Origin: Pseudomonas graminis
GTDB taxonomy: Bacteria; Pseudomonadota; Gammaproteobacteria; Pseudomonadales; Pseudomonadaceae
Reading direction: 5' to 3'
Length of the DNA stretch: 64,000 nucleotides
NCBI RefSeq assembly: GCF_002093745.1
Contig: NZ_MTSB01000012.1
Location: 124,001 to 188,000 of the forward strand
Under the pieces are notes generated by a model, which saw only the letters and a list, made by a program, of their open reading frames with translations, ran no database searches and was not told the DNA's origin. Position numbers and translations under genes: made by a program. Position 1 is the first letter of the stretch, and the number at the start of each line of letters is the position of its first letter. Of the stretch, positions 1 to 64,000 are shown one piece after another.

Positions 1-397
1 GGACCCCGAAACCTACGAGCGTTTCGAGAAGGTCATTCTCTGTCACGGCGTGCGCTACGTGAATGAAGTCGCCTACCGCGAATTCATCACCGAACATCTG
101 CCGCAGAACGAGTTCTTCGGTGAAGCGCTGCGTGACAAACTGATCTACTACCCTACGGTCACCCGCGAGCCTTTTGAAAACGAAGGTCGCCTGACTGACC
201 TGATGCGCAGCGGCAAGCTGTTCAGCGACATCGGTCTGCCGCCGATCAACCCTCAGGACGATCGCGCTATGTTGTGCGGTAGCCCGAGCATGCTCGACGA
301 GACCAGCGAAGTGCTCAACAGCTTCGGCCTGACGGTGTCGCCACGTATGCGCGAGCCAGGCGATTATCTGATCGAACGTGCATTTGTTGAGAAGTAA
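1..397 (+). CDS. fpr: ferredoxin--NADP+ reductase, C-terminal part (partial)
   Basis: Open from the left edge, in frame from base 2, to a TAA at 395-397. The visible ~131 residues match the C-terminal NADP-binding half of bacterial Fpr: FEKVILCHGVR near the edge, then MLCGSPSML (a nucleotide-binding loop) and the end YLIERAFVEK. The enzyme moves electrons between NADPH and ferredoxin or flavodoxin in the cytoplasm, and in Pseudomonas it is linked to oxidative stress and iron release. The start and N-terminal FAD domain lie outside the window. A hairpin terminator follows directly. Confidence 0.9.
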   Translation, partial: DPETYERFEKVILCHGVRYVNEVAYREFITEHLPQNEFFGEALRDKLIYYPTVTREPFENEGRLTDLMRSGKLFSDIGLPPINPQDDRAMLCGSPSMLDETSEVLNSFGLTVSPRMREPGDYLIERAFVEK

Positions 398-408
398 ATC
401 GGTCTGAC

Positions 409-449
409 AAGACCCGCCTCTTCCTTGACCGGAGCAGGCGGGTTTTTTA
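409..449. terminator. terminator shared by fpr and trmO
   Basis: ACCCGCCT (412-419) pairs with AGGCGGGT (436-443) and is followed by a T run. It lies between convergent fpr and trmO, and the A/T flanks could serve both strands. Confidence 0.85.
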
Positions 450-1154
450 TGGCGCGGAGTTTGTCGCGGGCACCACTTCAAGGACGCAGATGACGCCTGC
501 CTGCGGGTAGTGCCAGCGCACGTCAAGGTCCCAGAACTGAGCGCCATAGCGGCGTTCCGGCGCAGGCAACTGATAGGCCGGGCGCGGGTCCTGAGCCAGA
601 CATTGCTCGATCAGCTCGACCAGTGGCTCGTCAAGGCGCAAAGCGTGCTCACGGGCCTGCACGAGCGCAGCGTCCTGCCACTGCACCGGTATCAACGCTG
701 GCGCGGCACTGGCCATGTGGTTGCTGGCCTCGGCAATGGCATCGGCGTAGGGCACGTAAGGTTTTATATCCAGAACCGGTGTGCCATCCAGCAAGTCGAT
801 GCCCGACAGCCATAGGCGTCCGGCTTCGACCTTGTCCAGCTTGACCACCGATTGCCCGATGCCGTTCGGGCGATGGGTTGCACGGGTGGCGAACACCCCC
901 ATCGACTGATTGCCGCCGAGGCGGGGCGGGCGTACTTTCAGGCGCGGTTTGTCTTCCAGTGCCAGGTGGAACAGAAACAGTAACCAGACATGGCTGACCT
1001 GTTCCAGCCCCTGGACGGCGTCGCCCTGATCGAAAGGCGCGACCAGCTCCAATACGCCTCGTGCTGCCGGCGCCAGTTGTGGCTGGCGTGGAATGGCGAA
1101 TTTCTCCTTGAAACAGGAGCGCACGAAGCCGACAGGGGTGACGTTGTAGCTCAT
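447..1154 (-). CDS. trmO: tRNA (adenine(37)-N6)-methyltransferase TrmO
   Basis: About 235 aa, starting at the ATG before SYNVTPVGFV; an upstream in-frame ATG at 1181 adds nine unconserved residues. TrmO (TsaA/YaeB family) N6-methylates t6A37 in ACY-decoding tRNAs using SAM. Family signatures visible are the N-terminal V(T)PVGFVRS, the PRLGGNQSMGVFATRATHRPN segment region and the GIDLLDGTPVLDIKPYVP segment that line the SAM and substrate pocket. The extra C-terminal domain of proteobacterial TrmO is present. It is the last gene of a leftward run and ends at the terminator shared with fpr. Confidence 0.93.
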   Translation of the reverse strand: MSYNVTPVGFVRSCFKEKFAIPRQPQLAPAARGVLELVAPFDQGDAVQGLEQVSHVWLLFLFHLALEDKPRLKVRPPRLGGNQSMGVFATRATHRPNGIGQSVVKLDKVEAGRLWLSGIDLLDGTPVLDIKPYVPYADAIAEASNHMASAAPALIPVQWQDAALVQAREHALRLDEPLVELIEQCLAQDPRPAYQLPAPERRYGAQFWDLDVRWHYPQAGVICVLEVVPATNSAP

Positions 1155-1167
1155 GGTGTCAGCCGCT

Positions 1168-1629
1168 TCAGCCGCGAACACGCAAGGTCAGGCCCTTGAG
1201 GAAGTTGCGCAGCAGCTGATCGCCGCACGCGCGGTAGTTGGTGTGGCCGACCTTGCGAAACAACGCGCTCAGCTCGGGCTTGGACACCGGAAACTCTGCG
1301 GATTTGAGGATGGCATGCATGTCGTCTTCTTTCAGTTCGAAGGCCACGCGCAGCTTTTTCAGGACGATGTTGTTGGTAATCGGCAGATCGATTGGCTGTG
1401 GCGGGCGGCTTTCGTCCTTGCCGCGCTTGAAGTAAACCAGCCCATCCAGAAAATGCGCCATGATTTCATCGCTGCAATCCAGATAGCCTTCTTCTTCCTC
1501 TTTCTTCATGAAAGCGATGACATCGCTTTTCGACACTTCAAAACCGGTCAGGCCGATGATCTCGACAATCTTGCTGTCGCTGATATCGAGCATGTAGCGC
1601 ACGCTGCGCAGTACGTCGTTGTTCATCAT
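1168..1629 (-). CDS. DUF1456 family protein (YehS-like)
   Basis: About 153 aa. The start is placed at the ATG-ATG doublet before NNDVLRSVRYML, since the earlier in-frame ATGs extend into a divergent leader. It has two tandem DUF1456 repeats, each of the type NNxVLxxxRxxxxLxDxxxxxI, at residues ~2-65 and ~80-150. The family (E. coli YehS) has no established biochemical role; the repeat fold suggests a small soluble helical protein. It sits 13 bp upstream of trmO on the same strand and may be co-transcribed. Confidence 0.88.
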   Translation of the reverse strand: MMNNDVLRSVRYMLDISDSKIVEIIGLTGFEVSKSDVIAFMKKEEEEGYLDCSDEIMAHFLDGLVYFKRGKDESRPPQPIDLPITNNIVLKKLRVAFELKEDDMHAILKSAEFPVSKPELSALFRKVGHTNYRACGDQLLRNFLKGLTLRVRG

Positions 1630-1708
1630 GAGGCGTGTTTCCTGGTAAGTCGTATGGCGGCGCATGACGGTGGTCATGCGCGCTGTAATAAGGCTGGGGG
1701 CGAGAGGA

Positions 1709-2419
1709 TTAAAACTTTTCCTTGGTCGTCATGTAACGCCACTGGCCCTCGGGCAATTTGCCCATGGACACGCCGCCGATGCGGATGCGGCGAATGGCGA
1801 CGATTTTCAGGCCAACGGCTTCGCACAGTTGGGCAATGATGCCGGGCTGCGGGTTTTTCATCGCGAAGCGCAGGCGGTTCTCGTTCTGCCAGCTGGCTTT
1901 TACGGCTGGCAGCTCCTTGCCCTTGTAGGTCAGGCCGTGGTTGAGGCGATTCAGGCCGTGGGCAACCATTTCGCCCGAGATTTCCACCACGTATTCCTGT
2001 TCGATCTTGCTGCGGTCGTCGGTCAGTTTGCGCAGGATTTTCCAGTCCTGGCTGAACACCATCAGGCCGCTGGCATTGGCTTGCAGGCTGGAAATGGCTT
2101 CAAGGCGCATGAAGTGGCCTTTGAGCGGGCGTTTGCTGTAGCTGTGCTCTTCGGAAAGGGTGCCCGGCGTGATCATCTGCAAGGCGCTTTCTGCACTTGC
2201 CGAGGCAGGCGTGTGAAAGATGATCGTGACCGGCTCCGGAGAATCGGCCTTGGCGTCCGGGCTCAGTTCGATCTTCTGGGTGCTGACCTTGAAGTGTGGT
2301 TCTTCGATAACGACGCCATCCACCGTGACCCAGCCACCCTCGATAAACAGTTCGGCCTCCCGGCGGGAGCAACCGACCAGCTCGATAAGGCGTTTGGAAA
2401 GGCGAATGGGGTCTGTCAT
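1709..2419 (-). CDS. S4-domain RsuA/RluF-type pseudouridine synthase-like protein lacking the catalytic Asp
   Basis: About 236 aa from the ATG before TDPIRLSKRL; a longer reading to 2506 has no family similarity. The N-terminal S4 RNA-binding domain (residues ~4-55, with RLIELVGCSRREAELFI) is followed by a pseudouridine-synthase fold. In this family the catalytic motif is GRLDxx(S/T)xGLLLxTxD. Here the aligned stretch reads SSLQANASGLMVFSQD, so the catalytic Asp is Gln and the Arg is Ser. The rest of the fold (GLMVFSQD, EYVVEISG, RRIRIGGV) is kept. It may therefore bind RNA without isomerising uridine. Its 3' end is about 80 bp from the DUF1456 gene. Confidence 0.75.
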   Translation of the reverse strand: MTDPIRLSKRLIELVGCSRREAELFIEGGWVTVDGVVIEEPHFKVSTQKIELSPDAKADSPEPVTIIFHTPASASAESALQMITPGTLSEEHSYSKRPLKGHFMRLEAISSLQANASGLMVFSQDWKILRKLTDDRSKIEQEYVVEISGEMVAHGLNRLNHGLTYKGKELPAVKASWQNENRLRFAMKNPQPGIIAQLCEAVGLKIVAIRRIRIGGVSMGKLPEGQWRYMTTKEKF

Positions 2420-2512
2420 GACAAAAAAGCCGTTTGATAAGTTGAAAGGCGCCATTGTAACCGCCAAAGGCCGGTTAATCGCGGCAACATTGCAATTGCG
2501 CTGCAATCGGCA

Positions 2513-2953
2513 TCAGCCGTGGTTCATCAGACGCATTCTGAGCATGGGATAAGGCTGGCCGAGACCGTCGACTTCCGAGCGACTGACCACCTGAAATCCG
2601 TGCCTGCAATAGAAACCGAAGGCCTTGGGATTCTGCTCGTTCACATCCAGCTCGGTGATGCCGAAATGGCCGACGGCATGCTGCAACAACTGCGTGCCCA
2701 GACCTTGATTGCGGTATTCCGGCGCGATAAACAGCATGTCCAGCCGGCCTCGGTTCACGCCCGCGAAGCCGGTGATGTTTTGCGCGTCGTTGCGGGTGCA
2801 GAACAGCGTCACGCTGTCCAGGTACTGCGTGAGCAGGCCCTTGAGCCGGACGACGTAAGCGTCTGGCATGAAGTCGTGGGTGGCGCGTACCGAGCGCTCC
2901 CACACCTCTATCATTTCCGGATAATCCTTTATGTCGGGTGCATACAACTGCAT
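2513..2953 (-). CDS. GNAT family N-acetyltransferase
   Basis: 146 aa. GNAT fold: beta-strand FAGVNRGRLDMLFIAPEYRN followed by the acetyl-CoA pyrophosphate loop R-N-Q-G-L-G-T (the RxxGxG/A motif), then ELDVNEQNPKAFGFYCRHGF, the standard C-terminal strand and helix. It resembles E. coli YjaB-type acetyltransferases; the substrate cannot be told from sequence. It lies between rimO and the pseudouridine-synthase-like gene, separated from rimO by a terminator, so it needs its own promoter. Confidence 0.85.
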   Translation of the reverse strand: MQLYAPDIKDYPEMIEVWERSVRATHDFMPDAYVVRLKGLLTQYLDSVTLFCTRNDAQNITGFAGVNRGRLDMLFIAPEYRNQGLGTQLLQHAVGHFGITELDVNEQNPKAFGFYCRHGFQVVSRSEVDGLGQPYPMLRMRLMNHG

Positions 2954-3001
2954 CTCGCCATCCTCCGTTCAGCCAGTCGTTCATAGACAACGCCGACAGA
3001 C

Positions 3002-3036
3002 AAAAAAGCCCTGCCAGTTGAAGGGCAGGGCTTTTT
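3002..3036 (-). terminator. rimO terminator
   Basis: AAGCCCTGCC pairs with GGGCAGGGCTT across a 7-nt loop, with A runs on the left that become the U tract of the leftward rimO transcript. Confidence 0.85.
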
Positions 3037-3051
3037 GATGACGCGTTGCCC

Positions 3052-4386
3052 TTAGAGCATTTCGGCCCACAAGTCGTATTCGTCTGCATCGGTGACGCGG
3101 CACATGATCTTGTCGCCGGGCTGAACGTTGCTGCCGTCTTCGAGACCAATGAACACGTTGCCATCGATTTCCGGGGCATCGAAGAAGCAGCGGCCGACGG
3201 CGCCGCGATCATCGACTTCGTCAATCAGCACTTCGATTTCCTTGCCGATCTTCATTTGCAGGCGAGCCGCGCTGATTGCCTGTTGGTGCGCCATGAAGCG
3301 ATCCCAGCGATCCTGCTTGATGTCATCCGGCACAATGGCGGCGTCCAGCAAATTAGCAGGAGCGCCTTCCACCGGCGAGTACTGGAAGCAGCCGACGCGG
3401 TCCAGCTGGGCTTCAGTCAGCCAGTCCAGCAGGTACTGGAAGTCCTCTTCGGTTTCGCCGGGGAAGCCCACGATAAAGGTCGAGCGAATGATCAGGTCGG
3501 GGCACTGTTCGCGCCAGTTCTTGATACGCGCCAGGGTCTTGTCTTCAAAGGCCGGACGCTTCATCAGCTTGAGGATCTTCGGGCTGGCGTGCTGGAAGGG
3601 GATGTCCAGGTACGGCAGGATCTTGCCAGCCGCCATCAGCGGGATCAGTTCATCGACGTGCGGGTAAGGGTAGACGTAGTGCAGACGAACCCACACCCCC
3701 ATCGACCCCAGTGCCTGACACAGCTCGGTCATCCGGGTCTTGACCGGCTGACCGTCCCAGAAACCGGTGCGGTATTTGACATCGACGCCGTACGCGCTGG
3801 TGTCTTGTGAAATCACCAGCAATTCCTTCACGCCGGATTTGACCAGACGCTTGGCTTCGTCCAGCACATCACCCACCGGACGGCTGACCAGCTTGCCGCG
3901 CATCGATGGGATGATGCAGAAGCTGCAACTGTGGTTGCAGCCTTCGGAAATCTTCAGGTACGCATAATGACGCGGGGTCAGCTTGACGCCTTGCGGCGGC
4001 ACCAGATCGATCAGCGGGTTGTGATCCTTACGAGGCGGCACGACGTCGTGTACGGCATTGACCACTTGCTCGTACTGCTGCGGGCCGGTCACCGACAGGA
4101 CACTCGGGTGTACATTCCGGATGACGCTCGCATCGACGCCCATGCAGCCGGTGACGATGACCTTGCCGTTTTCCTTGATCGCTTCGCCGATCACTTCCAG
4201 CGACTCGGCCTTGGCCGTGTCGATGAAGCCACAGGTGTTGACCACGACCACGTCGGCGTCTTCATAGGTTGCAACGACTTCGTAACCTTCCATGCGCAGT
4301 TGGGTCAGGATGCGTTCGGAATCAACGAGCGCCTTCGGGCACCCTAACGATATCATTCCTACACGCGGGGCTTTTGCTGTCATCAT
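3052..4386 (-). CDS. rimO: ribosomal protein uS12 methylthiotransferase RimO
   Basis: 444 aa. A radical-SAM methylthiotransferase that modifies Asp88/89 of ribosomal protein S12. The N-terminal UPF0004 domain carries cluster cysteines C16, C52 and C81. The radical-SAM CxxxCxxC motif is C150, C154, C157 (CNHSCSFC), and a C-terminal TRAM domain ends with [10 protein letters not shown]. Two ATG codons are adjacent (4386 and 4383). Only 31 bp separate its start from the start of the divergent phage integrase at 4418, so the native promoter may have been displaced by the insertion. Confidence 0.96.
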
Positions 4387-4417
4387 AGGATGATCCTCAT
4401 CAGGGCTTATATTTTTA

Positions 4418-6037
4418 ATGGCTAAAATTGGCGCGCGAGTATACAGCTATTTACGCTTCTCAGACCCACGACAGGGGTCCGGTGGCAGTGCCGATCGTCA
4501 GCTGCTCTATGCGCAGCGGTGGGCAGCAGACAAGGGCCTGGAACTTGACGAGTCCTTATCCATGCGGGATGAAGGTTTGTCAGCCTACCACCAAAGGCAT
4601 GTCACGCAGGGGGCACTGGGCGTTTTTCTCAGAGCTATTGAGGACGGGCGTATTGCATCCGGATCTGTCCTGGTCGTTGAAGGCTTGGACCGTCTTAGTC
4701 GAGCAGAGCCTATTCAGGCCCAAGCTCAGCTTGCGCAGATTATCAATGCCGGCATTACTGTCGTGACCGCTAGTGACGGGAAAGAGTACAACCGTGCCGG
4801 GTTAAAAGCTCAACCAATGGACCTGGTCTACTCGCTCCTCGTTATGATCCGAGCGCATGAAGAGTCCGACACGAAGAGCAAGCGAGTGAAAGCCTCGATC
4901 CTTCGGCTATGCCAAGCCTGGCAGTCCGGTACCTATCGAGGACTGATCCGGAACGGGAAGGATCCTCAATGGCTTAGGTGGACGGGCAGTGCCTGGGAAA
5001 TGATCCCCGAGCGCGTGCTTGCCGTTCGTCGCGCCTTAGCTTTGTATCAAGAAGGTATGGGCGCGGCGCGTGCAACGAAGATATTGCACGCGGAAGGGCT
5101 GGACTATTCAGCTGGTGGTATATCGAAGCAGCAGATCTATCGATTGATCAAGCTCCAAGCACTAAGGGGCGCGAAATGCCTATCCGTTGATGGTGAGGAT
5201 TTCATACTGGAGGATTACTACCCCCGGTTGCTTTCCGAATCAGAATGGGCAGACCTGCAGCATCTTGCTGGCCAACGACTGCGTCGCCGTGGGCACGGCG
5301 AGATCCCTGGGATCATCACAGGGATCGGCCTTACCTATTGTGGTTATTGCGGCACGGCACTGGTGGGTCAGAACATGATGACTCGGCAGAGAGCCGATGG
5401 AACAATTGCTGATGGTCATCGAAGACTTCACTGCGTTTCATATGGTGTGAATGGTGGTTGCACTGCCGGTGGCTCTTGCAGCGTGGTGCCAGTCGAGAGG
5501 GCTTTGCTTACGTTCTGCTCCGATCAGCTCAATCTGCAACGATTGCTGAAAGTAGGAGATGACGGGCAAGGGATTCGCCAACAACTTGCCGTCGCCCGAT
5601 CAACTGCCGAAAAGCTTTCTGTTCAACTTGGCAGAATTACAGACGCTCTCCTTGCTGACGACAGCGGTACTGCGCCGACAGCGTTCATCCGAAGGGCACG
5701 AGAGCTTGAAGCAGAGCAGGCCGAGGCTCATAAGAAGGTGCAGCAACTGGAATATGAGCTGGCCACCGTCTCTGGATCCGGTAAGCCTGCCCAAGCCGAG
5801 AGGTGGGTAGAGCTGGCAGAGCTGGTCCGCAGTGGGGACTATTCGGCCAGGGAAAAGGTACGGCAGCTGGTAATGGATACGTTTGAAAGGATCGTTGTGT
5901 TTATGCGCGGCATGAGCGCAGAAGACAGGTCTGGCAGATTCATCGATGTTCAACTGCTGTCTCGTACAGGCCAGCAAAGGCTGCTGCAGATCAATCGCAA
6001 GACAGGCGCATGGGTGGCCAGCGAGGATTGGGACTGA
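4418..6037 (+). CDS. large serine recombinase (phage integrase)
   Basis: 539 aa. The N-terminal resolvase domain has [10 protein letters not shown] with Ser15 as the predicted nucleophile, then [10 protein letters not shown], the usual active-site segment. A recombinase domain follows (~170-280), then a cysteine zinc-ribbon (~307-355: CGYCG, HC, GGC, GSC) and a coiled-coil region (~385-450), the layout of large serine integrases such as phiC31/TP901-1 types. It catalyses strand exchange between attP and attB; excision would need a directionality factor, which I could not identify. Its position next to the left junction is usual for such integrases. P2-like phages normally use a tyrosine integrase, so this is a replaced module. 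Confidence 0.9.
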
Positions 6038-6040
6038 GGG

Positions 6041-6082
6041 TTGCGTGCATAGTTTTTGCGAATATACTGTATGTTCATACAG
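6041..6082 (+). promoter_or_regulatory. LexA-controlled promoter of the DUF1654 gene
   Basis: A CTGTATGTTCATACAG LexA box at 6067-6082 fits CTGT-N8-ACAG exactly. A possible -35 TTGCGT (6041) and -10 TATACT (6063-6068) overlap it, so LexA would block the promoter until DNA damage. Confidence 0.85.
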
Positions 6083-6100
6083 TTATGACTAGGAGTCTTT

Positions 6101-6358
6101 ATGCTGCAGGAAGTCCCTATAGGTGTCGCACCTCAGTCGTTCACGCCTTACCAAAGCCTGATAAGTCGCATTCACCGACAGATCAACAGCTCGGCTGCGC
6201 AGAGCACGCGACACACCACTATAGCCAGGCAGCCTGACGAAAGTGCTTCAGACTGGGACGTGTTCCTGGAGCAGTTAGAGCTTGAGGAAAGCGTGCGTGT
6301 CACCAGAATCGCCCGTGGGGTAGCGCGATTGATGTGGACCAACCAGCACCCAGCATGA
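6101..6358 (+). CDS. SOS-regulated DUF1654-like protein
   Basis: 85 aa, ATG preceded by AGGAG (6091-6095). It matches the small DUF1654 proteins frequent in Pseudomonas prophages: a SYQxLxxRIxxxIN-like N-terminus (here TPYQSLISRIHRQINSS), a central basic stretch and a DWDVFLEQLEL acidic helix. The function of the family is not established. A near-ideal LexA box covers the promoter, and the gene lies between the integrase and the first operator cluster. By analogy with Tum of phage 186 it could help prophage induction, but that is inference from position and regulation only. Confidence 0.75.
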   Translation: MLQEVPIGVAPQSFTPYQSLISRIHRQINSSAAQSTRHTTIARQPDESASDWDVFLEQLELEESVRVTRIARGVARLMWTNQHPA

Positions 6359-6361
6359 TGT

Positions 6362-6420
6362 TTACCGCAGGTTAATTTAAATAACCTGCGGTATTGATTT
6401 ATTTCGTTACCTGAGGTTAA
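6362..6420. promoter_or_regulatory. three phage operators and promoter upstream of the unknown module
   Basis: Three copies of a 14-bp near-palindrome related to TTACCTGCGGTTAA at 6362-6375 (inverse orientation), 6381-6394 and 6407-6420. The same motif occurs four times between the repressor and cro genes. A possible -35 TTGATT (6394) and -10 GTTAAT (6416) overlap the second and third copies, so repressor binding would silence the module starting at 6476. Confidence 0.8.
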
Positions 6421-6475
6421 TCTACGCCTATGAGTTCAGCGCCTGGCGCTGCACCGATCTAAGCGGAGATTAACG

Positions 6476-7051
6476 ATGCACCTCGTAACCCTGTCCCCCG
6501 ATGCAAGGAACCACCTCGTAGGCCAGTTGGCTAACAGCCAACACCGCAGGTCAGGGTTCCTCTGCGCTTTTCCGCTTGATGACGTCAGCGAACAGGTCGT
6601 GGTGGATGTTGCCCAGCTCATGGTTGTGCCTGGTGTAGCCGAATGGCACATCTGGATGGCCATGGCTGGTCGAACTTCAACCGTTGCGATTTCGTACAGC
6701 GGTGCAACGCCAGAGCGTTTCACTCAAGTCATTGAGGATCACGTCAATTCGTACTTTAAAACCTCACCAGGTGTAAGCGTAATCTTGCATGCCCGATGCG
6801 ACCTTGAGTGGACGATTAGGATAGCTGTGGTCATGAAACAGGGTACTTACCTAATACCTTCCGTGGAGCTGGCCGACCTTTACTTGGTTATCGATGGGGT
6901 TCTTGAAGGTCGCAAGCGTCCGAATTTTAAATTTGTGCTGAACGGGGTCTCGCTTACCCTTCCACTGCATCTTCCAGAGTCGACTGATCTCGCCTTCGAG
7001 TTACTAATGGCTTGTGCCAAAGAATTCATTAGCAACTACAAGAACGCTTGA
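6476..7051 (+). CDS. hypothetical protein, first gene of operator-controlled module
   Basis: 191 aa, ATG with GGAG about 9 bp upstream. I recognise no family. The sequence is soluble and mixed alpha/beta with no signal peptide or membrane segment; it includes MVVPGVAEWHIWMAMAG and a hydrophobic C-terminal half. It is the first gene after the three-operator promoter and is followed after 10 bp by the membrane protein gene, so the two probably share a transcript. Base composition is more AT-rich than the late phage genes. Confidence 0.6.
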   Translation: MHLVTLSPDARNHLVGQLANSQHRRSGFLCAFPLDDVSEQVVVDVAQLMVVPGVAEWHIWMAMAGRTSTVAISYSGATPERFTQVIEDHVNSYFKTSPGVSVILHARCDLEWTIRIAVVMKQGTYLIPSVELADLYLVIDGVLEGRKRPNFKFVLNGVSLTLPLHLPESTDLAFELLMACAKEFISNYKNA

Positions 7052-7061
7052 GGGTAGCTGA

Positions 7062-8138
7062 ATGATTAGCTTACAAAATGAACAAGCGCGATTCGTTAAT
7101 TGGGTCGTGGCATTGATCGCCGTTTTGTTGTCAAGTGTAACTGCTATGTCCGTTGGGATGGCGATGTTTACACTGATCGATAATTTGTTAATGGCTATGG
7201 TTTTCGCAGGCGCTGCAGTTGTTCTGGATCTCTATAAGTACCTTGCTTGGCCTTTGGCGATTGGGGCGTGGATTCATGGTAAAAAGATAACCGCTGTATT
7301 AATGGTCATGTCTGCCATAACTCTGGGCGCGATTTCTGCTTGGGCGACATATGATCGAATGTACAGCTCAGTAACTGCAAGTCATTCACGATATGTATCA
7401 GCACAAATCAAAGTATCCCAGCTCAAGAGCCAGCAAGCTGCAGAGCTTGATCGTTTAAAACTGGTTGACGCCGAGACTCGTTCAATGAGTGAGCAAGCCA
7501 GACTGTTGAGGGAGCGAGGAATGGTTACCAAAGCACAAGACCTTGATGCGCTTGCAATCTCATCTGCTATTGATCAAAGGCAGCGGATTCTCGATAGCGT
7601 GGCCGCAATTGCGAGAGAAGTATCTGATCAGCAGAGTTATCCTGTCCCGTCTGCTAGTTTACCAGCACTACTTTTGACTATGGTCTGCGCAGGCTTCGCA
7701 TTGGCTCTAGAAATTGTACCGGCTCTCCTTGGAGCCGTATTGCGCCCAGGGAACAAAGATGACAATGGTAACGGCGGTGTTGCTGAGTCAACACGAATGC
7801 CGTGCCTTGGAGAGTCGGGTGTGGCAACAGAGCCGCCAGCTTTGGCAACGGCCGCCATTGCTGAGCCAGTAACCCTAGCAACTGGTCTAGAAGCGCGGAT
7901 AACGTTGCCGGTTGCTATGACAACGGGCCAGCAACAGGACCTATTTGGAACTGACGATCCTCGTCTCATGCAGACGTTGATCAGCATGACCCAATCAACG
8001 AAGCCAGGAACACCTATTAAGGTTCGGGATTTTACCGCAGCTGCAAAGGTTGGAAACAGGCGGACTATCAAGTTGTTTCATGCAGCCATGGAAGTTGGCT
8101 TGTTGAAAAGAACTAGCGTTGGCTATGTGGCCGCATAA
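7062..8138 (+). CDS. membrane protein with coiled coil and possible C-terminal winged-helix-like domain
   Basis: 358 aa. Hydrophobic segments at about residues 13-35, 40-62 and 75-98 form an N-terminal membrane bundle. A long Gln/Lys/Glu-rich helical stretch (~105-190) looks like a coiled coil, and a fourth hydrophobic segment follows (~200-225). An Ala/Thr/Pro-rich linker leads to a C-terminal ~55-residue domain ending KVRDFTAAAKVGNRRTIK...FHAAMEVGLLKR, which reads like a small winged-helix DNA-binding unit. That part is inference from pattern. I know no characterised homologue. Confidence 0.6.
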   Translation: MISLQNEQARFVNWVVALIAVLLSSVTAMSVGMAMFTLIDNLLMAMVFAGAAVVLDLYKYLAWPLAIGAWIHGKKITAVLMVMSAITLGAISAWATYDRMYSSVTASHSRYVSAQIKVSQLKSQQAAELDRLKLVDAETRSMSEQARLLRERGMVTKAQDLDALAISSAIDQRQRILDSVAAIAREVSDQQSYPVPSASLPALLLTMVCAGFALALEIVPALLGAVLRPGNKDDNGNGGVAESTRMPCLGESGVATEPPALATAAIAEPVTLATGLEARITLPVAMTTGQQQDLFGTDDPRLMQTLISMTQSTKPGTPIKVRDFTAAAKVGNRRTIKLFHAAMEVGLLKRTSVGYVAA

Positions 8139-8148
8139 GGAATATGAC

Positions 8149-8367
8149 ATGACTCTCAAGATTAATATAACTGAACCTAACACTTTGAAGCTCTTGCTGG
8201 ACAGTATAGAAGGGTATCGCGGTGCCAATGAGGCACTAGATGAAGCTGTCGAAAAGGAAAATTGGGGGGCGATCAGCGTGGTGCAGGGCTTGCGCACAAT
8301 GCATGCAAGCACCATTGCTCTTATTGTCAACCAATATGCAGATTCTCAATCGGGAGAGGCACACTAA
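8149..8367 (+). CDS. small hypothetical protein
   Basis: 72 aa, starting at the ATG after AAGGA (about 9 bp upstream), 10 bp past the membrane-protein stop. Acidic helical protein beginning TLKINITEPNTLKLLLDSIEG; no family recognised. Its TAA overlaps the ATG of the next gene (TAATG), so translation is probably coupled. Confidence 0.55.
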   Translation: MTLKINITEPNTLKLLLDSIEGYRGANEALDEAVEKENWGAISVVQGLRTMHASTIALIVNQYADSQSGEAH

Positions 8368-8639
8368 TGATCGGTATTCCTAAGACGGGTATGTTGGCAA
8401 AGGGCTGTGTCAGTGCCAATGTCACTACCGGGTACAAGCTGACCACAAGCGACGGACGGCCTGCACGTCTAGCGATAATCGATGATGATGGAAATGTTGT
8501 CGAAGCTGGTGAAGAAGTCGCCAAAGAGGTATGGAATGTTGCAATTGCAGTCATGAAGAATTTCAGGATCGGCAAAGGCCATATCGTTGTTCACAGTTCT
8601 CCACCAGGCAGCACCGTTGATCTGAAGCAAAGTCTTTAA
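8367..8639 (+). CDS. small hypothetical protein
   Basis: 90 aa, start coupled to the preceding stop (TAATG). Begins IGIPKTGMLAKGC and has a beta-rich middle (TSDGRPARLAIIDDDGNVV); no family recognised. Third of the small genes in the operator-controlled module. Confidence 0.55.
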   Translation: MIGIPKTGMLAKGCVSANVTTGYKLTTSDGRPARLAIIDDDGNVVEAGEEVAKEVWNVAIAVMKNFRIGKGHIVVHSSPPGSTVDLKQSL

Positions 8640-8661
8640 TTGTGAGGGGAGGTAGGTACCC

Positions 8662-9021
8662 ATGGTAAATGAATCGCAGTCTATTCCCGCTGTGTCGGCT
8701 GATATGAAATCTTTAGAGATATTGAAGCGCCATAAACCTATCGCAGTTGTTCTGGACGCGTTCGATATTGATGCTTTGGAAAGGCAGATACGGGCCGAGA
8801 CCGAGTGGTGGAGCGTCATGGCTACTGAGAGTTATCCAGATCAAATGCAAGATATTCTCAAGGCGCAAAAAACAGTCGAAACGAGAAATGACGTTGTAGT
8901 GAAGCGACTGTTGTGGCTGCTCAAGCCCTTAGCAATCGGGCCACTTGCGGAGGCTATTTCGGGTAGGGCTGAGGCGATTAGGCAATTCAGTGAAAAAGCA
9001 GAAAACGATTCCAATCGATGA
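8662..9021 (+). CDS. hypothetical protein, last gene of module
   Basis: 119 aa, ATG preceded by GAGGGGAGG. Helical and charged, with no membrane segment and no family recognised. It ends 66 bp before the convergent repressor gene. No hairpin terminator is visible between them. Confidence 0.55.
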   Translation: MVNESQSIPAVSADMKSLEILKRHKPIAVVLDAFDIDALERQIRAETEWWSVMATESYPDQMQDILKAQKTVETRNDVVVKRLLWLLKPLAIGPLAEAISGRAEAIRQFSEKAENDSNR

Positions 9022-9087
9022 TAACGCGCTGCAAAGCCAACTCGCTTAGAAGCGGGACGGGCAGTAAGAGGATGCGGTATCCGGAAC

Positions 9088-9807
9088 CTACATGCCCGTT
9101 ACCTTGGCATCTATCGCTCTGCCAATGATCTCCCAGTCACCCTCTACCTGCACGGTCTGGTAAGCCTGGTTCAGCGGCACCAGGTAACCGACCCCGGCGT
9201 CCAAGATGTACTGCTTGAAGGTCGTTTCGCCGGTAACTGTGTGCCGGGCTACGTAGAACTTTCCGCTGATGATATCGAAACCCTCAGGTCTGACCAGAAT
9301 GGGCGTGCCTTCCGGGAATGTGGGAGGGGTATCCGATGTCATCGACTTTCCCTTAACGCGCAACCAGTATCCACTTGGCCCCGCGTTCTCGGTTGAGCTA
9401 AGCCACTCATCAGATATCCCTAAGGGATACGAACCTGCCGATTCGATGCCAGCGCCTGCGTCCACCCACGTGATTAATGGGTACTCCCTAGCCTCTCTCC
9501 GAGGCTGCACCATCGGGGTCACGTTGCTGTGATCCGTGGTAGCCGCCAGATCTGCAATCTCAGCGGCCAGTCGCGGACTAAATCGATCAACCGGCTCTCC
9601 CAAAAGCCTGGCAAGTGCAGATGCAAATTTTACGTTCAGTGCATTGACGCCGCTGAGGTAGTGCGCGACTGCAGCGGGACTGACTCCGATCTCGTCGGCA
9701 ATCTTCCTCTTATTGAGCTTCAGCTCGTTTTTCTTCGACAGGTACAGCTCGTTGGCCGCTTGGCATTCGGCGAGGAGCTTAGGGGGGAGTGGGGGCTTCT
9801 TGGTCAT
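9088..9807 (-). CDS. XRE-family phage repressor with S24 (LexA-like) peptidase domain
   Basis: 239 aa from the ATG before TKKPPLPPK; the reading frame extends to 9927 only through the operator DNA. N-terminal helix-turn-helix (~31-70: NKRKIADEIGVSPAAVAHYLSG). C-terminal S24 domain with an Ala117-Gly118 autocleavage site (WVDAGAG), nucleophile Ser155 in GKSM and Lys198 in TTFKQY. It is a CI-like repressor that should cleave itself with activated RecA. No clear Shine-Dalgarno precedes the ATG, so the mRNA may be leaderless as for lambda cI. It faces cro across four operators. Confidence 0.92.
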   Translation of the reverse strand: MTKKPPLPPKLLAECQAANELYLSKKNELKLNKRKIADEIGVSPAAVAHYLSGVNALNVKFASALARLLGEPVDRFSPRLAAEIADLAATTDHSNVTPMVQPRREAREYPLITWVDAGAGIESAGSYPLGISDEWLSSTENAGPSGYWLRVKGKSMTSDTPPTFPEGTPILVRPEGFDIISGKFYVARHTVTGETTFKQYILDAGVGYLVPLNQAYQTVQVEGDWEIIGRAIDAKVTGM

Positions 9808-9820
9808 AGGGCGCAATGAT

Positions 9821-9927
9821 AAACCGGAGGTTAATCGAAAAAGATTACCTGCGGGTTCGTCATTGCTGACATTTAGGATACCTGAGGTTACTTTTATCTT
9901 GTCTATTGGATTACCTGCGGTTAACAT
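9821..9927. promoter_or_regulatory. lysogeny switch: four operators and divergent promoters
   Basis: Four 14-bp sites at 9821-9834 (AAACCGGAGGTTAA), 9845-9858 (TTACCTGCGGGTTC), 9878-9891 (ATACCTGAGGTTAC) and 9911-9924 (TTACCTGCGGTTAA), spaced 24, 33 and 33 bp. A rightward promoter TTGTCT (9899) -17 bp- TAACAT (9922) overlaps the last site and would drive cro. The site nearest the repressor start lies where its own promoter should be. Confidence 0.85.
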
Positions 9928-9954
9928 TTGGGCGTCCAGTCAGAGAGTTCTGCC

Positions 9955-10179
9955 ATGAATCAAATCCCATTGCCCGATCTAGTCGCCCAGATCGGTCAGG
10001 CATCGGTTGCTGAAGCATTCGGTATCAGCCCTGCAGCAGTGCATAAAGCGATTCGTTTGGGCCGTAAGATCATGGTCACAGTCCACGATGACGGTTCGTA
10101 CTCCGCGCACGAGCAGCGCCCGTTCCCGCATCACAAAGCAGTGACCGTGATGCAGGCTAAAGCCGGCAGGCTCGTATGA
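9955..10179 (+). CDS. Cro-like HTH regulator
   Basis: 74 aa from the ATG before NQIPLPDLV; a TTG at 9928 lies inside the promoter. Single helix-turn-helix domain QIGQASVAEAFGISPAAVHKAI, divergent from the repressor, as in a Cro protein. Its TGA overlaps the next ATG (ATGA). Confidence 0.8.
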   Translation: MNQIPLPDLVAQIGQASVAEAFGISPAAVHKAIRLGRKIMVTVHDDGSYSAHEQRPFPHHKAVTVMQAKAGRLV

Positions 10180-10799
10180 CTATGTCCAACTCCGGACAGT
10201 CATTGGTCTCGCGTGATCAGGTTCTGGTGGCCCACGCCGCAGACATGATTGCGCGTACCGGTTTTAGCCAGGACGACTTCGCGCAGTCCTTGAGCGTGCA
10301 ACTGCATTGCCTGGTCCCAGATAAAGCAGTGGGGAAGGATGTTCCCGACTTCACCTTGCTCGCCCAGGGCAACGACACCGTCGCTTTCTTGAAAGCCTCC
10401 GGAGCCTGGCTGCGTAGGGTAGGCCGTTGGTTGAGCGGAGAGGTCGATCTTCCGAGCTGGATTGAAGAATCATGGGTTCTTTCTCTGGACGCTGATCATC
10501 AAGAGCGATGCATCAACGAGCTGGCCAGCCGACATGGTCTTACGGGGGCGCGTGAACTGAACGGTGATGGCAATCCTGTCGGTGTATTCGGGCAATTGGT
10601 GGCTCGCCTGGGGGCAACAGTGCAACTCGGCAGCGAGATCCTCGAGGACGGTCGGATTGACATCGATGACCTCGAAAAACTACCTGAGTTTGTCGACCGG
10701 CTGCGAGCTGTAGAGGCTCGTTGCAGTGAGCTGCGTTCTCGTGCTCAGACAGTTATTGACGACCGTCCAGGCGTCACCTTGCTTCATCAGGTGAATTAG
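10176..10799 (+). CDS. early phage protein of unknown function
   Basis: 207 aa, translationally coupled to cro by an ATGA overlap. It starts with a helical segment (DQVLVAHAADMIARTGFSQDDFAQSLS) like a small DNA-binding domain, then a second helical half. Its place between cro and repA is where CII-like regulators or replication accessory genes usually sit, but I recognise no family. It ends 5 bp before the GTG of repA, implying one early operon. Confidence 0.6.
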   Translation: MTMSNSGQSLVSRDQVLVAHAADMIARTGFSQDDFAQSLSVQLHCLVPDKAVGKDVPDFTLLAQGNDTVAFLKASGAWLRRVGRWLSGEVDLPSWIEESWVLSLDADHQERCINELASRHGLTGARELNGDGNPVGVFGQLVARLGATVQLGSEILEDGRIDIDDLEKLPEFVDRLRAVEARCSELRSRAQTVIDDRPGVTLLHQVN

Positions 10800-10804
10800 C
10801 GTCT

Positions 10805-11695
10805 GTGACAGTTCTCGATAAGGACATCCACTCACGTAATCTAAAGGCCGGCCCCGGAAAGGGCCGGCCTACTGCCACGCCTCGCGACAAAAAAGACCCT
10901 CACGCCGCACTCCATGCGCCAGTGCGTCCCCCTCGTTTCCGAGAAAGGCGGAATCTAACGGCTGATCAGCTGAAAATTCCTCTTGTGCGCATGGCGTTCT
11001 CCAGGCTCAGCCAGATCCCAGATCTGCGTGGGAAGTACCTGCGGAGCCTCGACACGATCCATGGTAGCCGTCGCACGCGTTCAGAGCCCTTTGTTGCGCT
11101 TTCTAAGGTCGCTGAACAATTGTTGTTGCGCCTGGACCTTGCAACAGGTGTATTGGGTTGGCTCGACGTAGAGCGCGGACAGTTCTTTCTCAACACCCAG
11201 TGCGGTGTTGCCGAGGACAGTGATATTTCGCCAGCGTCACTTAACCGGCTTATCCGTGGGCTTGAGATCGCAGGCCTCGTCTACCGACGGATCGAGAAGG
11301 TTCGGCTCGATGAGAAAGATAACGCAGGCTTGAACCTGGTTCGTACTCGATGCCTGATCCGGTTTACTGAAAAGTTCTTCAGTGAACTCGGCTGCCGGTA
11401 CCTTTGGCACAAGGCCAAGAAGGCAGCGATCAAGAAGCGTGAGCGCCAGTTACGCGAGGTTGGTGCCCTTCGTGCGGTCCGACAGGAAAAAGCGTCTATT
11501 GAGACCCTACGGCGGGAAACGTCGAGGCGTAATTGGCAGCAGAGTGAGGCGCGCAAGGCGTCTCCAGACGCTCAGGCTGCCCCTAGCTCGAACAGCCAGC
11601 ACCGACCGCCATTAACGCCTGGCGGCGGGTCTGAAGGCCCTGACGACGCCTTAGCCCGCCTGCTGCGAAGTGTCCAGGTCAAGAAAGACACATAA
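10805..11695 (+). CDS. repA: RepA-like plasmid replication initiator (IncFII RepA type)
   Basis: 296 aa with a GTG start. A basic N-terminal tail contains PPRFRERRN. The core follows (~95-200: LLLRLDLATGVLGWLDVERGQ, SPASLNRLIRGLEIAGLVYRR), then the FTEKFFSELGCRYLWHKAKKAAIKKRER segment region and a long basic helical tail. This layout matches IncFII/RepFIC RepA proteins, which bind a downstream origin and load the host replisome. Remote similarity is judged by eye. A gpA-type rolling-circle initiator, expected in P2-like phages, was not found. The 650 bp after it are non-coding and hairpin-rich. Confidence 0.7.
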   Translation: MTVLDKDIHSRNLKAGPGKGRPTATPRDKKDPHAALHAPVRPPRFRERRNLTADQLKIPLVRMAFSRLSQIPDLRGKYLRSLDTIHGSRRTRSEPFVALSKVAEQLLLRLDLATGVLGWLDVERGQFFLNTQCGVAEDSDISPASLNRLIRGLEIAGLVYRRIEKVRLDEKDNAGLNLVRTRCLIRFTEKFFSELGCRYLWHKAKKAAIKKRERQLREVGALRAVRQEKASIETLRRETSRRNWQQSEARKASPDAQAAPSSNSQHRPPLTPGGGSEGPDDALARLLRSVQVKKDT

Positions 11696-12015
11696 CCCCC
11701 GCACATATCGCGCCCCATGCGAGGCCAGGTCACGCCTGGTGTCTGAAAAACTCCATCTCCCAACCTGACTTCCCTTTAACGTACCGGCAGAACGCCACGT
11801 TTGCGTCCGTTTTCTGTCGCCATTTTTCGGCTGCGCCGGCGGAATTCGCCCTGGCCCAGGAAGCATTTGAATTAAATGGAATTTTAAACCCCCTACAGCA
11901 CCCCCGTTGGGTAAAGAAAGAGGCTTCCGGAGTCGTTTGGGGTATCGCGTGTTGGGTACATTATTATGCCTTCGCCCAAGGGCTCAGCTCGCTGCGCTCA
12001 GCTTTCCAGAGGATC

Positions 12016-12102
12016 GCGGGCTACGCGCCCGCCTAGCGGCAGGGCAGTGCCCTGCACCCATCGCTGGCACTTCGGCACAAGGTGCCGAAGGTCCACCGGA
12101 CC
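12016..12102. repeat. cluster of four inverted repeats
   Basis: GCGGGC/GCCCGC (12016-12032), GCAGGGCA/TGCCCTGC (12039-12055), CTTCGGCAC/GTGCCGAAG with a 3-nt loop (12070-12090) and GGTCC/GGACC (12090-12102). All stems are perfect and almost contiguous. Confidence 0.85.
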
Positions 12103-12279
12103 AAGATCGGTAATTGGGCGCGCCGAGGCGACATCGAAATATCGAGAGAGGCGCACGCGGGCTGAACGCTTGGGTGCTCTTCAGAGTTCTGGGTAAGGTT
12201 TTGTCGGACAACCGGCCGCTGCGCGGGTTCCGCCGCGCCGGATTTTTTTCAGTCAAGGGGGATTGTGTTGGCGGCTTAT

Positions 12280-12298
12280 ATGCCTGCGGAGCAGGCAT
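12280..12298. repeat. inverted repeat ATGCCTGC-gga-GCAGGCAT
   Basis: Perfect 8-bp stem with a 3-nt loop, 51 bp beyond the ogr-like stop on the leftward strand. It has no T run, so its use as a terminator is uncertain. Confidence 0.6.
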
Positions 12299-12348
12299 GG
12301 CGGCGGATGTTATTGCGAGGGTAGCCTTGGGTAGGCGAGGGAGTGCGG

Positions 12349-12618
12349 TTACACAGACGCAGTTCTGTCCAAGCTGGCGAGAATTTCCTGCTGACGCTCG
12401 ACAGGCATGTCCCGCAGTCGATCGAACAATGCTGATTCCAGCGTCCCTACTTTACGAGCAGATTCCCTCAGCGTATGTGAATACACAAGATTTGCGACCC
12501 AAGTATGGCCGCAAGTTGCGTCCAAGCATTGGCAATACAACTTCACATATTGGCACGTCACTTCCTCTCTTGAGCCGATCCGGCCCTTGTGACCGCACGA
12601 TGTGCATTTGATCCTCAT
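12349..12618 (-). CDS. ogr: Ogr/Delta-type late gene activator (zinc finger)
   Basis: 89 aa from the ATG before RIKCTSCG. Cysteines C-T-S-C near the N-terminus and YCQCLDATCGHTW further on form the Ogr/Delta zinc-binding pattern, followed by the conserved aromatic and basic tail. In P2 and P4 these proteins bind upstream of late promoters and contact RNA polymerase alpha. It is downstream of the portal gene on the same strand. Confidence 0.85.
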   Translation of the reverse strand: MRIKCTSCGHKGRIGSREEVTCQYVKLYCQCLDATCGHTWVANLVYSHTLRESARKVGTLESALFDRLRDMPVERQQEILASLDRTASV

Positions 12619-12695
12619 AAGTCCCTCTCCCAAGGTAATAAACTATGGCGTCATTTTGCCATGTTTTTGATTTGCTTACTCGATTTGTTGTTCAT

Positions 12696-13718
12696 TTATA
12701 CAGTGGTTTCCGCTGACGCCGGGACCGCTTTCCAGGCAAATCGCCTGTCTTCCCGCAGCGTCTCATTGGCCTGGTCAAACAGCTGACAGATCGGCCTGAT
12801 CTCGTTGCTGGTGTAAACGCGATCGATCTTCTCGATGTCACCGAATCCGCCACTGTTCTCCGGGATGATTCCGGCCAGCGCCGGGTTCATGCGCCAGGCC
12901 GCGATCACGTCATTGCGCGTGATGTTCTTCACCTTCTCCAGTTCGTCCTTGGCCTGGAAGTCACCCACCGGGATGATCTGAATGGCCTTCTCGGAACCGC
13001 CTGGAATGTTGACGAACATCGATCGGAAGTTGCCCACGCCTTTGCTGGCCGTGATCTGGGCACGCAACTCCTCTTCGTCCTCCTCGGTCAGGTTCGGGTC
13101 GTTGGTGTAGAAGATGTATCCCGCGTGCGCGCCGTTGCTGTAGTAGCGCCGGCGAAACAGCGTCGCGGCTTCGTTGAGCAGCAGCGCCTGCAGACCGCCC
13201 AGGTACTCAGGCACGCCATAAATGTTCTGCTCTACGTCGTAGTTGAGGACGTGCTCGATCTCGTCGGCGTCGAACTCGGTTTCCTTACCGTTCTGTTCCA
13301 ACTGGACGAACCCACCGTCGACCTTCACCCGCATGTTGATGGCAGGCAGGTGTCGCAGCTCCAGGATCTGGCCGAGCATATTGGGTACCCGGTAGAAGTA
13401 CGCTTCGCCAAACACCATGAAGTCCAGCGCAGCCCGACTCATATCGGCCACTGACAGGCCGGCTGAAGGGATGAACTCACGCAGCAGCAGATTGCGTTTG
13501 AACCCTGGTATCGCGCCGTGGTGTGCGTTGGCCTTGAGCAGCTTGGCCAGCCCCCTGCGTGAGACTGGCGGCGTGAAGATACGACCGTCGTCGCTGGCGA
13601 ACACGCCGAGGTACTGCGCGATGTTGTCGGTCAGCACGGATTCCGGCGCACCGAATGTGAATGCACGCATGGGCCGTTGCGCCGGTTTTTCCTGCTGCAG
13701 GGTTTTGGGTTTTGCCAT
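12696..13718 (-). CDS. Q: phage portal protein (P2 gpQ-like)
   Basis: 340 aa. P2 gpQ family: N-terminal PMRAFTFGAPESVL, middle GLSVADMSRAALDFMVFGEAY, and C-terminal IRPICQLFDQANE. Forms the dodecameric head vertex through which DNA is packaged. Pairs with the terminase gene upstream on the same strand, as in P2 (P then Q). Confidence 0.92.
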   Translation of the reverse strand: MAKPKTLQQEKPAQRPMRAFTFGAPESVLTDNIAQYLGVFASDDGRIFTPPVSRRGLAKLLKANAHHGAIPGFKRNLLLREFIPSAGLSVADMSRAALDFMVFGEAYFYRVPNMLGQILELRHLPAINMRVKVDGGFVQLEQNGKETEFDADEIEHVLNYDVEQNIYGVPEYLGGLQALLLNEAATLFRRRYYSNGAHAGYIFYTNDPNLTEEDEEELRAQITASKGVGNFRSMFVNIPGGSEKAIQIIPVGDFQAKDELEKVKNITRNDVIAAWRMNPALAGIIPENSGGFGDIEKIDRVYTSNEIRPICQLFDQANETLREDRRFAWKAVPASAETTV

Positions 13719-15531
13719 GGGAAGTTGATCCAGTGAGTGCGTAGCGACTGCGCCGCTTTTTGTCCGTGTTGAGGGGTTCGTACTGCAGGGCGTGCATGAC
13801 CGCCCAGGCCACGTCCGCGTGACCGGTCGCGTCGGTTCGCGACGCGCTGTAGGTCACCTGGCCGCTGGCGGTTGTGCCGCGCTTGATTGTCAGGAAGGCC
13901 TGGGCGATATCGTTCCAGCCGGCGTCCCATTCGATGCGGCTGCCCTGGATGGTGTCCTGCGCCTTGAGTACCAATAGGTTCTTGGTTTCCAGGCTGTAGT
14001 GGATCGAGGTCGCACGCGGGTAGAAGTCGCGCACCAGGTCGAAGACGCCGTAGCCGATGCCGGTCGTGTCGATCCCGATGTGCTGAACGTTGAAGCGCTC
14101 GGTCAGCTTCTTGACCTGCTCGGCCTGGTACTTGAATGACTGACCACGCCAGCTGTGCTTCTCCAGGATCCGGAACTTGCCGCCATTCTCCAGCGGCGGT
14201 GCGATGACCACGCACGTCGCGTCGTCGCGTGTCCGGCTCGGGTCGTAACCGATCCAGACCGGGCTGTTGCCATACGGGCGCGGATCGTCCGGGTCGAAGT
14301 CGGCCCACAAAGACAGGTCCGAATAGCAGCGTTCCAGATCTGCCAGGGAAAACGCGCTCTGGCTGCTGTCGATGAATTTGCACATGAACAGCTGCTGGAA
14401 CTTGTCGTCGTCGTACTCCAGCTGCAGCTGCTCGAGGTCGAACAGATCGCAGCCGCCGGCGATGGCGTCCAGGATGGTGATCACCTTGCGCCACTGACCG
14501 TCCGGACACAGCGCGCCGGCAGAGATCTGCTTATCGCTCGGCCATGGCTCCTTGGCGTTCTTGCGCTTGCTGTTGCGGAACTTCTCGCCTTGCCAAAACG
14601 GATAGGCCTGGTGCGACACGGCGCTGGGCGTGGAGAAATAGGTTTTGCGCCACTTCTTGTGGGTCGCCATGGCGCTGGCCACGGTGTTCAGTTTCTCGAA
14701 GTCGCGGATCCAGAAATATTCATCAACGTACACATGGCCATGGTGACCCTGGGCAGTGCTGCTGTTAGTACTGAGAAAGCGCAGCTCTGCCCAGGGCTTG
14801 CCGTCCTTGCTGAGTACGATCGGGTTGCCGGTCAGCTCCAGGCCAAACCACGCCTGGGCAAAGGCGATGATGTAGCTGCGGAAAATCTCGGACTGGGCGC
14901 GGCTGGCCGACAGGAACACCTGGTTATCGCCGGTCAGCACCGCGTCCATGAAGGCTTCGCCGGCGAAGTAGTAGGTCAGGCCCACTTGGCGGCTTTTGAG
15001 GATGTTCCGGATCCTGGCGGTCAGCGGGTTCTGTTTCGCGGCGAACAGCTCTTTCTGGTAGCCGTACATTTTGCTGATGAACTTGTCGAGAAAGTCCACT
15101 TCGCGTAGCTCGCTGACGTCGTTCTTGACCTTCTTTTCCCGCTTCTTGCCGTCGCGCTTGCCACGCTCCCGACGCTCACCGCGTTGATCATCGCGGCGAT
15201 GGCCATCGTCGCCCTGGTCATCACGAACCGGCGTAACCACCGGCTTTACACACTGCTTAACCAAGCGTTCGCGAACGGTCGTCAACCGGTCCAGTTCGTC
15301 CAGCTCGCCCTTGGTCAGCGAGTCGGCTTTCTCCAGAAGCAAGGTGATACGCCGGCTGACGGCGGTCAGCGGTTCTTCATCCGTCAGCATGTCTTCCCAG
15401 CCACCAACGCGGATCCAGTGGTACACGATCCGGATGTTGGGCAGGTTCAACTGCGCCTGAATTTCCTTGGCCTTGTGACGGCGTAGAAACAGGCGTTTGG
15501 CGGCTTCTTTGACTTCGGTTGAGTAGTACAT
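13477..15531 (-). CDS. P: terminase large (ATPase) subunit (P2 gpP-like)
   Basis: 684 aa as open frame, from the ATG before YYSTEVKEAAKRL. N-terminal HTH (KAKEIQAQLNLPNIRIVYHWI), an ATPase domain with KSRQVGLTYYFAGEA (Walker A-like) and YVDEYFWI (Walker B), and a nuclease domain with IGYDPSRTRDDAT. Drives DNA packaging with the portal. P2 gpP is about 590 aa; here the frame has no stop near the expected place and overlaps the portal gene by 242 bp with a low-complexity Arg/Gln/Ala tail. Either the native stop was lost by a small indel near 13.73-13.76 kb or the extension is real. Confidence 0.88.
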   Translation of the reverse strand: MYYSTEVKEAAKRLFLRRHKAKEIQAQLNLPNIRIVYHWIRVGGWEDMLTDEEPLTAVSRRITLLLEKADSLTKGELDELDRLTTVRERLVKQCVKPVVTPVRDDQGDDGHRRDDQRGERRERGKRDGKKREKKVKNDVSELREVDFLDKFISKMYGYQKELFAAKQNPLTARIRNILKSRQVGLTYYFAGEAFMDAVLTGDNQVFLSASRAQSEIFRSYIIAFAQAWFGLELTGNPIVLSKDGKPWAELRFLSTNSSTAQGHHGHVYVDEYFWIRDFEKLNTVASAMATHKKWRKTYFSTPSAVSHQAYPFWQGEKFRNSKRKNAKEPWPSDKQISAGALCPDGQWRKVITILDAIAGGCDLFDLEQLQLEYDDDKFQQLFMCKFIDSSQSAFSLADLERCYSDLSLWADFDPDDPRPYGNSPVWIGYDPSRTRDDATCVVIAPPLENGGKFRILEKHSWRGQSFKYQAEQVKKLTERFNVQHIGIDTTGIGYGVFDLVRDFYPRATSIHYSLETKNLLVLKAQDTIQGSRIEWDAGWNDIAQAFLTIKRGTTASGQVTYSASRTDATGHADVAWAVMHALQYEPLNTDKKRRSRYALTGSTSHGKTQNPAAGKTGATAHACIHIRCAGIRADRQHRAVPRRVRQRRRSYLHAASLTQGAGQAAQGQRTPRRDTRVQTQSAAA

Positions 15532-15584
15532 GGGCCGCAGTCTATGCGGCGAAAACGCGGAAAACGTGCAGTTAAAATCCGTGT

Positions 15585-15611
15585 TTCTCCTATAAATCAA
15601 ATATAGGAGAA
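15585..15611. promoter_or_regulatory. perfect inverted repeat in the divergent late promoter region
   Basis: TTCTCCTATA (15585-15594) and TATAGGAGAA (15602-15611) separated by 7 nt, midway between the divergent terminase and scaffold genes. In P2 the late promoters and Ogr sites lie in this interval, so it is a candidate activator site. I saw no TGT-N12-ACA P2-type Ogr site here. Confidence 0.6.
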
Positions 15612-15674
15612 GCGCGAAAGTAAACCGTTTGTTGGAGGCGTTGCGGCTCCCTATCTTGGGGCCTCAACTTACCG

Positions 15675-16625
15675 ATGAGCGCAGTTCTTCCCATGCCCCG
15701 TTCCCTTGTCAGCTTCTGGAAACGCGTCGCCACCAGCGGTCCTACCGTAGATGGTCGCGTCATCACGCCCCAGGAACTGCGCGACATCGCCGAGACGTAC
15801 AGCACTACTACTTACACGGCCACCATCTGGTCCGAACATGACCGCTGGCCAGGCTCCTACGGCACCGTGTTTGCCGTGCGCCTGATCGAGGACGTCGAGG
15901 GGCTGGCCCCCGGCCAAGTCGCGCTGGAAGCGCAGTTGAAGCCCAACCAAAAGCTGCTGTGGCTCAACGACCAAGGCGAAAAGCTCTTCACCAGCATCGA
16001 GATCATGCCCGACTTCGCTGGCACCGGCAGGGCGTACCTGACCGGCCTGGCTGTCACCGACGAGCCGGCGAGCCTGGGCACTCAAGAACTCTACTTCTCC
16101 CGCAACCCCGGCAACCCCGGAAAGCGCGTGCATTACGCGGCTGCCGTCCCGCTGGGTTCGATTGGTGAAGACGAACCGCAAGGCGAGGTGGCCAAGCTGT
16201 TCAGCATGTTCGCCGGCCTGTTCAAGCGCTTTGGCATTGAAGAGGTGCCAGCCGAAACCACTCCGCAAACCCCTACCGAGAGCAAACCCCCAATGGATGA
16301 AGCTACAGCCAAAGCGCTGCAGGCCTTGATCGAACAGCAACTGATCGTCACTGCCGGCATTCAGGCGCTGATTGACAGTTTCGCAGAGGCACCGCCGGCA
16401 CCCGACCAGGCCCCAATCGACGACGTACAGACGGCGGTCGATGACATCGTGGCCACCGCCGAAGACGAAAAGCAATTGAGCCGCAAGGGCTCGTCCAACG
16501 CCGCAGTGCTGGCCGGCATGAACAAGCTGCAGGCGCAATTCAGCGCGTTGCTGGACAAGCCGGAAGGCCGCCACCTTTCACGCACCACTGGTGCCGCTGA
16601 CCCTAAACCGAAGCGGGTACTCTGA
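15675..16625 (+). CDS. O: capsid scaffolding protein/protease (P2 gpO-like)
   Basis: 316 aa. N-terminal serine protease domain with the SEHDRWPG segment (His of the P2 GpO triad) and GLAVTDEPASLGTQEL (catalytic Ser). The C-terminal helical scaffold is Gln/Lys-rich. It guides procapsid assembly, cleaves capsid precursors and itself, and is removed. First gene of the rightward late operon. Confidence 0.92.
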   Translation: MSAVLPMPRSLVSFWKRVATSGPTVDGRVITPQELRDIAETYSTTTYTATIWSEHDRWPGSYGTVFAVRLIEDVEGLAPGQVALEAQLKPNQKLLWLNDQGEKLFTSIEIMPDFAGTGRAYLTGLAVTDEPASLGTQELYFSRNPGNPGKRVHYAAAVPLGSIGEDEPQGEVAKLFSMFAGLFKRFGIEEVPAETTPQTPTESKPPMDEATAKALQALIEQQLIVTAGIQALIDSFAEAPPAPDQAPIDDVQTAVDDIVATAEDEKQLSRKGSSNAAVLAGMNKLQAQFSALLDKPEGRHLSRTTGAADPKPKRVL

Positions 16626-16626
16626 C

Positions 16627-17649
16627 ATGGCCCAGTCACTGAGCGCATACGGCGCGAAGATGTTCGCGGCCCTGCAGGTTTCCCTGGCTGAGTCTTACGG
16701 CGTCGAGCTGGCCAGCAAGACGTTCAGCGTCGAGCCCACGATTGCCCAGGAACTCAACGAGGCGATCACCCACAAGTCCGATTTCCTGCAGCGCATCAAC
16801 GTCATCGGCGTGACCGAGATCAAGGGTCAAAAGGTGTTCCTGGGCGTGTCGGGTCCTGTGACCGGTCGTACCAACACCAAGACCACCGATCGTGAAGCCA
16901 AGGATGCTTCGGCGCTGGATGACAGCAGCTATGAGCTGTTTTCCACCGAATCCGACGTCAGCCTGCCTTACGCCAAGATCGACGCCTGGGCCAAGTTTCC
17001 GGACTTCCAGCAGCGCTACTCTGCCGCTGTGCAGAAGCAGATCGCACTCGACCGTCTGATGATCGGCTTCCACGGCCTCAAAGCGGCTGCGCAGACCAAT
17101 CTCACTGAATTCCCGATGCTGCAGGACGTGAACAAGGGCTGGTTGCAGATCGCTCGCGAGCAGATCCCGGAGCAGGTTCTCAAGGAAGGCAAGGTCGCTG
17201 GAAAGGTGACGCTGGGCGAAGGCGGCGACTATGCCAACCTCGACGCCCTGGTGCATGACACCAAACAGATGGTCGACGAGCGCGTTCGTGATGGCGGCGA
17301 CCTGATCGCAATCATCGGCAGTGACCTGCTGGCCGCTGACAAAGCCAAGCTTTATGCCAAGCAAGGCGACCTGCCAACGGAGAAAGAACGCATCGAAGAC
17401 GCTCAGGTTATCGCGACCTACGGCGGTCTACCGAGCTTCAGCGTGCCGTTCTTCCCGGTCAACACCGTGGTGGTCACCAGCTTCGACAATCTGTCGATCT
17501 ACTTCCAGGACTCCAGCTGGCGCAAGCAGACCGTTGATAACCCGAAGCGCTCCCGCGTCGAGGATTACAACAGCCGTAACGAAGGCTATGTGATCGAGCA
17601 GCTGGAAAAGTTCGCCATGACTGAAAACGTCGAATTGGTGAAAGCATGA
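16627..17649 (+). CDS. N: major capsid protein (P2 gpN-like)
   Basis: 340 aa, ATG immediately after the scaffold stop. P2 gpN/HK97-fold family: QELNEAITHKSDFLQRIN, TDREAKDASALDDSSYE and the C-terminal IYFQDSSWRKQTVDNPKRSR segment region. Forms the icosahedral shell. Its last codons overlap the terminase small subunit start. Confidence 0.93.
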   Translation: MAQSLSAYGAKMFAALQVSLAESYGVELASKTFSVEPTIAQELNEAITHKSDFLQRINVIGVTEIKGQKVFLGVSGPVTGRTNTKTTDREAKDASALDDSSYELFSTESDVSLPYAKIDAWAKFPDFQQRYSAAVQKQIALDRLMIGFHGLKAAAQTNLTEFPMLQDVNKGWLQIAREQIPEQVLKEGKVAGKVTLGEGGDYANLDALVHDTKQMVDERVRDGGDLIAIIGSDLLAADKAKLYAKQGDLPTEKERIEDAQVIATYGGLPSFSVPFFPVNTVVVTSFDNLSIYFQDSSWRKQTVDNPKRSRVEDYNSRNEGYVIEQLEKFAMTENVELVKA

Positions 17650-18368
17650 GCCTGGCACTGGCGCACAAACGCCGCTTGATCGCAGAAGGCCCAGCGGCTG
17701 CGGTCGCCGGTGCGCAGATGGCTTATTCGGCTGACACCGCGCTGTCCAGTCCTGCCAATGCACGCAAGCATTTGAAGCTGATGGAAGACGCCTTGGCGGT
17801 TGATTTGGAGCGCATCAGCGCGATCAACAGCCGCGAGCAGCGCCAGTTGCTCAAGCGTGACGAGCTGCTGCCCAAGTACCTGGATTACGTACAGCGGTAC
17901 CGCGATTCGGAATTGAATTTCCAGAACTCGGTGCTGGTGTACGTCCTGATCTGGCTGTTCGACACCGAGCAGTTCACCCAGGGCCTGGAGCTGGCCGACT
18001 TCGCTATGTCCCAGGGCCAGGCAATGCCTGAGCGCTTCAACCGTGACATTCCGACCTTTGTTGCAGACGAGGTGATCGACTGGGCTGAGGCTGAGTTCAA
18101 GGCCAGGCGCAGCCCTGAACCTTACGTCTCCAACTTGCTGCCCCGCGTGGATGGCGAATGGCAGCTGTATGAGCGCATTCCGGCTCGTTACCACAAGTTG
18201 CTGGGGATGGTCGCGCTGCATCGCAAGGACTGGCCTGTCGCTATTCACCACTTCGAACGAGCCGAACAGCTTTACGAAAGCATCGGCGTAGGGACACGCC
18301 TGTCTGACTGCCGCAAGGCGCTGGCCAAGGCGCAAGCCAAAGAAAACGCCGGCAACGGCACCGAATAA
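17646..18368 (+). CDS. M: terminase small subunit (P2 gpM-like)
   Basis: 240 aa, ATGA overlap with the capsid gene. GpM family endonuclease subunit: RISAINSREQRQLLKRDELL and VLVYVLIWLFDTEQFTQGLELADF are the recognisable parts. Recognises cos and cuts it with gpP. About 100 bp of non-coding DNA follow before the head-completion gene. Confidence 0.9.
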   Translation: MSLALAHKRRLIAEGPAAAVAGAQMAYSADTALSSPANARKHLKLMEDALAVDLERISAINSREQRQLLKRDELLPKYLDYVQRYRDSELNFQNSVLVYVLIWLFDTEQFTQGLELADFAMSQGQAMPERFNRDIPTFVADEVIDWAEAEFKARRSPEPYVSNLLPRVDGEWQLYERIPARYHKLLGMVALHRKDWPVAIHHFERAEQLYESIGVGTRLSDCRKALAKAQAKENAGNGTE

Positions 18369-18466
18369 CCGACTACCCCCCCGGCGAGAAACTGTGGATG
18401 TGAGCCAACCATTTATGGCCCTGACCCACTGAAGCAGTTTTCCCGCCCCTATTTGAGCGGCCAGCA

Positions 18467-18928
18467 ATGAGCTTTTCCGGGAAACCCACCACCTTTGTGG
18501 AACAAGCGATCGAGAACGACGGCTTCTGGCCTGATCTCTCTGTGACCGAGTTTCAGAAGGGTTACCGCCTGCCGGCGGAGTACCTGGTAGAGATGCTGGC
18601 CGCCGATCTGAACATGGCCATGGTCGAGGTCAATACCGACCTGGCCAAGTTAAAAGCGCGCTGGCAGGGCGCTGGCGTGTCCAACGTTGAATCCGCAGAC
18701 ACCACCGTCCTGCCAGAGCGCACCTTTCAAGCGGCGACCTATAAGCGCGCCGTCTACAGCCGCGCCAAAGCCAGCCTGCTGACTCAGTTCGCCACGGTCA
18801 ATCGCCGCGAAAGCGCCGAAAACGTGGGCAAGGAATTGCCAGAGCGGTCCGAAACCTTCCTCGCTTTCAGCCAGGCTGCTGTGCGGTCGCTGCAGGGCCG
18901 TGGCCGCATCACGGCGGCGCTGCTGTGA
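18467..18928 (+). CDS. L: head completion/stabilisation protein (P2 gpL-like)
   Basis: 153 aa. GpL family: WPDLSVTEFQKGYRLPAEY near the start and the YKRAVYSRAKASLL helix. Plugs the filled head before tail joining. Overlaps the next gene by a GTGA start/stop. Confidence 0.88.
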   Translation: MSFSGKPTTFVEQAIENDGFWPDLSVTEFQKGYRLPAEYLVEMLAADLNMAMVEVNTDLAKLKARWQGAGVSNVESADTTVLPERTFQAATYKRAVYSRAKASLLTQFATVNRRESAENVGKELPERSETFLAFSQAAVRSLQGRGRITAALL

Positions 18929-19368
18929 TCAAGCTCAAGGCGTTGACCGCCTACCTGCTCGAGCGCCAATTGGTCGCCCCTGAGCAGCTCGACAGCTGGA
19001 CCGACCAGGTGCAGGTGGAGCTGATCTGGAAACCTGACACCCAAGGCATGCACATGGGTGACATGAATTACGGCGCGACCATCTCGATCGAGCGGTTCGC
19101 GGATCACCCTGCGCGCCTGTTTGCCTTGGTAGGCAGCTGGCTGGAAACCCACGACCAGGACCGAGACGGTCTGCCGAACGTGGTGTTCGATGTGGTCATG
19201 CTCGACAACGACCTGGCCGACGTCGACATCAAGCTGCAGTTCACCGAGGCGCAGTACCTGGCCGAGGATCCTGCCGGCGAGATCGAGGCGTTCGGCAATA
19301 CCTGGTCGTTCGTGCCGTTCGAACTGTGGGTGGCTGAGAGCGGCGAGGTGACCGGTCATGGCCTTTGA
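18925..19368 (+). CDS. R: tail completion protein (P2 gpR-like)
   Basis: 147 aa with a GTG start overlapping the L stop. P2 gpR family: LKALTAYLLERQLV at the start and FVPFELWVAESGEV at the end. Needed for tail completion and joining. Overlaps the S-like gene by 11 bp. Confidence 0.83.
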   Translation: MIKLKALTAYLLERQLVAPEQLDSWTDQVQVELIWKPDTQGMHMGDMNYGATISIERFADHPARLFALVGSWLETHDQDRDGLPNVVFDVVMLDNDLADVDIKLQFTEAQYLAEDPAGEIEAFGNTWSFVPFELWVAESGEVTGHGL

Positions 19369-20026
19369 TCTGGACATTCGCGGCATGCTCGAAGCCCAAG
19401 ACCTGCTGGCTTTGATGGAGCTTCCGACGCCCAAGCGCAGACGTCTGTTGAACAACGTGGCCAAGCGCGTGCGCAGTCTGAGTCGGCAGCGGATCCGCAA
19501 CCAGCAGAACCTGAATGGAACCCCGTTTGCTGCCCGCAAGGACACGTCCAAGGGCAAGAAGAAGATGGAAACCGGCCTGGGCAAGCTGCTCGATGTCACT
19601 CGCCTGACCGGTACTGAAGCCGAACTGGGCTGGCGCAACACGCTGACCCGCTGGGTTGCCTCGCAGCAGCACAACGGCGTGTCCGAACGGCGCACCGCCG
19701 CGCAGATGCGCCAGTGGAACAAGGTTCCGCCGGGCACCGCCGCTACCGAAAAGCAGGCCAAGACCCTGCGCCGTCTGGGTTTCAAGACCCGTCAGGAAGG
19801 CAAAAAGACGCTGACTCGCCCATCCGTGGCGTGGATCCAGCAACACCTGAACTACGCCAGAGCGGGATTGCTGATCCGCGTCCTGGACGACGAACGAGCC
19901 GAATCCACCGGTGCGCAAAGCTGGAACATCCAGCTGCCTGCGCGTCAGTTCCTCGGTGCCAGCGACAGCGAAACCAGCCAACTGGTGAACCTGGTGCTGC
20001 AACAAATCCTTAATTCACCCCGCTAA
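19358..20026 (+). CDS. S: phage virion morphogenesis protein (P2 gpS-like)
   Basis: 222 aa. Phage_tail_S family: AKRVRSLSRQRIRNQQN and GWRNTLTRWVASQQHNG are characteristic. Works with R in finishing the tail end that joins the head. Confidence 0.87.
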   Translation: MAFDLDIRGMLEAQDLLALMELPTPKRRRLLNNVAKRVRSLSRQRIRNQQNLNGTPFAARKDTSKGKKKMETGLGKLLDVTRLTGTEAELGWRNTLTRWVASQQHNGVSERRTAAQMRQWNKVPPGTAATEKQAKTLRRLGFKTRQEGKKTLTRPSVAWIQQHLNYARAGLLIRVLDDERAESTGAQSWNIQLPARQFLGASDSETSQLVNLVLQQILNSPR

Positions 20027-20040
20027 CGAGGCACCGCTTT

Positions 20041-21153
20041 ATGGCACTCGGCAAAGTCAGCGTTAACAATCTCAACCTCGGCCAGGGTGCCGTGAGCGAG
20101 ATCGAACGCTATTTCCTGTTTATCGGTCCCGCTGCCAAGAACGTCGGCAAGCTGGTCCCGTTGGACACCCAAAGTGATCTGGACGTCCAGCTGGGCGTTG
20201 CGGACAGCGACCTGAAAACCCAGATCCTGGCGGCGCGCAGCAACGGCGGCGATCGCTGGGCCTGCATCGCCGCTCCGATCGCAGGCGAAACCACCTGGCA
20301 ACAGGCGCTTGAGAGCGCGACCCGCAGTTATTCCTTCGAAGCGGTGGTGATCGTCAACCCGGTAACCACTCAGGCCGAGCTGTCAGCGATGCACGTTGCA
20401 GCCAACGACCTGAGCAACAAGCTGGGCCGCCGTGTCTTCGTGATAGCCGCCACTGCCGGCATTGCTCCGCAGTTGAGCTGGAGCGCTTACGTTGTCGAGC
20501 AGAAAGCCATCGTCGACGGCCTGGCTGCGCCTCGGGTTCTGCCGGTACCGCAGCTGCACGGCAATAACCTGGGCGTGCTGGCCGGTCGACTGGCCAATGC
20601 CGCAGTGAGCATTGCCGACACGCCGATGCGCGTGGCTACCGGCGCGGTCCTGGGCCTGGGCGCTGAACCCAAAGACATGGACGGCATCCCGCTGAGCACC
20701 GCGGTGCTTTCGCAGCTCGACGCAGCGCGTCTTTCTGTGCCGCAGACGTACCCGGACTATCCGGGCACCTATTGGGGCGACGGCAACATGCTGGACACCC
20801 CTGGCAGTGACTTCCAGGTGATCGAGAACCTGCGTGTCGTCGACAAGGCAGCCCGCCGCGTGCGCGCTCTGCTGATCCGCTACGTAGGCGATCGGACCCT
20901 GAACAGCTCGGCTAACAGCATGGCGACCACTACTTCCAAGCTGATGGCCCCCCTGCGCGCGATGGCCAAGTCCACCAAATTCGCCGGCCAGGTGTTTCCA
21001 GGCGAGATCGAGCAGCCCAAGGACGGCGACATCGTGCTGACCTGGACGAGCAAAACCTCTGTCGTGGCCTACCTCAAGCTGCGCCCCCTCAACTGCCCGA
21101 AAGACCTGACCGCGAACATCGCGCTGGACCTTTCCGTTACGGATTCGGAGTAA
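20041..21153 (+). CDS. contractile tail sheath protein (DUF2586 type)
   Basis: 370 aa. Matches the DUF2586 sheath family found in HP1/K139-type phages rather than the P2 FI family: start LGKVSVNNLNLGQGAVSEIE, middle YPDYPGTYWGDGNML and the C-terminal domain from ~310. Polymerises around the tube and contracts on infection. Followed after 3 bp by the tube gene. Confidence 0.85.
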   Translation: MALGKVSVNNLNLGQGAVSEIERYFLFIGPAAKNVGKLVPLDTQSDLDVQLGVADSDLKTQILAARSNGGDRWACIAAPIAGETTWQQALESATRSYSFEAVVIVNPVTTQAELSAMHVAANDLSNKLGRRVFVIAATAGIAPQLSWSAYVVEQKAIVDGLAAPRVLPVPQLHGNNLGVLAGRLANAAVSIADTPMRVATGAVLGLGAEPKDMDGIPLSTAVLSQLDAARLSVPQTYPDYPGTYWGDGNMLDTPGSDFQVIENLRVVDKAARRVRALLIRYVGDRTLNSSANSMATTTSKLMAPLRAMAKSTKFAGQVFPGEIEQPKDGDIVLTWTSKTSVVAYLKLRPLNCPKDLTANIALDLSVTDSE

Positions 21154-21156
21154 CCC

Positions 21157-21609
21157 ATGGCCGCAAAAATTGGCGGTAAGAACTTCGACGTGAACCTGGG
21201 CGATCTGCTCGTTCACGTCGAGGCCGGCACCATCGACATCACGGATAACAGCACCGTGGCCCAGACCAAGGGCGTGCCCAACGGGCACGTCGACGGCGAT
21301 GTCGCTGCAGCCGGCGAACTGGAGCTGGACACCACCAACTTCAATCTGCTCATCGAGCAGGCCAAGACTGCCGGCAGTTTCCGCGAGCTGGAGCCGTTCG
21401 ACATCGTGTTCTTCGCCAAGGCCGGCGAAGAGGAACTGCGCATCGAGGCGTTCGGCTGCAAGGTTCGCGTGTCCAGCCTGCTGAGCATCGATCCCAAAGG
21501 CGGCGCGAAGAACACCCACAAGGTGCCGTTCGACGTCACCAGTGCGGACTTCATCAAGATCAACGGCGTGCCGTACCTGGCTGCTGCTGAGATCGAGGGC
21601 CTGACGTAA
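21157..21609 (+). CDS. tail tube protein (DUF2597 type)
   Basis: 150 aa. Small beta-rich protein: GGKNFDVNLGDLLVHVEAGT start and GVPNGHVDGDVAAAGELELD; matches the DUF2597 tube proteins that accompany DUF2586 sheaths. Its TAA overlaps the next ATG (TAATG). Confidence 0.85.
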   Translation: MAAKIGGKNFDVNLGDLLVHVEAGTIDITDNSTVAQTKGVPNGHVDGDVAAAGELELDTTNFNLLIEQAKTAGSFRELEPFDIVFFAKAGEEELRIEAFGCKVRVSSLLSIDPKGGAKNTHKVPFDVTSADFIKINGVPYLAAAEIEGLT

Positions 21610-21818
21610 TGGTCTGCCCGTTCGATCGTGCGCAGGCTCTGGAGCAGCGTCAACGCGACCAGGCCATTGCGGCCCAGTTGGCCAAGCCGCGAGCGAGCGG
21701 GCCGAGCCTCACCCATTGCCAGGACTGCGGCAAGGAGATCCCACCGGCGCGCCAGGCGTTAGGCGGCATGACCCGCTGCGTGCCTTGCCAAACCCTGACC
21801 GAAAAAGGACTTCGCTGA
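21609..21818 (+). CDS. TraR/DksA-type C4 zinc-finger protein
   Basis: 69 aa. CQDCGKEIP...CVPCQ is the C4 zinc finger of TraR/DksA phage proteins, preceded by a helical N-terminus. TraR binds the RNA polymerase secondary channel; this copy is short. Common at this spot in P2/HP1-like genomes. Start and stop are coupled to both neighbours (TAATG, TGATG). Confidence 0.85.
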   Translation: MVCPFDRAQALEQRQRDQAIAAQLAKPRASGPSLTHCQDCGKEIPPARQALGGMTRCVPCQTLTEKGLR

Positions 21819-22024
21819 TGAGCACAAATCAAGTTGCTCAGGACACAGCCATTGCCCTGGTAAAGGCATCGCCCGCCATTGGCGTTGCCGCCACGGGCGC
21901 AACCGGTGCCGTCGACTGGTCGACAGTGGCCTACATGCTGACCGCGTTCTACATGGTGCTGCAGATCCTGCTGCTGATCCCCAAGTACCGCCAGATGCTG
22001 CGTGAGTGGGAGACCAAGGTATGA
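21818..22024 (+). CDS. putative holin
   Basis: 68 aa with one clear membrane segment (~36-55: VAYMLTAFYMVLQILLLIP) after a Ser/Ala-rich N-terminus and before a basic tail. Its position directly before the endolysin and its size suggest a holin or pinholin. ATGA overlap with the lysozyme gene. Confidence 0.78.
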   Translation: MSTNQVAQDTAIALVKASPAIGVAATGATGAVDWSTVAYMLTAFYMVLQILLLIPKYRQMLREWETKV

Positions 22025-22548
22025 GCCTGCGGGTCAAGATCACCGCCGGCATCCTGCTGCTCTGCAGCGGCACGTTGACCGCCTTCCTGGGCACCTGGGA
22101 AGGCAACGGCCAGAACGTGGTGTATGCCGACAAGCTGGCCAGTGGTTTGCCCACGGTCTGCAAGGGCATCACCAAGCACACCAGCCCGGATCCAGTGGTG
22201 GTCGGTGAATATTGGTCGGATGCGCGCTGCGCCGAGGTGGAAGGCCTGGTCATCGCCAAGGGGCAGTTGAGCCTGGCCGACTGCCTGACCAACCAGGCGA
22301 TCGGGCAGAACACGTTCGACGCCTTGAGCAGCCATGGCCACAACTTCGGCGTGCCGACGACGTGCGCGAGCCGTGCGGTGGGCCTGATCAATGCTGGCCG
22401 CATTGCCGAGGGCTGCAAAGCGTTGGCCTGGGCTTCCGACGGCACGACGCCGGTGTGGGCCTATGTGACCGGTGCCGATGGCCGTAAGACCTTCGTTCGT
22501 GGCCTGCACAACCGCCGGCTGGCTGAAATGAGGCTGTGCCTGCAATGA
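22021..22548 (+). CDS. endolysin, GH24 lysozyme with signal-anchor-release N-terminus
   Basis: 175 aa from the ATG overlapping the holin stop. A weakly hydrophobic N-terminus (~7-24: TAGILLLCSGTLTAFLG) leads straight into TWEG, with Glu27, Asp37 and Thr45 as the likely GH24 catalytic residues. That is the SAR-endolysin arrangement of phage 21. It would be exported by Sec, tethered inactive, then released when the membrane is depolarised. Six or more cysteines may give disulphide control. Confidence 0.85.
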   Translation: MSLRVKITAGILLLCSGTLTAFLGTWEGNGQNVVYADKLASGLPTVCKGITKHTSPDPVVVGEYWSDARCAEVEGLVIAKGQLSLADCLTNQAIGQNTFDALSSHGHNFGVPTTCASRAVGLINAGRIAEGCKALAWASDGTTPVWAYVTGADGRKTFVRGLHNRRLAEMRLCLQ

Positions 22549-23024
22549 CCATCAGCCCGCTGCGCCTTGCCCTGTTTTTGCTGGTGGTCGGTCTGCTGGC
22601 CTGGTGCGCTTTTGAGTACCAGGGCAACCAGCTCGTCGCTGCCCGCGCTGAGCTGGTCGACGCCACTGCAGAACTGCACACCGCGCGAGAGGCGACGCGT
22701 CTGGCCGGCGAACAGCTCGCAGCGCGGGACCAGCTCGATACCCACCACACCGAGGAACTGAATCGTGCCCGCGCTCAAATCAACACTCTGCAGCTTGCTG
22801 TTGCTGATGGCAGTTACCGGCTGCGCATCAAAGCTTTCTGCCCCGCAATGCCCGGTACCGCCGGCACCACCGGCCTGGCTGATGCAGGCAGCGCCGAACT
22901 CGCAACAGACGCTCGATCGGATTATTTCACCCTCAGAGACGAGCTTGCCCTCAGCCGGCAAATGATCCTCGGCCTGCAGGACTACATCCGCCAGGTCGTG
23001 CAACGCACGCCGGCACAACCCTGA
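22545..23024 (+). CDS. i-spanin Rz-like protein
   Basis: 159 aa, ATGA overlap with the lysozyme gene. N-terminal membrane anchor (~7-22: LALFLLVVGLLAWCAF) and a long coiled coil (~30-90), as in Rz inner-membrane spanins. A lipoprotein gene is nested in another frame, which strongly supports the Rz/Rz1 reading. Confidence 0.85.
   Translation: MTISPLRLALFLLVVGLLAWCAFEYQGNQLVAARAELVDATAELHTAREATRLAGEQLAARDQLDTHHTEELNRARAQINTLQLAVADGSYRLRIKAFCPAMPGTAGTTGLADAGSAELATDARSDYFTLRDELALSRQMILGLQDYIRQVVQRTPAQP
22765..22965 (+). CDS. o-spanin Rz1-like lipoprotein, nested in Rz
   Basis: 66 aa with a GTG start in a different frame within Rz. Signal peptide LCSLLLLMAVTGC ending in a lipobox (V-T-G-C), then a Pro-rich stretch (PQCPVPPAPPAW) typical of Rz1. 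With Rz it fuses inner and outer membranes in the last step of lysis. Confidence 0.85.
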   Translation: MPALKSTLCSLLLLMAVTGCASKLSAPQCPVPPAPPAWLMQAAPNSQQTLDRIISPSETSLPSAGK

Positions 23025-23057
23025 CCCTTTGCAACTCAACCTTACGGAAACACCGAC

Positions 23058-23348
23058 ATGAGCGAAGTAAACCGCAGCATCACCCTGGAACGTGGCGACA
23101 AGGAATTCACGTTCAACCTGACACCGCAGGTGATCACCAAGTACTTCAACGCCACGACCCAGGCCAACAAGGTCGCGCCGGCCCACAACCTGCTGATGGG
23201 CACCGTCAAGGACGAAGACAAGGCCGCACTGAAGGCGTTGCTGGAAAACCCGATCACCACCATGACTCTGGCCGGTGCGTTGCTTGAAGAGTATTCGCCG
23301 GACGTTGAAGTGATCGTAAAAAAGCCCTCGAACATGCCGAAGGCCTGA
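23058..23348 (+). CDS. E: tail assembly chaperone E
   Basis: 96 aa, P2 gpE-like: SEVNRSITLERGDKEFTFNL start and VTAxxxNxLxMG-like middle (APAHNLLMGTVKDEDKAAL). Acts with the frameshift product E+E' to chaperone the tape measure protein. Slippery site A-AAA-AAG at 23318-23324. Confidence 0.88.
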   Translation: MSEVNRSITLERGDKEFTFNLTPQVITKYFNATTQANKVAPAHNLLMGTVKDEDKAALKALLENPITTMTLAGALLEEYSPDVEVIVKKPSNMPKA

Positions 23349-23512
23349 CCCAGGACGGGCTGGGCCAGTTGCTGGCCCTGACCCAACGTTGGCTACCTGG
23401 TGCTGAGCCCACCATTGAAAGCATGGGCACCGCCAAGTGGCTTGAAGACGAACACTGGAGGCGCATGGAAATTGCCGTCGCCAACGGCATTTCCACTGCC
23501 TTTAACGGATAA
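23058..23512 (+). CDS. E': tail assembly chaperone E+E' made by -1 frameshift
   Basis: Frame 0 reads GTA AAA AAG; slipping back one base at A-AAA-AAG continues as GCC CTC GAA CAT, giving KKALEHAEGLTQDGLG, then about 62 residues to TAA at 23510-23512. Predicted fusion about 151 aa. The E' frame has no usable start of its own and fills the gap between E and the tape measure gene exactly. This is the P2 E/E' (lambda G/GT) arrangement. Confidence 0.87.
23318..23324 (+). promoter_or_regulatory. -1 ribosomal frameshift slippery heptamer A AAA AAG
   Basis: Six A then G, in the X XXY YYZ phase relative to E (codons GTA AAA AAG). The downstream -1 frame is open to 23512. Confidence 0.85.
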
Positions 23513-23517
23513 CCCTG

Positions 23518-25887
23518 ATGGCTGACCGTTCCGCCCGCCTGGCTTTCATCCTGAAACTGACCGACAAGGTCAGTGCCCCGTTGGGCAAGGTGAAAACCAG
23601 CTTTAGTGACCTTGCCGCCAAGAGCCAGCAGAACATCATTCAGATGGGTGCAGGCCTGGCCGGCATGGTAGGGGCGGGCAAGGCCATCACCGAATCGCTT
23701 GAACCAGCGCTGGAAGTGAACCGGGCGCTGGGTGACATGCGCGCCCTGGGCACAACCGAAGACGCGCTGGCCTCCTTGAACCGGACTGCCCTCGAATTCT
23801 CGATCACCTACGCCACCGGCGCCGCCGAGTTCGTGGCGTCGTCACGCGTCATCGATGGCGCGATCAAGGGCCTGGTCGGCGGCCAGCTGGCCACCATCAC
23901 CAGTGCCAGCAACCTGTTGGCCAAGGTCACCAAGTCCGACGCCGAAACCACTGGCGCGTACCTGGGCACCATGTACAACCTGTTCAAGTCCCAGGCAGAC
24001 AAGATGGGCCGGGTGGAATGGGCGCAGCAGCTGACCGGCCAGACCGCGCTGGCGGTGAAGCTGTTCCGCACCGATGGTGCCCAGTTGAAAGACGCCTTCA
24101 AGGAAGTAGGGGCGATCGCCACCCAGGCCGGTGTCAGCTTTGCCGAACAAATGGCGGTGGTCGGTACGCTGTCCAGCACCATGGAAGGCGGCGACGCGGG
24201 CGGGCGCTACAAGGCGTTTTTCGAAAACCTCAGCGCGGCTGCCGAGAAAACTGGCCTGAGCTTCACGGACGCCGCCGGCAATGCACTGCCCATGCTGCAG
24301 ATCATGGACAAGCTGCAGGGCAAGTACGGCGACCTGACCAGCGCGGCTGCCGGCACCAAGCTGATGGAAGTGTTCGGCGGTGAAGGTGCCCAGGTGATCG
24401 GCGCGCTGGCCAAGGACACCGATCGCCTGCGCAACGGCATTGCCGAACTGGGCAAGGTCCGGGGCCTGGAGAACGCCGAGAAGATGGCCAAGGCCATGGT
24501 CGACCCCTGGGAGCAGTTTGGCAAAGCCGTCGAAGCGTTGCGCATCGCCTTCGGCCAGTCCCTGATTCCGACGCTGACCCCGCTGATGGATCGCCTGGTG
24601 GGCATTGCCAAGACCTTGACCCGCTGGACGCAGCTGTTCCCGAACATCACCCGCATCATCGGTATCACCACACTGGTGGTCTTTGGCTTCATCGCCGCGA
24701 TGTCGCTGCTGACCCTGGTAGTCGGGGTCAGCAAAATGGTCTGGCTGGGCATGCTCACCGTGTGGAAGCTGCTCACCTGGCAGGGCTTCAAATCGATCGC
24801 CATGTTCCTGTTCCACACGGTCATGGTTGCGGCTTTCGTGGTCGGCCTGATCGGGCTGTACACCTGGATGGCGATCGTGCGCGTCGGCATGTTGCTGTGG
24901 CAGGGCGCGATCTGGCTGGTCAACGCCGCCATGCTGGCCAACCCGGTGCTGCTGATCGTGGCCGGCATTGTCCTGTTGGTCGCTGCCGTGGTTGCGGCGG
25001 TCGTGTACTGGGACGATCTGTGCGCCGCACTGATGAACACCACCGCGTTCCAGTGGATCAGCGATCAGATGGCCAAGCTGTCCAGCTGGTTCGACTCGAT
25101 GGGTGGCTGGTCGGGTATCGCGAAAAAGGCCTGGGACAGCATCCTGTCCACGGTCAAGGGCGCAATCAATGGCCTGATCGAGATGGCCAACAAGATTCCC
25201 GGCGTCAACATCGAAACCACGTTTGGCGATCTGCCCGAGCCGCCGAAGGTGCCCGATCTGCCTGGTCAGGTGGGCGCACCTGTACCGGGTCCACAACTGC
25301 CGGCAGTGGTGACCACACCGCCGGCGGGCACCACACCGGGGGCCAAAGTCGCCTCGGCTGCACAAACTCCGGCTACCCAGACGCCTAAGCCGCTGGCCCT
25401 GGTGCCGGCTGCCGTCGCCCAGTCTGCGCGTGCGCAGGTTCCAGCGCCTGTAGTTCAGGTCCAACCGGCGCAGCCCATCAGACTGCCGCAACCCAACGTG
25501 CTGCCCTTCAAGCCGCTGCAGATGCCTGCCCCGCAGATCAAGCAAGCCGAGCCGATCATGCTGCCGCCAGCGTCGGCTGACCTGGCGTTTTCTATGCCGG
25601 CCAAAACGGCGCTGCCAGAGCGCGTCGAGAAGGTCATCGAGCTGCCCGCCAAATCGGACAAGGGTATCGAGGCCCGCAAGGCGATCAACGCCAATACGTC
25701 GATCAGTCCCACCAAACCGCAGGCCGTCCCGAAAGGAGGACTGATGCAAAGCTTCCAGAACCAGAGCAACGCCATGAACCCCAACCAGCGCCCCGGCACC
25801 CACGTCGAGACAGTGAACATCAATACCTCCAGGCAGATGACCCCGCTGGAGCTGGAAAACATGATGGCCATGGCGGTGGGCGGCTGA
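23518..25887 (+). CDS. T: tail tape measure protein
   Basis: 789 aa. N-terminal helical TMP domain (SARLAFILKLTDKVSAPLGK, then a Gly/Ala-rich stretch), hydrophobic segments at about 380-520, and a long Pro/Ala/Gln-rich C-terminal region (~590-720) before a conserved end. Sets tail length and enters the host envelope during infection. Length fits a tail of roughly 115-120 nm by the usual 1.5 angstrom per residue; that figure is inference. Confidence 0.9.
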   Translation: MADRSARLAFILKLTDKVSAPLGKVKTSFSDLAAKSQQNIIQMGAGLAGMVGAGKAITESLEPALEVNRALGDMRALGTTEDALASLNRTALEFSITYATGAAEFVASSRVIDGAIKGLVGGQLATITSASNLLAKVTKSDAETTGAYLGTMYNLFKSQADKMGRVEWAQQLTGQTALAVKLFRTDGAQLKDAFKEVGAIATQAGVSFAEQMAVVGTLSSTMEGGDAGGRYKAFFENLSAAAEKTGLSFTDAAGNALPMLQIMDKLQGKYGDLTSAAAGTKLMEVFGGEGAQVIGALAKDTDRLRNGIAELGKVRGLENAEKMAKAMVDPWEQFGKAVEALRIAFGQSLIPTLTPLMDRLVGIAKTLTRWTQLFPNITRIIGITTLVVFGFIAAMSLLTLVVGVSKMVWLGMLTVWKLLTWQGFKSIAMFLFHTVMVAAFVVGLIGLYTWMAIVRVGMLLWQGAIWLVNAAMLANPVLLIVAGIVLLVAAVVAAVVYWDDLCAALMNTTAFQWISDQMAKLSSWFDSMGGWSGIAKKAWDSILSTVKGAINGLIEMANKIPGVNIETTFGDLPEPPKVPDLPGQVGAPVPGPQLPAVVTTPPAGTTPGAKVASAAQTPATQTPKPLALVPAAVAQSARAQVPAPVVQVQPAQPIRLPQPNVLPFKPLQMPAPQIKQAEPIMLPPASADLAFSMPAKTALPERVEKVIELPAKSDKGIEARKAINANTSISPTKPQAVPKGGLMQSFQNQSNAMNPNQRPGTHVETVNINTSRQMTPLELENMMAMAVGG

Positions 25888-26204
25888 TGAGTGAATACGT
25901 TGATCTGTTGATCATGAACAACGACCTGGTACTCGATCCGGCCCGCCAGCCTCTGCTGGTGGATGACCGCGCCTCGATCGCCCAGGACATTGCGCACCTG
26001 ATCCGCGAAAGCGGCCTGCTGATCACCCTGGTGGCCGAGCGCGACCGGTTGCGTCAGCGTGACTGCATTCAGCAGATGGAGCTGCTCGTCGAGGATGACG
26101 ACCGCCTGGTACCAGGCACTGCGCAGATCGAGCAGACCCAGCCGGGTGTGTACCTGGTGACCGCCACGACCGTGAAGTTCGGCCAGGTGGAGATCACCCT
26201 ATGA
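25887..26204 (+). CDS. DUF2590 baseplate-associated protein
   Basis: 105 aa; start overlaps the tape measure stop. DUF2590 (YVDLLIMNNDLVLD) sits before baseplate J in HP1/K139-like phages; it resembles gp25/W-type wedge proteins in size and place. ATGA overlap with J. Confidence 0.82.
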   Translation: MSEYVDLLIMNNDLVLDPARQPLLVDDRASIAQDIAHLIRESGLLITLVAERDRLRQRDCIQQMELLVEDDDRLVPGTAQIEQTQPGVYLVTATTVKFGQVEITL

Positions 26205-27370
26205 CCGTCGACTTCAAAAAGGCGCTGGGTGACTCCGGCATTCCGACCACTGAGGCGCAGCTCAAACAGGCCTGGGAAAAGCTGGCCGTTGAGCAGGGCA
26301 GCACGCTGACCAACACCAGCGCGTACAGCCCGTTCTGGCGGATCATCACGGCGCTGGTCACCAAGCCGGTGCTGTGGTTGCTGGAGTTCGTCAGCGGCAC
26401 GGTGCTGCCGAATTTCTTCGTCAAGACTGCCGGCGCGCAGTGGCTGGACATGCTGGCCTGGGCGGTGAACATCGAGCGCAAGGCCGCGACGGTGGCCGTT
26501 GGTGAACTGCTCTTTACCCGCGCCAATACCGGTGGCGAGCTGGAAGTGCCGATCGGCACTGTCGTTCAGTCACCGACCCTCAATGGTCATATCTATCAGT
26601 TGGTGACCACCGAACCGCGCAGCTTTGAAGAGGGCCAGAGTCAGCTGGTGGTACCGGTTAAGGCCGTGGGAGCCGGCAGCGGCTACAACCTGGCACCTGG
26701 TTATTACGCCGTGCTGTCTCAGTCGGTACCGGGCGTTGTCCAGGTTGTGAACAATACCGACTGGCTGCAGACGCCTGGCGCGGATTCCGAGCATGACGAC
26801 CAGTTGCGCCTGCGCGTGCGCAACCAGTTTTCGGCGGTCAACCAATGGCACACCGACGCGGTGTATCGGGCGATCATCACCGGGTTTCCTGGGGTTGCCG
26901 CTGACGGCGTGTACTTTGAACACGGCGCACCGCGTGGACCAGGCAGCGCCAATGCCTTCGTGCTGTTCGACGCCGGCGTGCCCGCCGATACTTTCCTTGA
27001 GCAGATCAACACGCATATCCGCGACGGCGGCAACCATGGCCACGGCGACGATCTGCTGGCCATGTCCATGCCTGAAACCCTGCACGCGATCAGCGTCAAC
27101 GTCTGGCCGGTGGCCAACCTCACCGTGTTGCAGCTGCAGACGCTGCAGGCCGAGATCGGGTTGTTCATCCGCGCTGCGTTCCGCGAGAGCACCCAGAGTG
27201 ACTACGCGCCGACTCGCACATTTCCCCAGTCGCGTTTCAGTTTCAGCCGCCTGACCGAAGAGCTGCACGTCCAGTTTCCGGATATCAGTTCGTTGCGGTT
27301 CGCCAACAGCGACATCGTCTCGGCCTTGGACATCCCGCGCATCAGCACCCTGGCGGTGGTCCTGCAATGA
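26201..27370 (+). CDS. J: baseplate J-like protein
   Basis: 389 aa. Baseplate_J family: GELLFTRANTGGELEVPIGT near the N-terminus, NLAPGYYAVLS and the DDQLRLRVRNQF segment are diagnostic. Forms the baseplate wedge with the next gene product. ATGA overlap with the I-like gene. Confidence 0.92.
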   Translation: MTVDFKKALGDSGIPTTEAQLKQAWEKLAVEQGSTLTNTSAYSPFWRIITALVTKPVLWLLEFVSGTVLPNFFVKTAGAQWLDMLAWAVNIERKAATVAVGELLFTRANTGGELEVPIGTVVQSPTLNGHIYQLVTTEPRSFEEGQSQLVVPVKAVGAGSGYNLAPGYYAVLSQSVPGVVQVVNNTDWLQTPGADSEHDDQLRLRVRNQFSAVNQWHTDAVYRAIITGFPGVAADGVYFEHGAPRGPGSANAFVLFDAGVPADTFLEQINTHIRDGGNHGHGDDLLAMSMPETLHAISVNVWPVANLTVLQLQTLQAEIGLFIRAAFRESTQSDYAPTRTFPQSRFSFSRLTEELHVQFPDISSLRFANSDIVSALDIPRISTLAVVLQ

Positions 27371-27891
27371 TCAAGCTCAAGCTGCCGTTCTGGCTCGAAG
27401 GGCTGGAGCTGACCAAGCTGGTGGCCACCGCCCAGCGTTGGTGGGAACAGGCCACCGAATGGCTGCGCTGGCCGTACCTGCAGTTCGACGCGGACACCTG
27501 CCACCTGTCGATTCTGGAGCTGTGGGCTTGGCAGCGTGACGTCACGCGGTTTCCCGCCGAACCGGAAAGCCTGTTCCGGTTGCGGGTCAAGTACGCCTTT
27601 ATCAACTCCGTGGACGCCGGCAGCACTGCCGGTTTGAAACGCATCCTGGAGCGCCTCGGCGTGGGTTATGTCGAGATCCAGGAACGCCTGCCCGAGCGCG
27701 ACTGGGACGTCGTGTTGCTCACCCTGAGCGATTCCCAACTGTCCGAGAACCCCGACCTGTTGCGTGTGCTGATCCGTCAGTACGGACGCACCTGCCGCCG
27801 GTATGACTTCGTAACCATCACCCCGGTGCGGCTTGCCGTTGCCCTGGTGGATTTCAATGACGATCAGCAAACGCTGGTCGCCAGCCTTTAG
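27367..27891 (+). CDS. I: tail protein I-like (baseplate wedge)
   Basis: 174 aa. LELWAWQRDVTRFPAEPESL and RLRVKYAFINSVDAGS match phage tail protein I-type proteins. Links baseplate J to the fibre. Nine bases separate it from the fibre gene. Confidence 0.83.
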   Translation: MIKLKLPFWLEGLELTKLVATAQRWWEQATEWLRWPYLQFDADTCHLSILELWAWQRDVTRFPAEPESLFRLRVKYAFINSVDAGSTAGLKRILERLGVGYVEIQERLPERDWDVVLLTLSDSQLSENPDLLRVLIRQYGRTCRRYDFVTITPVRLAVALVDFNDDQQTLVASL

Positions 27892-27899
27892 GAGCCCTC

Positions 27900-30242
27900 A
27901 TGGCTGCAAGTATCACCCTCGCCGGCGAAAAACTGATCGCCCAGAAACAAGCGGCCAACCTGCCGCTGACCGTGGCCCGCTTCGTGCTGGCCAACGTGCC
28001 CGGCCTGAATGTGAGCGGCCCGGTCAATCGCGCCGGCGTGAAGCCGCCAGCGGCCCAGATCGTCTACACCGCAAACATCACCCAGCAGGGTTACGTGAAC
28101 CCTAACCAGGTGGTTTACAGCCTGCTGATGGGCACCGATATCGGTGACTTCGACTGGAACTGGATCGGCATGGAGACCAGCGACGACGTGCTGCTGTCGG
28201 TCGCTTACGTGCCTGTGCAACAGAAGCGCAAGAACATCCTGCCCGACCAGATCGGCAACAACGTCACGCGCAACTTCCTGTTGGTGTTCGACGGTGCCCA
28301 GCAGCTGACTGGCATCAAGATCGACGCCAGTACCTGGCAGTTCGATTACACCGCGCGAATGAAAGGCATCGATGAGCGTGAGCGCATCAGCAACCGGGAC
28401 ATGTTCGGGCGCGCATGCTTTTTCGGCGCAGGCCTGCAGCTGCAGAAGGTGGGCAATGCCTACCAGCTCAATCCGGGCGTGGCTTATGTCGAAGGCGTTC
28501 GTCTGCAGCTCGATGCTGTGTTGCCTGTGACCGTGCCGGCAGTGCCGACCAAAGCGTGGCTGGATGTGGTGCTGCAGCGCGAGCTGAGCGACGTCGTGGC
28601 CTCGTTCAAAGTGGTGTTCGGCCAGGAAGCGAAGGTCGACTACACCGACAGCGCCTCGGCCAGGCACTACCTGGTGCCGTTGGCCGACATCACCGGCACC
28701 AGCAGCCTGGTCGACCTGCGTCCGATCGAGGCGATCGACAGCGAGCTGGTGAGGCACTTCGCGGCGCGGGTTGGTGACTATCCAGATCTGCGCGCCCGTG
28801 CCACGACCAAGGAAGACGTCGGGCTGAGCAATGTGCCGAACGCGATCAGCGATGATCCTGCCAACAGCAGCAGCGCTGTGCTGGCGACCACCAGGATGGT
28901 CAATGCCGTGCGCACGGCGATCTTCCAGGCCATTGCTGCGATCGTTGATGGCTCGACCTCCGTCGGCAGGGCAGTGCGCCTGGTTACGCCGCGAGCCTTT
29001 CGATTCAACGGTGCAGCCAGCGGCATCGGGACCTATGACGGCGCGAGTGATACCAATATCACCCTGACGCTGGCTGATAGCGGCGTGCCGGCAGGCACGT
29101 ACACAAAAGTAGCCGTCAACCTGAAAGGCCTGGTCACCAGCGGCAGTAACCCGACAACGCTTGCTGGCTACGGCATCACCGATGCGTACAGCAAGGATGA
29201 CGCGAACAAAAGTTTCGTGAAGCAAGGCGGTGGGCCTGACCAGAAGGGCAATCAGATCAACATCGGCTGGACCGGCGCGATGCTGAAAGTGAGCGTTGAC
29301 GGCACCGACATGGGCAGGATCTGGACGGAAACGTCATTCAACCCCAATGACAAGGCCAACAAGGCTAATACGCTGGCCGGCTACGGTATCTCCGATGCCT
29401 ACACCACCACTCAGGTCAACGACCTGGTGGGCAGACGGGTACTGGCCGACTCCATTGTTCACGCCGGTTTTGCCAGCAACAACACCGACTATCCGTACTT
29501 CCGTCGCATCTCTGATGACAAGGTCTACTACCTACAGCCGCAGATTGGCTACACGCCCTTGCAGCAGGGTGGCGGTGCAGGCCAGAAGACCAACAAGGTG
29601 TTTATCGGTTGGTCAGACGTCGGTCTGAAATTGACGGTAGACGCCACAGATATGGGCCGAATCTGGACTGAGCAGTCGTTCAACCCCAACGATAAAGCTA
29701 ACAAGGCCAATTCCATCGCCGGCTACGGCATCACTGACTGTTACACCGCTGCTCAGGTCAACACGCTGGTAGCCGCAAGGGTCGCCGCCGACTCAATTTC
29801 CACAGCGGGTTTTGCCAGTGACAACCCGGATTATCCGTATTTTCGACGTGCCTCGAACGGGGCCGTTCACTACCTGCAAAAACGCCTCGACTACACGCCC
29901 GTACAGCAGGGCGGCGGTGCAAACCAGGCAGGCAATCAGTTGCGACTGGGATGGGCAGCCAACGGAACAGGTGTTCGGGCGCAAGTGGATAACACTGACC
30001 TCGGCCTCTTGTGGGGCGAGCAAAACTTTTACCGGCCCGACAATAACAACTTCCTGGCGGTTTCTGTCACCGCGACTGAAGTGAGACTGCCCGCTGGCGG
30101 CACCTGGTGCTATTCGCTGATGCATTACTACTCGGGCGGTGCCGGGGTGATCGGTCGAAGTGGCCAGGCCGCTGGCGGGACAGTTATTTCATTCAGCGGC
30201 GGAAGCACCATTTACGGTTTCGCCTGGAGGTACGCAGCATGA
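27900..30242 (+). CDS. H: tail fibre protein with internal repeats
   Basis: 780 aa. N-terminal tail-collar/fibre domain (ITLAGEKLIAQKQAANLPL) that attaches to the baseplate. About three ~113-residue repeats follow (DNA spacing ~340 bp, from ~29220 to ~30040), each with QGGG-x(4-6)-N, IGW, VD-x-TDMGRIW and AGYGI-x-D-x-Y blocks. The C-terminal tip ends GGSTIYGFAWRYAA, like P2-type host-binding tips. It should decide host range. Stop overlaps the assembly gene start. Confidence 0.88.
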   Translation: MAASITLAGEKLIAQKQAANLPLTVARFVLANVPGLNVSGPVNRAGVKPPAAQIVYTANITQQGYVNPNQVVYSLLMGTDIGDFDWNWIGMETSDDVLLSVAYVPVQQKRKNILPDQIGNNVTRNFLLVFDGAQQLTGIKIDASTWQFDYTARMKGIDERERISNRDMFGRACFFGAGLQLQKVGNAYQLNPGVAYVEGVRLQLDAVLPVTVPAVPTKAWLDVVLQRELSDVVASFKVVFGQEAKVDYTDSASARHYLVPLADITGTSSLVDLRPIEAIDSELVRHFAARVGDYPDLRARATTKEDVGLSNVPNAISDDPANSSSAVLATTRMVNAVRTAIFQAIAAIVDGSTSVGRAVRLVTPRAFRFNGAASGIGTYDGASDTNITLTLADSGVPAGTYTKVAVNLKGLVTSGSNPTTLAGYGITDAYSKDDANKSFVKQGGGPDQKGNQINIGWTGAMLKVSVDGTDMGRIWTETSFNPNDKANKANTLAGYGISDAYTTTQVNDLVGRRVLADSIVHAGFASNNTDYPYFRRISDDKVYYLQPQIGYTPLQQGGGAGQKTNKVFIGWSDVGLKLTVDATDMGRIWTEQSFNPNDKANKANSIAGYGITDCYTAAQVNTLVAARVAADSISTAGFASDNPDYPYFRRASNGAVHYLQKRLDYTPVQQGGGANQAGNQLRLGWAANGTGVRAQVDNTDLGLLWGEQNFYRPDNNNFLAVSVTATEVRLPAGGTWCYSLMHYYSGGAGVIGRSGQAAGGTVISFSGGSTIYGFAWRYAA

Positions 30243-30739
30243 CAGACGTGAAACTTGAAACCCCTGAAGAGGTCCTGCCGCCGATTTTCGCGGCTCCCGA
30301 AGAGCCAGTGGCTTTGGGCGTGTCCTTCTCCGATGTGGCCACTAAAAACGATGGCTCGTTCGTGATAACCGTTGCTGGCAACCGTTGTCATGTTACCCAG
30401 GACTACAACCCGCCGCTTTACCAGGCTGTTGTCGACTATCTGGACGCCGGTGGCCACGCTACCGAGTACGCCGAGGACATCGTTGTCCAGGCCGACCCGG
30501 CGTTGCTGGCCAAGCTCTGGGTGGAGCTGCGTTTGAAAGTCTCGGACAACTTGGTATCGCAGTACCGCGATGCTCGCGATCTGGGCGGTGAACTGCCTAT
30601 CACACCCGAGCAGTTCACCCAGTTGCTGACCTGGCGGCAGGCAGTGCGTGAATGGCCGCAGGTGTCTGGCTACCCAAAGGAAACCACGCAGCCGGTTACA
30701 CCGGACTGGATCGAAGCGGTCGTGCTCGATGGCGAATGA
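30239..30739 (+). CDS. G: tail fibre assembly chaperone
   Basis: 166 aa from the ATG overlapping the fibre stop. An N-terminal acidic part, then ITPEQFTQLLTWRQAVREWPQ and TPDWIEAVVLDGE, the signature of Tfa/DUF4376-type fibre assembly proteins. Helps fold the fibre tip. Confidence 0.8.
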   Translation: MTDVKLETPEEVLPPIFAAPEEPVALGVSFSDVATKNDGSFVITVAGNRCHVTQDYNPPLYQAVVDYLDAGGHATEYAEDIVVQADPALLAKLWVELRLKVSDNLVSQYRDARDLGGELPITPEQFTQLLTWRQAVREWPQVSGYPKETTQPVTPDWIEAVVLDGE

Positions 30740-31661
30740 ATGGGCACCGATCAAACTGCAATGGCCGGTGCAGGCCACTCAGTGGATGGATCAGATGGCG
30801 GACGCTCGGGAGTTGATCCAGAGTGAAATGGTCATCACCGGCCAGCGCGTATCGACGCTGGCCGATATCGCCACCACCAGTCCTGGTCTGATCGCAGGGG
30901 CTGCGAAGTCGGCCATCAGCGCCGGACGCGATGCGTTGGTCGCACAGTTTGAAAACGTCCCGTCGTGCATTGTCGTGACGCCGTTTCAGTACGGTGTAGG
31001 GCAGGGCAGCGGTGGTCACCAGCGCTTTCTGTCTGCGCCGAACCTGCTGCAGCTGCTGGCCGACAAGCTGACCGACACCACCGACGCCGTCCGTCCGCAA
31101 GGTCAGCAAAGCGCCCTGGTACTGATATTCCTCGCCACGCGTCTGGACCAGCTCGCGGCGACGCTGGGCCGGTTCAACGTGGTGTTGCCTATGCCTGACC
31201 TGGTGCGCGCCGAGCGCCGTGCCGAACACCTGGCCAAGCTGGAGGTGGAAAAGTGGGTCATGCCGATCGCCGGGCAAATGCCGCTCTGGAGCCAGTTGCC
31301 GCTGCAGCGGTGCCCGATCACCAAGCTGGCCAGCCAGTCCATGGCCGGTCAGCTGGCGATGCTTGAGGGCTATGCCGCCGACAGCTCGCCGATGGCGGAC
31401 CTTGCAGATCTGCAGGCACGAAAGAAGGCGCAGGCCCAGGAGCGCGATCAGCAGCTGGCCGACCTGAAAGCTCAGTTCACCAACAGTGCCGACGACGGTT
31501 CGATACAGTCCCGGATGCTGGGACCGGGTGACTTGGGCCAGCTGCGCCGCGAACTGCTCGAGGGCGAAGCACCGGGCCATGAATGGCCGCTGTGTGCCGG
31601 CGCGCTGCTGGTGGGATCTGCAGAGAGCCTGAGCTTTGTCCAGGAACTGGTGGGCCTATGA
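30729..31661 (+). CDS. phage tail protein of unknown role
   Basis: 310 aa from the ATG overlapping the previous stop; an upstream reading to 30648 overlaps the assembly gene. HP1/K139-type tail region gene: helical, with IAGAAKSAISAGRDALVAQF and a Gln/Ala-rich coiled coil near 225-255. Likely a baseplate or tail tip component by place only. Confidence 0.72.
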   Translation: MANEWAPIKLQWPVQATQWMDQMADARELIQSEMVITGQRVSTLADIATTSPGLIAGAAKSAISAGRDALVAQFENVPSCIVVTPFQYGVGQGSGGHQRFLSAPNLLQLLADKLTDTTDAVRPQGQQSALVLIFLATRLDQLAATLGRFNVVLPMPDLVRAERRAEHLAKLEVEKWVMPIAGQMPLWSQLPLQRCPITKLASQSMAGQLAMLEGYAADSSPMADLADLQARKKAQAQERDQQLADLKAQFTNSADDGSIQSRMLGPGDLGQLRRELLEGEAPGHEWPLCAGALLVGSAESLSFVQELVGL

Positions 31662-32188
31662 CGCTGCTACTCAACGGCGAGCAGATCATCGGCCACCGGA
31701 TGAAGCTGACGGCCAACCTCAAGATCGAGGCCGACGAGCTGGGCGGTCAGACATCGGGCACCGATAAGTCACACAAGGGTTTCAAGCCCAAGACGCTGAC
31801 CGTAGCCCTGACGATCCCTTACAAGTCGCTCGATAACCTGCGCACTATCATGCGCCTGGCCGAGGCGACTGCAGGCGGTGGCCAACTGCAGACCTACCGC
31901 ATCGTCAATGACACGGCCAAGGCCTTTGGCATCCGGCAGGTGACGTTCTCAGATGGGGTCAGCGCCCGTGAGGACGACACACTGGCCCAATGGATAGTCC
32001 AGTTCACTCTGAGCGAGAAGCTATCCAACCCGGAGAAGGTCGAGAACCGGCGCGCCGGCAACGGCGTCACGTCCCAGTCAGCACCAGGTGATGGTGTTGC
32101 AGGCAGCGGATCGGGCACGCCCGAAGAGCTGACAGGCTTTGAAGCGGTGCTCAAGAAAGTGGACACCTACCTGGGCAGCACGCCATGA
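31658..32188 (+). CDS. phage baseplate/tail protein
   Basis: 176 aa from the ATG overlapping the preceding stop. LNGEQIIGHRMKLTANLKIE and the paired beta segments suggest a DNA circularisation or baseplate hub-adaptor type protein. Exact role not identified. ATGA overlap with the hub gene. Confidence 0.7.
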   Translation: MTLLLNGEQIIGHRMKLTANLKIEADELGGQTSGTDKSHKGFKPKTLTVALTIPYKSLDNLRTIMRLAEATAGGGQLQTYRIVNDTAKAFGIRQVTFSDGVSAREDDTLAQWIVQFTLSEKLSNPEKVENRRAGNGVTSQSAPGDGVAGSGSGTPEELTGFEAVLKKVDTYLGSTP

Positions 32189-32895
32189 GCATGAAGCTGC
32201 ACAAGGTGCTGACGATCGGCGGCGTGACTATGCCGCTTATCAACGACGATGTTCGTCTGGACCTCAAGAGTCCGGGCCGTGCCACGTTCACGATCAAGAT
32301 AGGTGCCACCGTCAAAGGTTTGGTCACGTTCGATATCGGCTACAACGAAGCGGTCCTACAGCGTCATTTCATTGGCTATGTCGAGCGCTGCACTGCCACC
32401 AACGGCATCGAGCAGGTGGTGCTGTGCCGCGAGTTAGCCGCGGTGCTGGCCAACCCGTTGCCCATGAACCTGCGCCATGTAGATTTGCGCGCGGTACTGG
32501 CCGATATCGGCAGCAAGACCGGCCTGCGTTTCCGGGTTCCGGATCAGGCCTACACACGCGTCAAGACGCCGTTTTTCTACAACCTGGCCGCTGGATACCA
32601 GGCGCTGGACAGCATGGCGCGGGTGTTCGGCATCAAGGACTTTATCTGGCAGCAACAGGGCGACGGCGAGATCTACGTCGGTGCCTGGGCTGACAGTTTC
32701 TTCGGCGCTCGATCGCCGTTGCAGTTGCCGGTGAACCTTTTCGACGGTTACCAGGGCAGCCAGAGCGCAATGATCGCGGCCTTGCCAGGCCTGCGACCAG
32801 GCGTATCAATCAACCAAGGCGAGCGCATCACGAACGTGACGCTGGCCGGCACACAGATGGCCATCAAATGGACGACGCAATCAAGCGCAGCGTAG
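32185..32895 (+). CDS. baseplate hub protein (gpD/gp27-like)
   Basis: 236 aa. GVTMPLINDDVRLDLKSPGR start and the FIGYVERC and VLCRELAAVLANPLP segments resemble hub proteins that hold the spike. The following spike gene overlaps it by 28 bp. Confidence 0.75.
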   Translation: MSMKLHKVLTIGGVTMPLINDDVRLDLKSPGRATFTIKIGATVKGLVTFDIGYNEAVLQRHFIGYVERCTATNGIEQVVLCRELAAVLANPLPMNLRHVDLRAVLADIGSKTGLRFRVPDQAYTRVKTPFFYNLAAGYQALDSMARVFGIKDFIWQQQGDGEIYVGAWADSFFGARSPLQLPVNLFDGYQGSQSAMIAALPGLRPGVSINQGERITNVTLAGTQMAIKWTTQSSAA

Positions 32896-33839
32896 AACGA
32901 CAATTCCCTGAACTCACCGGCGGCTATCACTTGCCGCGCTTCGCCAAGGTGGTGGCCGTGGCGGATGCGCCGGCCAGTGCTGGACTGTGTGACGACTTCC
33001 GTCCGCGCTTCTCGGTCGACCTGCAGGTGATGGGGCCAGATGGCGAGATAGACACGACGTTGCCGGTACTGGCCGGCGTGCCGCTGCCCATGCCGGTGGG
33101 CGGCGATGAGATGGGATTCTTTGCCTTTCCGGAGGAGGGCACCAGCGTGGTGGTGTGCTTCGCTTATGGCCTGCCGCACAAGCCCTACATTCAAACCATC
33201 CTGCCGCACGGCCTGACATTGCCGAAGGTACCCAAGGGTGACCAGGTGTGGCAGCACAGTGACGCCGTGCAGCAGCGCGTCGACGCGGACGGTAACTGGC
33301 TGCGCAAGACTGACGGCAAGATCCAGGACCAGGCGATCGAGCGCGAAGTCGACGCCATGACGAACACTGAAAGCTTCCAGAGCCACACCAGAACAGTGGA
33401 TGACCATTCGACTGAGTCAGTGGGTGGGGTTAAGAAGATCGAGGCCCTGGGCGCGCTCAAGCTGCTGTCCGGCGGATCCGCGAGTCTGGCGGCAGTGGAC
33501 GACCTGCACCAGGCAACCGGTCGTGACCTAAACCTGGTGGTCGGGCAGAAGCATAACGCCACAGTGGGTGGCGATATGCACGAACGGATTCAGGGTCTGC
33601 GTGAGAGCATCACCAGTAAGAGCCAGCGTTTGCAGGCTCCGAAAAACTGGGTTGGATCGGGCGGTGTGAACATCTTTCAGGTCGTGTGTGACCTGCTCGA
33701 TCTGGTTCAGGACATGAACACCCAGCTCGCTGCACATACCCATGGGCCGACGCCGGTGCCTGGCAACGCGGCTGCGTTTACTGCGGATGCAACGAAGGCA
33801 GCGGTACTGTCAGTGAAGCTCAAGACAGTAACGCTCTGA
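32868..33839 (+). CDS. V: baseplate spike protein (gpV/gp5-like)
   Basis: 323 aa. OB-fold (~20-110: PRFAKVVAVADAP, GVPLPMPVGGDEMGFFAFP) followed by a repetitive beta region (~170-250) with Asn/Ser/Thr and a helical end. Punctures the outer membrane. Last late gene; the convergent oxygenase gene ends 7 bp away. Confidence 0.85.
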   Translation: MDDAIKRSVERQFPELTGGYHLPRFAKVVAVADAPASAGLCDDFRPRFSVDLQVMGPDGEIDTTLPVLAGVPLPMPVGGDEMGFFAFPEEGTSVVVCFAYGLPHKPYIQTILPHGLTLPKVPKGDQVWQHSDAVQQRVDADGNWLRKTDGKIQDQAIEREVDAMTNTESFQSHTRTVDDHSTESVGGVKKIEALGALKLLSGGSASLAAVDDLHQATGRDLNLVVGQKHNATVGGDMHERIQGLRESITSKSQRLQAPKNWVGSGGVNIFQVVCDLLDLVQDMNTQLAAHTHGPTPVPGNAAAFTADATKAAVLSVKLKTVTL

Positions 33840-33845
33840 TACAGG

Positions 33846-34664
33846 CTACTGCTCTGTTTTGTTGACCAGGGTGCGACCCCTTCCTTTACCTAGGACCTTG
33901 GATACGACGTTGCGAACACCGTTATCGAGTACTCCGAGCAACCGACGTCCGGTTTCCCCTGGACGACCGCTGAAAGATGTCACATGGAAGTAGTCGTGAT
34001 CGTCCGGCGAGACCTCGGAAAAATAGTAATTCGAGACGCAGCAACGGGCCGTGCTTACGGATACTGGACTGACTGAATGCCAGGAATCCTTATTCGTTTC
34101 CATCACCACCAGACGGTTGAACGTAGACACAATGGTCTTTTGGTTCTTCACCTGATGGTCCCACAGCTCAAAGTTGCCGCCATTTTCGAGTGACCAGTTC
34201 GGCGTCACGTAATACAACAGGTTGAGCCGGCGATAGAGGTTGCGGGTTCCGTCGTGGCTGTTGTCGATGTGAGGATTGAGGAAATCCCCCTCAAACATCA
34301 TCGACAGCCCAGCAGCGTAAAGTGACGGGTCGGGAGTAATCCGCTCGAAGCCGACCAGTTCTGAAACCTTGGCCACCACATCCGGATGCTGAATCGCGTA
34401 GGTGATGTTGCTTAGGATCTCGGGGAAGTGACTCAGATCCGTCATCGTTTTTTTCTTCTCGCGGAACGACTTGCGATCGAAAAAACCGTCGGCTGCTTTT
34501 GGAAAAGCATCGTAGATGGCTTGGGCCATGTCATCTGTCAGAAGGTCGTCTACGAAGAAATGGCGGGTGTGGGTACCTTGCGGGCTGGACCATTGCTGTC
34601 GGATGTCGTGCTGCAGGCCGTCAAGTCTTTTGACCAGCATTGCAGCGATATTGGGGATGTCCAT
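33846..34664 (-). CDS. 2OG-Fe(II) oxygenase superfamily protein
   Basis: 272 aa. Double-stranded beta-helix dioxygenase with the iron triad His132-x-Asp134 (NPHIDNSHDG) and His196 (KDSWHSVSP) and the 2-oxoglutarate-binding Arg207. GGNFELWDH is a typical strand. Such genes occur as phage cargo and in glycan-modification clusters; the substrate is unknown. It is convergent to the tail operon, has its own promoter region rich in 12-bp repeats, and is a likely lysogenic-conversion gene. Confidence 0.82.
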   Translation of the reverse strand: MDIPNIAAMLVKRLDGLQHDIRQQWSSPQGTHTRHFFVDDLLTDDMAQAIYDAFPKAADGFFDRKSFREKKKTMTDLSHFPEILSNITYAIQHPDVVAKVSELVGFERITPDPSLYAAGLSMMFEGDFLNPHIDNSHDGTRNLYRRLNLLYYVTPNWSLENGGNFELWDHQVKNQKTIVSTFNRLVVMETNKDSWHSVSPVSVSTARCCVSNYYFSEVSPDDHDYFHVTSFSGRPGETGRRLLGVLDNGVRNVVSKVLGKGRGRTLVNKTEQ

Positions 34665-34725
34665 CGCTATTCCTTAGGGCGAAGCAAAGTTCTTCAAGTC
34701 ATTCATTGTCTTGCATACAGCGACC

Positions 34726-34911
34726 ACGTGTCCAGTTACGTATCCAGAAACGCGCCCAGAAACGCGTCCATGTGTGTCAATTAATGTGTCAACTTACGTG
34801 TCAAGTAATGCGTCCGATTATGCGTCTACGTATCCGATTACTTGTCAATTAACGTGTCAATTTACTTGTCAATTTACTTGTCATGTTACGTGTCCAGTTA
34901 AGTGTTCAGTC
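34726..34911. repeat. 16-unit degenerate 12-bp tandem repeat
   Basis: Consensus ACGTGTCMAKTT. Fourteen units are exactly 12 bp; unit 4 has 10 and unit 9 has 8. Units 1 and 15 are identical (ACGTGTCCAGTT). Six units contain TGTCAA, which is TTGACA on the minus strand, the strand of the adjacent oxygenase gene starting 62 bp away. Confidence 0.9.
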
Positions 34912-35060
34912 ATCTATTTGCTTTTTAGGTTTTTCGTTTTTCTGTTGGTCGTGATAGGTCGCTGGGCAAACTGTTTACAGTGTTTACATTTTTTGGGTTT
35001 ATCTAAACCGTCTGTCGGGTAAATACCTTAAATATACCTCTAATAACTCGCTGTCGTGGC

Positions 35061-35076
35061 TGATCAAATTTGATCA
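35061..35076. repeat. perfect 16-bp palindrome TGATCAAATTTGATCA
   Basis: Both halves match exactly. Resembles a regulator operator; not the Anr/FNR pattern TTGAT-N4-ATCAA. Confidence 0.7.
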
Positions 35077-35138
35077 ATGCCCAAGCGTTATAAGGTTTTG
35101 ACCGGTGAGTAGAGGTTTTTTGGAGGACGGAAAAGGAG

Positions 35139-35162
35139 CAGGCCCGCGCGGTGGCGGGCCTG
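35139..35162. terminator. GC-rich hairpin, possible terminator
   Basis: CAGGCCCGC pairs with GCGGGCCTG across a 6-nt loop. No T run follows, so termination is uncertain. Confidence 0.4.
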
Positions 35163-35281
35163 ACAAGGTGGTTTCGGGACTGATTTCTTATGCTACGATC
35201 TTCCCGTCACCGTACAGCCATGCATCTTGAAACGTCAGAAGCTTCGAGGGTATGGCTAGCGCATCGATGCGTCAACAGCCG

Positions 35282-35304
35282 ATTACGCATTCCTCATGCG
35301 TAAT
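35282..35304. repeat. inverted repeat ATTACGCAT-5-ATGCGTAAT
   Basis: Perfect 9-bp arms with a 5-nt spacer, about 140 bp upstream of the 30-codon ORF; operator-like. Confidence 0.6.
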
Positions 35305-35443
35305 TTGATTTAACAGCTTTGAACGAGCACGCGATCGATATCATAAATATCTGCGAAAGTTCTCTGTGCGCGCGGACGGTGACGATTTCAATAGAGGGCA
35401 AAACGATGTTCCGTTGCTATCCATTCATACAGAGGCAGTCCAT

Positions 35444-35536
35444 ATGATGAAGCGTTTCTTCCACGAAGACCTGATCCGAACTCTACAAGCCCTATACTGG
35501 ACACTGCGACTGTACGGAGTCATAAGGCAGCTCTGA
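35444..35536 (+). CDS. possible 30-aa amphipathic peptide
   Basis: ATG-ATG start with GAGG upstream, 30 codons, TGA at 35534-35536. The peptide starts MMKRFFHEDLIRTLQ and ends YGVIRQL, basic and amphipathic. Its stop coincides with the start of a strong hairpin, the usual layout of a very short gene or small RNA. No homology known to me; it could be chance. Confidence 0.35.
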   Translation: MMKRFFHEDLIRTLQALYWTLRLYGVIRQL

Positions 35537-35581
35537 TAAATAGGGGGCAGAGGTCGCTTCTCTGCCCCCTCTGATTTATCA
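35534..35581. terminator. long stem-loop between convergent units
   Basis: TGATAAAT + GGGGGCAGAG pairs with CTCTGCCCCC + ATTTATCA, with a 3-nt bulge and a short loop (~18 paired bases). It lies between the 30-codon ORF and the leftward SOS operon, so it may stop both. Confidence 0.7.
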
Positions 35582-35687
35582 ATTACTCAATCCGCCTCAG
35601 TTGGTCCAATGGGGTAGTGTAGCCTTGACCCATTCGTTCCCTACGTATTACCAGTTACGCATAGCATCTGTCGGCCAAGCGTCGGCC

Positions 35688-35984
35688 TTACTGGTATTTG
35701 CACCACCAGGACTGGGCGTAGGCACAGCCCTCGATGTATTCAATACCACTGAGTACAAACCCGTTGTGGGCCATTGTGGCCAACGTGACGTCCAGCAGCT
35801 CTGGTAGCCGCTGTTCCTCTTTTGGCATGCCTGCCTCAAGCCAAGCAATTTTTGCATGCCTGCCTAAATATTCGCAGTGAATCGATCGGACTATCACGTT
35901 CCCTTGTATCGCTTCGTAACGCTCCCTCTCTCTCGGTTCCAACGCTACGCCCTTGCGCCTCATTGGAATGACCAAGACCTGCAT
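35688..35984 (-). CDS. hypothetical protein, second gene of SOS-boxed operon
   Basis: 98 aa. Start coupled to the upstream stop by TGATG. Contains RKGVALEPRERERYEAIQG and the compact WLEAGMPKEEQRLPELLDV segment; no known domain, no signal peptide. Looks like a conserved small soluble Pseudomonas protein, from composition and codon pattern only. Confidence 0.6.
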   Translation of the reverse strand: MQVLVIPMRRKGVALEPRERERYEAIQGNVIVRSIHCEYLGRHAKIAWLEAGMPKEEQRLPELLDVTLATMAHNGFVLSGIEYIEGCAYAQSWWCKYQ

Positions 35985-36232
35985 CAGGCTGCACTTTCTG
36001 ATGCGGGGAGGTACAACTGCTCCTCAATTGCATAGGCGAGCGCTCCGTCAGCGAGTTCCAGCATGTCGCTGTACTCCTCTGCGTTCACGATTTTCGATGC
36101 ATACAGAGCGCAAGCACGTTGCAGCAACAGTTTGTGATGGACTCCGGGACAAGCGAGCAACGCGGTGCTGTCCTCAAGCAGCGCGACCCATGTATCAACC
36201 TCTGTTTTTTTCTCTGTGCTCACCACTACCAT
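35984..36232 (-). CDS. hypothetical protein, first gene of SOS-boxed operon
   Basis: 82 aa, ATG with GGAGG about 10 bp upstream. Helical: TWVALLEDSTALLACPGVHHK and LLQRACALYASKIVNAEEYSD. No family recognised. A CTGT-N8-ACAG LexA box lies 25 bp before the ATG, so both genes should be damage-induced. They may belong to the prophage or to a separate element. Confidence 0.6.
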   Translation of the reverse strand: MVVVSTEKKTEVDTWVALLEDSTALLACPGVHHKLLLQRACALYASKIVNAEEYSDMLELADGALAYAIEEQLYLPASESAA

Positions 36233-36256
36233 GACTATTCATCCTCCGAATTTAGC

Positions 36257-36272
36257 TGTATGTGCGTACAGT
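36257..36272 (-). promoter_or_regulatory. LexA box
   Basis: CTGTATGTGCGTACAG, exact CTGT-N8-ACAG, in front of the leftward two-gene operon that starts at 36232. Together with the box at 6067 it gives two SOS-controlled units in the accessory DNA. Confidence 0.8.
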
Positions 36273-37004
36273 ACATTCGCGTGCTTTGGCTTCGCCACAA
36301 CTCTCCGATGGAAGGACTGAGTCACAGCTGAGCCGGGCTTGTGGAAAATTGGCCTGGGAATAAAAAAACGCAAGGAAAAGCACTTATCCCCCTCCCGCCG
36401 ACGGCCTTCATGTCTCTTTTTTGTGCAAAGGTGGTATGGGGTGCAATCAGTGTTTCAAGCCAAGCCATCCGCGGGCTTGCGCAGGCAAGCGACGATTACA
36501 CCAAGTGCAAGGTTTTGCGAAGAAATGTCAAGTATTTGCATTTCATCTGGCGAGTCTGAACCGCGGGGGTAATTATCGAACTCCCCGGCGTGCTTGGATG
36601 AAAAGTCAGAAAACATGTAGATCTGCCCCTTTTTACCCTGGTATCGGTCCGCCACTAAACAAATCTGCGCGTGTGCATGGCGACATACACGCGACGCGTA
36701 ACACGAGTTATCACGCAGGCTTCAGCCCATTATCTTCGATAAGGAGCATTGCAAAAGCAGACATCACAGGAATCCAATGAAACATGGATTATTGCTGTTC
36801 ATATATACAGTGCTAGCGCTATCGCAGCTTTCTCACACATTCTGAGTGCGTGGGCCGACAGCCTTCTTGTTGGAGGATTGATCCAATTTTTTTGCCGCTT
36901 GCGTAAGGGGAAATGCTGGACCCAACGATGCTCCATTCAGTATAAGATGCGGTAAAGTCGCTTTAGCCATGTATGACGTCGTCTGTTAGATAGGGAGATA
37001 TTTT
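36273..37004. other. intergenic region without a supported gene
   Basis: Short open frames exist but none has a good ribosome site, length or family match. An AGGGAG lies just before the TTG start at 37005. Confidence 0.5.
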
Positions 37005-39044
37005 TTGCCTTGGATCAACGTAGTTTCAGAGTTTTCAGAGGTCGCTATACATAAGGCGCTTTCCAAGTTGTCATGGAAACTGCTAAAGAAGGAGATGGAC
37101 AAGATTCCTTGGCGAAAGTATCCCGTAGAGTTTCTTGAGCTGATTATGCGATCCGACTCATTGCTGAATAAGCGAAAGAATACGGATAAAGAAAAAAAGC
37201 GAGAAGAGTTATTTTCAGAGCTGCTTGCGTATGTTGCGCAAGACTTAGACGCGCAGACTCTAGATTTGTATAAACGTAGGCTGGTTTTCTTTTGGGTGGC
37301 TGATGAGTGCTTCAGCGAAATACTGAAATTTGAAGAGGAGATGCTAGCGCTGAAAGATCTTCAGTCTGATAGCCGAGTATGGTCTGCTATGAAATGGTAT
37401 GTCGGGGATTCGCAGTGTTTACAAAAGCAAGTTGAAGATAGGTTCAAGGGTGAGGCCCCGGTTCTGCTCAACACCTTGTCTATAATAGGAGAGGGTGGAA
37501 TACCAGTCGATCCGTCGTCTTATCACATTCAGCAAGTTGGGGCACTCGGTTCAGCCATTTTAATGGAGGCTTACCGAAACAGCTGGTTTGACAGTTTAGA
37601 TGCGGTGGTTATCCCGGATGAGGTTGAAACATCGGACGACGATGTGTACAAGGCAGGTTCGATTTTTTATAACGCTAACGTCTGGGCACTTCTGGATGAT
37701 TTGCAACAACAAGTACGGTATCTAGGTCGCGACTTTCAATTGCGTGACAAGGACCAGTATGAAAGCCCGCCAGCGGAGTTTAAGTTCGGGGTTGAATTTG
37801 GGGCGACTACCGATGCTGAAATATTCGATTTTATCGCAGGTCAGAGAAATTCCAATAGAGAGTCATCAAACTACTTTTCATTCAATAAAGACGCTAAGCT
37901 AAATGATTTGCTTGATGCGATAGCAGCCATTACTGGGTCAACGTCTGTGAAGGAGCGTCACGTTTCCGTGTCGTCTCTCGCAGTGCTTTTGAATTATGAT
38001 GTCGCGAAAGATGATACGCTCTACGAAGGGCTAAATCTTCTAGAGTGGGTTTATGGTTTTTGCGGTTTAAGAGAGTTTTGCAAAAAACTACACTCTAAAT
38101 CAGCCGAAAAGATATATTTGAGTTCCGAGTTAATAACCTTTGGCAAAGCCCCACTGCTTGAGTATCTGATGTCCACCGGTCTGTCACAGGACAAGTCGGC
38201 TTGCTTTATCCATAACGTAACTTTTCATCGAAGATCAAGAGATTTGTTCGATTGTCCGCTGATTAAGACAAGTAGCGGCTATGTTGTTGTGTCTGACATA
38301 CTTTTACGTTGTGTCGTCAGTCGAGCGGTAGTTTCTAATATTTTGAGTCGCAAATGTGAGTTCAAGAAAAAGGGTAGCGGGCTAGAGGGTGCGGTAAGAG
38401 GTATATTTAGTTTAAATAAAATAGAGGTAACGAACTATAAAAAAAAGTTTGCTGGCGCGGAGGGTGAGTATGAGTATGATGCTTTAGTTCTATGGGGTGG
38501 AAAGCTTTTCATTATCGAGTGTAAAAACAGATGGCTTTGTGAAGGGCGCTCAGTTGCTATTTTTAATCATTTGAAGCAGGTTCGCGAAGATGTTGCTCAG
38601 ATCAATAGGCTTGTGGCCGGATTGAAATTGCATCCTGAAATGGTTAATGCAGCGTTCGGCCATACGGTAGCTTACGACCAGATAATTCCTTGTGTGGTTG
38701 CAGGACTAACTCATGCCATGTCTCAGAAAATTTCGGGCGTGTATTTTACCGACATATCCATTATCTCCCGATTTTTTTCGGATCGACATTTGGGAGTCGA
38801 CTATGGGGGTGAAAAGGAGAGCAGTGCTCATATGCTTTATGATCAGTGGGCGGCCGATAAGCCTTCAGTATCAGATTTTATAAAGACACTTGAGCGACCG
38901 GTACAAGTGGCACTTGGACTGGGTGGGATTAGCTTTAGGCCAGTCGAGTTAGCGGTAGGAGCCTGTATATGCCTGAAAGCTGAAATTATAACTGGGAAAG
39001 ATCTCGATTTCGATGGTTATAGGGAGCTAGTGGCGACGTTGTAA
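37005..39044 (+). CDS. large protein of unknown function with C-terminal PD-(D/E)XK-like nuclease motif
   Basis: 679 aa, TTG start with AGGGAG about 10 bp upstream. Long helical N-terminal two thirds with no recognised domain. At about residues 480-515 it has EGEYEYDALVLWGGKLFIIE followed by CKNR: an Asp, then Glu-x-Lys at the end of a beta strand, the pattern of PD-(D/E)XK restriction-type nucleases. AT-rich relative to the flanking backbone, alone on its strand and next to a toxin-antitoxin pair. A defence or DNA-processing role is plausible but not shown. Confidence 0.7.
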   Translation: MPWINVVSEFSEVAIHKALSKLSWKLLKKEMDKIPWRKYPVEFLELIMRSDSLLNKRKNTDKEKKREELFSELLAYVAQDLDAQTLDLYKRRLVFFWVADECFSEILKFEEEMLALKDLQSDSRVWSAMKWYVGDSQCLQKQVEDRFKGEAPVLLNTLSIIGEGGIPVDPSSYHIQQVGALGSAILMEAYRNSWFDSLDAVVIPDEVETSDDDVYKAGSIFYNANVWALLDDLQQQVRYLGRDFQLRDKDQYESPPAEFKFGVEFGATTDAEIFDFIAGQRNSNRESSNYFSFNKDAKLNDLLDAIAAITGSTSVKERHVSVSSLAVLLNYDVAKDDTLYEGLNLLEWVYGFCGLREFCKKLHSKSAEKIYLSSELITFGKAPLLEYLMSTGLSQDKSACFIHNVTFHRRSRDLFDCPLIKTSSGYVVVSDILLRCVVSRAVVSNILSRKCEFKKKGSGLEGAVRGIFSLNKIEVTNYKKKFAGAEGEYEYDALVLWGGKLFIIECKNRWLCEGRSVAIFNHLKQVREDVAQINRLVAGLKLHPEMVNAAFGHTVAYDQIIPCVVAGLTHAMSQKISGVYFTDISIISRFFSDRHLGVDYGGEKESSAHMLYDQWAADKPSVSDFIKTLERPVQVALGLGGISFRPVELAVGACICLKAEIITGKDLDFDGYRELVATL

Positions 39045-39623
39045 GGCGTATTCGAGCTATGGTGATGTATCAATTCGTCGAGCACTTTTCCGCCGGACCG
39101 GTCATTACATGGGTTTGCTTCAACAGCGGGCAGCCAATATAGCGATACCGTTGATGCCTTAGGAGACCGATAACGCACGGTCGGCTCTTCAGGCTGGCGT
39201 TTAGTAATGGTAATGAGGCCTCCGGTGGCGTTCGAGTATTCGGGAGACGGTTTAAGGGAGGTTAGGGTGCACAGTCCCAATCAGTGGGGTGTAAAAGCCG
39301 AGGTATAGAACCGGTTTGCAATATTTTTATGCCTAGTATCAAGGTTTATTTTGGATATCGTTAGGACAACCCAGAGAAACGAATCCGACCTTGGGGGCGG
39401 ACGGCGTGGTAACGGTGGACATGGCAAACCTCGGCGTGAAGGGCACCTGAACGTGAAGTGCAGGCACCGACTGGGCGCTTGGGGCGCCTCTGATCAAAAA
39501 GTGCGCAATTCTAGCGGTGAGCGGGCGTGATGACCAGCGTTTGGGAGAGAATTACGACGAGTGCTTTGAGCATTCTGCCGCTTGCTGCCTGTATACGGGC
39601 TTAGTCACATTTCTTGAGCCGAA
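39045..39623. other. intergenic region with one arm of a direct repeat
   Basis: No supported gene. Holds the left copy of the 18-bp repeat (39548-39565) and a short coding-like run ending at a TGA at 39448-39450. Confidence 0.5.
39548..39565 (+). repeat. 18-bp direct repeat, left copy
   Basis: AGAATTACGACGAGTGCT, identical to 40346-40363. With upstream GCGTTT the match is 25 of 29 bases. The pair brackets the higBA genes. Confidence 0.85.
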
Positions 39624-39914
39624 TCACCGAAGGGCAGCAAGTACGTGCTCTGGATCATTGTGAATCGCACGTAACAGAGCACGCGCAGGGCCTTCAGGCT
39701 CTCGTCGACCTTGTTCCCAGTTCCTGAGTGTTCCGACAGCAACGTCGATGCGTTTGGCAAAGCTTGCCTGAGAGAGCCCTGTTGCCTGGCGGATTTTCTT
39801 GACTTGAATTGCGTCAATGTGAAATTCGCGAGAAGGCTGGCGCTCGTTACGATCAATTTCATCCATCTGCGCCATGCTGTCTACAAGGCGATCAAAAAGA
39901 TTCTTTTCCATCAT
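39624..39914 (-). CDS. higA: HigA-type antitoxin (XRE HTH)
   Basis: 96 aa from the ATG that overlaps the toxin stop (ATGA); the frame extends upstream only inside the toxin gene. A C-terminal HTH (~40-90: VKKIRQATGLSQASFAKRIDVAVGTLRNWEQGRR) is typical of HigA/XRE antitoxins, followed by ARALLRAIHNDPEHVLAAL. It should bind and neutralise the RelE-like toxin and repress the operon. Toxin first, antitoxin second is the higBA order. Confidence 0.88.
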   Translation of the reverse strand: MMEKNLFDRLVDSMAQMDEIDRNERQPSREFHIDAIQVKKIRQATGLSQASFAKRIDVAVGTLRNWEQGRREPEGPARALLRAIHNDPEHVLAALR

Positions 39915-40225
39915 TTCCACCCTTTGTTGATTGCCCGAAGCTGACTCTTCTGCTTCGCAGTCAAGGAATCCATGACTCCTTTTCGATAGATCAATAGCAT
40001 TCGTATCTGATGTGCGGAGCAAAGGTAGTAATAAATAACCCGAACACCGCCGCTCTTGCCTTTTCCATGAGCGTTCCAACGAATTTTCCTTAACCCTCCT
40101 GTGTCTTCAAACAGTGAGCCGGCTTCAGGTTGGTCAGCCAGATAAAACTGAAGCGCCCGGTACTCATCATCGTCCAGATGACATCGTAAGTCCGAGGTGA
40201 AAACAGGTGTTTCAATGAAGATCAT
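39911..40225 (-). CDS. higB: HigB/RelE-type mRNA interferase toxin
   Basis: 104 aa. RelE/HigB superfamily: FxxLADQPEAGSLFEDTGGLRKIRW, GKSGGVRVIYYYLC and LLIYRKGVMDSL are the family core, with basic residues for ribosome-dependent mRNA cleavage. Co-transcribed with higA through an ATGA overlap. Confidence 0.9.
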   Translation of the reverse strand: MIFIETPVFTSDLRCHLDDDEYRALQFYLADQPEAGSLFEDTGGLRKIRWNAHGKGKSGGVRVIYYYLCSAHQIRMLLIYRKGVMDSLTAKQKSQLRAINKGWK

Positions 40226-40345
40226 GAGTCCCTTCTATGCGTCATTGGCGTATGGGTAATGCTAGGTGGCAAGCCAAAGGAGCGCAAGACCGTAATGTGT
40301 CGCGGGACAAAACAGGCCAATGGAGAGATGCCTTGCGTTTCCGCA

Positions 40346-40363
40346 AGAATTACGACGAGTGCT
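40346..40363 (+). repeat. 18-bp direct repeat, right copy
   Basis: Same 18 bases as 39548-39565, 118 bp before the kup start and 121 bp after the higB start. May mark the ends of a small insertion carrying the toxin-antitoxin pair. Confidence 0.85.
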
Positions 40364-40480
40364 GCGTTATGCTTCGCGCCATCGCGGTCGGACGTGTCAA
40401 TCTTCGGCTGAATCTGAATTGTTACGCGTTGTGAAGTTCTCAGTCTGTTGAACCTCATGTCTGGTTTCCTGGAGTAGTGG

Positions 40481-42376
40481 ATGAGTCAAACAAACAGTCA
40501 TGCGGAGGCCGGAGGCGCTGCAAAGCCGATAGGGTTGCTGGTTGCCGCCGTCGGCGTGGTTTACGGGGACATCGGCACCAGCCCGCTGTACACCTTGAAG
40601 GAGGTGTTTCAGGGCGGTTACGGGGTAGAGGTCACCCATGACGCGATTCTCGGCGTGCTGTCGCTGATCTTCTGGTCGCTGCTCTGGGTCGTGTCGTTCA
40701 AATACATGGCGTTTGTTCTGCGTGCGGATAACCAGGGCGAGGGCGGGATCATGGCGCTGATGGCGCTGGCGCGGCGAGCCTCTGCCAAGCACCCTAGGCT
40801 GCAAATGATGATGGTGGTGTTCGGTCTGTTCGGTGCCGCGCTGTTCTACGGTGACAGCATGATCACCCCGGCCGTTTCGGTTCTGTCGGCGATGGAGGGG
40901 CTGGAGCTGGCCTTCGATGGCCTTGATCACTGGATCGTGCCGATGGCGCTGGTCGTATTGGTGGGGCTGTTCCTCATTCAGCGTCATGGCACGGCGCGCA
41001 TCGGGGTGCTGTTCGGGCCGGTGATGGTGGTCTGGTTTCTGGTGCTGGGCGCGCTGGGTGTGTACGGCATCATGCAATCGCCTGAAGTGCTGAAAGCGGT
41101 CAATCCGGCCTGGGGCGTGCGCTTCTTTATCATTCATCCGGGAATCGGCGTGGCCATTCTGGGGGCGGTGGTGCTGGCGTTGACCGGCGCCGAAGCGCTG
41201 TATGCCGACATGGGGCATTTCGGTCGCAAGCCGATCTCGCGTGCCTGGTTCATCCTCGTGCTGCCTGCGTTGCTGCTCAACTATTTCGGCCAGGGCGCGC
41301 TGGTGCTGGGCAATCCTGAAGCCGTGCGCAACCCGTTCTACCTGCTGGCGCCGGGGTGGGCATTGTTGCCGCTGATCGGCCTGTCGACGCTGGCGACGAT
41401 CATCGCGTCTCAGGCAGTGATTTCCGGTGCGTTTTCCATGACGTTGCAGGCGATTCAACTGGGTTACATCCCCAGGATGCACATCCAGCACACCTCCAGC
41501 GATGCTCAGGGCCAGATCTATATTGGTGCCGTCAACTGGGCGCTGATGGCGGGTGTGATCATGCTGGTGATCGGCTTCGAGTCGTCCGGCGCGCTGGCAT
41601 CTGCCTACGGCGTGGCGGTCACCGGGACCATGCTCTGCACCACGATTCTGGTGTCGACGGTCATGCTGATGCTCTGGAAGTGGCCGCCGTTGCTGGCCGT
41701 GCCGTTGCTCATCTGCCTGCTGCTGGTGGATGGTCTGTTCTTCGCGGCTAACGTGCCGAAGATTTTTCAGGGCGGTGCCTTTCCGGTGCTCGCGGGTGCG
41801 GTGCTGTTTATCCTCATGACCACCTGGAAGCGCGGCAAGCAGCTGCTGGCCGAGCGGATCGACGAAGGCGGGCTGCCCTTGCCGATCTTCATTGGCAGCA
41901 TTCGTGTCCAGCCGCCCCATCGCGTGCAGGGGACGGCGGTGTTCCTGACAGCCCGCTCGGACGCTGTGCCTCATGCGCTGCTGCACAACATGTTGCATAA
42001 CCAGGTGCTGCACGAGCAGGTGGTGCTGCTGACGGTGGTGTATGAAGACTCGCCCCGTGTGCCTGCCGCGCAGCGCTTTGAAGTGGAATCCTACGGCGAA
42101 GGCTTCTATCGGGTGATTCTGCACTTCGGCTTCATCGACGAACCGGACGTGCCTGCAGCGCTGGCTTTGTGTCACCTGGCCGAGCTGGACTTCAGCCCGA
42201 TGCGCACTACTTACTTCCTCAGCCGCGAAACGGTCATCCCGTCCAAGATGGATGGCATGGCTCGCTGGCGTGAGGCACTGTTCGCCTTCATGCTCAAGAA
42301 CGCCAATGGCAACCTGCGCTTCTTCAAGCTGCCGTTCAACCGCGTGATCGAGCTGGGCACGCAGGTAGAGATGTAA
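40481..42376 (+). CDS. kup: low-affinity potassium transporter Kup
   Basis: 631 aa. KUP family: [17 protein letters not shown] near the N-terminus, about 12 membrane helices, and a C-terminal cytoplasmic domain (~480-631) ending [18 protein letters not shown] proton-coupled K+ importer in the inner membrane. GGAG lies about 10 bp upstream of the ATG. It marks the right border of the accessory DNA. Confidence 0.95.
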
Positions 42377-42406
42377 ACAGACGCTGGCCAGACGCGCGGC
42401 GCAGAT

Positions 42407-42443
42407 AAAAAAATCCCGGCCACCTCACGGTGCCGGGATTTTT
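42407..42443 (+). terminator. kup terminator
   Basis: AAATCCCGGC pairs with GCCGGGATTT followed by T; lies between convergent kup and the VirJ-like gene and may be used on both strands. Confidence 0.85.
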
Positions 42444-42472
42444 CATGCCTGCATGACTGCTTCAGGCAATGC

Positions 42473-43807
42473 TTACTGAGCGGTCGTCTTGCCTTGGCGC
42501 TTGTTGATCGCGTCGATCAAGCGCTTGGCCAGTGCCGGATAGTCCTCATCGAAGTGGTGACCGCCTGGCAACTGAACCGCTTCGCCGACAGCGGTGGTGT
42601 CGGTGCAGCCACTGTCTTTTTTCTCTTCGATGCCGTAGACGCAAAATACCTTGGCGGCTGGCAGCTTGGCCATTTCCTGCCCGGTAGTGGCTTCTTTGCC
42701 CGCATTGCCGAGCCAGCCGTCCACGTGAATCTCGAAGCTGCCGGTACGGGCGAAGGCCAGCAGGATGATTGCGTCGACGCGATTCTGGTCATCGGCTGCC
42801 AGGCGGTTGTAGACCGCAGGCATGACGTCTGCACCGAACGAATAGCCCGCCAGAATGAAGCGCTTGGTGCCCCATTTCTGACGGTAGTGGTTCATCAGGT
42901 CGGTGAGGTCGGCAGCGGTCTGCTCCGGTGCCTTGTGTTCCCAGTAATAACGCAACACGTCGATGCCCACGACGGGGTAGCCCATCTTGGCCATGTCGCC
43001 CGCCACCACTTTGTCCAGATCACGCCAGCCGCCGTCACCGGACATGAACAGCGTGACGGTATCGGAGGGCTTGCTGGCAGGAACTTCCACGACCGGGATG
43101 CCCAGGCCGCCGCTGTCGTTTTCACCGAGCAGCAGGTGGCGCAGTTCGGTGTTCAGAACTTGCGGCAGCGGAATATCGTAATCGCTGATGCTGGTGTCAG
43201 CGTTGGTCTGATCGCGTACGAACGCTGCGCTCGGATCGTCCGGTGCGTCGTTCCAGGCGGCCAGCCAATGCCCGTGAGCGGCTTTTTGCGGCAGCGGTAC
43301 GTCGCAGATCTGCGGTGCTGTTTCACCTTCTTCCAGAACCGGCGGCGGGTTCGAACCGTGCTCAAGTGCAAAGCCGACAGAGATGGCTTGTGCCTTGTCG
43401 TCAGTCTGTTCGGCCAGCCAGCGCCATGCGAGCGTTGCGCCGGGGCCTATGCCGCCGGCAACGTTGGCCGGGCCGTCAAGCTTCTGCAAGGCGGCCTGAA
43501 AGGTCTTCTGTTGCAGAACACAGTCGTCTTTGGGCAGCACGACCTGAATGATGCGCGCCGAGGCGTCCTTGCTGATCGCCAGCAACTGCTTGTCGGTCAG
43601 CATTTCTTCAGCGGTGACAGCCAGTGCGATGCGGGTCTTGATGCGGGTGGCCGGGGTCACGCTGGTCAGCGGCGCACCGCCTTCCAGGTCCAGGTGTTCC
43701 AGCGATGCAGGCGGAGCGGGGCGGGTCCAGATCCATACCCCGGAAGCCACGATAAAAAGAACAATTGCCAGAGCTGCGAGCAAAAGGCGCCAGGAGCGTC
43801 GAATCAT
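42473..43807 (-). CDS. VirJ/AcvB family serine hydrolase, probable aminoacyl-phosphatidylglycerol hydrolase
   Basis: 444 aa. N-terminal membrane anchor (~6-27), then two alpha/beta-hydrolase-like halves. The C-terminal half has the nucleophile elbow GYSFGAD and a late His in PGGHHFDED. The family includes A. tumefaciens AcvB and the P. aeruginosa product of the gene beside mprF (PA0919), which hydrolyse aminoacylated phosphatidylglycerol in the periplasm. Its position directly after mprF, with touching ends, supports that role. Confidence 0.85.
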   Translation of the reverse strand: MIRRSWRLLLAALAIVLFIVASGVWIWTRPAPPASLEHLDLEGGAPLTSVTPATRIKTRIALAVTAEEMLTDKQLLAISKDASARIIQVVLPKDDCVLQQKTFQAALQKLDGPANVAGGIGPGATLAWRWLAEQTDDKAQAISVGFALEHGSNPPPVLEEGETAPQICDVPLPQKAAHGHWLAAWNDAPDDPSAAFVRDQTNADTSISDYDIPLPQVLNTELRHLLLGENDSGGLGIPVVEVPASKPSDTVTLFMSGDGGWRDLDKVVAGDMAKMGYPVVGIDVLRYYWEHKAPEQTAADLTDLMNHYRQKWGTKRFILAGYSFGADVMPAVYNRLAADDQNRVDAIILLAFARTGSFEIHVDGWLGNAGKEATTGQEMAKLPAAKVFCVYGIEEKKDSGCTDTTAVGEAVQLPGGHHFDEDYPALAKRLIDAINKRQGKTTAQ

Positions 43808-46452
43808 CAGCGTTTCACCAATCCAGTCAGACCGCCCGCAATCAGGGCGGCGGTGTCAGCCAGAGCCACGAGCGGATCGAGTCCGGCGGGCACGGCCATA
43901 TAACGAGGTTCCCAATCGGGCTGGAACTTGTCTTTGAAGCGGCGCAGCCCCTGGAAGTTGTACAGTTGCTCGCCACGGCGGAAGATCATCGAGCCCAGAC
44001 GCTGGGTGATGGGGGCGCCCCGGCGAGGCTGCAGACCGGACAAAGGCACCATCCCCAGGCTGAAGCGTGCATAACCCTGAGCCTTGTAGTGCAGGATCAG
44101 GCCGACCATCATGAATTCCATGGTCAGCTTTGGTGCATCCGGGTGTGAGCGCATCAGGTCCAGGCTGGCCAGTTCCGGGCTGGTGGTTTCCAGCAGGTTG
44201 GAAAAAGCCACTGGCTTGCCCTGAAAGTGGACGATGGCGATGCGGAAATACTTCAGGTACTCAGGGCTGAAGCGACCCAGTGAGAAGCCTTTCTCGCGCA
44301 CGTTCTTGCCGGTCAGCCATGCATCGGAAATCACTTTCAGTTCGTCGATTGGCGCTTGGCCCGGTTCGTAGATTTCCAGCGAAAGCCCGTCGCGACCGCC
44401 TCGGTTCCAGGTGTAACGCAGGTCTTTCATCTCCTTGCCTTTGGCATCGATGTCGAAACGGCGCAAGTCTACGCGCGCTTCCTCACCCAGCTTGATGGCG
44501 GTCAGGCCGATGTCCATATAGAAAGGCAGATTCTCTGCGCGCACCTGGTAGAACACCGGGCGAGCATGGTGTACATCGCACAGGTCACGGAACTGCCAGA
44601 TCAGCTCGGCACGCTGTTGAGTCGGTCCGATCGGATCGTAAAGCGCTACAAGGCTGCGTCCGCGATGCGAGTACATCAGAAACGCATTGCCGGCAGGGTG
44701 AAACAGAATCGCCTTGTCGCCGGTCAGCACCAGCCCGCCATCGGGCTGGCTGGAAGCTTTGAGAATTTCGGCGGCCTTGTCCAGGTCGGCGGCGTCCGGC
44801 AGCTTGATCACCGGTCGGGCAGTGCGCAGCAGCCAGGTCAGGGAAACCACCACCAGCAATACCGCGCTGCCCAGTGCCGAGCGAAGACCGCGCGGGGCGT
44901 CGGCATCCAGGGTGAATTGCCACCAGAGCTGGTGGCTGTAGGGCACATCCTGATAGGCGAACAGCAACAGCCAGATCGAGGCACCGACCACGCACACGCT
45001 GGCGATCAGATAAAGCGGCGAGAACGGCAGTTCCAGCAGGCGGCTAGGGCGATAGAACGAGCGGCGGAAGGTCAACAGCAGGCAAGCGGTCAGCAACAAC
45101 AGGCTGGCTTCTTCCCAGTCGAAGCCCTTGAGCATCGACAATACCGCGCCTACCAACAGCAGAATAACGGTCAGCATCCACGCCGCTGACAACCGGCGGC
45201 GCAAGCCTTGGGCGAGCAACAGGCACAACACACCTACCAGACTGGCACCAAAGTGCGAGGCATCGATCAGCCGGTGTGGAATCATGAAGCCGACGTTTTC
45301 CAGCCGGGTATCGATTTCAGGGGTGGCACCAGAGAAGAGCAGCACCACCCCCGACAAGAAAACCAGCAGTGCCAGAATGGGCGCCGCCAGCCCCGAGGCA
45401 ACGCGCATGGCTTGCCGTGTCGGCAGCAGGCGCTGGGCTTCGGTGAACAGCAGTGTCAGACAGGCCAGCAGCAGCGGCAGCACCACGTAGATCAGGCGGT
45501 ACAGCAGTAATGCCGCCGCAAGCGGCGCCGCGCCCAGTTCATTGGCGAAGGCGGCCAGCAGGATGGCTTCGAATACGCCGACGCCACCAGGCACATGACT
45601 CAGGACACCCGCCGCGAGCGCCAGCAGGTAAATGAGGATGAATGCGCCGAGAGGCGGAGCATGTGGCAGCAGCAGGTACAGCACCATCGCTGCGGCGGCG
45701 ACGTCCAGCGCGGTAATCACCAGCTGGATCAGCGTCAGCTTCAGGTCTGGAAGGCGCAGTGTGCGACGACCCAGGCGGACCAGAATATTGTGCGGGATGT
45801 CCTGTTCCGGCAAGCGGCGGCGATAGACGAACACGGCCAGCAGCAGGCTGCCCACCAGTACCGCTGTCGCGACAACTGCCAGTACCTCGACGGGCAGTTT
45901 GAGTGCCAGCGAGGCGCCGGACAGATTGCTCAGCGTCGCCAGTGCGGCCAGCGGCGGCAATGCGCAGCCCAGTGAGAGGCTGGCGAACACCGTCATGCGG
46001 GCAATTTCGATGGCGCCTACGCCATAGCGCGAGTAAAGGCGATAGCGAACCGATCCGCCGGACAGCATCGACAGGCCCACCGCATTGCCGATGGCAAACG
46101 ATGTAAAGCCGCCGAGTATCAGCGTTTTGACCGGCAGGTCGACATTGGCGTAACGGCTGGCGGACAGTTCATAGCCCATCAGAATGATGTAGCCCACCAC
46201 CGCGGCCAGCAGCGCGCCGCCCAAAGCGGGCAGGGGAACCGCGAACAGCGAGTCGTGCAGCGCATACCAGTCCATTTCGACCAGCATATGGCGGCAGGCA
46301 ATCAGGGCCAGGCCGAACAACAGCAGCATCACCGCCAGCCCGATAGGCTGTCGGTATTTGCTCAGCAGCTCCCGCCAGTGCAGGCGCGGTGGGATGCTCG
46401 GTTGTTCTGCATTAACTGCTTCATTGGAATCGGACGTGTTGTCGCGCATCAA
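43807..46452 (-). CDS. mprF: bifunctional aminoacyl-phosphatidylglycerol synthase/flippase MprF
   Basis: 881 aa. N-terminal flippase domain with about 14 membrane helices (residues ~30-540) and a C-terminal DUF2156 GNAT-type synthase domain (~560-870: LVALYDPIGPTQQRAELIW, FSLGMVPLSGLQPRRG). Transfers an amino acid (alanine in P. aeruginosa) from tRNA to phosphatidylglycerol and flips it, reducing surface negative charge. Forms an operon with the hydrolase that reverses the reaction. Confidence 0.92.
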   Translation of the reverse strand: MMRDNTSDSNEAVNAEQPSIPPRLHWRELLSKYRQPIGLAVMLLLFGLALIACRHMLVEMDWYALHDSLFAVPLPALGGALLAAVVGYIILMGYELSASRYANVDLPVKTLILGGFTSFAIGNAVGLSMLSGGSVRYRLYSRYGVGAIEIARMTVFASLSLGCALPPLAALATLSNLSGASLALKLPVEVLAVVATAVLVGSLLLAVFVYRRRLPEQDIPHNILVRLGRRTLRLPDLKLTLIQLVITALDVAAAAMVLYLLLPHAPPLGAFILIYLLALAAGVLSHVPGGVGVFEAILLAAFANELGAAPLAAALLLYRLIYVVLPLLLACLTLLFTEAQRLLPTRQAMRVASGLAAPILALLVFLSGVVLLFSGATPEIDTRLENVGFMIPHRLIDASHFGASLVGVLCLLLAQGLRRRLSAAWMLTVILLLVGAVLSMLKGFDWEEASLLLLTACLLLTFRRSFYRPSRLLELPFSPLYLIASVCVVGASIWLLLFAYQDVPYSHQLWWQFTLDADAPRGLRSALGSAVLLVVVSLTWLLRTARPVIKLPDAADLDKAAEILKASSQPDGGLVLTGDKAILFHPAGNAFLMYSHRGRSLVALYDPIGPTQQRAELIWQFRDLCDVHHARPVFYQVRAENLPFYMDIGLTAIKLGEEARVDLRRFDIDAKGKEMKDLRYTWNRGGRDGLSLEIYEPGQAPIDELKVISDAWLTGKNVREKGFSLGRFSPEYLKYFRIAIVHFQGKPVAFSNLLETTSPELASLDLMRSHPDAPKLTMEFMMVGLILHYKAQGYARFSLGMVPLSGLQPRRGAPITQRLGSMIFRRGEQLYNFQGLRRFKDKFQPDWEPRYMAVPAGLDPLVALADTAALIAGGLTGLVKR

Positions 46453-46761
46453 TCACTCCTTGGATCGTGCGCGACAGGATGGAGGTATACAGCCAAGTTA
46501 CCAATCCCTACGCAAAAAATATTTCAGGATGTTAGCGCGTCAACGCCTAACGAGCGAATAGCGAATCGAGCTGGTTGAAGCTGTTCAGCTACGGTTCAGT
46601 CGTGATCAGCTTAGTAACAAGCCTATCGGCAGCGCACGCAAAAACTGTCGTCGGTGAGAGCATTACGTTACAGATGTGATGATAGGGTTTCAAAGGGCCC
46701 GGCAAATAGTCTTTTTTGTCAGACAGTTAGCCGTGGGCTGGAATGTTTTTCCGTCGGAAAC
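46453..46761. other. mprF upstream region
   Basis: No gene seen. Should contain the mprF promoter; an AT-rich stretch lies at ~46495-46560. Confidence 0.5.
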
Positions 46762-46793
46762 AAAAAAGGCCACTCTTTCGAGTAGCCTTTTTT
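46762..46793 (-). terminator. terminator of first tRNA-fMet
   Basis: AAAAAAGGC-TACT... pattern: AAGGC(T)ACTC pairs with GAGTAGCCTT around TTTC, with A/T runs on both sides. The same hairpin follows the second tRNA. Confidence 0.85.
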
Positions 46794-46799
46794 GATGTT

Positions 46800-46876
<77 letters not shown>

Positions 46877-47075
46877 TCTGTGTGGCGGCATTCTACAGCC
46901 GAACGCCGGAGTGTCAACCTTTAATGCGTAAATATGACAAATGAGCCGTTTCGGCTCATGCATGAGCGGCAGCAGCGAATCTCGGTTGCGCTCGATGTCG
47001 CGCGAAGACTCATCACGGCGCTGCACTGTGCTGTCAGTTTTCGGGTTGTACAAACGGCACTTTCCGAGCGCGCAC

Positions 47076-47107
47076 AAAAAAGGCCACTCTTTCGAGTAGC
47101 CTTTTTT
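47076..47107 (-). terminator. terminator of second tRNA-fMet
   Basis: Identical to the hairpin at 46762-46793. Confidence 0.85.
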
Positions 47108-47113
47108 GATGTT

Positions 47114-47190
<77 letters not shown>

Positions 47191-47448
47191 TCTGTGTGTC
47201 GGCATTCTACAGAGAGATGGCGGGGTGTCAATGGCTAATGTTCAAAAAATGCTTTTTCTTCAATCGGTTAGCGAGGCAAAGGCGTGGTCTGATCACGCGT
47301 TGACGCCCGTATGACAGGGGGATAAGGGCGTACGCGTCGTATTGCCGGCTGTGTGAACAATTTTCAGGCGTCCTTCACATGATTGAGTGTTACTTGTCGA
47401 CACGGGTGAGATACTGCACAGCCATTGATTTCAAAGTCGCATCAGTTC

Positions 47449-48510
47449 ATGACGCAGCGCAAGATCATCCACATCGACTGTGACTGCTTTTATGCAGCCA
47501 TTGAAATGCGTGACGAGCCGGACCTCGCTGGAAAGCCGTTGGCGGTGGGCGGCTCGGCGGAGCGGCGCGGTGTGATCGCGACCTGCAACTATGAGGCGCG
47601 TGCGTACGGTGTGCGCTCTGCCATGTCTTCTCGCCATGCGCTTACGCTGTGTCCGGACCTGACCATCGTCAAGCCCCGCATGGAAGCCTATAAGGAAGCG
47701 TCGCGAGAAATTCACACTATTTTTCGCGATTACACTGACCAGATCGAGCCTTTGTCTCTCGATGAGGCGTTCCTGGATGTGTCCGACGCCGGCCATTTTT
47801 CCGGTAGCGCCACACGCATTGCCCAGGACATCCGGCGCCGGGTCTCGAACCAGTTGCATATCACCGTCTCGGCTGGCGTGGCGCCTAACAAGTTTCTGGC
47901 CAAGATCGCCAGCGACTGGAAAAAGCCCAACGGCTTGTTCGTGATTACCCCGGATCAAGTCGAAGACTTCGTCGCATCGTTACCCGTCACCAAGCTTCAC
48001 GGCGTGGGAAAAGTCACCGCAGACAAGCTCGGCCGGCTTGGTATCATGGATTGTGCGGATTTGCGAAGCCGAAACAAGCTTGCCTTGGTGCGTGAATTCG
48101 GCAGCTTCGGCGAGCGTCTCTGGAGTCTGGCGCACGGTATAGATGACCGTCCCGTGCAGAACGACAGTCGACGCCAGTCCGTCAGTGTTGAAAATACCTA
48201 CGACACGGATCTGCCCGATCTGGCCGCGTGCCTCGAAAAACTGCCTGTCCTGTTGGAAACCCTGGGTACCCGGATGCAGAGGATGGAAGGTCAGTACCGG
48301 CCGGGCAAACCATTCGTCAAAGTGAAGTTTCATGATTTCACCCAGACAACGCTGGAGCAGTCCGGAGCCGGAAGGGATCTGGGCAGCTACGAACAGCTGT
48401 TGTCTCAGGCTTTTGCGCGGGGTGGCAAGCCGGTTCGGCTGCTGGGTGTCGGTGTGCGTTTGCACGACTTGCGTGCCGCGCATGAGCAACTGGAGCTGTT
48501 CTCGGAGTAA
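47449..48510 (+). CDS. dinB: DNA polymerase IV
   Basis: 353 aa, starting at the ATG before TQRKIIHIDCD. Y-family translesion polymerase: Asp10 and Asp105/Glu106 (SLDEAFLD) hold the catalytic metals, SAGVAPNKFLAKIASDWKKP is the family signature, and the C-terminal QLELF is a beta-clamp-binding peptide. I see no clear LexA box in the 80 bp upstream. Confidence 0.96.
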   Translation: MTQRKIIHIDCDCFYAAIEMRDEPDLAGKPLAVGGSAERRGVIATCNYEARAYGVRSAMSSRHALTLCPDLTIVKPRMEAYKEASREIHTIFRDYTDQIEPLSLDEAFLDVSDAGHFSGSATRIAQDIRRRVSNQLHITVSAGVAPNKFLAKIASDWKKPNGLFVITPDQVEDFVASLPVTKLHGVGKVTADKLGRLGIMDCADLRSRNKLALVREFGSFGERLWSLAHGIDDRPVQNDSRRQSVSVENTYDTDLPDLAACLEKLPVLLETLGTRMQRMEGQYRPGKPFVKVKFHDFTQTTLEQSGAGRDLGSYEQLLSQAFARGGKPVRLLGVGVRLHDLRAAHEQLELFSE

Positions 48511-48544
48511 CGGCTGGCTGCAGCGGGCGCCGCAGCCAGGTGCG

Positions 48545-49501
48545 CTATTCGCTCTGGGCAGGTACCGCGACCAGGCGGCCGGCGTCTCTGGCCAGTGATT
48601 TGAGAAACTCGCCTTGCAGTTGGGGATCGTTGCGCGTCAATTCGATCAGGCTTTGTTCCAGCTCGCTGGCTTCCTCTTCCAGGCCCATATCGGACAGGCG
48701 TTTGACCCGATGGACCCATTGGCTGACCTCGTCATCCTCAAGGTCGTCATAGATCAGTGCGTGGGCTTCCAGCAGTTTGCCGCGCAGTGAATGACTGATC
48801 GGCAAGCTGGCATTGGCGTGCGCACTGTCCTGATCGTCTTCGACATTGATGTAAATGCGCGTGATCCGGCTCAGGTCCTGTTCGGCAAACGGGCTGTCCA
48901 GCAGGTTGATGCGCAGGATGCCGTTACGGTCAGTGCTCATCTCATGGGTTTCAGCGCCGGCCTTGACCATGACCGGGCGCTCGTTCCACGGCAATGTGGA
49001 GTTCTCGATCCGTTTGTCTTTCTGGACCTCGTCGATGCTCGCTAGATTCTGTTGAGCGCGGCCATGCGACGGGGCGTTCATGAAGGGGTTCAGACCTGCC
49101 ACGCCGTAGTGAATCCAGTCTTTGGTCATGCTTTCCGGCAAATTGCCCAAGGCAAACACGTTGACCACATTCGCGCCAACGCCAGCCACCACCGCAACGG
49201 CACCGAGAGGAATTTCGTAGATCTCCCGCCACGGCTGATAGGGCGTGTAACGGTCGTAGTGACGGGTCACCTCGTAGTCGGTGACCTCGAACGATTTGTG
49301 CTCGTGAATCCGCACGCGACGTTGCGGTAATTCCAGCGTCTTGGGTTCGCCAATGTCGACCTGCAGTGTATGTTCGAGCAGTTTGCGTTCGACGCGCTCC
49401 TCATGCTCGCTGCGTTGCGACAATTGGTTGGCACAGCCGCCGACGAGGAAAGAGGCGCACAGAACGGCGCTGCCGAGGCTTGAAGTGCTTCGTTTGAACA
49501 T
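48545..49501 (-). CDS. lipoprotein of unknown function
   Basis: 318 aa. Signal peptide and lipobox LVGGC near residue 23. A basic N-terminal domain (RVRIHEHKSFEVTDYEV), a short hydrophobic stretch (~100-118: LGAVAVVAGVGANVVNVFA) and a helical Glu-rich C-terminus. Common in Pseudomonas between dinB and proS; no function known to me. Convergent with dinB. Confidence 0.8.
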   Translation of the reverse strand: MFKRSTSSLGSAVLCASFLVGGCANQLSQRSEHEERVERKLLEHTLQVDIGEPKTLELPQRRVRIHEHKSFEVTDYEVTRHYDRYTPYQPWREIYEIPLGAVAVVAGVGANVVNVFALGNLPESMTKDWIHYGVAGLNPFMNAPSHGRAQQNLASIDEVQKDKRIENSTLPWNERPVMVKAGAETHEMSTDRNGILRINLLDSPFAEQDLSRITRIYINVEDDQDSAHANASLPISHSLRGKLLEAHALIYDDLEDDEVSQWVHRVKRLSDMGLEEEASELEQSLIELTRNDPQLQGEFLKSLARDAGRLVAVPAQSE

Positions 49502-49566
49502 GAGATCTCTGATGCGGATTGGGCGTGTGATGAGCGGCGCACCCGTACACGGGTGCGCCTTTTGAC

Positions 49567-51282
49567 TCAGCGTTTCACTCGGCCCTGGATGAACGACAGC
49601 ACATCCGCGACCGCAATGGCTTGCGGCTGCGATTCGGTACGGCTCTTGTATTCCAGATTGCCTTCGGCAAGCCCGCGATCACTGACCACGATGCGATGCG
49701 GAATGCCGATCAGCTCCATGTCGGCGAATTTGATGCCCGGGCTGGTTTTCTTGTCCCGGTCATCCAGCAACACCTCAAAACCGGCAGCGGTCAGCTCTGC
49801 GTAAAGCGTGTCGGTCGCCTCGCGGACGGCGTCGGTTTCATAGCGAAGCGGAATAAGTGCAATCTGGAACGGCGCCAGCGTGTCGTTCCAGATGATGCCG
49901 TTCTCGTCGCTGTTCTGCTCGATGGCTGCAGCCACCACGCGGGAAACACCAATGCCGTAGCAGCCCATTGCCAGGTTGACCGGTTTGCCGTTTTCACCCA
50001 GCACCTGGCACTTCATGGCTTCGCTGTACTTGGTGCCCAACTGGAAAATATGGCCCACTTCGATACCGCGCTTGATCTCCAGCGTGCCGTTGCCATCCGG
50101 GCTGGGATCGCCCGCAACGACATTGCGCAGGTCCGCAACTGTCGGCACCGGCAGGTCGCGCTCCCAATTGACGCCGAAATAGTGCTTGTCATCAATGTTG
50201 GCACCCACACTGAAATCGCTCATCAGTTCGACCGAGCGATCAATGATGCAAGGCAGTGGCAGGTTCAGTGGGCCGAGCGAGCCTGCGCCTGCGCCGATGG
50301 CGTCACGCAATTCGGCTTCAGAAGCCATGACCAGCGGGCTGGCCACCTGCGGCTGCTGGCTGGCCTTGATTTCGTTGAGCTCGTGATCGCCGCGAATGAT
50401 CAGTGCGATCAGCTTGCCTTCTTCGGCCGCATGCACCACCAGCGTTTTGACAGTCTTTTCGATAGGCAGACCAAAGCCTTCGACCAGTTGTGCAATGGTT
50501 TTGGCATTCGGGGTATCGACCAGACGCAACTCTTCAGTGGCGGCCGGACGCGTCTTCTCGGCAGGGACTGCCTCGGCTTTTTCGATATTGGCCGCATAGT
50601 CGGAGCCATTGCTGAACACGATATCGTCTTCGCCAGACTCGGCCAGTACGTGAAACTCGTGCGAGCCAGCGCCACCAATCGAACCGTTGTCGGCTTCGAC
50701 CGGGCGGAATTTCAGGCCCAGGCGGCTGAAGATGTTGCTGTACGCAAGGTGCATGCGGTCGTACGTGATCTGCAGCGAAGCGTTGTCGGCATGGAACGAG
50801 TAAGCGTCTTTCATGACGAACTCGCGGCCACGCATCAGGCCGAAGCGTGGGCGGATCTCGTCACGGAATTTGGTCTGAATCTGGTACATGTTGATCGGCA
50901 GCTGTTTATAGCTGTTCAACTCATTGCGTGCCAGATCGGTAATGACTTCTTCGTGGGTCGGGCCCAGGCAGAACTCACGGTTGTGGCGATCGACCAGGCG
51001 CATCAGCTCCGGCCCGTATTGTTCCCAGCGGCCGGACTCTTGCCACAGCTCTGCGGGCTGGATGCCAGGCATCAGGATTTCGAGTGCGCCAGCGGCGTCC
51101 ATTTCTTCACGGACGATGGCTTCGACCTTGCGCAATACGCGCAGGCCCATAGGTAACCATGTGTAGAGGCCGGATGCCAGTTTGCGGATCATGCCGGCAC
51201 GCAGCATCAGCTGATGGCTGACCACGACCGCGTCGGAAGGGGTTTCTTTCTGTGTGGCGAGCAAAAATTGACTGGTGCGCAT
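49567..51282 (-). CDS. proS: prolyl-tRNA synthetase
   Basis: 571 aa, bacterial-type ProRS. Class II catalytic core ([20 protein letters not shown], motif 2 [17 protein letters not shown]), the INS editing domain (~225-385), motif 3 [17 protein letters not shown] and an anticodon-binding domain. Charges tRNA-Pro and clears mischarged Ala-tRNA-Pro. The editing domain sits between motifs 2 and 3 as expected. Confidence 0.96.
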
Positions 51283-51398
51283 GGTTGGCCGTTGTCGGTT
51301 GCTGTGACTGGAAATGACTTGGCATTGTACGGCGGTGTTCCGGTGACGTACAGGGCAGGGCGGGCTTGCGGCGCGTGGGCGCGGGCTTTATGGCGTGA

Positions 51399-51435
51399 AT
51401 GAAGAAGCCCGGCATGAGCCGGGCTTCTTCTATTA
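51399..51435. terminator. terminator between porin and proS
   Basis: GAAGAAGCCCGGC pairs with GCCGGGCTTCTTC around a 4-nt loop; A/T-rich on the left for the leftward porin transcript. Confidence 0.85.
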
Positions 51436-51453
51436 ACGAGTGCTGAGCTGCGA

Positions 51454-52776
51454 TTACAGGATCGAAATCGGGTAATCGACGATCAGGCGGAACTCGTTGA
51501 CATCGCCTTCGCCCTGATCGGCGTTTGCGCGATGCCATGCTTGACGTGCGCGGAAGGACAGGTTCTTGGCCGGGCCAGTCTGTACGACGTATTTGGCTTC
51601 GAGGTTGGTCTCGTGGTGTTCGCCATCTGCACCGTACAAGCCGGCGTAAGCACTGCCAGCAGGCGTTTTGGTGCCGTCGATGTCAGTACCCTTGATGTAG
51701 CGGGTCATGAAGCTCAGGCCAGGGACACCGTACGGAGTCATGTTCAGGTCGTAGCGAGCCTGCCAGGATTTTTCGCCCGGACCGTTGAAGTCGGAGTACT
51801 GAATCGAGTTGTTCAGGAAGATCGAGTCGCCACCACGGTTGTTGTCACCAATACCGATGTAGTCGAACGGGGTGTCACCGTTGATTTTCTGGAATGCCAG
51901 GGTCACGGTGTGTGCAGCAAGGAACGAGTAAGCTGCGGAGCCGGAGAACGCGGTGTTGCTGATCGAGCCGGCTTTCGCGCTGCCTTCGTCTACGGTGCGG
52001 TAGATGTTAGCGTCGAAGGCCAGGGATTGATCGTTACCCAGCGGCAGCGCGTAGTTCACGTTACCGTAGTATTGATCCCAGATGTCTTCAAGCTTGGCTG
52101 CGTAGAACGCGACGCCCAGGCTGTCGGTGATGGCATATTTGCCGCCAGCGAAGTCAGCGCTATTCGCACGAACGCCTGCGTAGTTGGCGAAGATGCTGCC
52201 GTTGTGGCTGGTGTCATCCTGGCTGGTGCCGGAGTAGAAGTGACCCGCTTCAACGTCCAGGCCTTGGAGCTCACTGCTTTGCAGGCTGATACCGCTGGCT
52301 GTCTGAGGCAGCAGGCGCGAGCCGCCAACCGCGAACACTGGACTGGTCGGCTGCATGTCGCCCACTTTCAGTTCAGTTTTCGATACGCGGAATTTCACTG
52401 CGCCGCCAGCTTTGCTCTGGGTGTCTTCGTTATTGCCAGCGGAATCGGTGATCAGGTTGCCTGAACCCGAATACTTGTCCGGGCCCCAGAGCTTGACGCC
52501 GGCGTAAGCGAACGCTTCTACGCCGACCCCGATGGTGCCTTGGGTGTAGCCGGTGCTGAAGTTGGCCCAGATACCTTGAGTCCAGTCACGATCGTCGGCG
52601 GCACCGGCTTTCTTGTCACGGTTGTAATAGTAATTGCGCAACTTCAGGTCAAGCGTGCTGCCTTCGACAAAGCCCTTGGCATCAGCCTGATCGCTGACGA
52701 AAGGTGCTGCCGTTGCCAACTGGGTACTGGCTGCAGTAACGGCCAGTGCGATTGCGCTCCACTTCATCACTCTCAT
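51454..52776 (-). CDS. OprD family outer-membrane porin
   Basis: 440 aa. Signal peptide (~1-23: ALAVTAASTQLATAAP) and an 18-strand beta-barrel of the OprD family: EGSTLDLKLRNYYYNRDKK near the N-terminus, LKVGDMQPTSPVFAVGGSRLLPQTASG region and C-terminal EFRLIVDYPISIL. Takes up a small molecule (basic amino acids, peptides or aromatic acids in this family); the subgroup is not resolved. Confidence 0.92.
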   Translation of the reverse strand: MRVMKWSAIALAVTAASTQLATAAPFVSDQADAKGFVEGSTLDLKLRNYYYNRDKKAGAADDRDWTQGIWANFSTGYTQGTIGVGVEAFAYAGVKLWGPDKYSGSGNLITDSAGNNEDTQSKAGGAVKFRVSKTELKVGDMQPTSPVFAVGGSRLLPQTASGISLQSSELQGLDVEAGHFYSGTSQDDTSHNGSIFANYAGVRANSADFAGGKYAITDSLGVAFYAAKLEDIWDQYYGNVNYALPLGNDQSLAFDANIYRTVDEGSAKAGSISNTAFSGSAAYSFLAAHTVTLAFQKINGDTPFDYIGIGDNNRGGDSIFLNNSIQYSDFNGPGEKSWQARYDLNMTPYGVPGLSFMTRYIKGTDIDGTKTPAGSAYAGLYGADGEHHETNLEAKYVVQTGPAKNLSFRARQAWHRANADQGEGDVNEFRLIVDYPISIL

Positions 52777-53568
52777 CGTGATTGCTCCTTTGGTTTTTTA
52801 GAAGATTTTGTGCCGTCCCACCTGTTTTTTTATCTGGGCGGCTCTTTCTATTTTTGGTCGGCGGAATCTACATCACGCTGACTTTTGTTGCGATAGATAC
52901 AGCTCTATCCTTTCAGAATCTTTACGGCGCTTTGCGGACCGAGCCGTTTTCCCTTGATCCTGTCACCCCTGTTTTCCGCCAGAGGTGCCGTGATCATGTG
53001 GGTGATAAAGCAACAAGCGTGCTCAAACCAGCCGGAAATGAAAAAATTTTGTGAAAAATCAGAATTCGCATCCGGTTGTTTTCCTAACTCCTTGTTTTTT
53101 AAGCAGATAGATAAAATATTAAAATTCATGCCCGTCATGCCCGGTCGAGGCGTGCGGAGCGTCGTGCAGCAAAAGCGTTACCCAGGGATGCGTAGGGTGT
53201 GTAGAAAACGAATTCCCGGTGTTGTCACAGCAACAGCTGTGTGTGGTTTTGGTGCAGTCCTGTTCGAGCGTGCCTGAACCTGGAGCGTTGTCCGGGTCAT
53301 CCCTATGGTGGGGGTTGGATTGTTTCATTTTCATGTACCCGCGACAGACGATTGCCGCCCTGTTGTGGTGTGAGCGCCGTTCTGTCTTTTTTGCTACACC
53401 CTGAAACGGCCTCAAATCGGTGCGAAGAGTGTCCTGTCGGCTGCAAGCTGGTGCATCGATCAGTCAGGGGTGAAGCATTGCTCCATCGCGCGTATCCTTC
53501 CGGGTATCAAGTGCCAGCTTCATTACGGGGCTGGCCGGGCATCCACCTGGCTATCAGGAGTTCTTATC
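52777..53568. other. intergenic region upstream of the porin gene
   Basis: No supported gene. Includes a T-rich stretch just before the porin start and an AT-rich stretch near 53090-53130. Likely porin and HIT-gene promoters. Confidence 0.5.
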
Positions 53569-54000
53569 GTGTTCGTTCTGGACCCTCGTCTGCAGCAAGA
53601 TACCTTGCTCGTGGGCGACTTCCCTCTGTGTCGTCTGTTGCTGTCCAACGATGCCCATTATCCCTGGTTCATTTTGGTGCCGCGTCGGGCCGATATCAGC
53701 GAGGTGTTTCAACTGGAACCCGCTGATCAATTGCAGTTGTGGCACGAGACGAGTGCCCTTGCGAAGGTGCTGAAAGACGTCTTTGATGCAGATAAAATCA
53801 ACGTCGCCGCGTTGGGCAATATGGTCAGTCAACTGCACATGCACGTCATCGTGCGCAAACGGGACGATATTGCCTGGCCCGCGCCCGTGTGGGGCAAGCA
53901 TCCTGCCGTCGCTTACACCGACGAGCAGTTCGCAGCGGTCCGCCGGCGACTAAAGCCGGTGTTGGCGAATGATTTCAGATTTGAGGGAGAGCAATCATGA
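53569..54000 (+). CDS. HIT domain protein
   Basis: 143 aa from a GTG with AGGAG 8 bp upstream; longer readings lack a ribosome site. HIT superfamily: [17 protein letters not shown] and the end motif [12 protein letters not shown], where the first His of HxHxH is Gln, as in several HIT branches. Nucleotide hydrolase or transferase, substrate unknown. ATGA overlap with slyX. Confidence 0.88.
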
Positions 54001-54203
54001 GTCTTGAAAATCGAGTCATGGAACTGGAAAGCCGGATGGCCTTTCAGGATGACACCATCCAGGCGCTCAATGATGTGCTGATCAAGCAGCAGCGCGAAAT
54101 TGATCATCTGCAGCAGCAAATGGCAGCGATGCTCAAGCGTCAGGAGGAAATGGGCAGTCAGTTCGATACCTTCGAGGAAGATGCGCCGCCTCCTCATTAC
54201 TGA
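53997..54203 (+). CDS. slyX: SlyX family protein
   Basis: 68 aa coiled-coil protein: [20 protein letters not shown] and the Pro-rich, His-Tyr end (EDAPPPHY) of SlyX. Role unknown. Follows the HIT gene by an ATGA overlap, as in other pseudomonads. Confidence 0.92.
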
Positions 54204-54216
54204 CGGGCTGCTCCCA

Positions 54217-54258
54217 TAAAAAAACCGCGACTTCCGTTGGGAGGTCGCGGTTTTTTAT
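54217..54258. terminator. slyX terminator, possibly bidirectional
   Basis: AACCGCGACTTCC pairs with GGAGGTCGCGGTT (one mismatch) with A and T runs on both sides; it lies between convergent slyX and the cold-shock-domain gene. Confidence 0.85.
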
Positions 54259-54288
54259 GACACTGGATCTGTATGCGTTTCGCAGCAA

Positions 54289-54897
54289 TCAGCGGCGGGG
54301 CAGGGCTGCGATCACGTCTTCGGCCTGCAGGCCTTTGTCGCGATTCATGACAGAGAACTCGACGCGCTGGCCTTCGACCAGTACACGATGACCCTCTCCG
54401 CGAATGGCACGAAAATGCACGAAGATATCGTCGCCGGAGTCACGGGAAATGAAGCCGAAACCTTTAGACGTATTGAACCACTTCACGGTGCCTGTATCCC
54501 GATTGCTCATGTCGTGATTTTGAGGGGCGGGCGAAGGAGAATAAGACCTGTAAAAGCTGACGCCCAGGTGCAGAACGACAGCGATGACGGCAATGGCCAG
54601 GCTCGTCATGATCGCGGGTTGCCCGGCGATGGTCAGTAACGGGACGAGCAAGGCCAGTGTCTGCACGATGACTGCGATGACAAGCAAGGCACTGACCAGG
54701 TTTTGCAGGTTATGACGTGGGCCTCGATTCCAGTAAGGGATGACCGGAGCGAGTATCAGGTTAAGCAGGCCGAAGAAAGCCAGATAAAGCGCGTCAGGCT
54801 GTTGCAGGTAGGGAGACATGGCCTCGCTACGCAGGCTGGGTATGAAAGAAAGCAGCAGGGCTGCTGCTCCCGTTACCAGGTGGACAATTTTCAACAT
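54289..54897 (-). CDS. membrane protein with C-terminal cold-shock domain
   Basis: 202 aa from the ATG before [10 protein letters not shown]. Hydrophobic segments at ~5-20, ~37-55, ~72-95 and ~95-115, then a ~70-residue cold-shock domain (~134-200) with [15 protein letters not shown] (RNP1) and DIFVHFRAI (RNP2). A cold-shock domain tethered to a membrane anchor is unlike CspA but occurs in gamma-proteobacteria. It may bind RNA or DNA near the membrane; that is inference. Confidence 0.85.
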
Positions 54898-55364
54898 TTT
54901 AAAAAGCTCACATGCAAGAAGGATTACAAGAAATAGCTGGTTACGCCCGGTACGCTTCTGAACAAGATGAGGCGTGATGCACGAGCGGTGGGCCAGCCTA
55001 TGCGCCGATGCTGGATGGCAACTCATTGGCGACACGCCGTGTATTTAACAGCAAAGCCTGATCCTACTCAAATCAGCAATTGATTACGCTCGCCCTATAC
55101 GGCCTGCCTTGCCGGTGAGGCACAGGGCAACCCCCCTGAAGAGGCTGAGACAGAGCGCTCGGTCCGGTTTTCGCCTGCTTGCCCCGAGCATGCAGGAATT
55201 TCTCGTCGTGATCGCTGCCGCATGGAGGCTCGACGCGGCGTGCTATCCGTCACGGCCCTTGTTCGGCAGTGGCGCTGCCTCAAGGGAAAGCTGCGCCCGT
55301 CGGGTTCTCTTGATAGAGTAGCGGTCGTTACTGCTTTTCAATCCTCACTAAAAGGGCATGAAAC
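54898..55364. other. divergent upstream region of the cold-shock-domain gene and dps
   Basis: No supported gene. Contains GGGCAAACCC-like GC-rich stretches near 55095-55150 and the dps ribosome site AAAAGGG before 55365. Confidence 0.5.
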
Positions 55365-55838
55365 ATGGCAATTGATATTGGTATCAGTGAAGAGGATCGC
55401 AAATCGATCGTGGACGGCCTGTCGCACCTGCTGTCGGATACTTATGTGCTTTACCTCAAGACTCATAACTTTCATTGGAACGTCAGCGGGCCTATGTTTC
55501 GCACGCTGCACCTGATGTTTGAAGAGCAATACAACGAACTGGCACTGGCGGTCGATTCTATTGCCGAGCGTATTCGTGCTCTGGGCTTTCCGGCGCCGGG
55601 CACTTATTCGACCTATGCTCGCCTGTCTTCCATCAAGGAAGAAGAGGGTGTGCCGAGTGCGGAGAATATGATCAAAAGTCTGGTGCAAGGTCAAGAGGCC
55701 GTTGTCCGCACTGCGCGTAGTATCTTTCCTCTTCTGGATAAAGTCAGCGATGAACCGACAGCCGATCTGTTGACACAGCGCATGCAGGTTCATGAAAAAA
55801 CAGCCTGGATGTTGCGTTCGATGCTCGAGCCGAAGTAA
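55365..55838 (+). CDS. dps: Dps family ferritin-like protein
   Basis: 157 aa. Ferroxidase residues of the Dps family: [26 protein letters not shown], and [13 protein letters not shown] at the end. Stores iron and protects DNA in starvation. The N-terminal lysine tail of E. coli Dps is absent, so direct DNA binding is uncertain. Confidence 0.92.
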
Positions 55839-56199
55839 CGACTGTGTCGAGCGGCCTTGACGGTCGCTCGTCCTTTACGTGCAGGCGCTGCCAGGAATGT
55901 GCCGAGCCCCGTTCCATCCGTGGCTGGGCGCGAGGCCGGCCTTGCAGGGTGTCGTGCAATTGAAGGTGGCTGCCATCTGGCGTACGCCACCAGGCAGTCC
56001 AGTATTTGTTATTCGCCTTCCATTACCTTTCAGCGTTAAACGATATTCCGCTGATTCCTGTGGCCATGTCCTACAGTGACAGGGTGTGAAGTCGGCTGGT
56101 TATAAAGTCTCGAATAATGTTTTATACATCGGGTATTTATTTGTTTTTGAATATTTCTTTCGGTGTTTTAAATTCATGGGTTCGAGGGTGGTAATCGTG
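55839..56199. other. dps downstream region
   Basis: No supported gene; AT-rich at 56100-56180 before the next start. Confidence 0.5.
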
Positions 56200-56541
56200 A
56201 TGACAAGAGGGGTTGATCAAGACGTCAAGGTTTTACACAGGGAGGTGGAAATACGCCATGATCCCTTTGTTCAGGATTTCAATATGACGCTGGCACAGCC
56301 TCATTCAAAGTCGGTGCGGCTTAATGGGCTGGCGACCTGTCTGCGTCTGGAGAAAGTGTACTGGAACATTTTGTCGGGCATTGCCAGTTCCAATGAGTGT
56401 TCCGTTAATGCTGTGTTGTCTTATATCGACAGGGAGGTGCATCTGCGCCACGGCGGCGTCAAGAATTTCAGTGGTTTGATTCGTGTTGTCTGCGTTGCAC
56501 ATTTGCTAAAGGCTGATTGTCTGGAAAATTCCCGCGCCTAG
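56200..56541 (+). CDS. ribbon-helix-helix (RHH_4-type) protein
   Basis: 113 aa from the ATG before TRGVDQDVKV; an ATG at 56176 is an alternative. Basic residues and KSVRLNGLATCLRLEKVYWNIL, then VNAVLSYIDREV and FSGLIRVVCVAHL match the RHH_4 family of small regulators. No partner gene is linked. Confidence 0.7.
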   Translation: MTRGVDQDVKVLHREVEIRHDPFVQDFNMTLAQPHSKSVRLNGLATCLRLEKVYWNILSGIASSNECSVNAVLSYIDREVHLRHGGVKNFSGLIRVVCVAHLLKADCLENSRA

Positions 56542-56822
56542 CTTGATCCTCATTCTGCGGGCTCGCTGCGGCGTGCCTGCCTCTCCCGGCTGCGGGCGGC
56601 CTGCGCAGCGCTGCGGGGTCGCAATGAACTTATCCGGGCCTGACAGGTTCGTTCGGCTGCACGGTGTCAATTAACTCTATATAATCCCCCGTCTTGCTAG
56701 CGGGCGTGACTCTGCGTGGGCCTGGGCTGATATGAGCCCTGTGCCGGTGCCTTGCACCACTGAGCGCAAGCCAGGAGCGAAAGCGCCACCGAATTCGAAT
56801 TACGAGAAGTGAAAACACCATC

Positions 56823-58598
56823 ATGATGCGCAGCCATTATTGCGGGCAACTGAACGAAAGCCTGGAAGGCCAGGAAATTACCCTTTGCGGATGGGTCCAC
56901 CGTCGTCGTGACCACGGGGGCGTTATCTTTCTCGATATCCGCGACCGTGAAGGCATGGCTCAAGTGGTGTTCGACCCTGATCGTGCAGACACCTTCGCTG
57001 CCGCAGATCGCGTGCGCAGCGAGTACGTGGTCAAGGTCGTGGGCAAGGTTCGTGCTCGTCCGGCCGGTGCCGTGAACGCGAACATGGCATCCGGTGCCAT
57101 TGAGGTTCTGGGTTACGAACTCGAAGTGCTGAACGAATCCGAGACACCGCCATTCCCGTTGAACGAATACTCCGACGTGGGCGAAGAGACGCGCCTGCGT
57201 TACCGCTTCATCGACCTGCGCCGCCCGGAGATGGCCGAAAAGCTGCGTTTGCGTTCGCGCATTACCACCAGCATCCGTCGTTATCTGGATGAAAACGGTT
57301 TTCTCGACGTCGAGACACCGATACTGACTCGCGCCACGCCGGAAGGCGCCCGCGACTATCTGGTGCCAAGCCGCACACACCCGGGCAGTTTCTTTGCGTT
57401 GCCGCAGTCGCCTCAGTTGTTCAAGCAACTGCTGATGGTCGCCGGCTTCGACCGCTACTACCAGATCGCCAAGTGCTTCCGCGACGAAGACCTGCGTGCC
57501 GACCGTCAGCCGGAATTCACCCAGATCGACATCGAGACCAGCTTCCTCAACGAGGAAGACATCATGGGTCTGACCGAGAAGATGGTTCGTCAGCTGTTCA
57601 AGGAAGTGCTGGACCTGGAGTTCGGTGATTTCCCGCACATGACGTTCGAAGAGGCCATGCGCCGCTACGGCTCCGACAAGCCAGACCTGCGCAACCCGCT
57701 GGAACTGGTGGACGTTGCCGATCAGCTTACCGGTGTGGAATTCAAGGTCTTCAGCGGTCCGGCCAACGATCCGAAAGGGCGTGTTGCCGCATTGCGTGTG
57801 CCTGGCGCTGCCAGCATGGCGCGCAGCCAGATCGACGACTACACCAAGTTCGTCAGTATCTACGGCGCCAAAGGCCTGGCTTACATCAAGGTCAACGAGC
57901 GCGCGAAGGGGCCGGAAGGTCTGCAGTCGCCGATCGTGAAATTCATTCCGGAAGAAAACCTGAATGTCATCCTTGATCGCGTCGGCGCGGTCGATGGCGA
58001 TATCGTGTTCTTCGGTGCGGACAAGTTCAAGGTCGTCAGCGAAGCCCTTGGCGCGCTGCGGATCAAGATCGGCAACGACCTCAAGCTGCACACCTGCGAG
58101 TGGGCACCGATGTGGGTCGTCGACTTCCCGATGTTCGAAGAGAACGACGACGGCAGCTTCACGGCACTGCACCACCCCTTCACGGCGCCCAAATGCACGC
58201 CTGAAGAGCTGGAAGCCAACCCTGCGACGGCGCTGTCCCGTGCCTACGACATGGTGCTCAACGGCACCGAGCTGGGCGGCGGTTCGATCCGTATCCACCG
58301 CAAGGACATGCAACAGGCGGTCTTCCGTCTGCTGGGCATCGCCGAGGACGAGCAGCAAGAGAAGTTTGGCTTCCTGCTGGATGCGCTGAAGTACGGTGCG
58401 CCACCGCACGGAGGTCTGGCGTTTGGTCTTGACCGTCTGGTCATGCTGATGACCGGCGCGCAGTCCATCCGTGAAGTGATCGCGTTCCCGAAAACCCAGA
58501 GTGCCGCCGATGTCATGACTCAGGCACCTGGCGTTGTCGACGCCAAAGCGTTGCGCGAGTTGCACATCCGTCTGCGCGAGCAGCCAAAGGCCGAGTGA
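56823..58598 (+). CDS. aspS: aspartyl-tRNA synthetase
   Basis: 591 aa; the first two codons are both ATG. N-terminal OB anticodon-binding domain ([20 protein letters not shown]), class II core with motif 2 [20 protein letters not shown], the bacterial GAD insertion and motif 3 [15 protein letters not shown]. Bacterial type. Starts the aspS-yebC-ruvCAB block. Confidence 0.96.
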
Positions 58599-58713
58599 TG
58601 CCGGGCAGGGCGTATCGCTGATACGCCCTGTGTCACCCTTATCGAGTGAAGCTTTTTGCCTGATGGTCTTGGGCGAAAGGTGAAAGTGTTTCAAAAAGAA
58701 TCTGGAGCGAGAA

Positions 58714-59460
58714 ATGGCAGGTCATTCCAAGTGGGCCAACATCAAGCACCGCAAAGAGCGTCAGGATGCCAAGAAAGGCAAGATTTTCACCAAGTGGATT
58801 CGTGAACTGACGGTTGCTGCGCGTCAGGGTGGTGGTGATCCAGGCTCCAATCCGCGTCTTCGTCTGGCGCTGGACAAGGCACTTGGCGCCAACATGACCC
58901 GTGACACCATTGATCGTGCCGTGGCGCGGGGTGTGGGGGCATCCGACGGTGATGATGTAGAAGAGCTGGGTTACGAGGGTTATGGTCCGGGCGGTGTGGC
59001 GATCATGGTCGAAACCATGACTGACAATCGCAACCGGACTGCCGCAGCGGTGCGCCATGCGTTTACCAAATGCGGTGGCAATCTCGGCACCGACGGCTCT
59101 GTTGCCTACCTGTTTGATCGTAAGGGGCAGATTTCCTTTGCGGCCGGCGTGGATGAAGACGCGCTGATTGAAGCCGCTATGGAGGCCGATGCCGACGACG
59201 TCGTCACCAACGAAGATGGCTCGATTGATGTCTTTACTTCGTTTTCCGGATTCTATGCAGTGCGTAACGCGTTGGAAGCTGCGGGCTTCAAGGCCGCAGA
59301 CGCGGAAATCGTCATGTTGCCGACCACCAGTGCGGTGCTTGATCTGGAAACCGCTGAAAAGGTGCTCAAGCTGATCGACATGCTTGAGGACCTGGATGAC
59401 GTGCAGAACGTCTATTCGAACGCGGAAATCCCGGACGACGTCATGGAGCAACTGGGCTGA
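58714..59460 (+). CDS. yebC: YebC/PmpR family translational regulator
   Basis: 248 aa. [22 protein letters not shown] start and [22 protein letters not shown] region, typical three-domain YebC. P. aeruginosa homologue PmpR represses quinolone signalling; others ease translation of proline stretches. Confidence 0.95.
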
Positions 59461-59591
59461 TCGCCGACAGGTAACACCGTGTCAGAAGCCGGGGGAGCGA
59501 AGCTGTGGGTATCACGCAGCTATCGGCCTCCGGCTTCTGCCTTTATGCTGCGCACATTGCCTTTGCGTTACTTTCTCAAGCTGCAGGCGTT

Positions 59592-60116
59592 ATGACTCTT
59601 ATTCTAGGTATCGATCCCGGCTCGCGAATAACCGGCTATGGCGTAGTGCGTGACACTGGCCGTGGCTGCGTTTACGTGGCTTCGGGGTGTATTCGCACGG
59701 GCAGCGGCGAACTGCATGAGCGTTTGCAGATCGTGTATCGCGGTGTGCGTGAGGTCATCAAGACCTACGAGCCTGTGACGATGGGCATCGAAAAGGTCTT
59801 CATGGCGCGCAACGCCGACTCAGCGCTCAAGCTGGGTCAGGCCAGGGGTGCGGCTATCGTGGCGGGTGCCGAAGAGGCGCTGGAAATTGCCGAGTACACG
59901 GCGACTCAGGTCAAGCAAGCTGTGGCTGGCACCGGTGGTGCGAATAAAGAGCAGGTGATGATGATGGTCATGCATTTGCTCAAGCTGACCCAGAAACCGC
60001 AGATCGATGCGTCCGATGCCCTGGCGATTGCGCTGTGTCATGCGCACACGCGTTCCAGCCTGATCCCTCACGGGCTGGGCACTGCACGCAGTCGCGGCGG
60101 TCGGTTGCGCCTCTGA
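59592..60116 (+). CDS. ruvC: Holliday junction resolvase RuvC
   Basis: 174 aa, from the ATG before [10 protein letters not shown]; the frame opens earlier but lacks conservation. Catalytic Asp8 and the C-terminal acidic pair in [16 protein letters not shown]. Cuts four-way junctions with RuvAB. Confidence 0.95.
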
Positions 60117-60202
60117 TGGCATCGCCCGCAGGCCTGTTTTTGAGGATGGATTGTGTTCAATTTCGTCGCACAAGCGACTGGCAACACGAAAGGATCTGAA
60201 AC

Positions 60203-60811
60203 GTGATTGGACGTTTACGCGGCGCTATCGCCGAGAAGCAGCCTCCGCATCTGGTGCTGGATGTCAACGGTGTCGGCTATGAGCTGGAAGTGCCGATGAC
60301 CACGCTGTATCGGCTGCCGCATGTCGGTGAAACCGTGACGCTGTACACCCATCTGGTGGTGCGCGAAGACGCGCACCTGCTCTATGGCTTCTACGAAAAG
60401 CGCGAGCGTGAGTTGTTCCGTGAGCTGATTCGTCTCAACGGCGTGGGGCCTAAACTGGCGCTGGCGCTGATGTCTGGCCTGGAAGTCGATGAGCTGGTAC
60501 GTTGCGTTCAGGCTCAGGACACCTCGGCGTTGACGCGTATTCCGGGGGTGGGCAAGAAAACTGCCGAGCGTTTGCTGGTCGAGCTCAAAGACCGTTTCAA
60601 GGCCTGGGAGGCATTGCCCGGCACCTTTGCGCTGGTTTCCAGTGGGCCTAATCAGGCCGAACCCGTTGCGTCGGCCGAATCCGATGCGGTCAGCGCACTG
60701 ATTTCGCTGGGTTACAAACCACAGGAGGCGAGCAAGGCTGTCTCCGCTATCAAGGAAAAAGATTTGAGCAGTGCAGATCTGATTCGTCGCGCGTTGAAGG
60801 GGATGGGTTAA
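60203..60811 (+). CDS. ruvA: Holliday junction branch migration protein RuvA
   Basis: 202 aa. Domain I OB fold ([28 protein letters not shown] region), two helix-hairpin-helix motifs ([32 protein letters not shown]) and a C-terminal RuvB-binding domain. Binds Holliday junctions. Its stop abuts the ruvB GTG. Confidence 0.96.
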
Positions 60812-61873
60812 GTGATAGATGCCGACCGCCTGATAACCGCCGTTGGCGGCCGTGATCGTGATGAGCAGATGGACCGCGCGATTCGTCCGCTGAGCCTCGC
60901 TGACTACATTGGCCAGCCCACTGTGCGCGAGCAGATGGAGTTGTTCATCCAGGCTGCCCGAGGCCGTAACGAGGCGCTGGACCATACGCTGATCTTCGGC
61001 CCGCCCGGTCTGGGCAAGACCACTCTGGCCAATATCATCGCTCAGGAAATGGGCGTGTCGATCAAGAGTACGTCCGGCCCGGTGCTTGAACGGCCCGGTG
61101 ATCTGGCGGCGATTCTGACCAACCTTGAACCCAATGACGTGCTGTTTATCGACGAAATCCATCGGTTATCACCGATTGTCGAGGAAGTGCTGTACCCGGC
61201 GATGGAGGACTTTCAGCTCGACATCATGATCGGTGAAGGGCCTGCGGCACGTTCTATAAAGCTGGACCTGCCGCCCTTTACGCTGGTGGGCGCGACCACT
61301 CGCGCGGGCATGCTGACCAATCCTCTGCGTGACCGTTTCGGCATTGTTCAGCGTCTTGAGTTTTACAATATCGCTGATCTCTCGACGATCGTGTCGCGTT
61401 CGGCCGGCATTCTGGGTCTGGTTATCGAGCCTCAGGGGGCTTTCGAAATTGCCAGGCGCGCGCGGGGCACGCCGCGTATCGCCAACCGTCTTTTGCGTCG
61501 TGTGCGGGATTTCGCCGAAGTTCGTGGCAACGGGCAGATCACCCGGCAGACTGCCGACAAGGCGCTGAACCTGCTGGATGTCGATGAACATGGCTTTGAT
61601 CATCAGGACCGGCGCCTATTGCTGACCATGATCGAGAAGTTTGACGGTGGTCCGGTAGGCGTCGACAGCCTTGCAGCGGCCATCAGTGAAGAGCGTCACA
61701 CAATTGAAGACGTGCTGGAGCCCTATTTGATCCAGCAAGGCTATATCATGCGCACACCTCGCGGTCGGGTGGTCACCCGCCATGCGTATCTGCATTTCGG
61801 GTTGAATATCCCTTCACGAATGGGTGAGATGCCGGCAGCAGGTGACTTTGTTGATGACGCCGTGGATTTATAG
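60812..61873 (+). CDS. ruvB: Holliday junction branch migration helicase RuvB
   Basis: 353 aa with a GTG start directly after ruvA. AAA+ ATPase: Walker [12 protein letters not shown], Walker [11 protein letters not shown], sensor GATTRAG and a C-terminal winged helix (HTxGRxxxR-like [13 protein letters not shown]). Drives branch migration with RuvA. Confidence 0.97.
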
Positions 61874-62006
61874 CAATGCGGTGCAATTTATTCCCGGTTC
61901 CTGTGGTCACATTGCCAGTCTCGCGGCCGATACCGGTAATAAGCTGTAAAACGTTGAAAAACAGTTGCCTGAGCCGATTGGCAACCTGAGGAGTAAGCAC
62001 TAGAGT

Positions 62007-62474
62007 ATGCGCGCGCAAAACGGGGTTCAGTCGTTCGCACATCGCTGTCGCGTTTATTACGAGGACACCGATGCTGGCGGCATCGTCTACTACGTCAATT
62101 ATCTGAAATTCATGGAGCGGGCTCGTACCGAGCGGCTACGGGATCTGGGGTTTGCCCAGTCCGAACTGGCGCAGGAAAACCTTTTATTTGTCGTGCATTC
62201 CAGTGAGGCGCGTTATCACAAGCCGGCGCGGCTGGATGACGAGCTGCTTGTCAGTGCAGAAGTAACCGAATTGAACCGCGTCAGCCTGCGTTTTACACAG
62301 CAGATCAGGCGGGCGTCAGATGCAACGCTGCTCTGTGAAGGGCAGTTCCTGGTGGCGTGCGTACGCGCCGATAGTTTTAAACCCCGGGCCATTCCCGAAG
62401 CTCTGCGAGCGGCCTTTGCCGACCAGGGCGGCGCGGGCATACATTCAGAGCAGGAGATAAAGCGTGGAAGCTAA
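62007..62474 (+). CDS. ybgC: acyl-CoA thioesterase YbgC
   Basis: 155 aa hotdog-fold thioesterase: [27 protein letters not shown] carries the catalytic Asp. Hydrolyses short acyl-CoA and is linked to the Tol-Pal cluster. Overlaps tolQ by 11 bp. Confidence 0.94.
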
Positions 62475-63159
62475 CGTCGTCGACCATTCCTCCATGTGGA
62501 GTTTGGTCAGCAATGCCAGCATTGTTGTTCAGTTGGTCATGCTGATTCTGGTGGCCGCTTCGGTCACTTCGTGGATCGTGATTTTTCAGCGCAGCAACAT
62601 GCTGCGTGCAGGTCGGCGCGCACTGGACAGCTTTGAAGAGCGCTTCTGGTCGGGTATCGACCTGTCCAAGCTGTACCGTCAGGCCGGCAGCAATCCTGAT
62701 CCGGATTCGGGCGTCGAGCAGATCTTTCGTGCCGGTTTCAAGGAATTTTCCCGCCTGCGTCAGCAGTCCGGTGTCGATCCTGATGCGGTCATGGAAGGTG
62801 TGGCGCGTGCCATGCGTGTGGCAATCTCCCGCGAGGAAGAAAAACTCGAAGCCGGTTTGCCGTATCTGGCGACCGTGGGTTCCACCAGTCCGTATGTCGG
62901 CCTGTTCGGTACTGTCTGGGGCATCATGAACTCCTTCCGCGGTCTGGCGACCGCGCAGCAGGCGACCCTGGCCACTGTCGCGCCAGGCATTGCCGAAGCA
63001 CTGATTGCAACGGCCATCGGTCTGTTTGCAGCCATCCCGGCCGTTATTGCCTACAACCGTTTCGCCGCGCGCAGTGAGACCTTGATCAGCCGTTACTACA
63101 CGTTCGCTGACGAGTTCCAGGCCATCCTGCACCGTAAAGTGCATACCAGCGAAGAGTGA
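62464..63159 (+). CDS. tolQ: Tol-Pal system proton channel subunit TolQ
   Basis: 231 aa, GTG start inside the ybgC end. Three membrane helices (~17-40, ~130-155, ~175-195), with [19 protein letters not shown] and [19 protein letters not shown] that build the ExbB/MotA-like channel with TolR. Confidence 0.96.
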
Positions 63160-63173
63160 GCAGGTAATTCCCC

Positions 63174-63638
63174 ATGGCTTTAATCGCTCGAGATCGTCGC
63201 AGAAAACGCAAGCCGGTCGCCGAAATGAACGTAGTGCCCTACATCGACGTGATGCTGGTGTTGCTCGTGATTTTCATGGTGACGGCTCCCATGATCAACC
63301 AGGGCGTGAAGGTCGATTTGCCCAAGGTCTCCAGCGAGGCTTTGCCGCAAGACAACAACAATCAGGTCCTGACCATTTCGATCAAGGCTGACAAGACCTA
63401 TTACTGGAACCTTGGCAGCGAAGTCGATACCGACAAGCAGATGGACAAGGCAATGACCCTGCCGCAACTGACCGCCGCCGTGACCAAGATCGTCGCCGCC
63501 GGTCGTGACGCAGGCAAGCAGACGCAGGTTTTCATTCGTGGTGACAAGACCGTCGATTACGGCTCGGTCATGGGCACGATGGGCGGGCTGCAGAAGGCTG
63601 GGGTCGGGAATGTTGGCTTGATTACCGAGGCACCCTGA
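63174..63638 (+). CDS. tolR: Tol-Pal system protein TolR
   Basis: 154 aa. Single membrane helix (~22-40) with the conserved protonatable Asp in VPYIDVMLVLLVIFMV, then a periplasmic ExbD/TolR domain. Its TGA overlaps the tolA ATG. Confidence 0.96.
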   Translation: MALIARDRRRKRKPVAEMNVVPYIDVMLVLLVIFMVTAPMINQGVKVDLPKVSSEALPQDNNNQVLTISIKADKTYYWNLGSEVDTDKQMDKAMTLPQLTAAVTKIVAAGRDAGKQTQVFIRGDKTVDYGSVMGTMGGLQKAGVGNVGLITEAP

Positions 63639-64000
63639 TGCAGCCGATTCGAGAGCCGTCCGCCTCGGAAAGCTACTTCTGGCCCAGTGTCTGGGCCGTG
63701 GCATTGCACATTCTGATTTTCGGCATGCTGTTCGTCAGTTTTGCCATGACTCCGGATTTGCCCGAAGCCAAGCCTATCGTTCAGGCAACGCTCTATCAGC
63801 TCAAGTCCAAGAGCCAGGCCACTACCCAGACCAACCAGAAGATTGCCGGTGAGGCGAAGAAAACCGCTGCGCGACAAACTGAAGTCGAACAGCTGGAACA
63901 GAAAAAGATCGAGCAGTTGAAGCAGGACGCTGTAAAAGCTGCGGAACAAAAGAAAGAAGAGTCGGCTCAAAAAGCCGAAGAGCAGAAAGCAGCCGACGAA
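63638..64000 (+). CDS. tolA: Tol-Pal system protein TolA, N-terminal part (partial)
   Basis: Open to the window edge (~121 residues seen). An N-terminal membrane helix with the SHLS-like contact region (~16-36: VWAVALHILIFGMLFVSF), then the start of a long Ala/Lys/Gln/Glu-rich domain II helix (QKKEESAQKAEEQKAADE). Bridges inner and outer membranes. The C-terminal domain lies outside. Confidence 0.95.
   Translation, partial: MQPIREPSASESYFWPSVWAVALHILIFGMLFVSFAMTPDLPEAKPIVQATLYQLKSKSQATTQTNQKIAGEAKKTAARQTEVEQLEQKKIEQLKQDAVKAAEQKKEESAQKAEEQKAADE

Follow-up and report, generated by a model that had tools for sequence, protein, structure and literature searches.

Organization of the prophage locus

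The window that we analysed is the whole 64,000-nt stretch of Pseudomonas graminis DNA at positions 124,001 to 188,000 of NZ_MTSB01000012.1, and all coordinates given here are window positions. It contains an integrated prophage of 35.0 kb, with attL at 4340 and attR at 39367, sitting in the 5' end of a gene that we take to be rimO. Its features are as follows.

4340..4341: attL crossover dinucleotide (CA) within the rimO 5' end, from comparison of the flanks with prophage-free relatives and attR
4418..6037, + strand: large serine integrase, 539 aa (PF00239, E 2.7e-11; PF07508; phrog_95 integrase, E 4.3e-55)
6361..6420: repeats resembling CI operators, from a pattern scan, preceding the gene at 6476
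9088..9927, - strand: S24-type CI repressor (PF00717, E 2.9e-21; HTH_3), likelier start at 9807
9820..9924: region between cI and cro, holding four sites that resemble CI operators
9928..10179, + strand: Cro-like protein (PF09048, E 5.1e-20), ATG at 9956
10176..10799, + strand: CII-like activator (phrog_4834, E 1.2e-32), overlapping the end of cro
10805..11695, + strand: RepJ-family replication initiator by homology, 296 aa (tblastn to plasmid records, alignment with pPsv48C RepJ, phage-type relatives)
11863..11933, + strand: block common to RepJ plasmids, candidate replication origin, 168 nt past the repJ stop; an AT-rich stretch and then a C-run
11934..12260: GC-rich region of inverted repeats in the phage family, hairpin-rich and strongly conserved
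12349..12618, - strand: Ogr/Delta-type zinc finger (PF04606, E 5e-10), with a module boundary inside the gene
12696..13718, - strand: portal, gpQ type (PF04860), 74-81% identical to six phage records
13477..15531, - strand: terminase large subunit, gpP type (PF03237, PF17289)
15675..33839, + strand: head, tail and baseplate genes in P2/HP1 order (PF05125, E 2.7e-118; PF10758, E 5.3e-139; PF04717, just below its cut-off)
33846..39366: right-end genes within the prophage, a 2OG-Fe(II) oxygenase (33846-34664, -) and a 679-aa protein (37005-39044, +; NERD match below threshold)
39367..39368: attR crossover dinucleotide, with the displaced native rimO start immediately to its right (ATG at 39422, minus strand)

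The attachment cores carry the element beyond 33839, where a preliminary description had ended it. The rimO frame stays open after the insertion, with a start codon supplied by the phage, and the integrase gene lies at most 1.5 kb from rimO at all 12 genome loci checked, two of which are apparently one contig counted twice. The integrase had already been described as a resolvase-type large serine enzyme with a zinc ribbon; its product indeed has the resolvase, recombinase and zinc-ribbon domains of this class, with PF00239 and PF07508 above their cut-offs and PF13408 below its own. Relatives occur in LPPA36, Bcep176 and JC1 (56-63% identity). Burkholderia phage JC1, whose integrase is 56% identical, is a Bcep22-like podovirus and thus a different kind of phage, but as described in its report, it also integrates in the rimO 5' end and gives rimO a new start (PMC9144972). 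The integrase and rimO part of the locus is therefore already explained by JC1.

The packaging and tail genes follow the P2/HP1 order, in agreement with the preliminary description (PF04860, PF03237/PF17289, PF05125, PF04606 and PF10758), and a DUF2586 protein, the PF10758 match, occupies the sheath position. The P2-type capsid, portal, terminase and Ogr genes, standing in order, place the prophage in the Peduoviridae. Furthermore, nucleotide matches are collinear with phi3 (Phitrevirus) and UFJF_PfPro, Pseudomonas phages assigned to the Peduoviridae by their records, which share the order of the head, packaging and tail genes and have portals 74% and 81% identical, respectively. In contrast, their early half carries a Toprim protein of ~900 aa and another integrase, with no RepJ match.

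A RepJ-family protein in the early region

The 296-aa protein had been placed between cro and ogr and taken for an IncFII RepA. The open frame is there on the + strand, but the CII-like gene intervenes after cro, and the match of the product is to plasmid RepJ. The protein is ~51% identical to RepJ of pPsv48C and homologous to it over most of its length, and a 28-row alignment including pPsv48C RepJ has 43 invariant columns. By tblastn, 33 plasmid records matched the prophage RepJ, 18 of them with at least 80% coverage and none with at least 60% identity. The IncFII identity was rejected: PF02387 (IncFII_repA) gave no match to the protein at E≤1 and none in the whole genome at E≤10, where the control was matched in 3 of 14 genomes and above cut-off in 1, and it was absent among 25 of the 30 Pfam families listed for 38 RepJ-family members. 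The lack of a RepA profile match, which the preliminary description took as grounds against its reading, is not decisive, because this profile is the wrong test; no replication family at all was found among the same 25 of 30 families. The RepJ homology bears out the proposal that this P2/HP1-type phage carries a replication protein of plasmid type.

These alignments place the protein in the RepJ family, and in the phage it would act as an initiator. According to the pPsv48C report (PMC5304414), a stop codon in repJ abolishes replication of that plasmid, so that the gene is essential and RepJ is experimentally verified.

A search for related phages found phage-type repJ in phage context at 52 further loci, several of which are apparently the same sequence from two collections (e.g. 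L047 and L067/L090, on contigs of equal length). Since so many loci carry the same phage-type gene, the presence of repJ in a phage is not a matter of chance. No RepJ match was found in the collection of phage records searched, and no description of RepJ in a phage was identified in the limited collection of literature searched; repJ is named on a plasmid in one article (PMC13101481). The RepJ-like phage genes are mostly annotated 'hypothetical protein' in their sources.

A conserved block downstream of repJ

An nhmmer profile built from plasmid loci matched the P. graminis block at E 2.7e-14. The block profile, from 22 plasmid-type loci, matched all 54 testable phage loci, always on the same strand and at a distance of 155-180 nt beyond the stop, and its best control match had E 2.7. 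Testable loci had 200 nt or more of sequence following repJ, a limit that removed 1 of 55, and L016, L075 and L080 were omitted because they have no sequence after repJ. Searched through 298 Pseudomonas genomes, an exact 20-nt motif from the block occurred 8 times, and by its coordinates every copy closely follows a RepJ gene or, in place of one, a RepJ fragment (8/8); the reversed pattern did not occur in the same search. As judged from sequence, the phage loci thus have the conserved downstream sequence of a REx-R module.

In pPsv48C, the block copy starts 182 nt past the repJ stop. The plasmid report puts the end of the minimal replicon, which includes essential sequence beyond repJ, at 30760 and describes SaL 4 as essential in the RepJ plasmid replicon (PMC5304414). 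By our arithmetic, position 30760 lies 242 nt past the stop, and most of the pPsv48C block therefore falls inside the minimal replicon. The block at 11863-11933 is probably the origin of the phage replicon.

The hairpin-rich non-coding DNA of the preliminary description is real and strongly conserved, but covariation lends no support to its folding model or to a covarying RNA structure downstream of repJ (term 0.03; both partners differ in 3 of 52 pairs). Two frames scanned in the ~650 nt after repJ (12114-12611 and 11966-12196) match no family. GC skew was not supportive as an origin marker.

Early control region without detectable REx-C

The repJ gene is the last of a cro-cII-repJ row that faces the S24 CI repressor, and the start-to-start spacing of cII and repJ is 629 nt at 35 of 52 loci. 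The CI-operator-like sites, whose pattern was derived by eye from the same region in which it was scanned, recur in four close relatives. This arrangement resembles that of phage lambda, where CI stands against a cro-cII-initiator-origin row; the P. graminis prophage differs in having a plasmid-type initiator and candidate origin together with P2-type late genes.

The copy-control module REx-C was not detected upstream of repJ at any of 55 phage loci in a profile search at E≤0.1 (1/55 at E≤10), and the same profile matched 19 of 25 plasmid-type loci. As stated in the plasmid report, REx-C is also missing in RepJ clades III and IV (PMC5304414). Compared with the pPsv48C replicon as described there, the prophage thus shares an initiator of ~51% identity and a block at a similar distance past the gene (168 vs 182 nt), but lacks detectable REx-C, has repJ after cro and cII, and carries a RepJ separated from the plasmid type with 100% bootstrap.

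Early-module exchange among sister phages

The preliminary description had inferred a swapped early half, and the exchange point maps inside ogr: blastn matches to five sister loci start within 5 nt of one point (12466-12470). Among 80 portal relatives (kept from 448), 64 carry a primase, 7 RepJ, 9 neither and 0 both, and 8 of the 9 with neither have less than 3 kb of the early side present. The primase-bearing prophages reach 98% portal identity. At 39 of the 64 loci the primase is accompanied by an integrase of the phi3 or UFJF type, which its annotation and a weak profile match assign to the tyrosine class. No sister-type primase was found in the 64-kb window. Sequence comparison thus supports an exchange of early modules between sister phages.

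The preliminary description set the prophage against P2-like phages, which use a rolling-circle gpA and a tyrosine integrase, and named a separate gpA-like gene as grounds against its reading. No such gene was found: PF05840, the gpA rolling-circle nickase family, had no match in the whole genome at E≤1 (control matched in 3 of 14 genomes). The closest sisters phi3 and UFJF_PfPro carry Toprim proteins, not gpA.

Proposed mode of replication and alternatives

The most probable explanation, which we hold with good confidence, is an integrated temperate phage with P2/HP1 late genes and a lambda-like early half whose lytic replication relies on a replicon of plasmid type. CI would repress the cro-cII-repJ row in the lysogen. 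Upon induction, presumably through RecA-stimulated CI cleavage, RepJ would be made and would bind the shared block ~170 nt downstream of its own gene, where host enzymes together with RepJ would start replication, presumably in theta mode. The circular products would fit the packaging machinery, as P2-type packaging is suited to circular DNA. Since antisense-RNA copy control was not found, repression would stand in for it, and replication after induction is presumably unrestrained. The serine integrase would insert and excise the phage at the rimO 5' end, where rimO has its phage-supplied start.

It is unlikely, though the best of the alternatives, that RepJ has lost its initiator role in the phage and regulates early-region transcription, with replication left to an unrecognised protein or entirely to the host. 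The RepJ proteins have weak MarR/HTH matches (MarR_2 in 29 of 38 members, best E 4.1e-5; the prophage protein, E 0.029), and the predicted structure is a winged-helix model, as could suit a regulator. The fold search gave no discriminating match: 4pql, 4pt7 and 5kbj, whose titles name DNA-binding, initiator or Rep structures, ranked with many winged-helix proteins whose scores were close to theirs. Among the sequences of solved structures, a profile search found three matches at E≤1 (best 0.056). According to the plasmid report, a RepJ homolog encoded on the chromosome may serve a purpose other than replication, but PSA3335_1080 supported replication, in a frame-dependent manner, after a control fragment was added (PMC5304414). 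The retention of the downstream block at 54 of 54 testable phage loci further argues against a mere regulator, as do the sister phages, where a primase flanks a closely similar late module on the side where repJ stands here and the two genes never occur together (0/80). The position of repJ points the same way: the lambda initiator gene likewise stands after cro-cII.

Still less probable is a phage-plasmid, in which RepJ would keep the excised circle at low copy number and this state would alternate with integration. The RepJ initiators are a plasmid family, and P. aeruginosa pPAC1.3b and CP124676 combine phage late genes with a distant RepJ relative. They differ from the prophage, however, in having ParA and in being deposited as circular plasmids; their RepJ relative and the L087 protein are 54% identical, the latter being ~32% identical to the prophage RepJ, and the block profile did not find the shared block in L076 and L077, which belong with L087 and L088 in type. 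Against plasmid persistence, which the preliminary description had entertained, stand the lack of a close plasmid record, of detectable REx-C and of a partition gene among the proteins scanned (which include only part of the small frames), together with the proximity of integrase and rimO at all loci checked. Two attP patterns also found no free phage genome among viral contigs (0 contigs); this evidence is weak, given that the listed proviruses are possibly trimmed and that the att halves vary. P2-like rolling-circle replication, with RepJ or another protein as the nickase, would suit the P2-type late genes and packaging but is highly improbable, given the PF05840 result, the absence of nickase families among the Pfam families listed for RepJ and the Toprim protein of the nearest sisters.

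Beyond this locus, the temperate phage with a plasmid-type replicon probably represents, although we hold this wider claim less firmly, a recurrent family of integrative Pseudomonas phages that grow lytically on a plasmid initiator and origin without antisense control, with CI doing that job, such that the 'runaway' replicon is a cassette exchangeable on P2-type late genes with its boundary in ogr. This suggests a plasmid copying machine turned into an engine of lytic viral growth.

The analysis gives conserved phage genes that are mostly called 'hypothetical protein' a likely function and a candidate origin. Because the two are adjacent and conserved, they offer a workable system for studying how RepJ starts replication. 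The modular view of Pseudomonas replicons was proposed for plasmids; the prophage adds a natural case, a REx-R module without REx-C, apparently under viral control. The exchange of plasmid and phage replication modules, and its direction, becomes testable.

Phylogeny of RepJ

Finally, a tree was built from distinct RepJ proteins (46 phage-type, 16 plasmid-type and 4 distant), leaving out the fragmentary plasmid-type loci L075, L080 and L082. Plasmid-type RepJ forms a group separate from the phage type with 100% bootstrap, a clear split when unrooted. When rooted with the distant relatives, the tree nested the plasmids within the phage group on a branch of length 3.9, a doubtful rooting. The idea that the published clade III chromosomal homologs are prophages gained no support from L060, the one similar locus viewed; its RepJ is 74% identical to that of pPsv48C, and its neighbours look chromosomal by eye.

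The 296-aa protein and plasmid RepJ

We investigated the 296-aa protein encoded at 10805-11695 on the plus strand, which the preliminary description had called a plasmid-type RepA, naming IncFII_repA as its family. A profile search gave no match to IncFII_repA, and the named family was thus wrong. The protein had no match among 50,697 phage records, and its best named relative, with 90% identity, is labelled P. viridiflava. It matched 33 plasmid records (31 Pseudomonas and 2 Azotobacter), every one below 60% identity, with 18 of the 33 matches spanning at least 80% of the protein; pPsv48C is among them, at 29736-30500. The repJ gene of this plasmid was reported as a newly described initiator, in which a premature stop abolished replication, with an essential sequence lying 3' of the gene and a control module with a putative antisense RNA, REx-C, upstream of it (PMC5304414). 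According to the same account, RepJ clades III and IV lack REx-C and keep some downstream conservation; neither "phage" nor "prophage" is present in its main text. In a tree of 66 distinct RepJ proteins, all 16 plasmid-type sequences grouped together with 100% support. The AlphaFold2 model of the 296-aa protein (mean pLDDT 76.7) contains a winged-helix-like region and a long helix; its structure search returned weak matches that did not single out initiators.

A phage family carrying repJ

Loci with RepJ relatives were collected from viral contigs (42) and from a genome scan (20). Phage genes were present in 52 of the loci, L004-L055, with best-segment identities of at least 59%: CII in 52, CI in 51, Cro in 50, Ogr and portal in 47 each, serine integrase in 46 and capsid in 36; several of the contigs stop short. 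Plasmid-type loci numbered 13 (L001-L003 and L056-L065), and in these no other gene of the window had a match at E<=1e-5. Among 298 Pseudomonas genomes, 12 encode RepJ, which is of the phage type by identity in three: G179, G149 and the 5.69-Mb genome containing the window, G000. Profile searches of the late half identified portal, terminase, P2-family capsid and Ogr, with a DUF2586 protein in the sheath position, and the closest phage records by portal were UFJF_PfPro (81%), phita81A/2 and PaBSM-2607-JFK (both 76%), and BIBS67 and phi3 (both 74%). The phage family is thus real, conserved and clearly bounded, and it carries a replication module of plasmid type; in essence the preliminary description was right.

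Among the plasmid-type loci, L059 comes from a contig that its record assigns to a metagenome-assembled genome of a cyanobacterium (Kaiparowitsia); since its RepJ groups with L058 of Pseudomonas in the tree, the contig is likely Pseudomonas-derived. Two RepJ genes that share the same start (L064 and L092) are about 3 kb apart, have by eye a ParA-like gene between them, and lie in surroundings that look like a conjugation-type element.

Exchange of early modules

Viral contigs yielded 448 relatives by portal, and we compared the best 80. The early side is present over at least 3 kb in 72 of them, of which 64 carry a phi3- or UFJF-type primase, seven carry RepJ and one carries neither; the remaining eight have neither, and none of the best 80 has both. 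The large early proteins of phi3 and UFJF_PfPro match Toprim_2, and a phi3- or UFJF-type integrase also occurs in 39 of the 64 primase-bearing loci. When the window was aligned with five primase-type loci (L127, L130, L138, L141 and L172), every nucleotide alignment started at 12466-12470, inside ogr, the first pieces showing 79-95% identity, and nothing was found to the left at E<=1e-10. The late halves are therefore close, whereas the early halves lack nucleotide similarity.

A candidate origin past repJ

When the pPsv48C downstream region was searched with blastn, many phage loci showed a short matching block, and a profile of it was built from 22 plasmid-type loci. In the window this profile locates:

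11863-11933, candidate replication origin past the repJ stop

The profile matched all 54 phage loci having at least 200 nt past repJ (L016 was left out of this count), on the same strand and 155-180 nt after the stop. Plasmid-type loci matched as well, 23 of 23, although 22 of these had gone into the profile. In the controls, which were the phage loci outside the block and four sister phages, the best match had E 2.7, and the distant relatives L076 and L077 gave none. An exact 20-nt motif from the block occurs eight times, in five of the 298 genomes; coordinate comparison placed all eight directly after RepJ genes, the gene being a fragment in one case. The motif read backwards does not occur in these genomes, and the exact motif is missing from the remaining seven RepJ-bearing ones. 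A hairpin, SaL 4, was reported as essential, and the published minimal replicon of pPsv48C ends at 30760 (PMC5304414), by our arithmetic position 242 past the repJ stop; on the plasmid the block begins at 182 and is therefore largely contained in that replicon. GC skew did not support an origin here, and RNA covariation gave no support for a folded structure.

Control of repJ and mode of replication

The REx-C profile matched 19 of 25 plasmid-type loci, whereas at E<=0.1 it matched no phage locus among 55, and at E<=10 one. In the phages, repJ comes after cII, and the distance between the two starts is almost constant: 35 of 52 loci have 629 nt. A repeat close to TTACCTGMGGTTAA has 11 matches with up to three mismatches in the window, as compared with a mean of 3.6 and a maximum of 9 in shuffled controls (none of 100 reached 11), an enrichment that is partly circular because the pattern was drawn by eye from the same region. 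Eight of the matches, at six positions and including both exact ones, lie in two early control regions, the other three, with three mismatches each, lie elsewhere, and such sites were found again in four close relatives.

The layout of CI and cro-cII-initiator-origin is similar to that of lambda. In the best-supported reading, RepJ repressed by CI would act on the adjacent block, and the phage DNA would be copied after induction; we infer theta-mode replication under CI control with SOS induction. P2-type packaging proceeds from circular monomers, which would suit theta products.

Persistence as a plasmid, also proposed in the preliminary description, was not supported. Distant RepJ relatives are found on P. 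aeruginosa plasmids bearing phage late genes and ParA, and related proteins thus occur on elements of that kind. The circular P. aeruginosa plasmids L087 and L088 encode a distant RepJ relative together with ParA, an S24 repressor and genes annotated as phage late genes, and L124 and L125, contigs of 36 and 40 kb, are similar to them by eye; all four are apparently phage-plasmids. Published work on phage-plasmids describes, in general terms, how genes pass between phages and plasmids (PMC10879196).

Prophage extent and attachment site

The prophage lies between two genes that we take, from their sequences, to be rimO and kup:

3052-4386, minus strand, rimO, left neighbour
33846-34664, 2OG-Fe(II) oxygenase gene, immediately following the last baseplate gene and oppositely oriented
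37005-39044, 679-aa protein whose match to NERD (nuclease-related) is below threshold, adjoining attR in AT-rich DNA
39369-39422, displaced native 5' end of rimO, right of the prophage
40481, plus strand, kup, right neighbour

The similarity of prophage-free relatives to the left flank extends to 4344 or slightly further. A CA core is common to both junctions (4340-4341 and 39367-39368, 35,027 bp apart), and the phage ends, once joined, form a nearly perfect inverted repeat centred on it. The prophage thus reaches 39367-39368; the preliminary description, correct in its basic idea, had ended it at 33839. The rimO frame is still open because the phage supplies a start. In all 12 genome loci checked (L046-L055, L089 and L090, with L047 and L090 apparently one contig counted twice), rimO and the integrase are close together: about 220 bp or less separates them in ten, about 1.2 kb in L046 and about 1.4 kb in L051. 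The integrase of Burkholderia phage JC1 is 56% identical to that of the window, and the same rimO outcome was reported there by experiment (PMC9144972).

The 679-aa protein may be the product of an accessory or defence gene that the phage carries. Imperfect repeats of 22-24 nt form an array at 34726-34909, in AT-rich DNA at the right end of the prophage. To the right of attR, about 800 bp (39548-40363) lie between two copies of the 18-nt repeat AGAATTACGACGAGTGCT, with two small minus-strand frames, 39605-39862 and 39911-40225, the latter resembling, by eye only, the toxin of a toxin-antitoxin pair. In the relative L108, part of this repeat occurs twice, about 600 nt apart.
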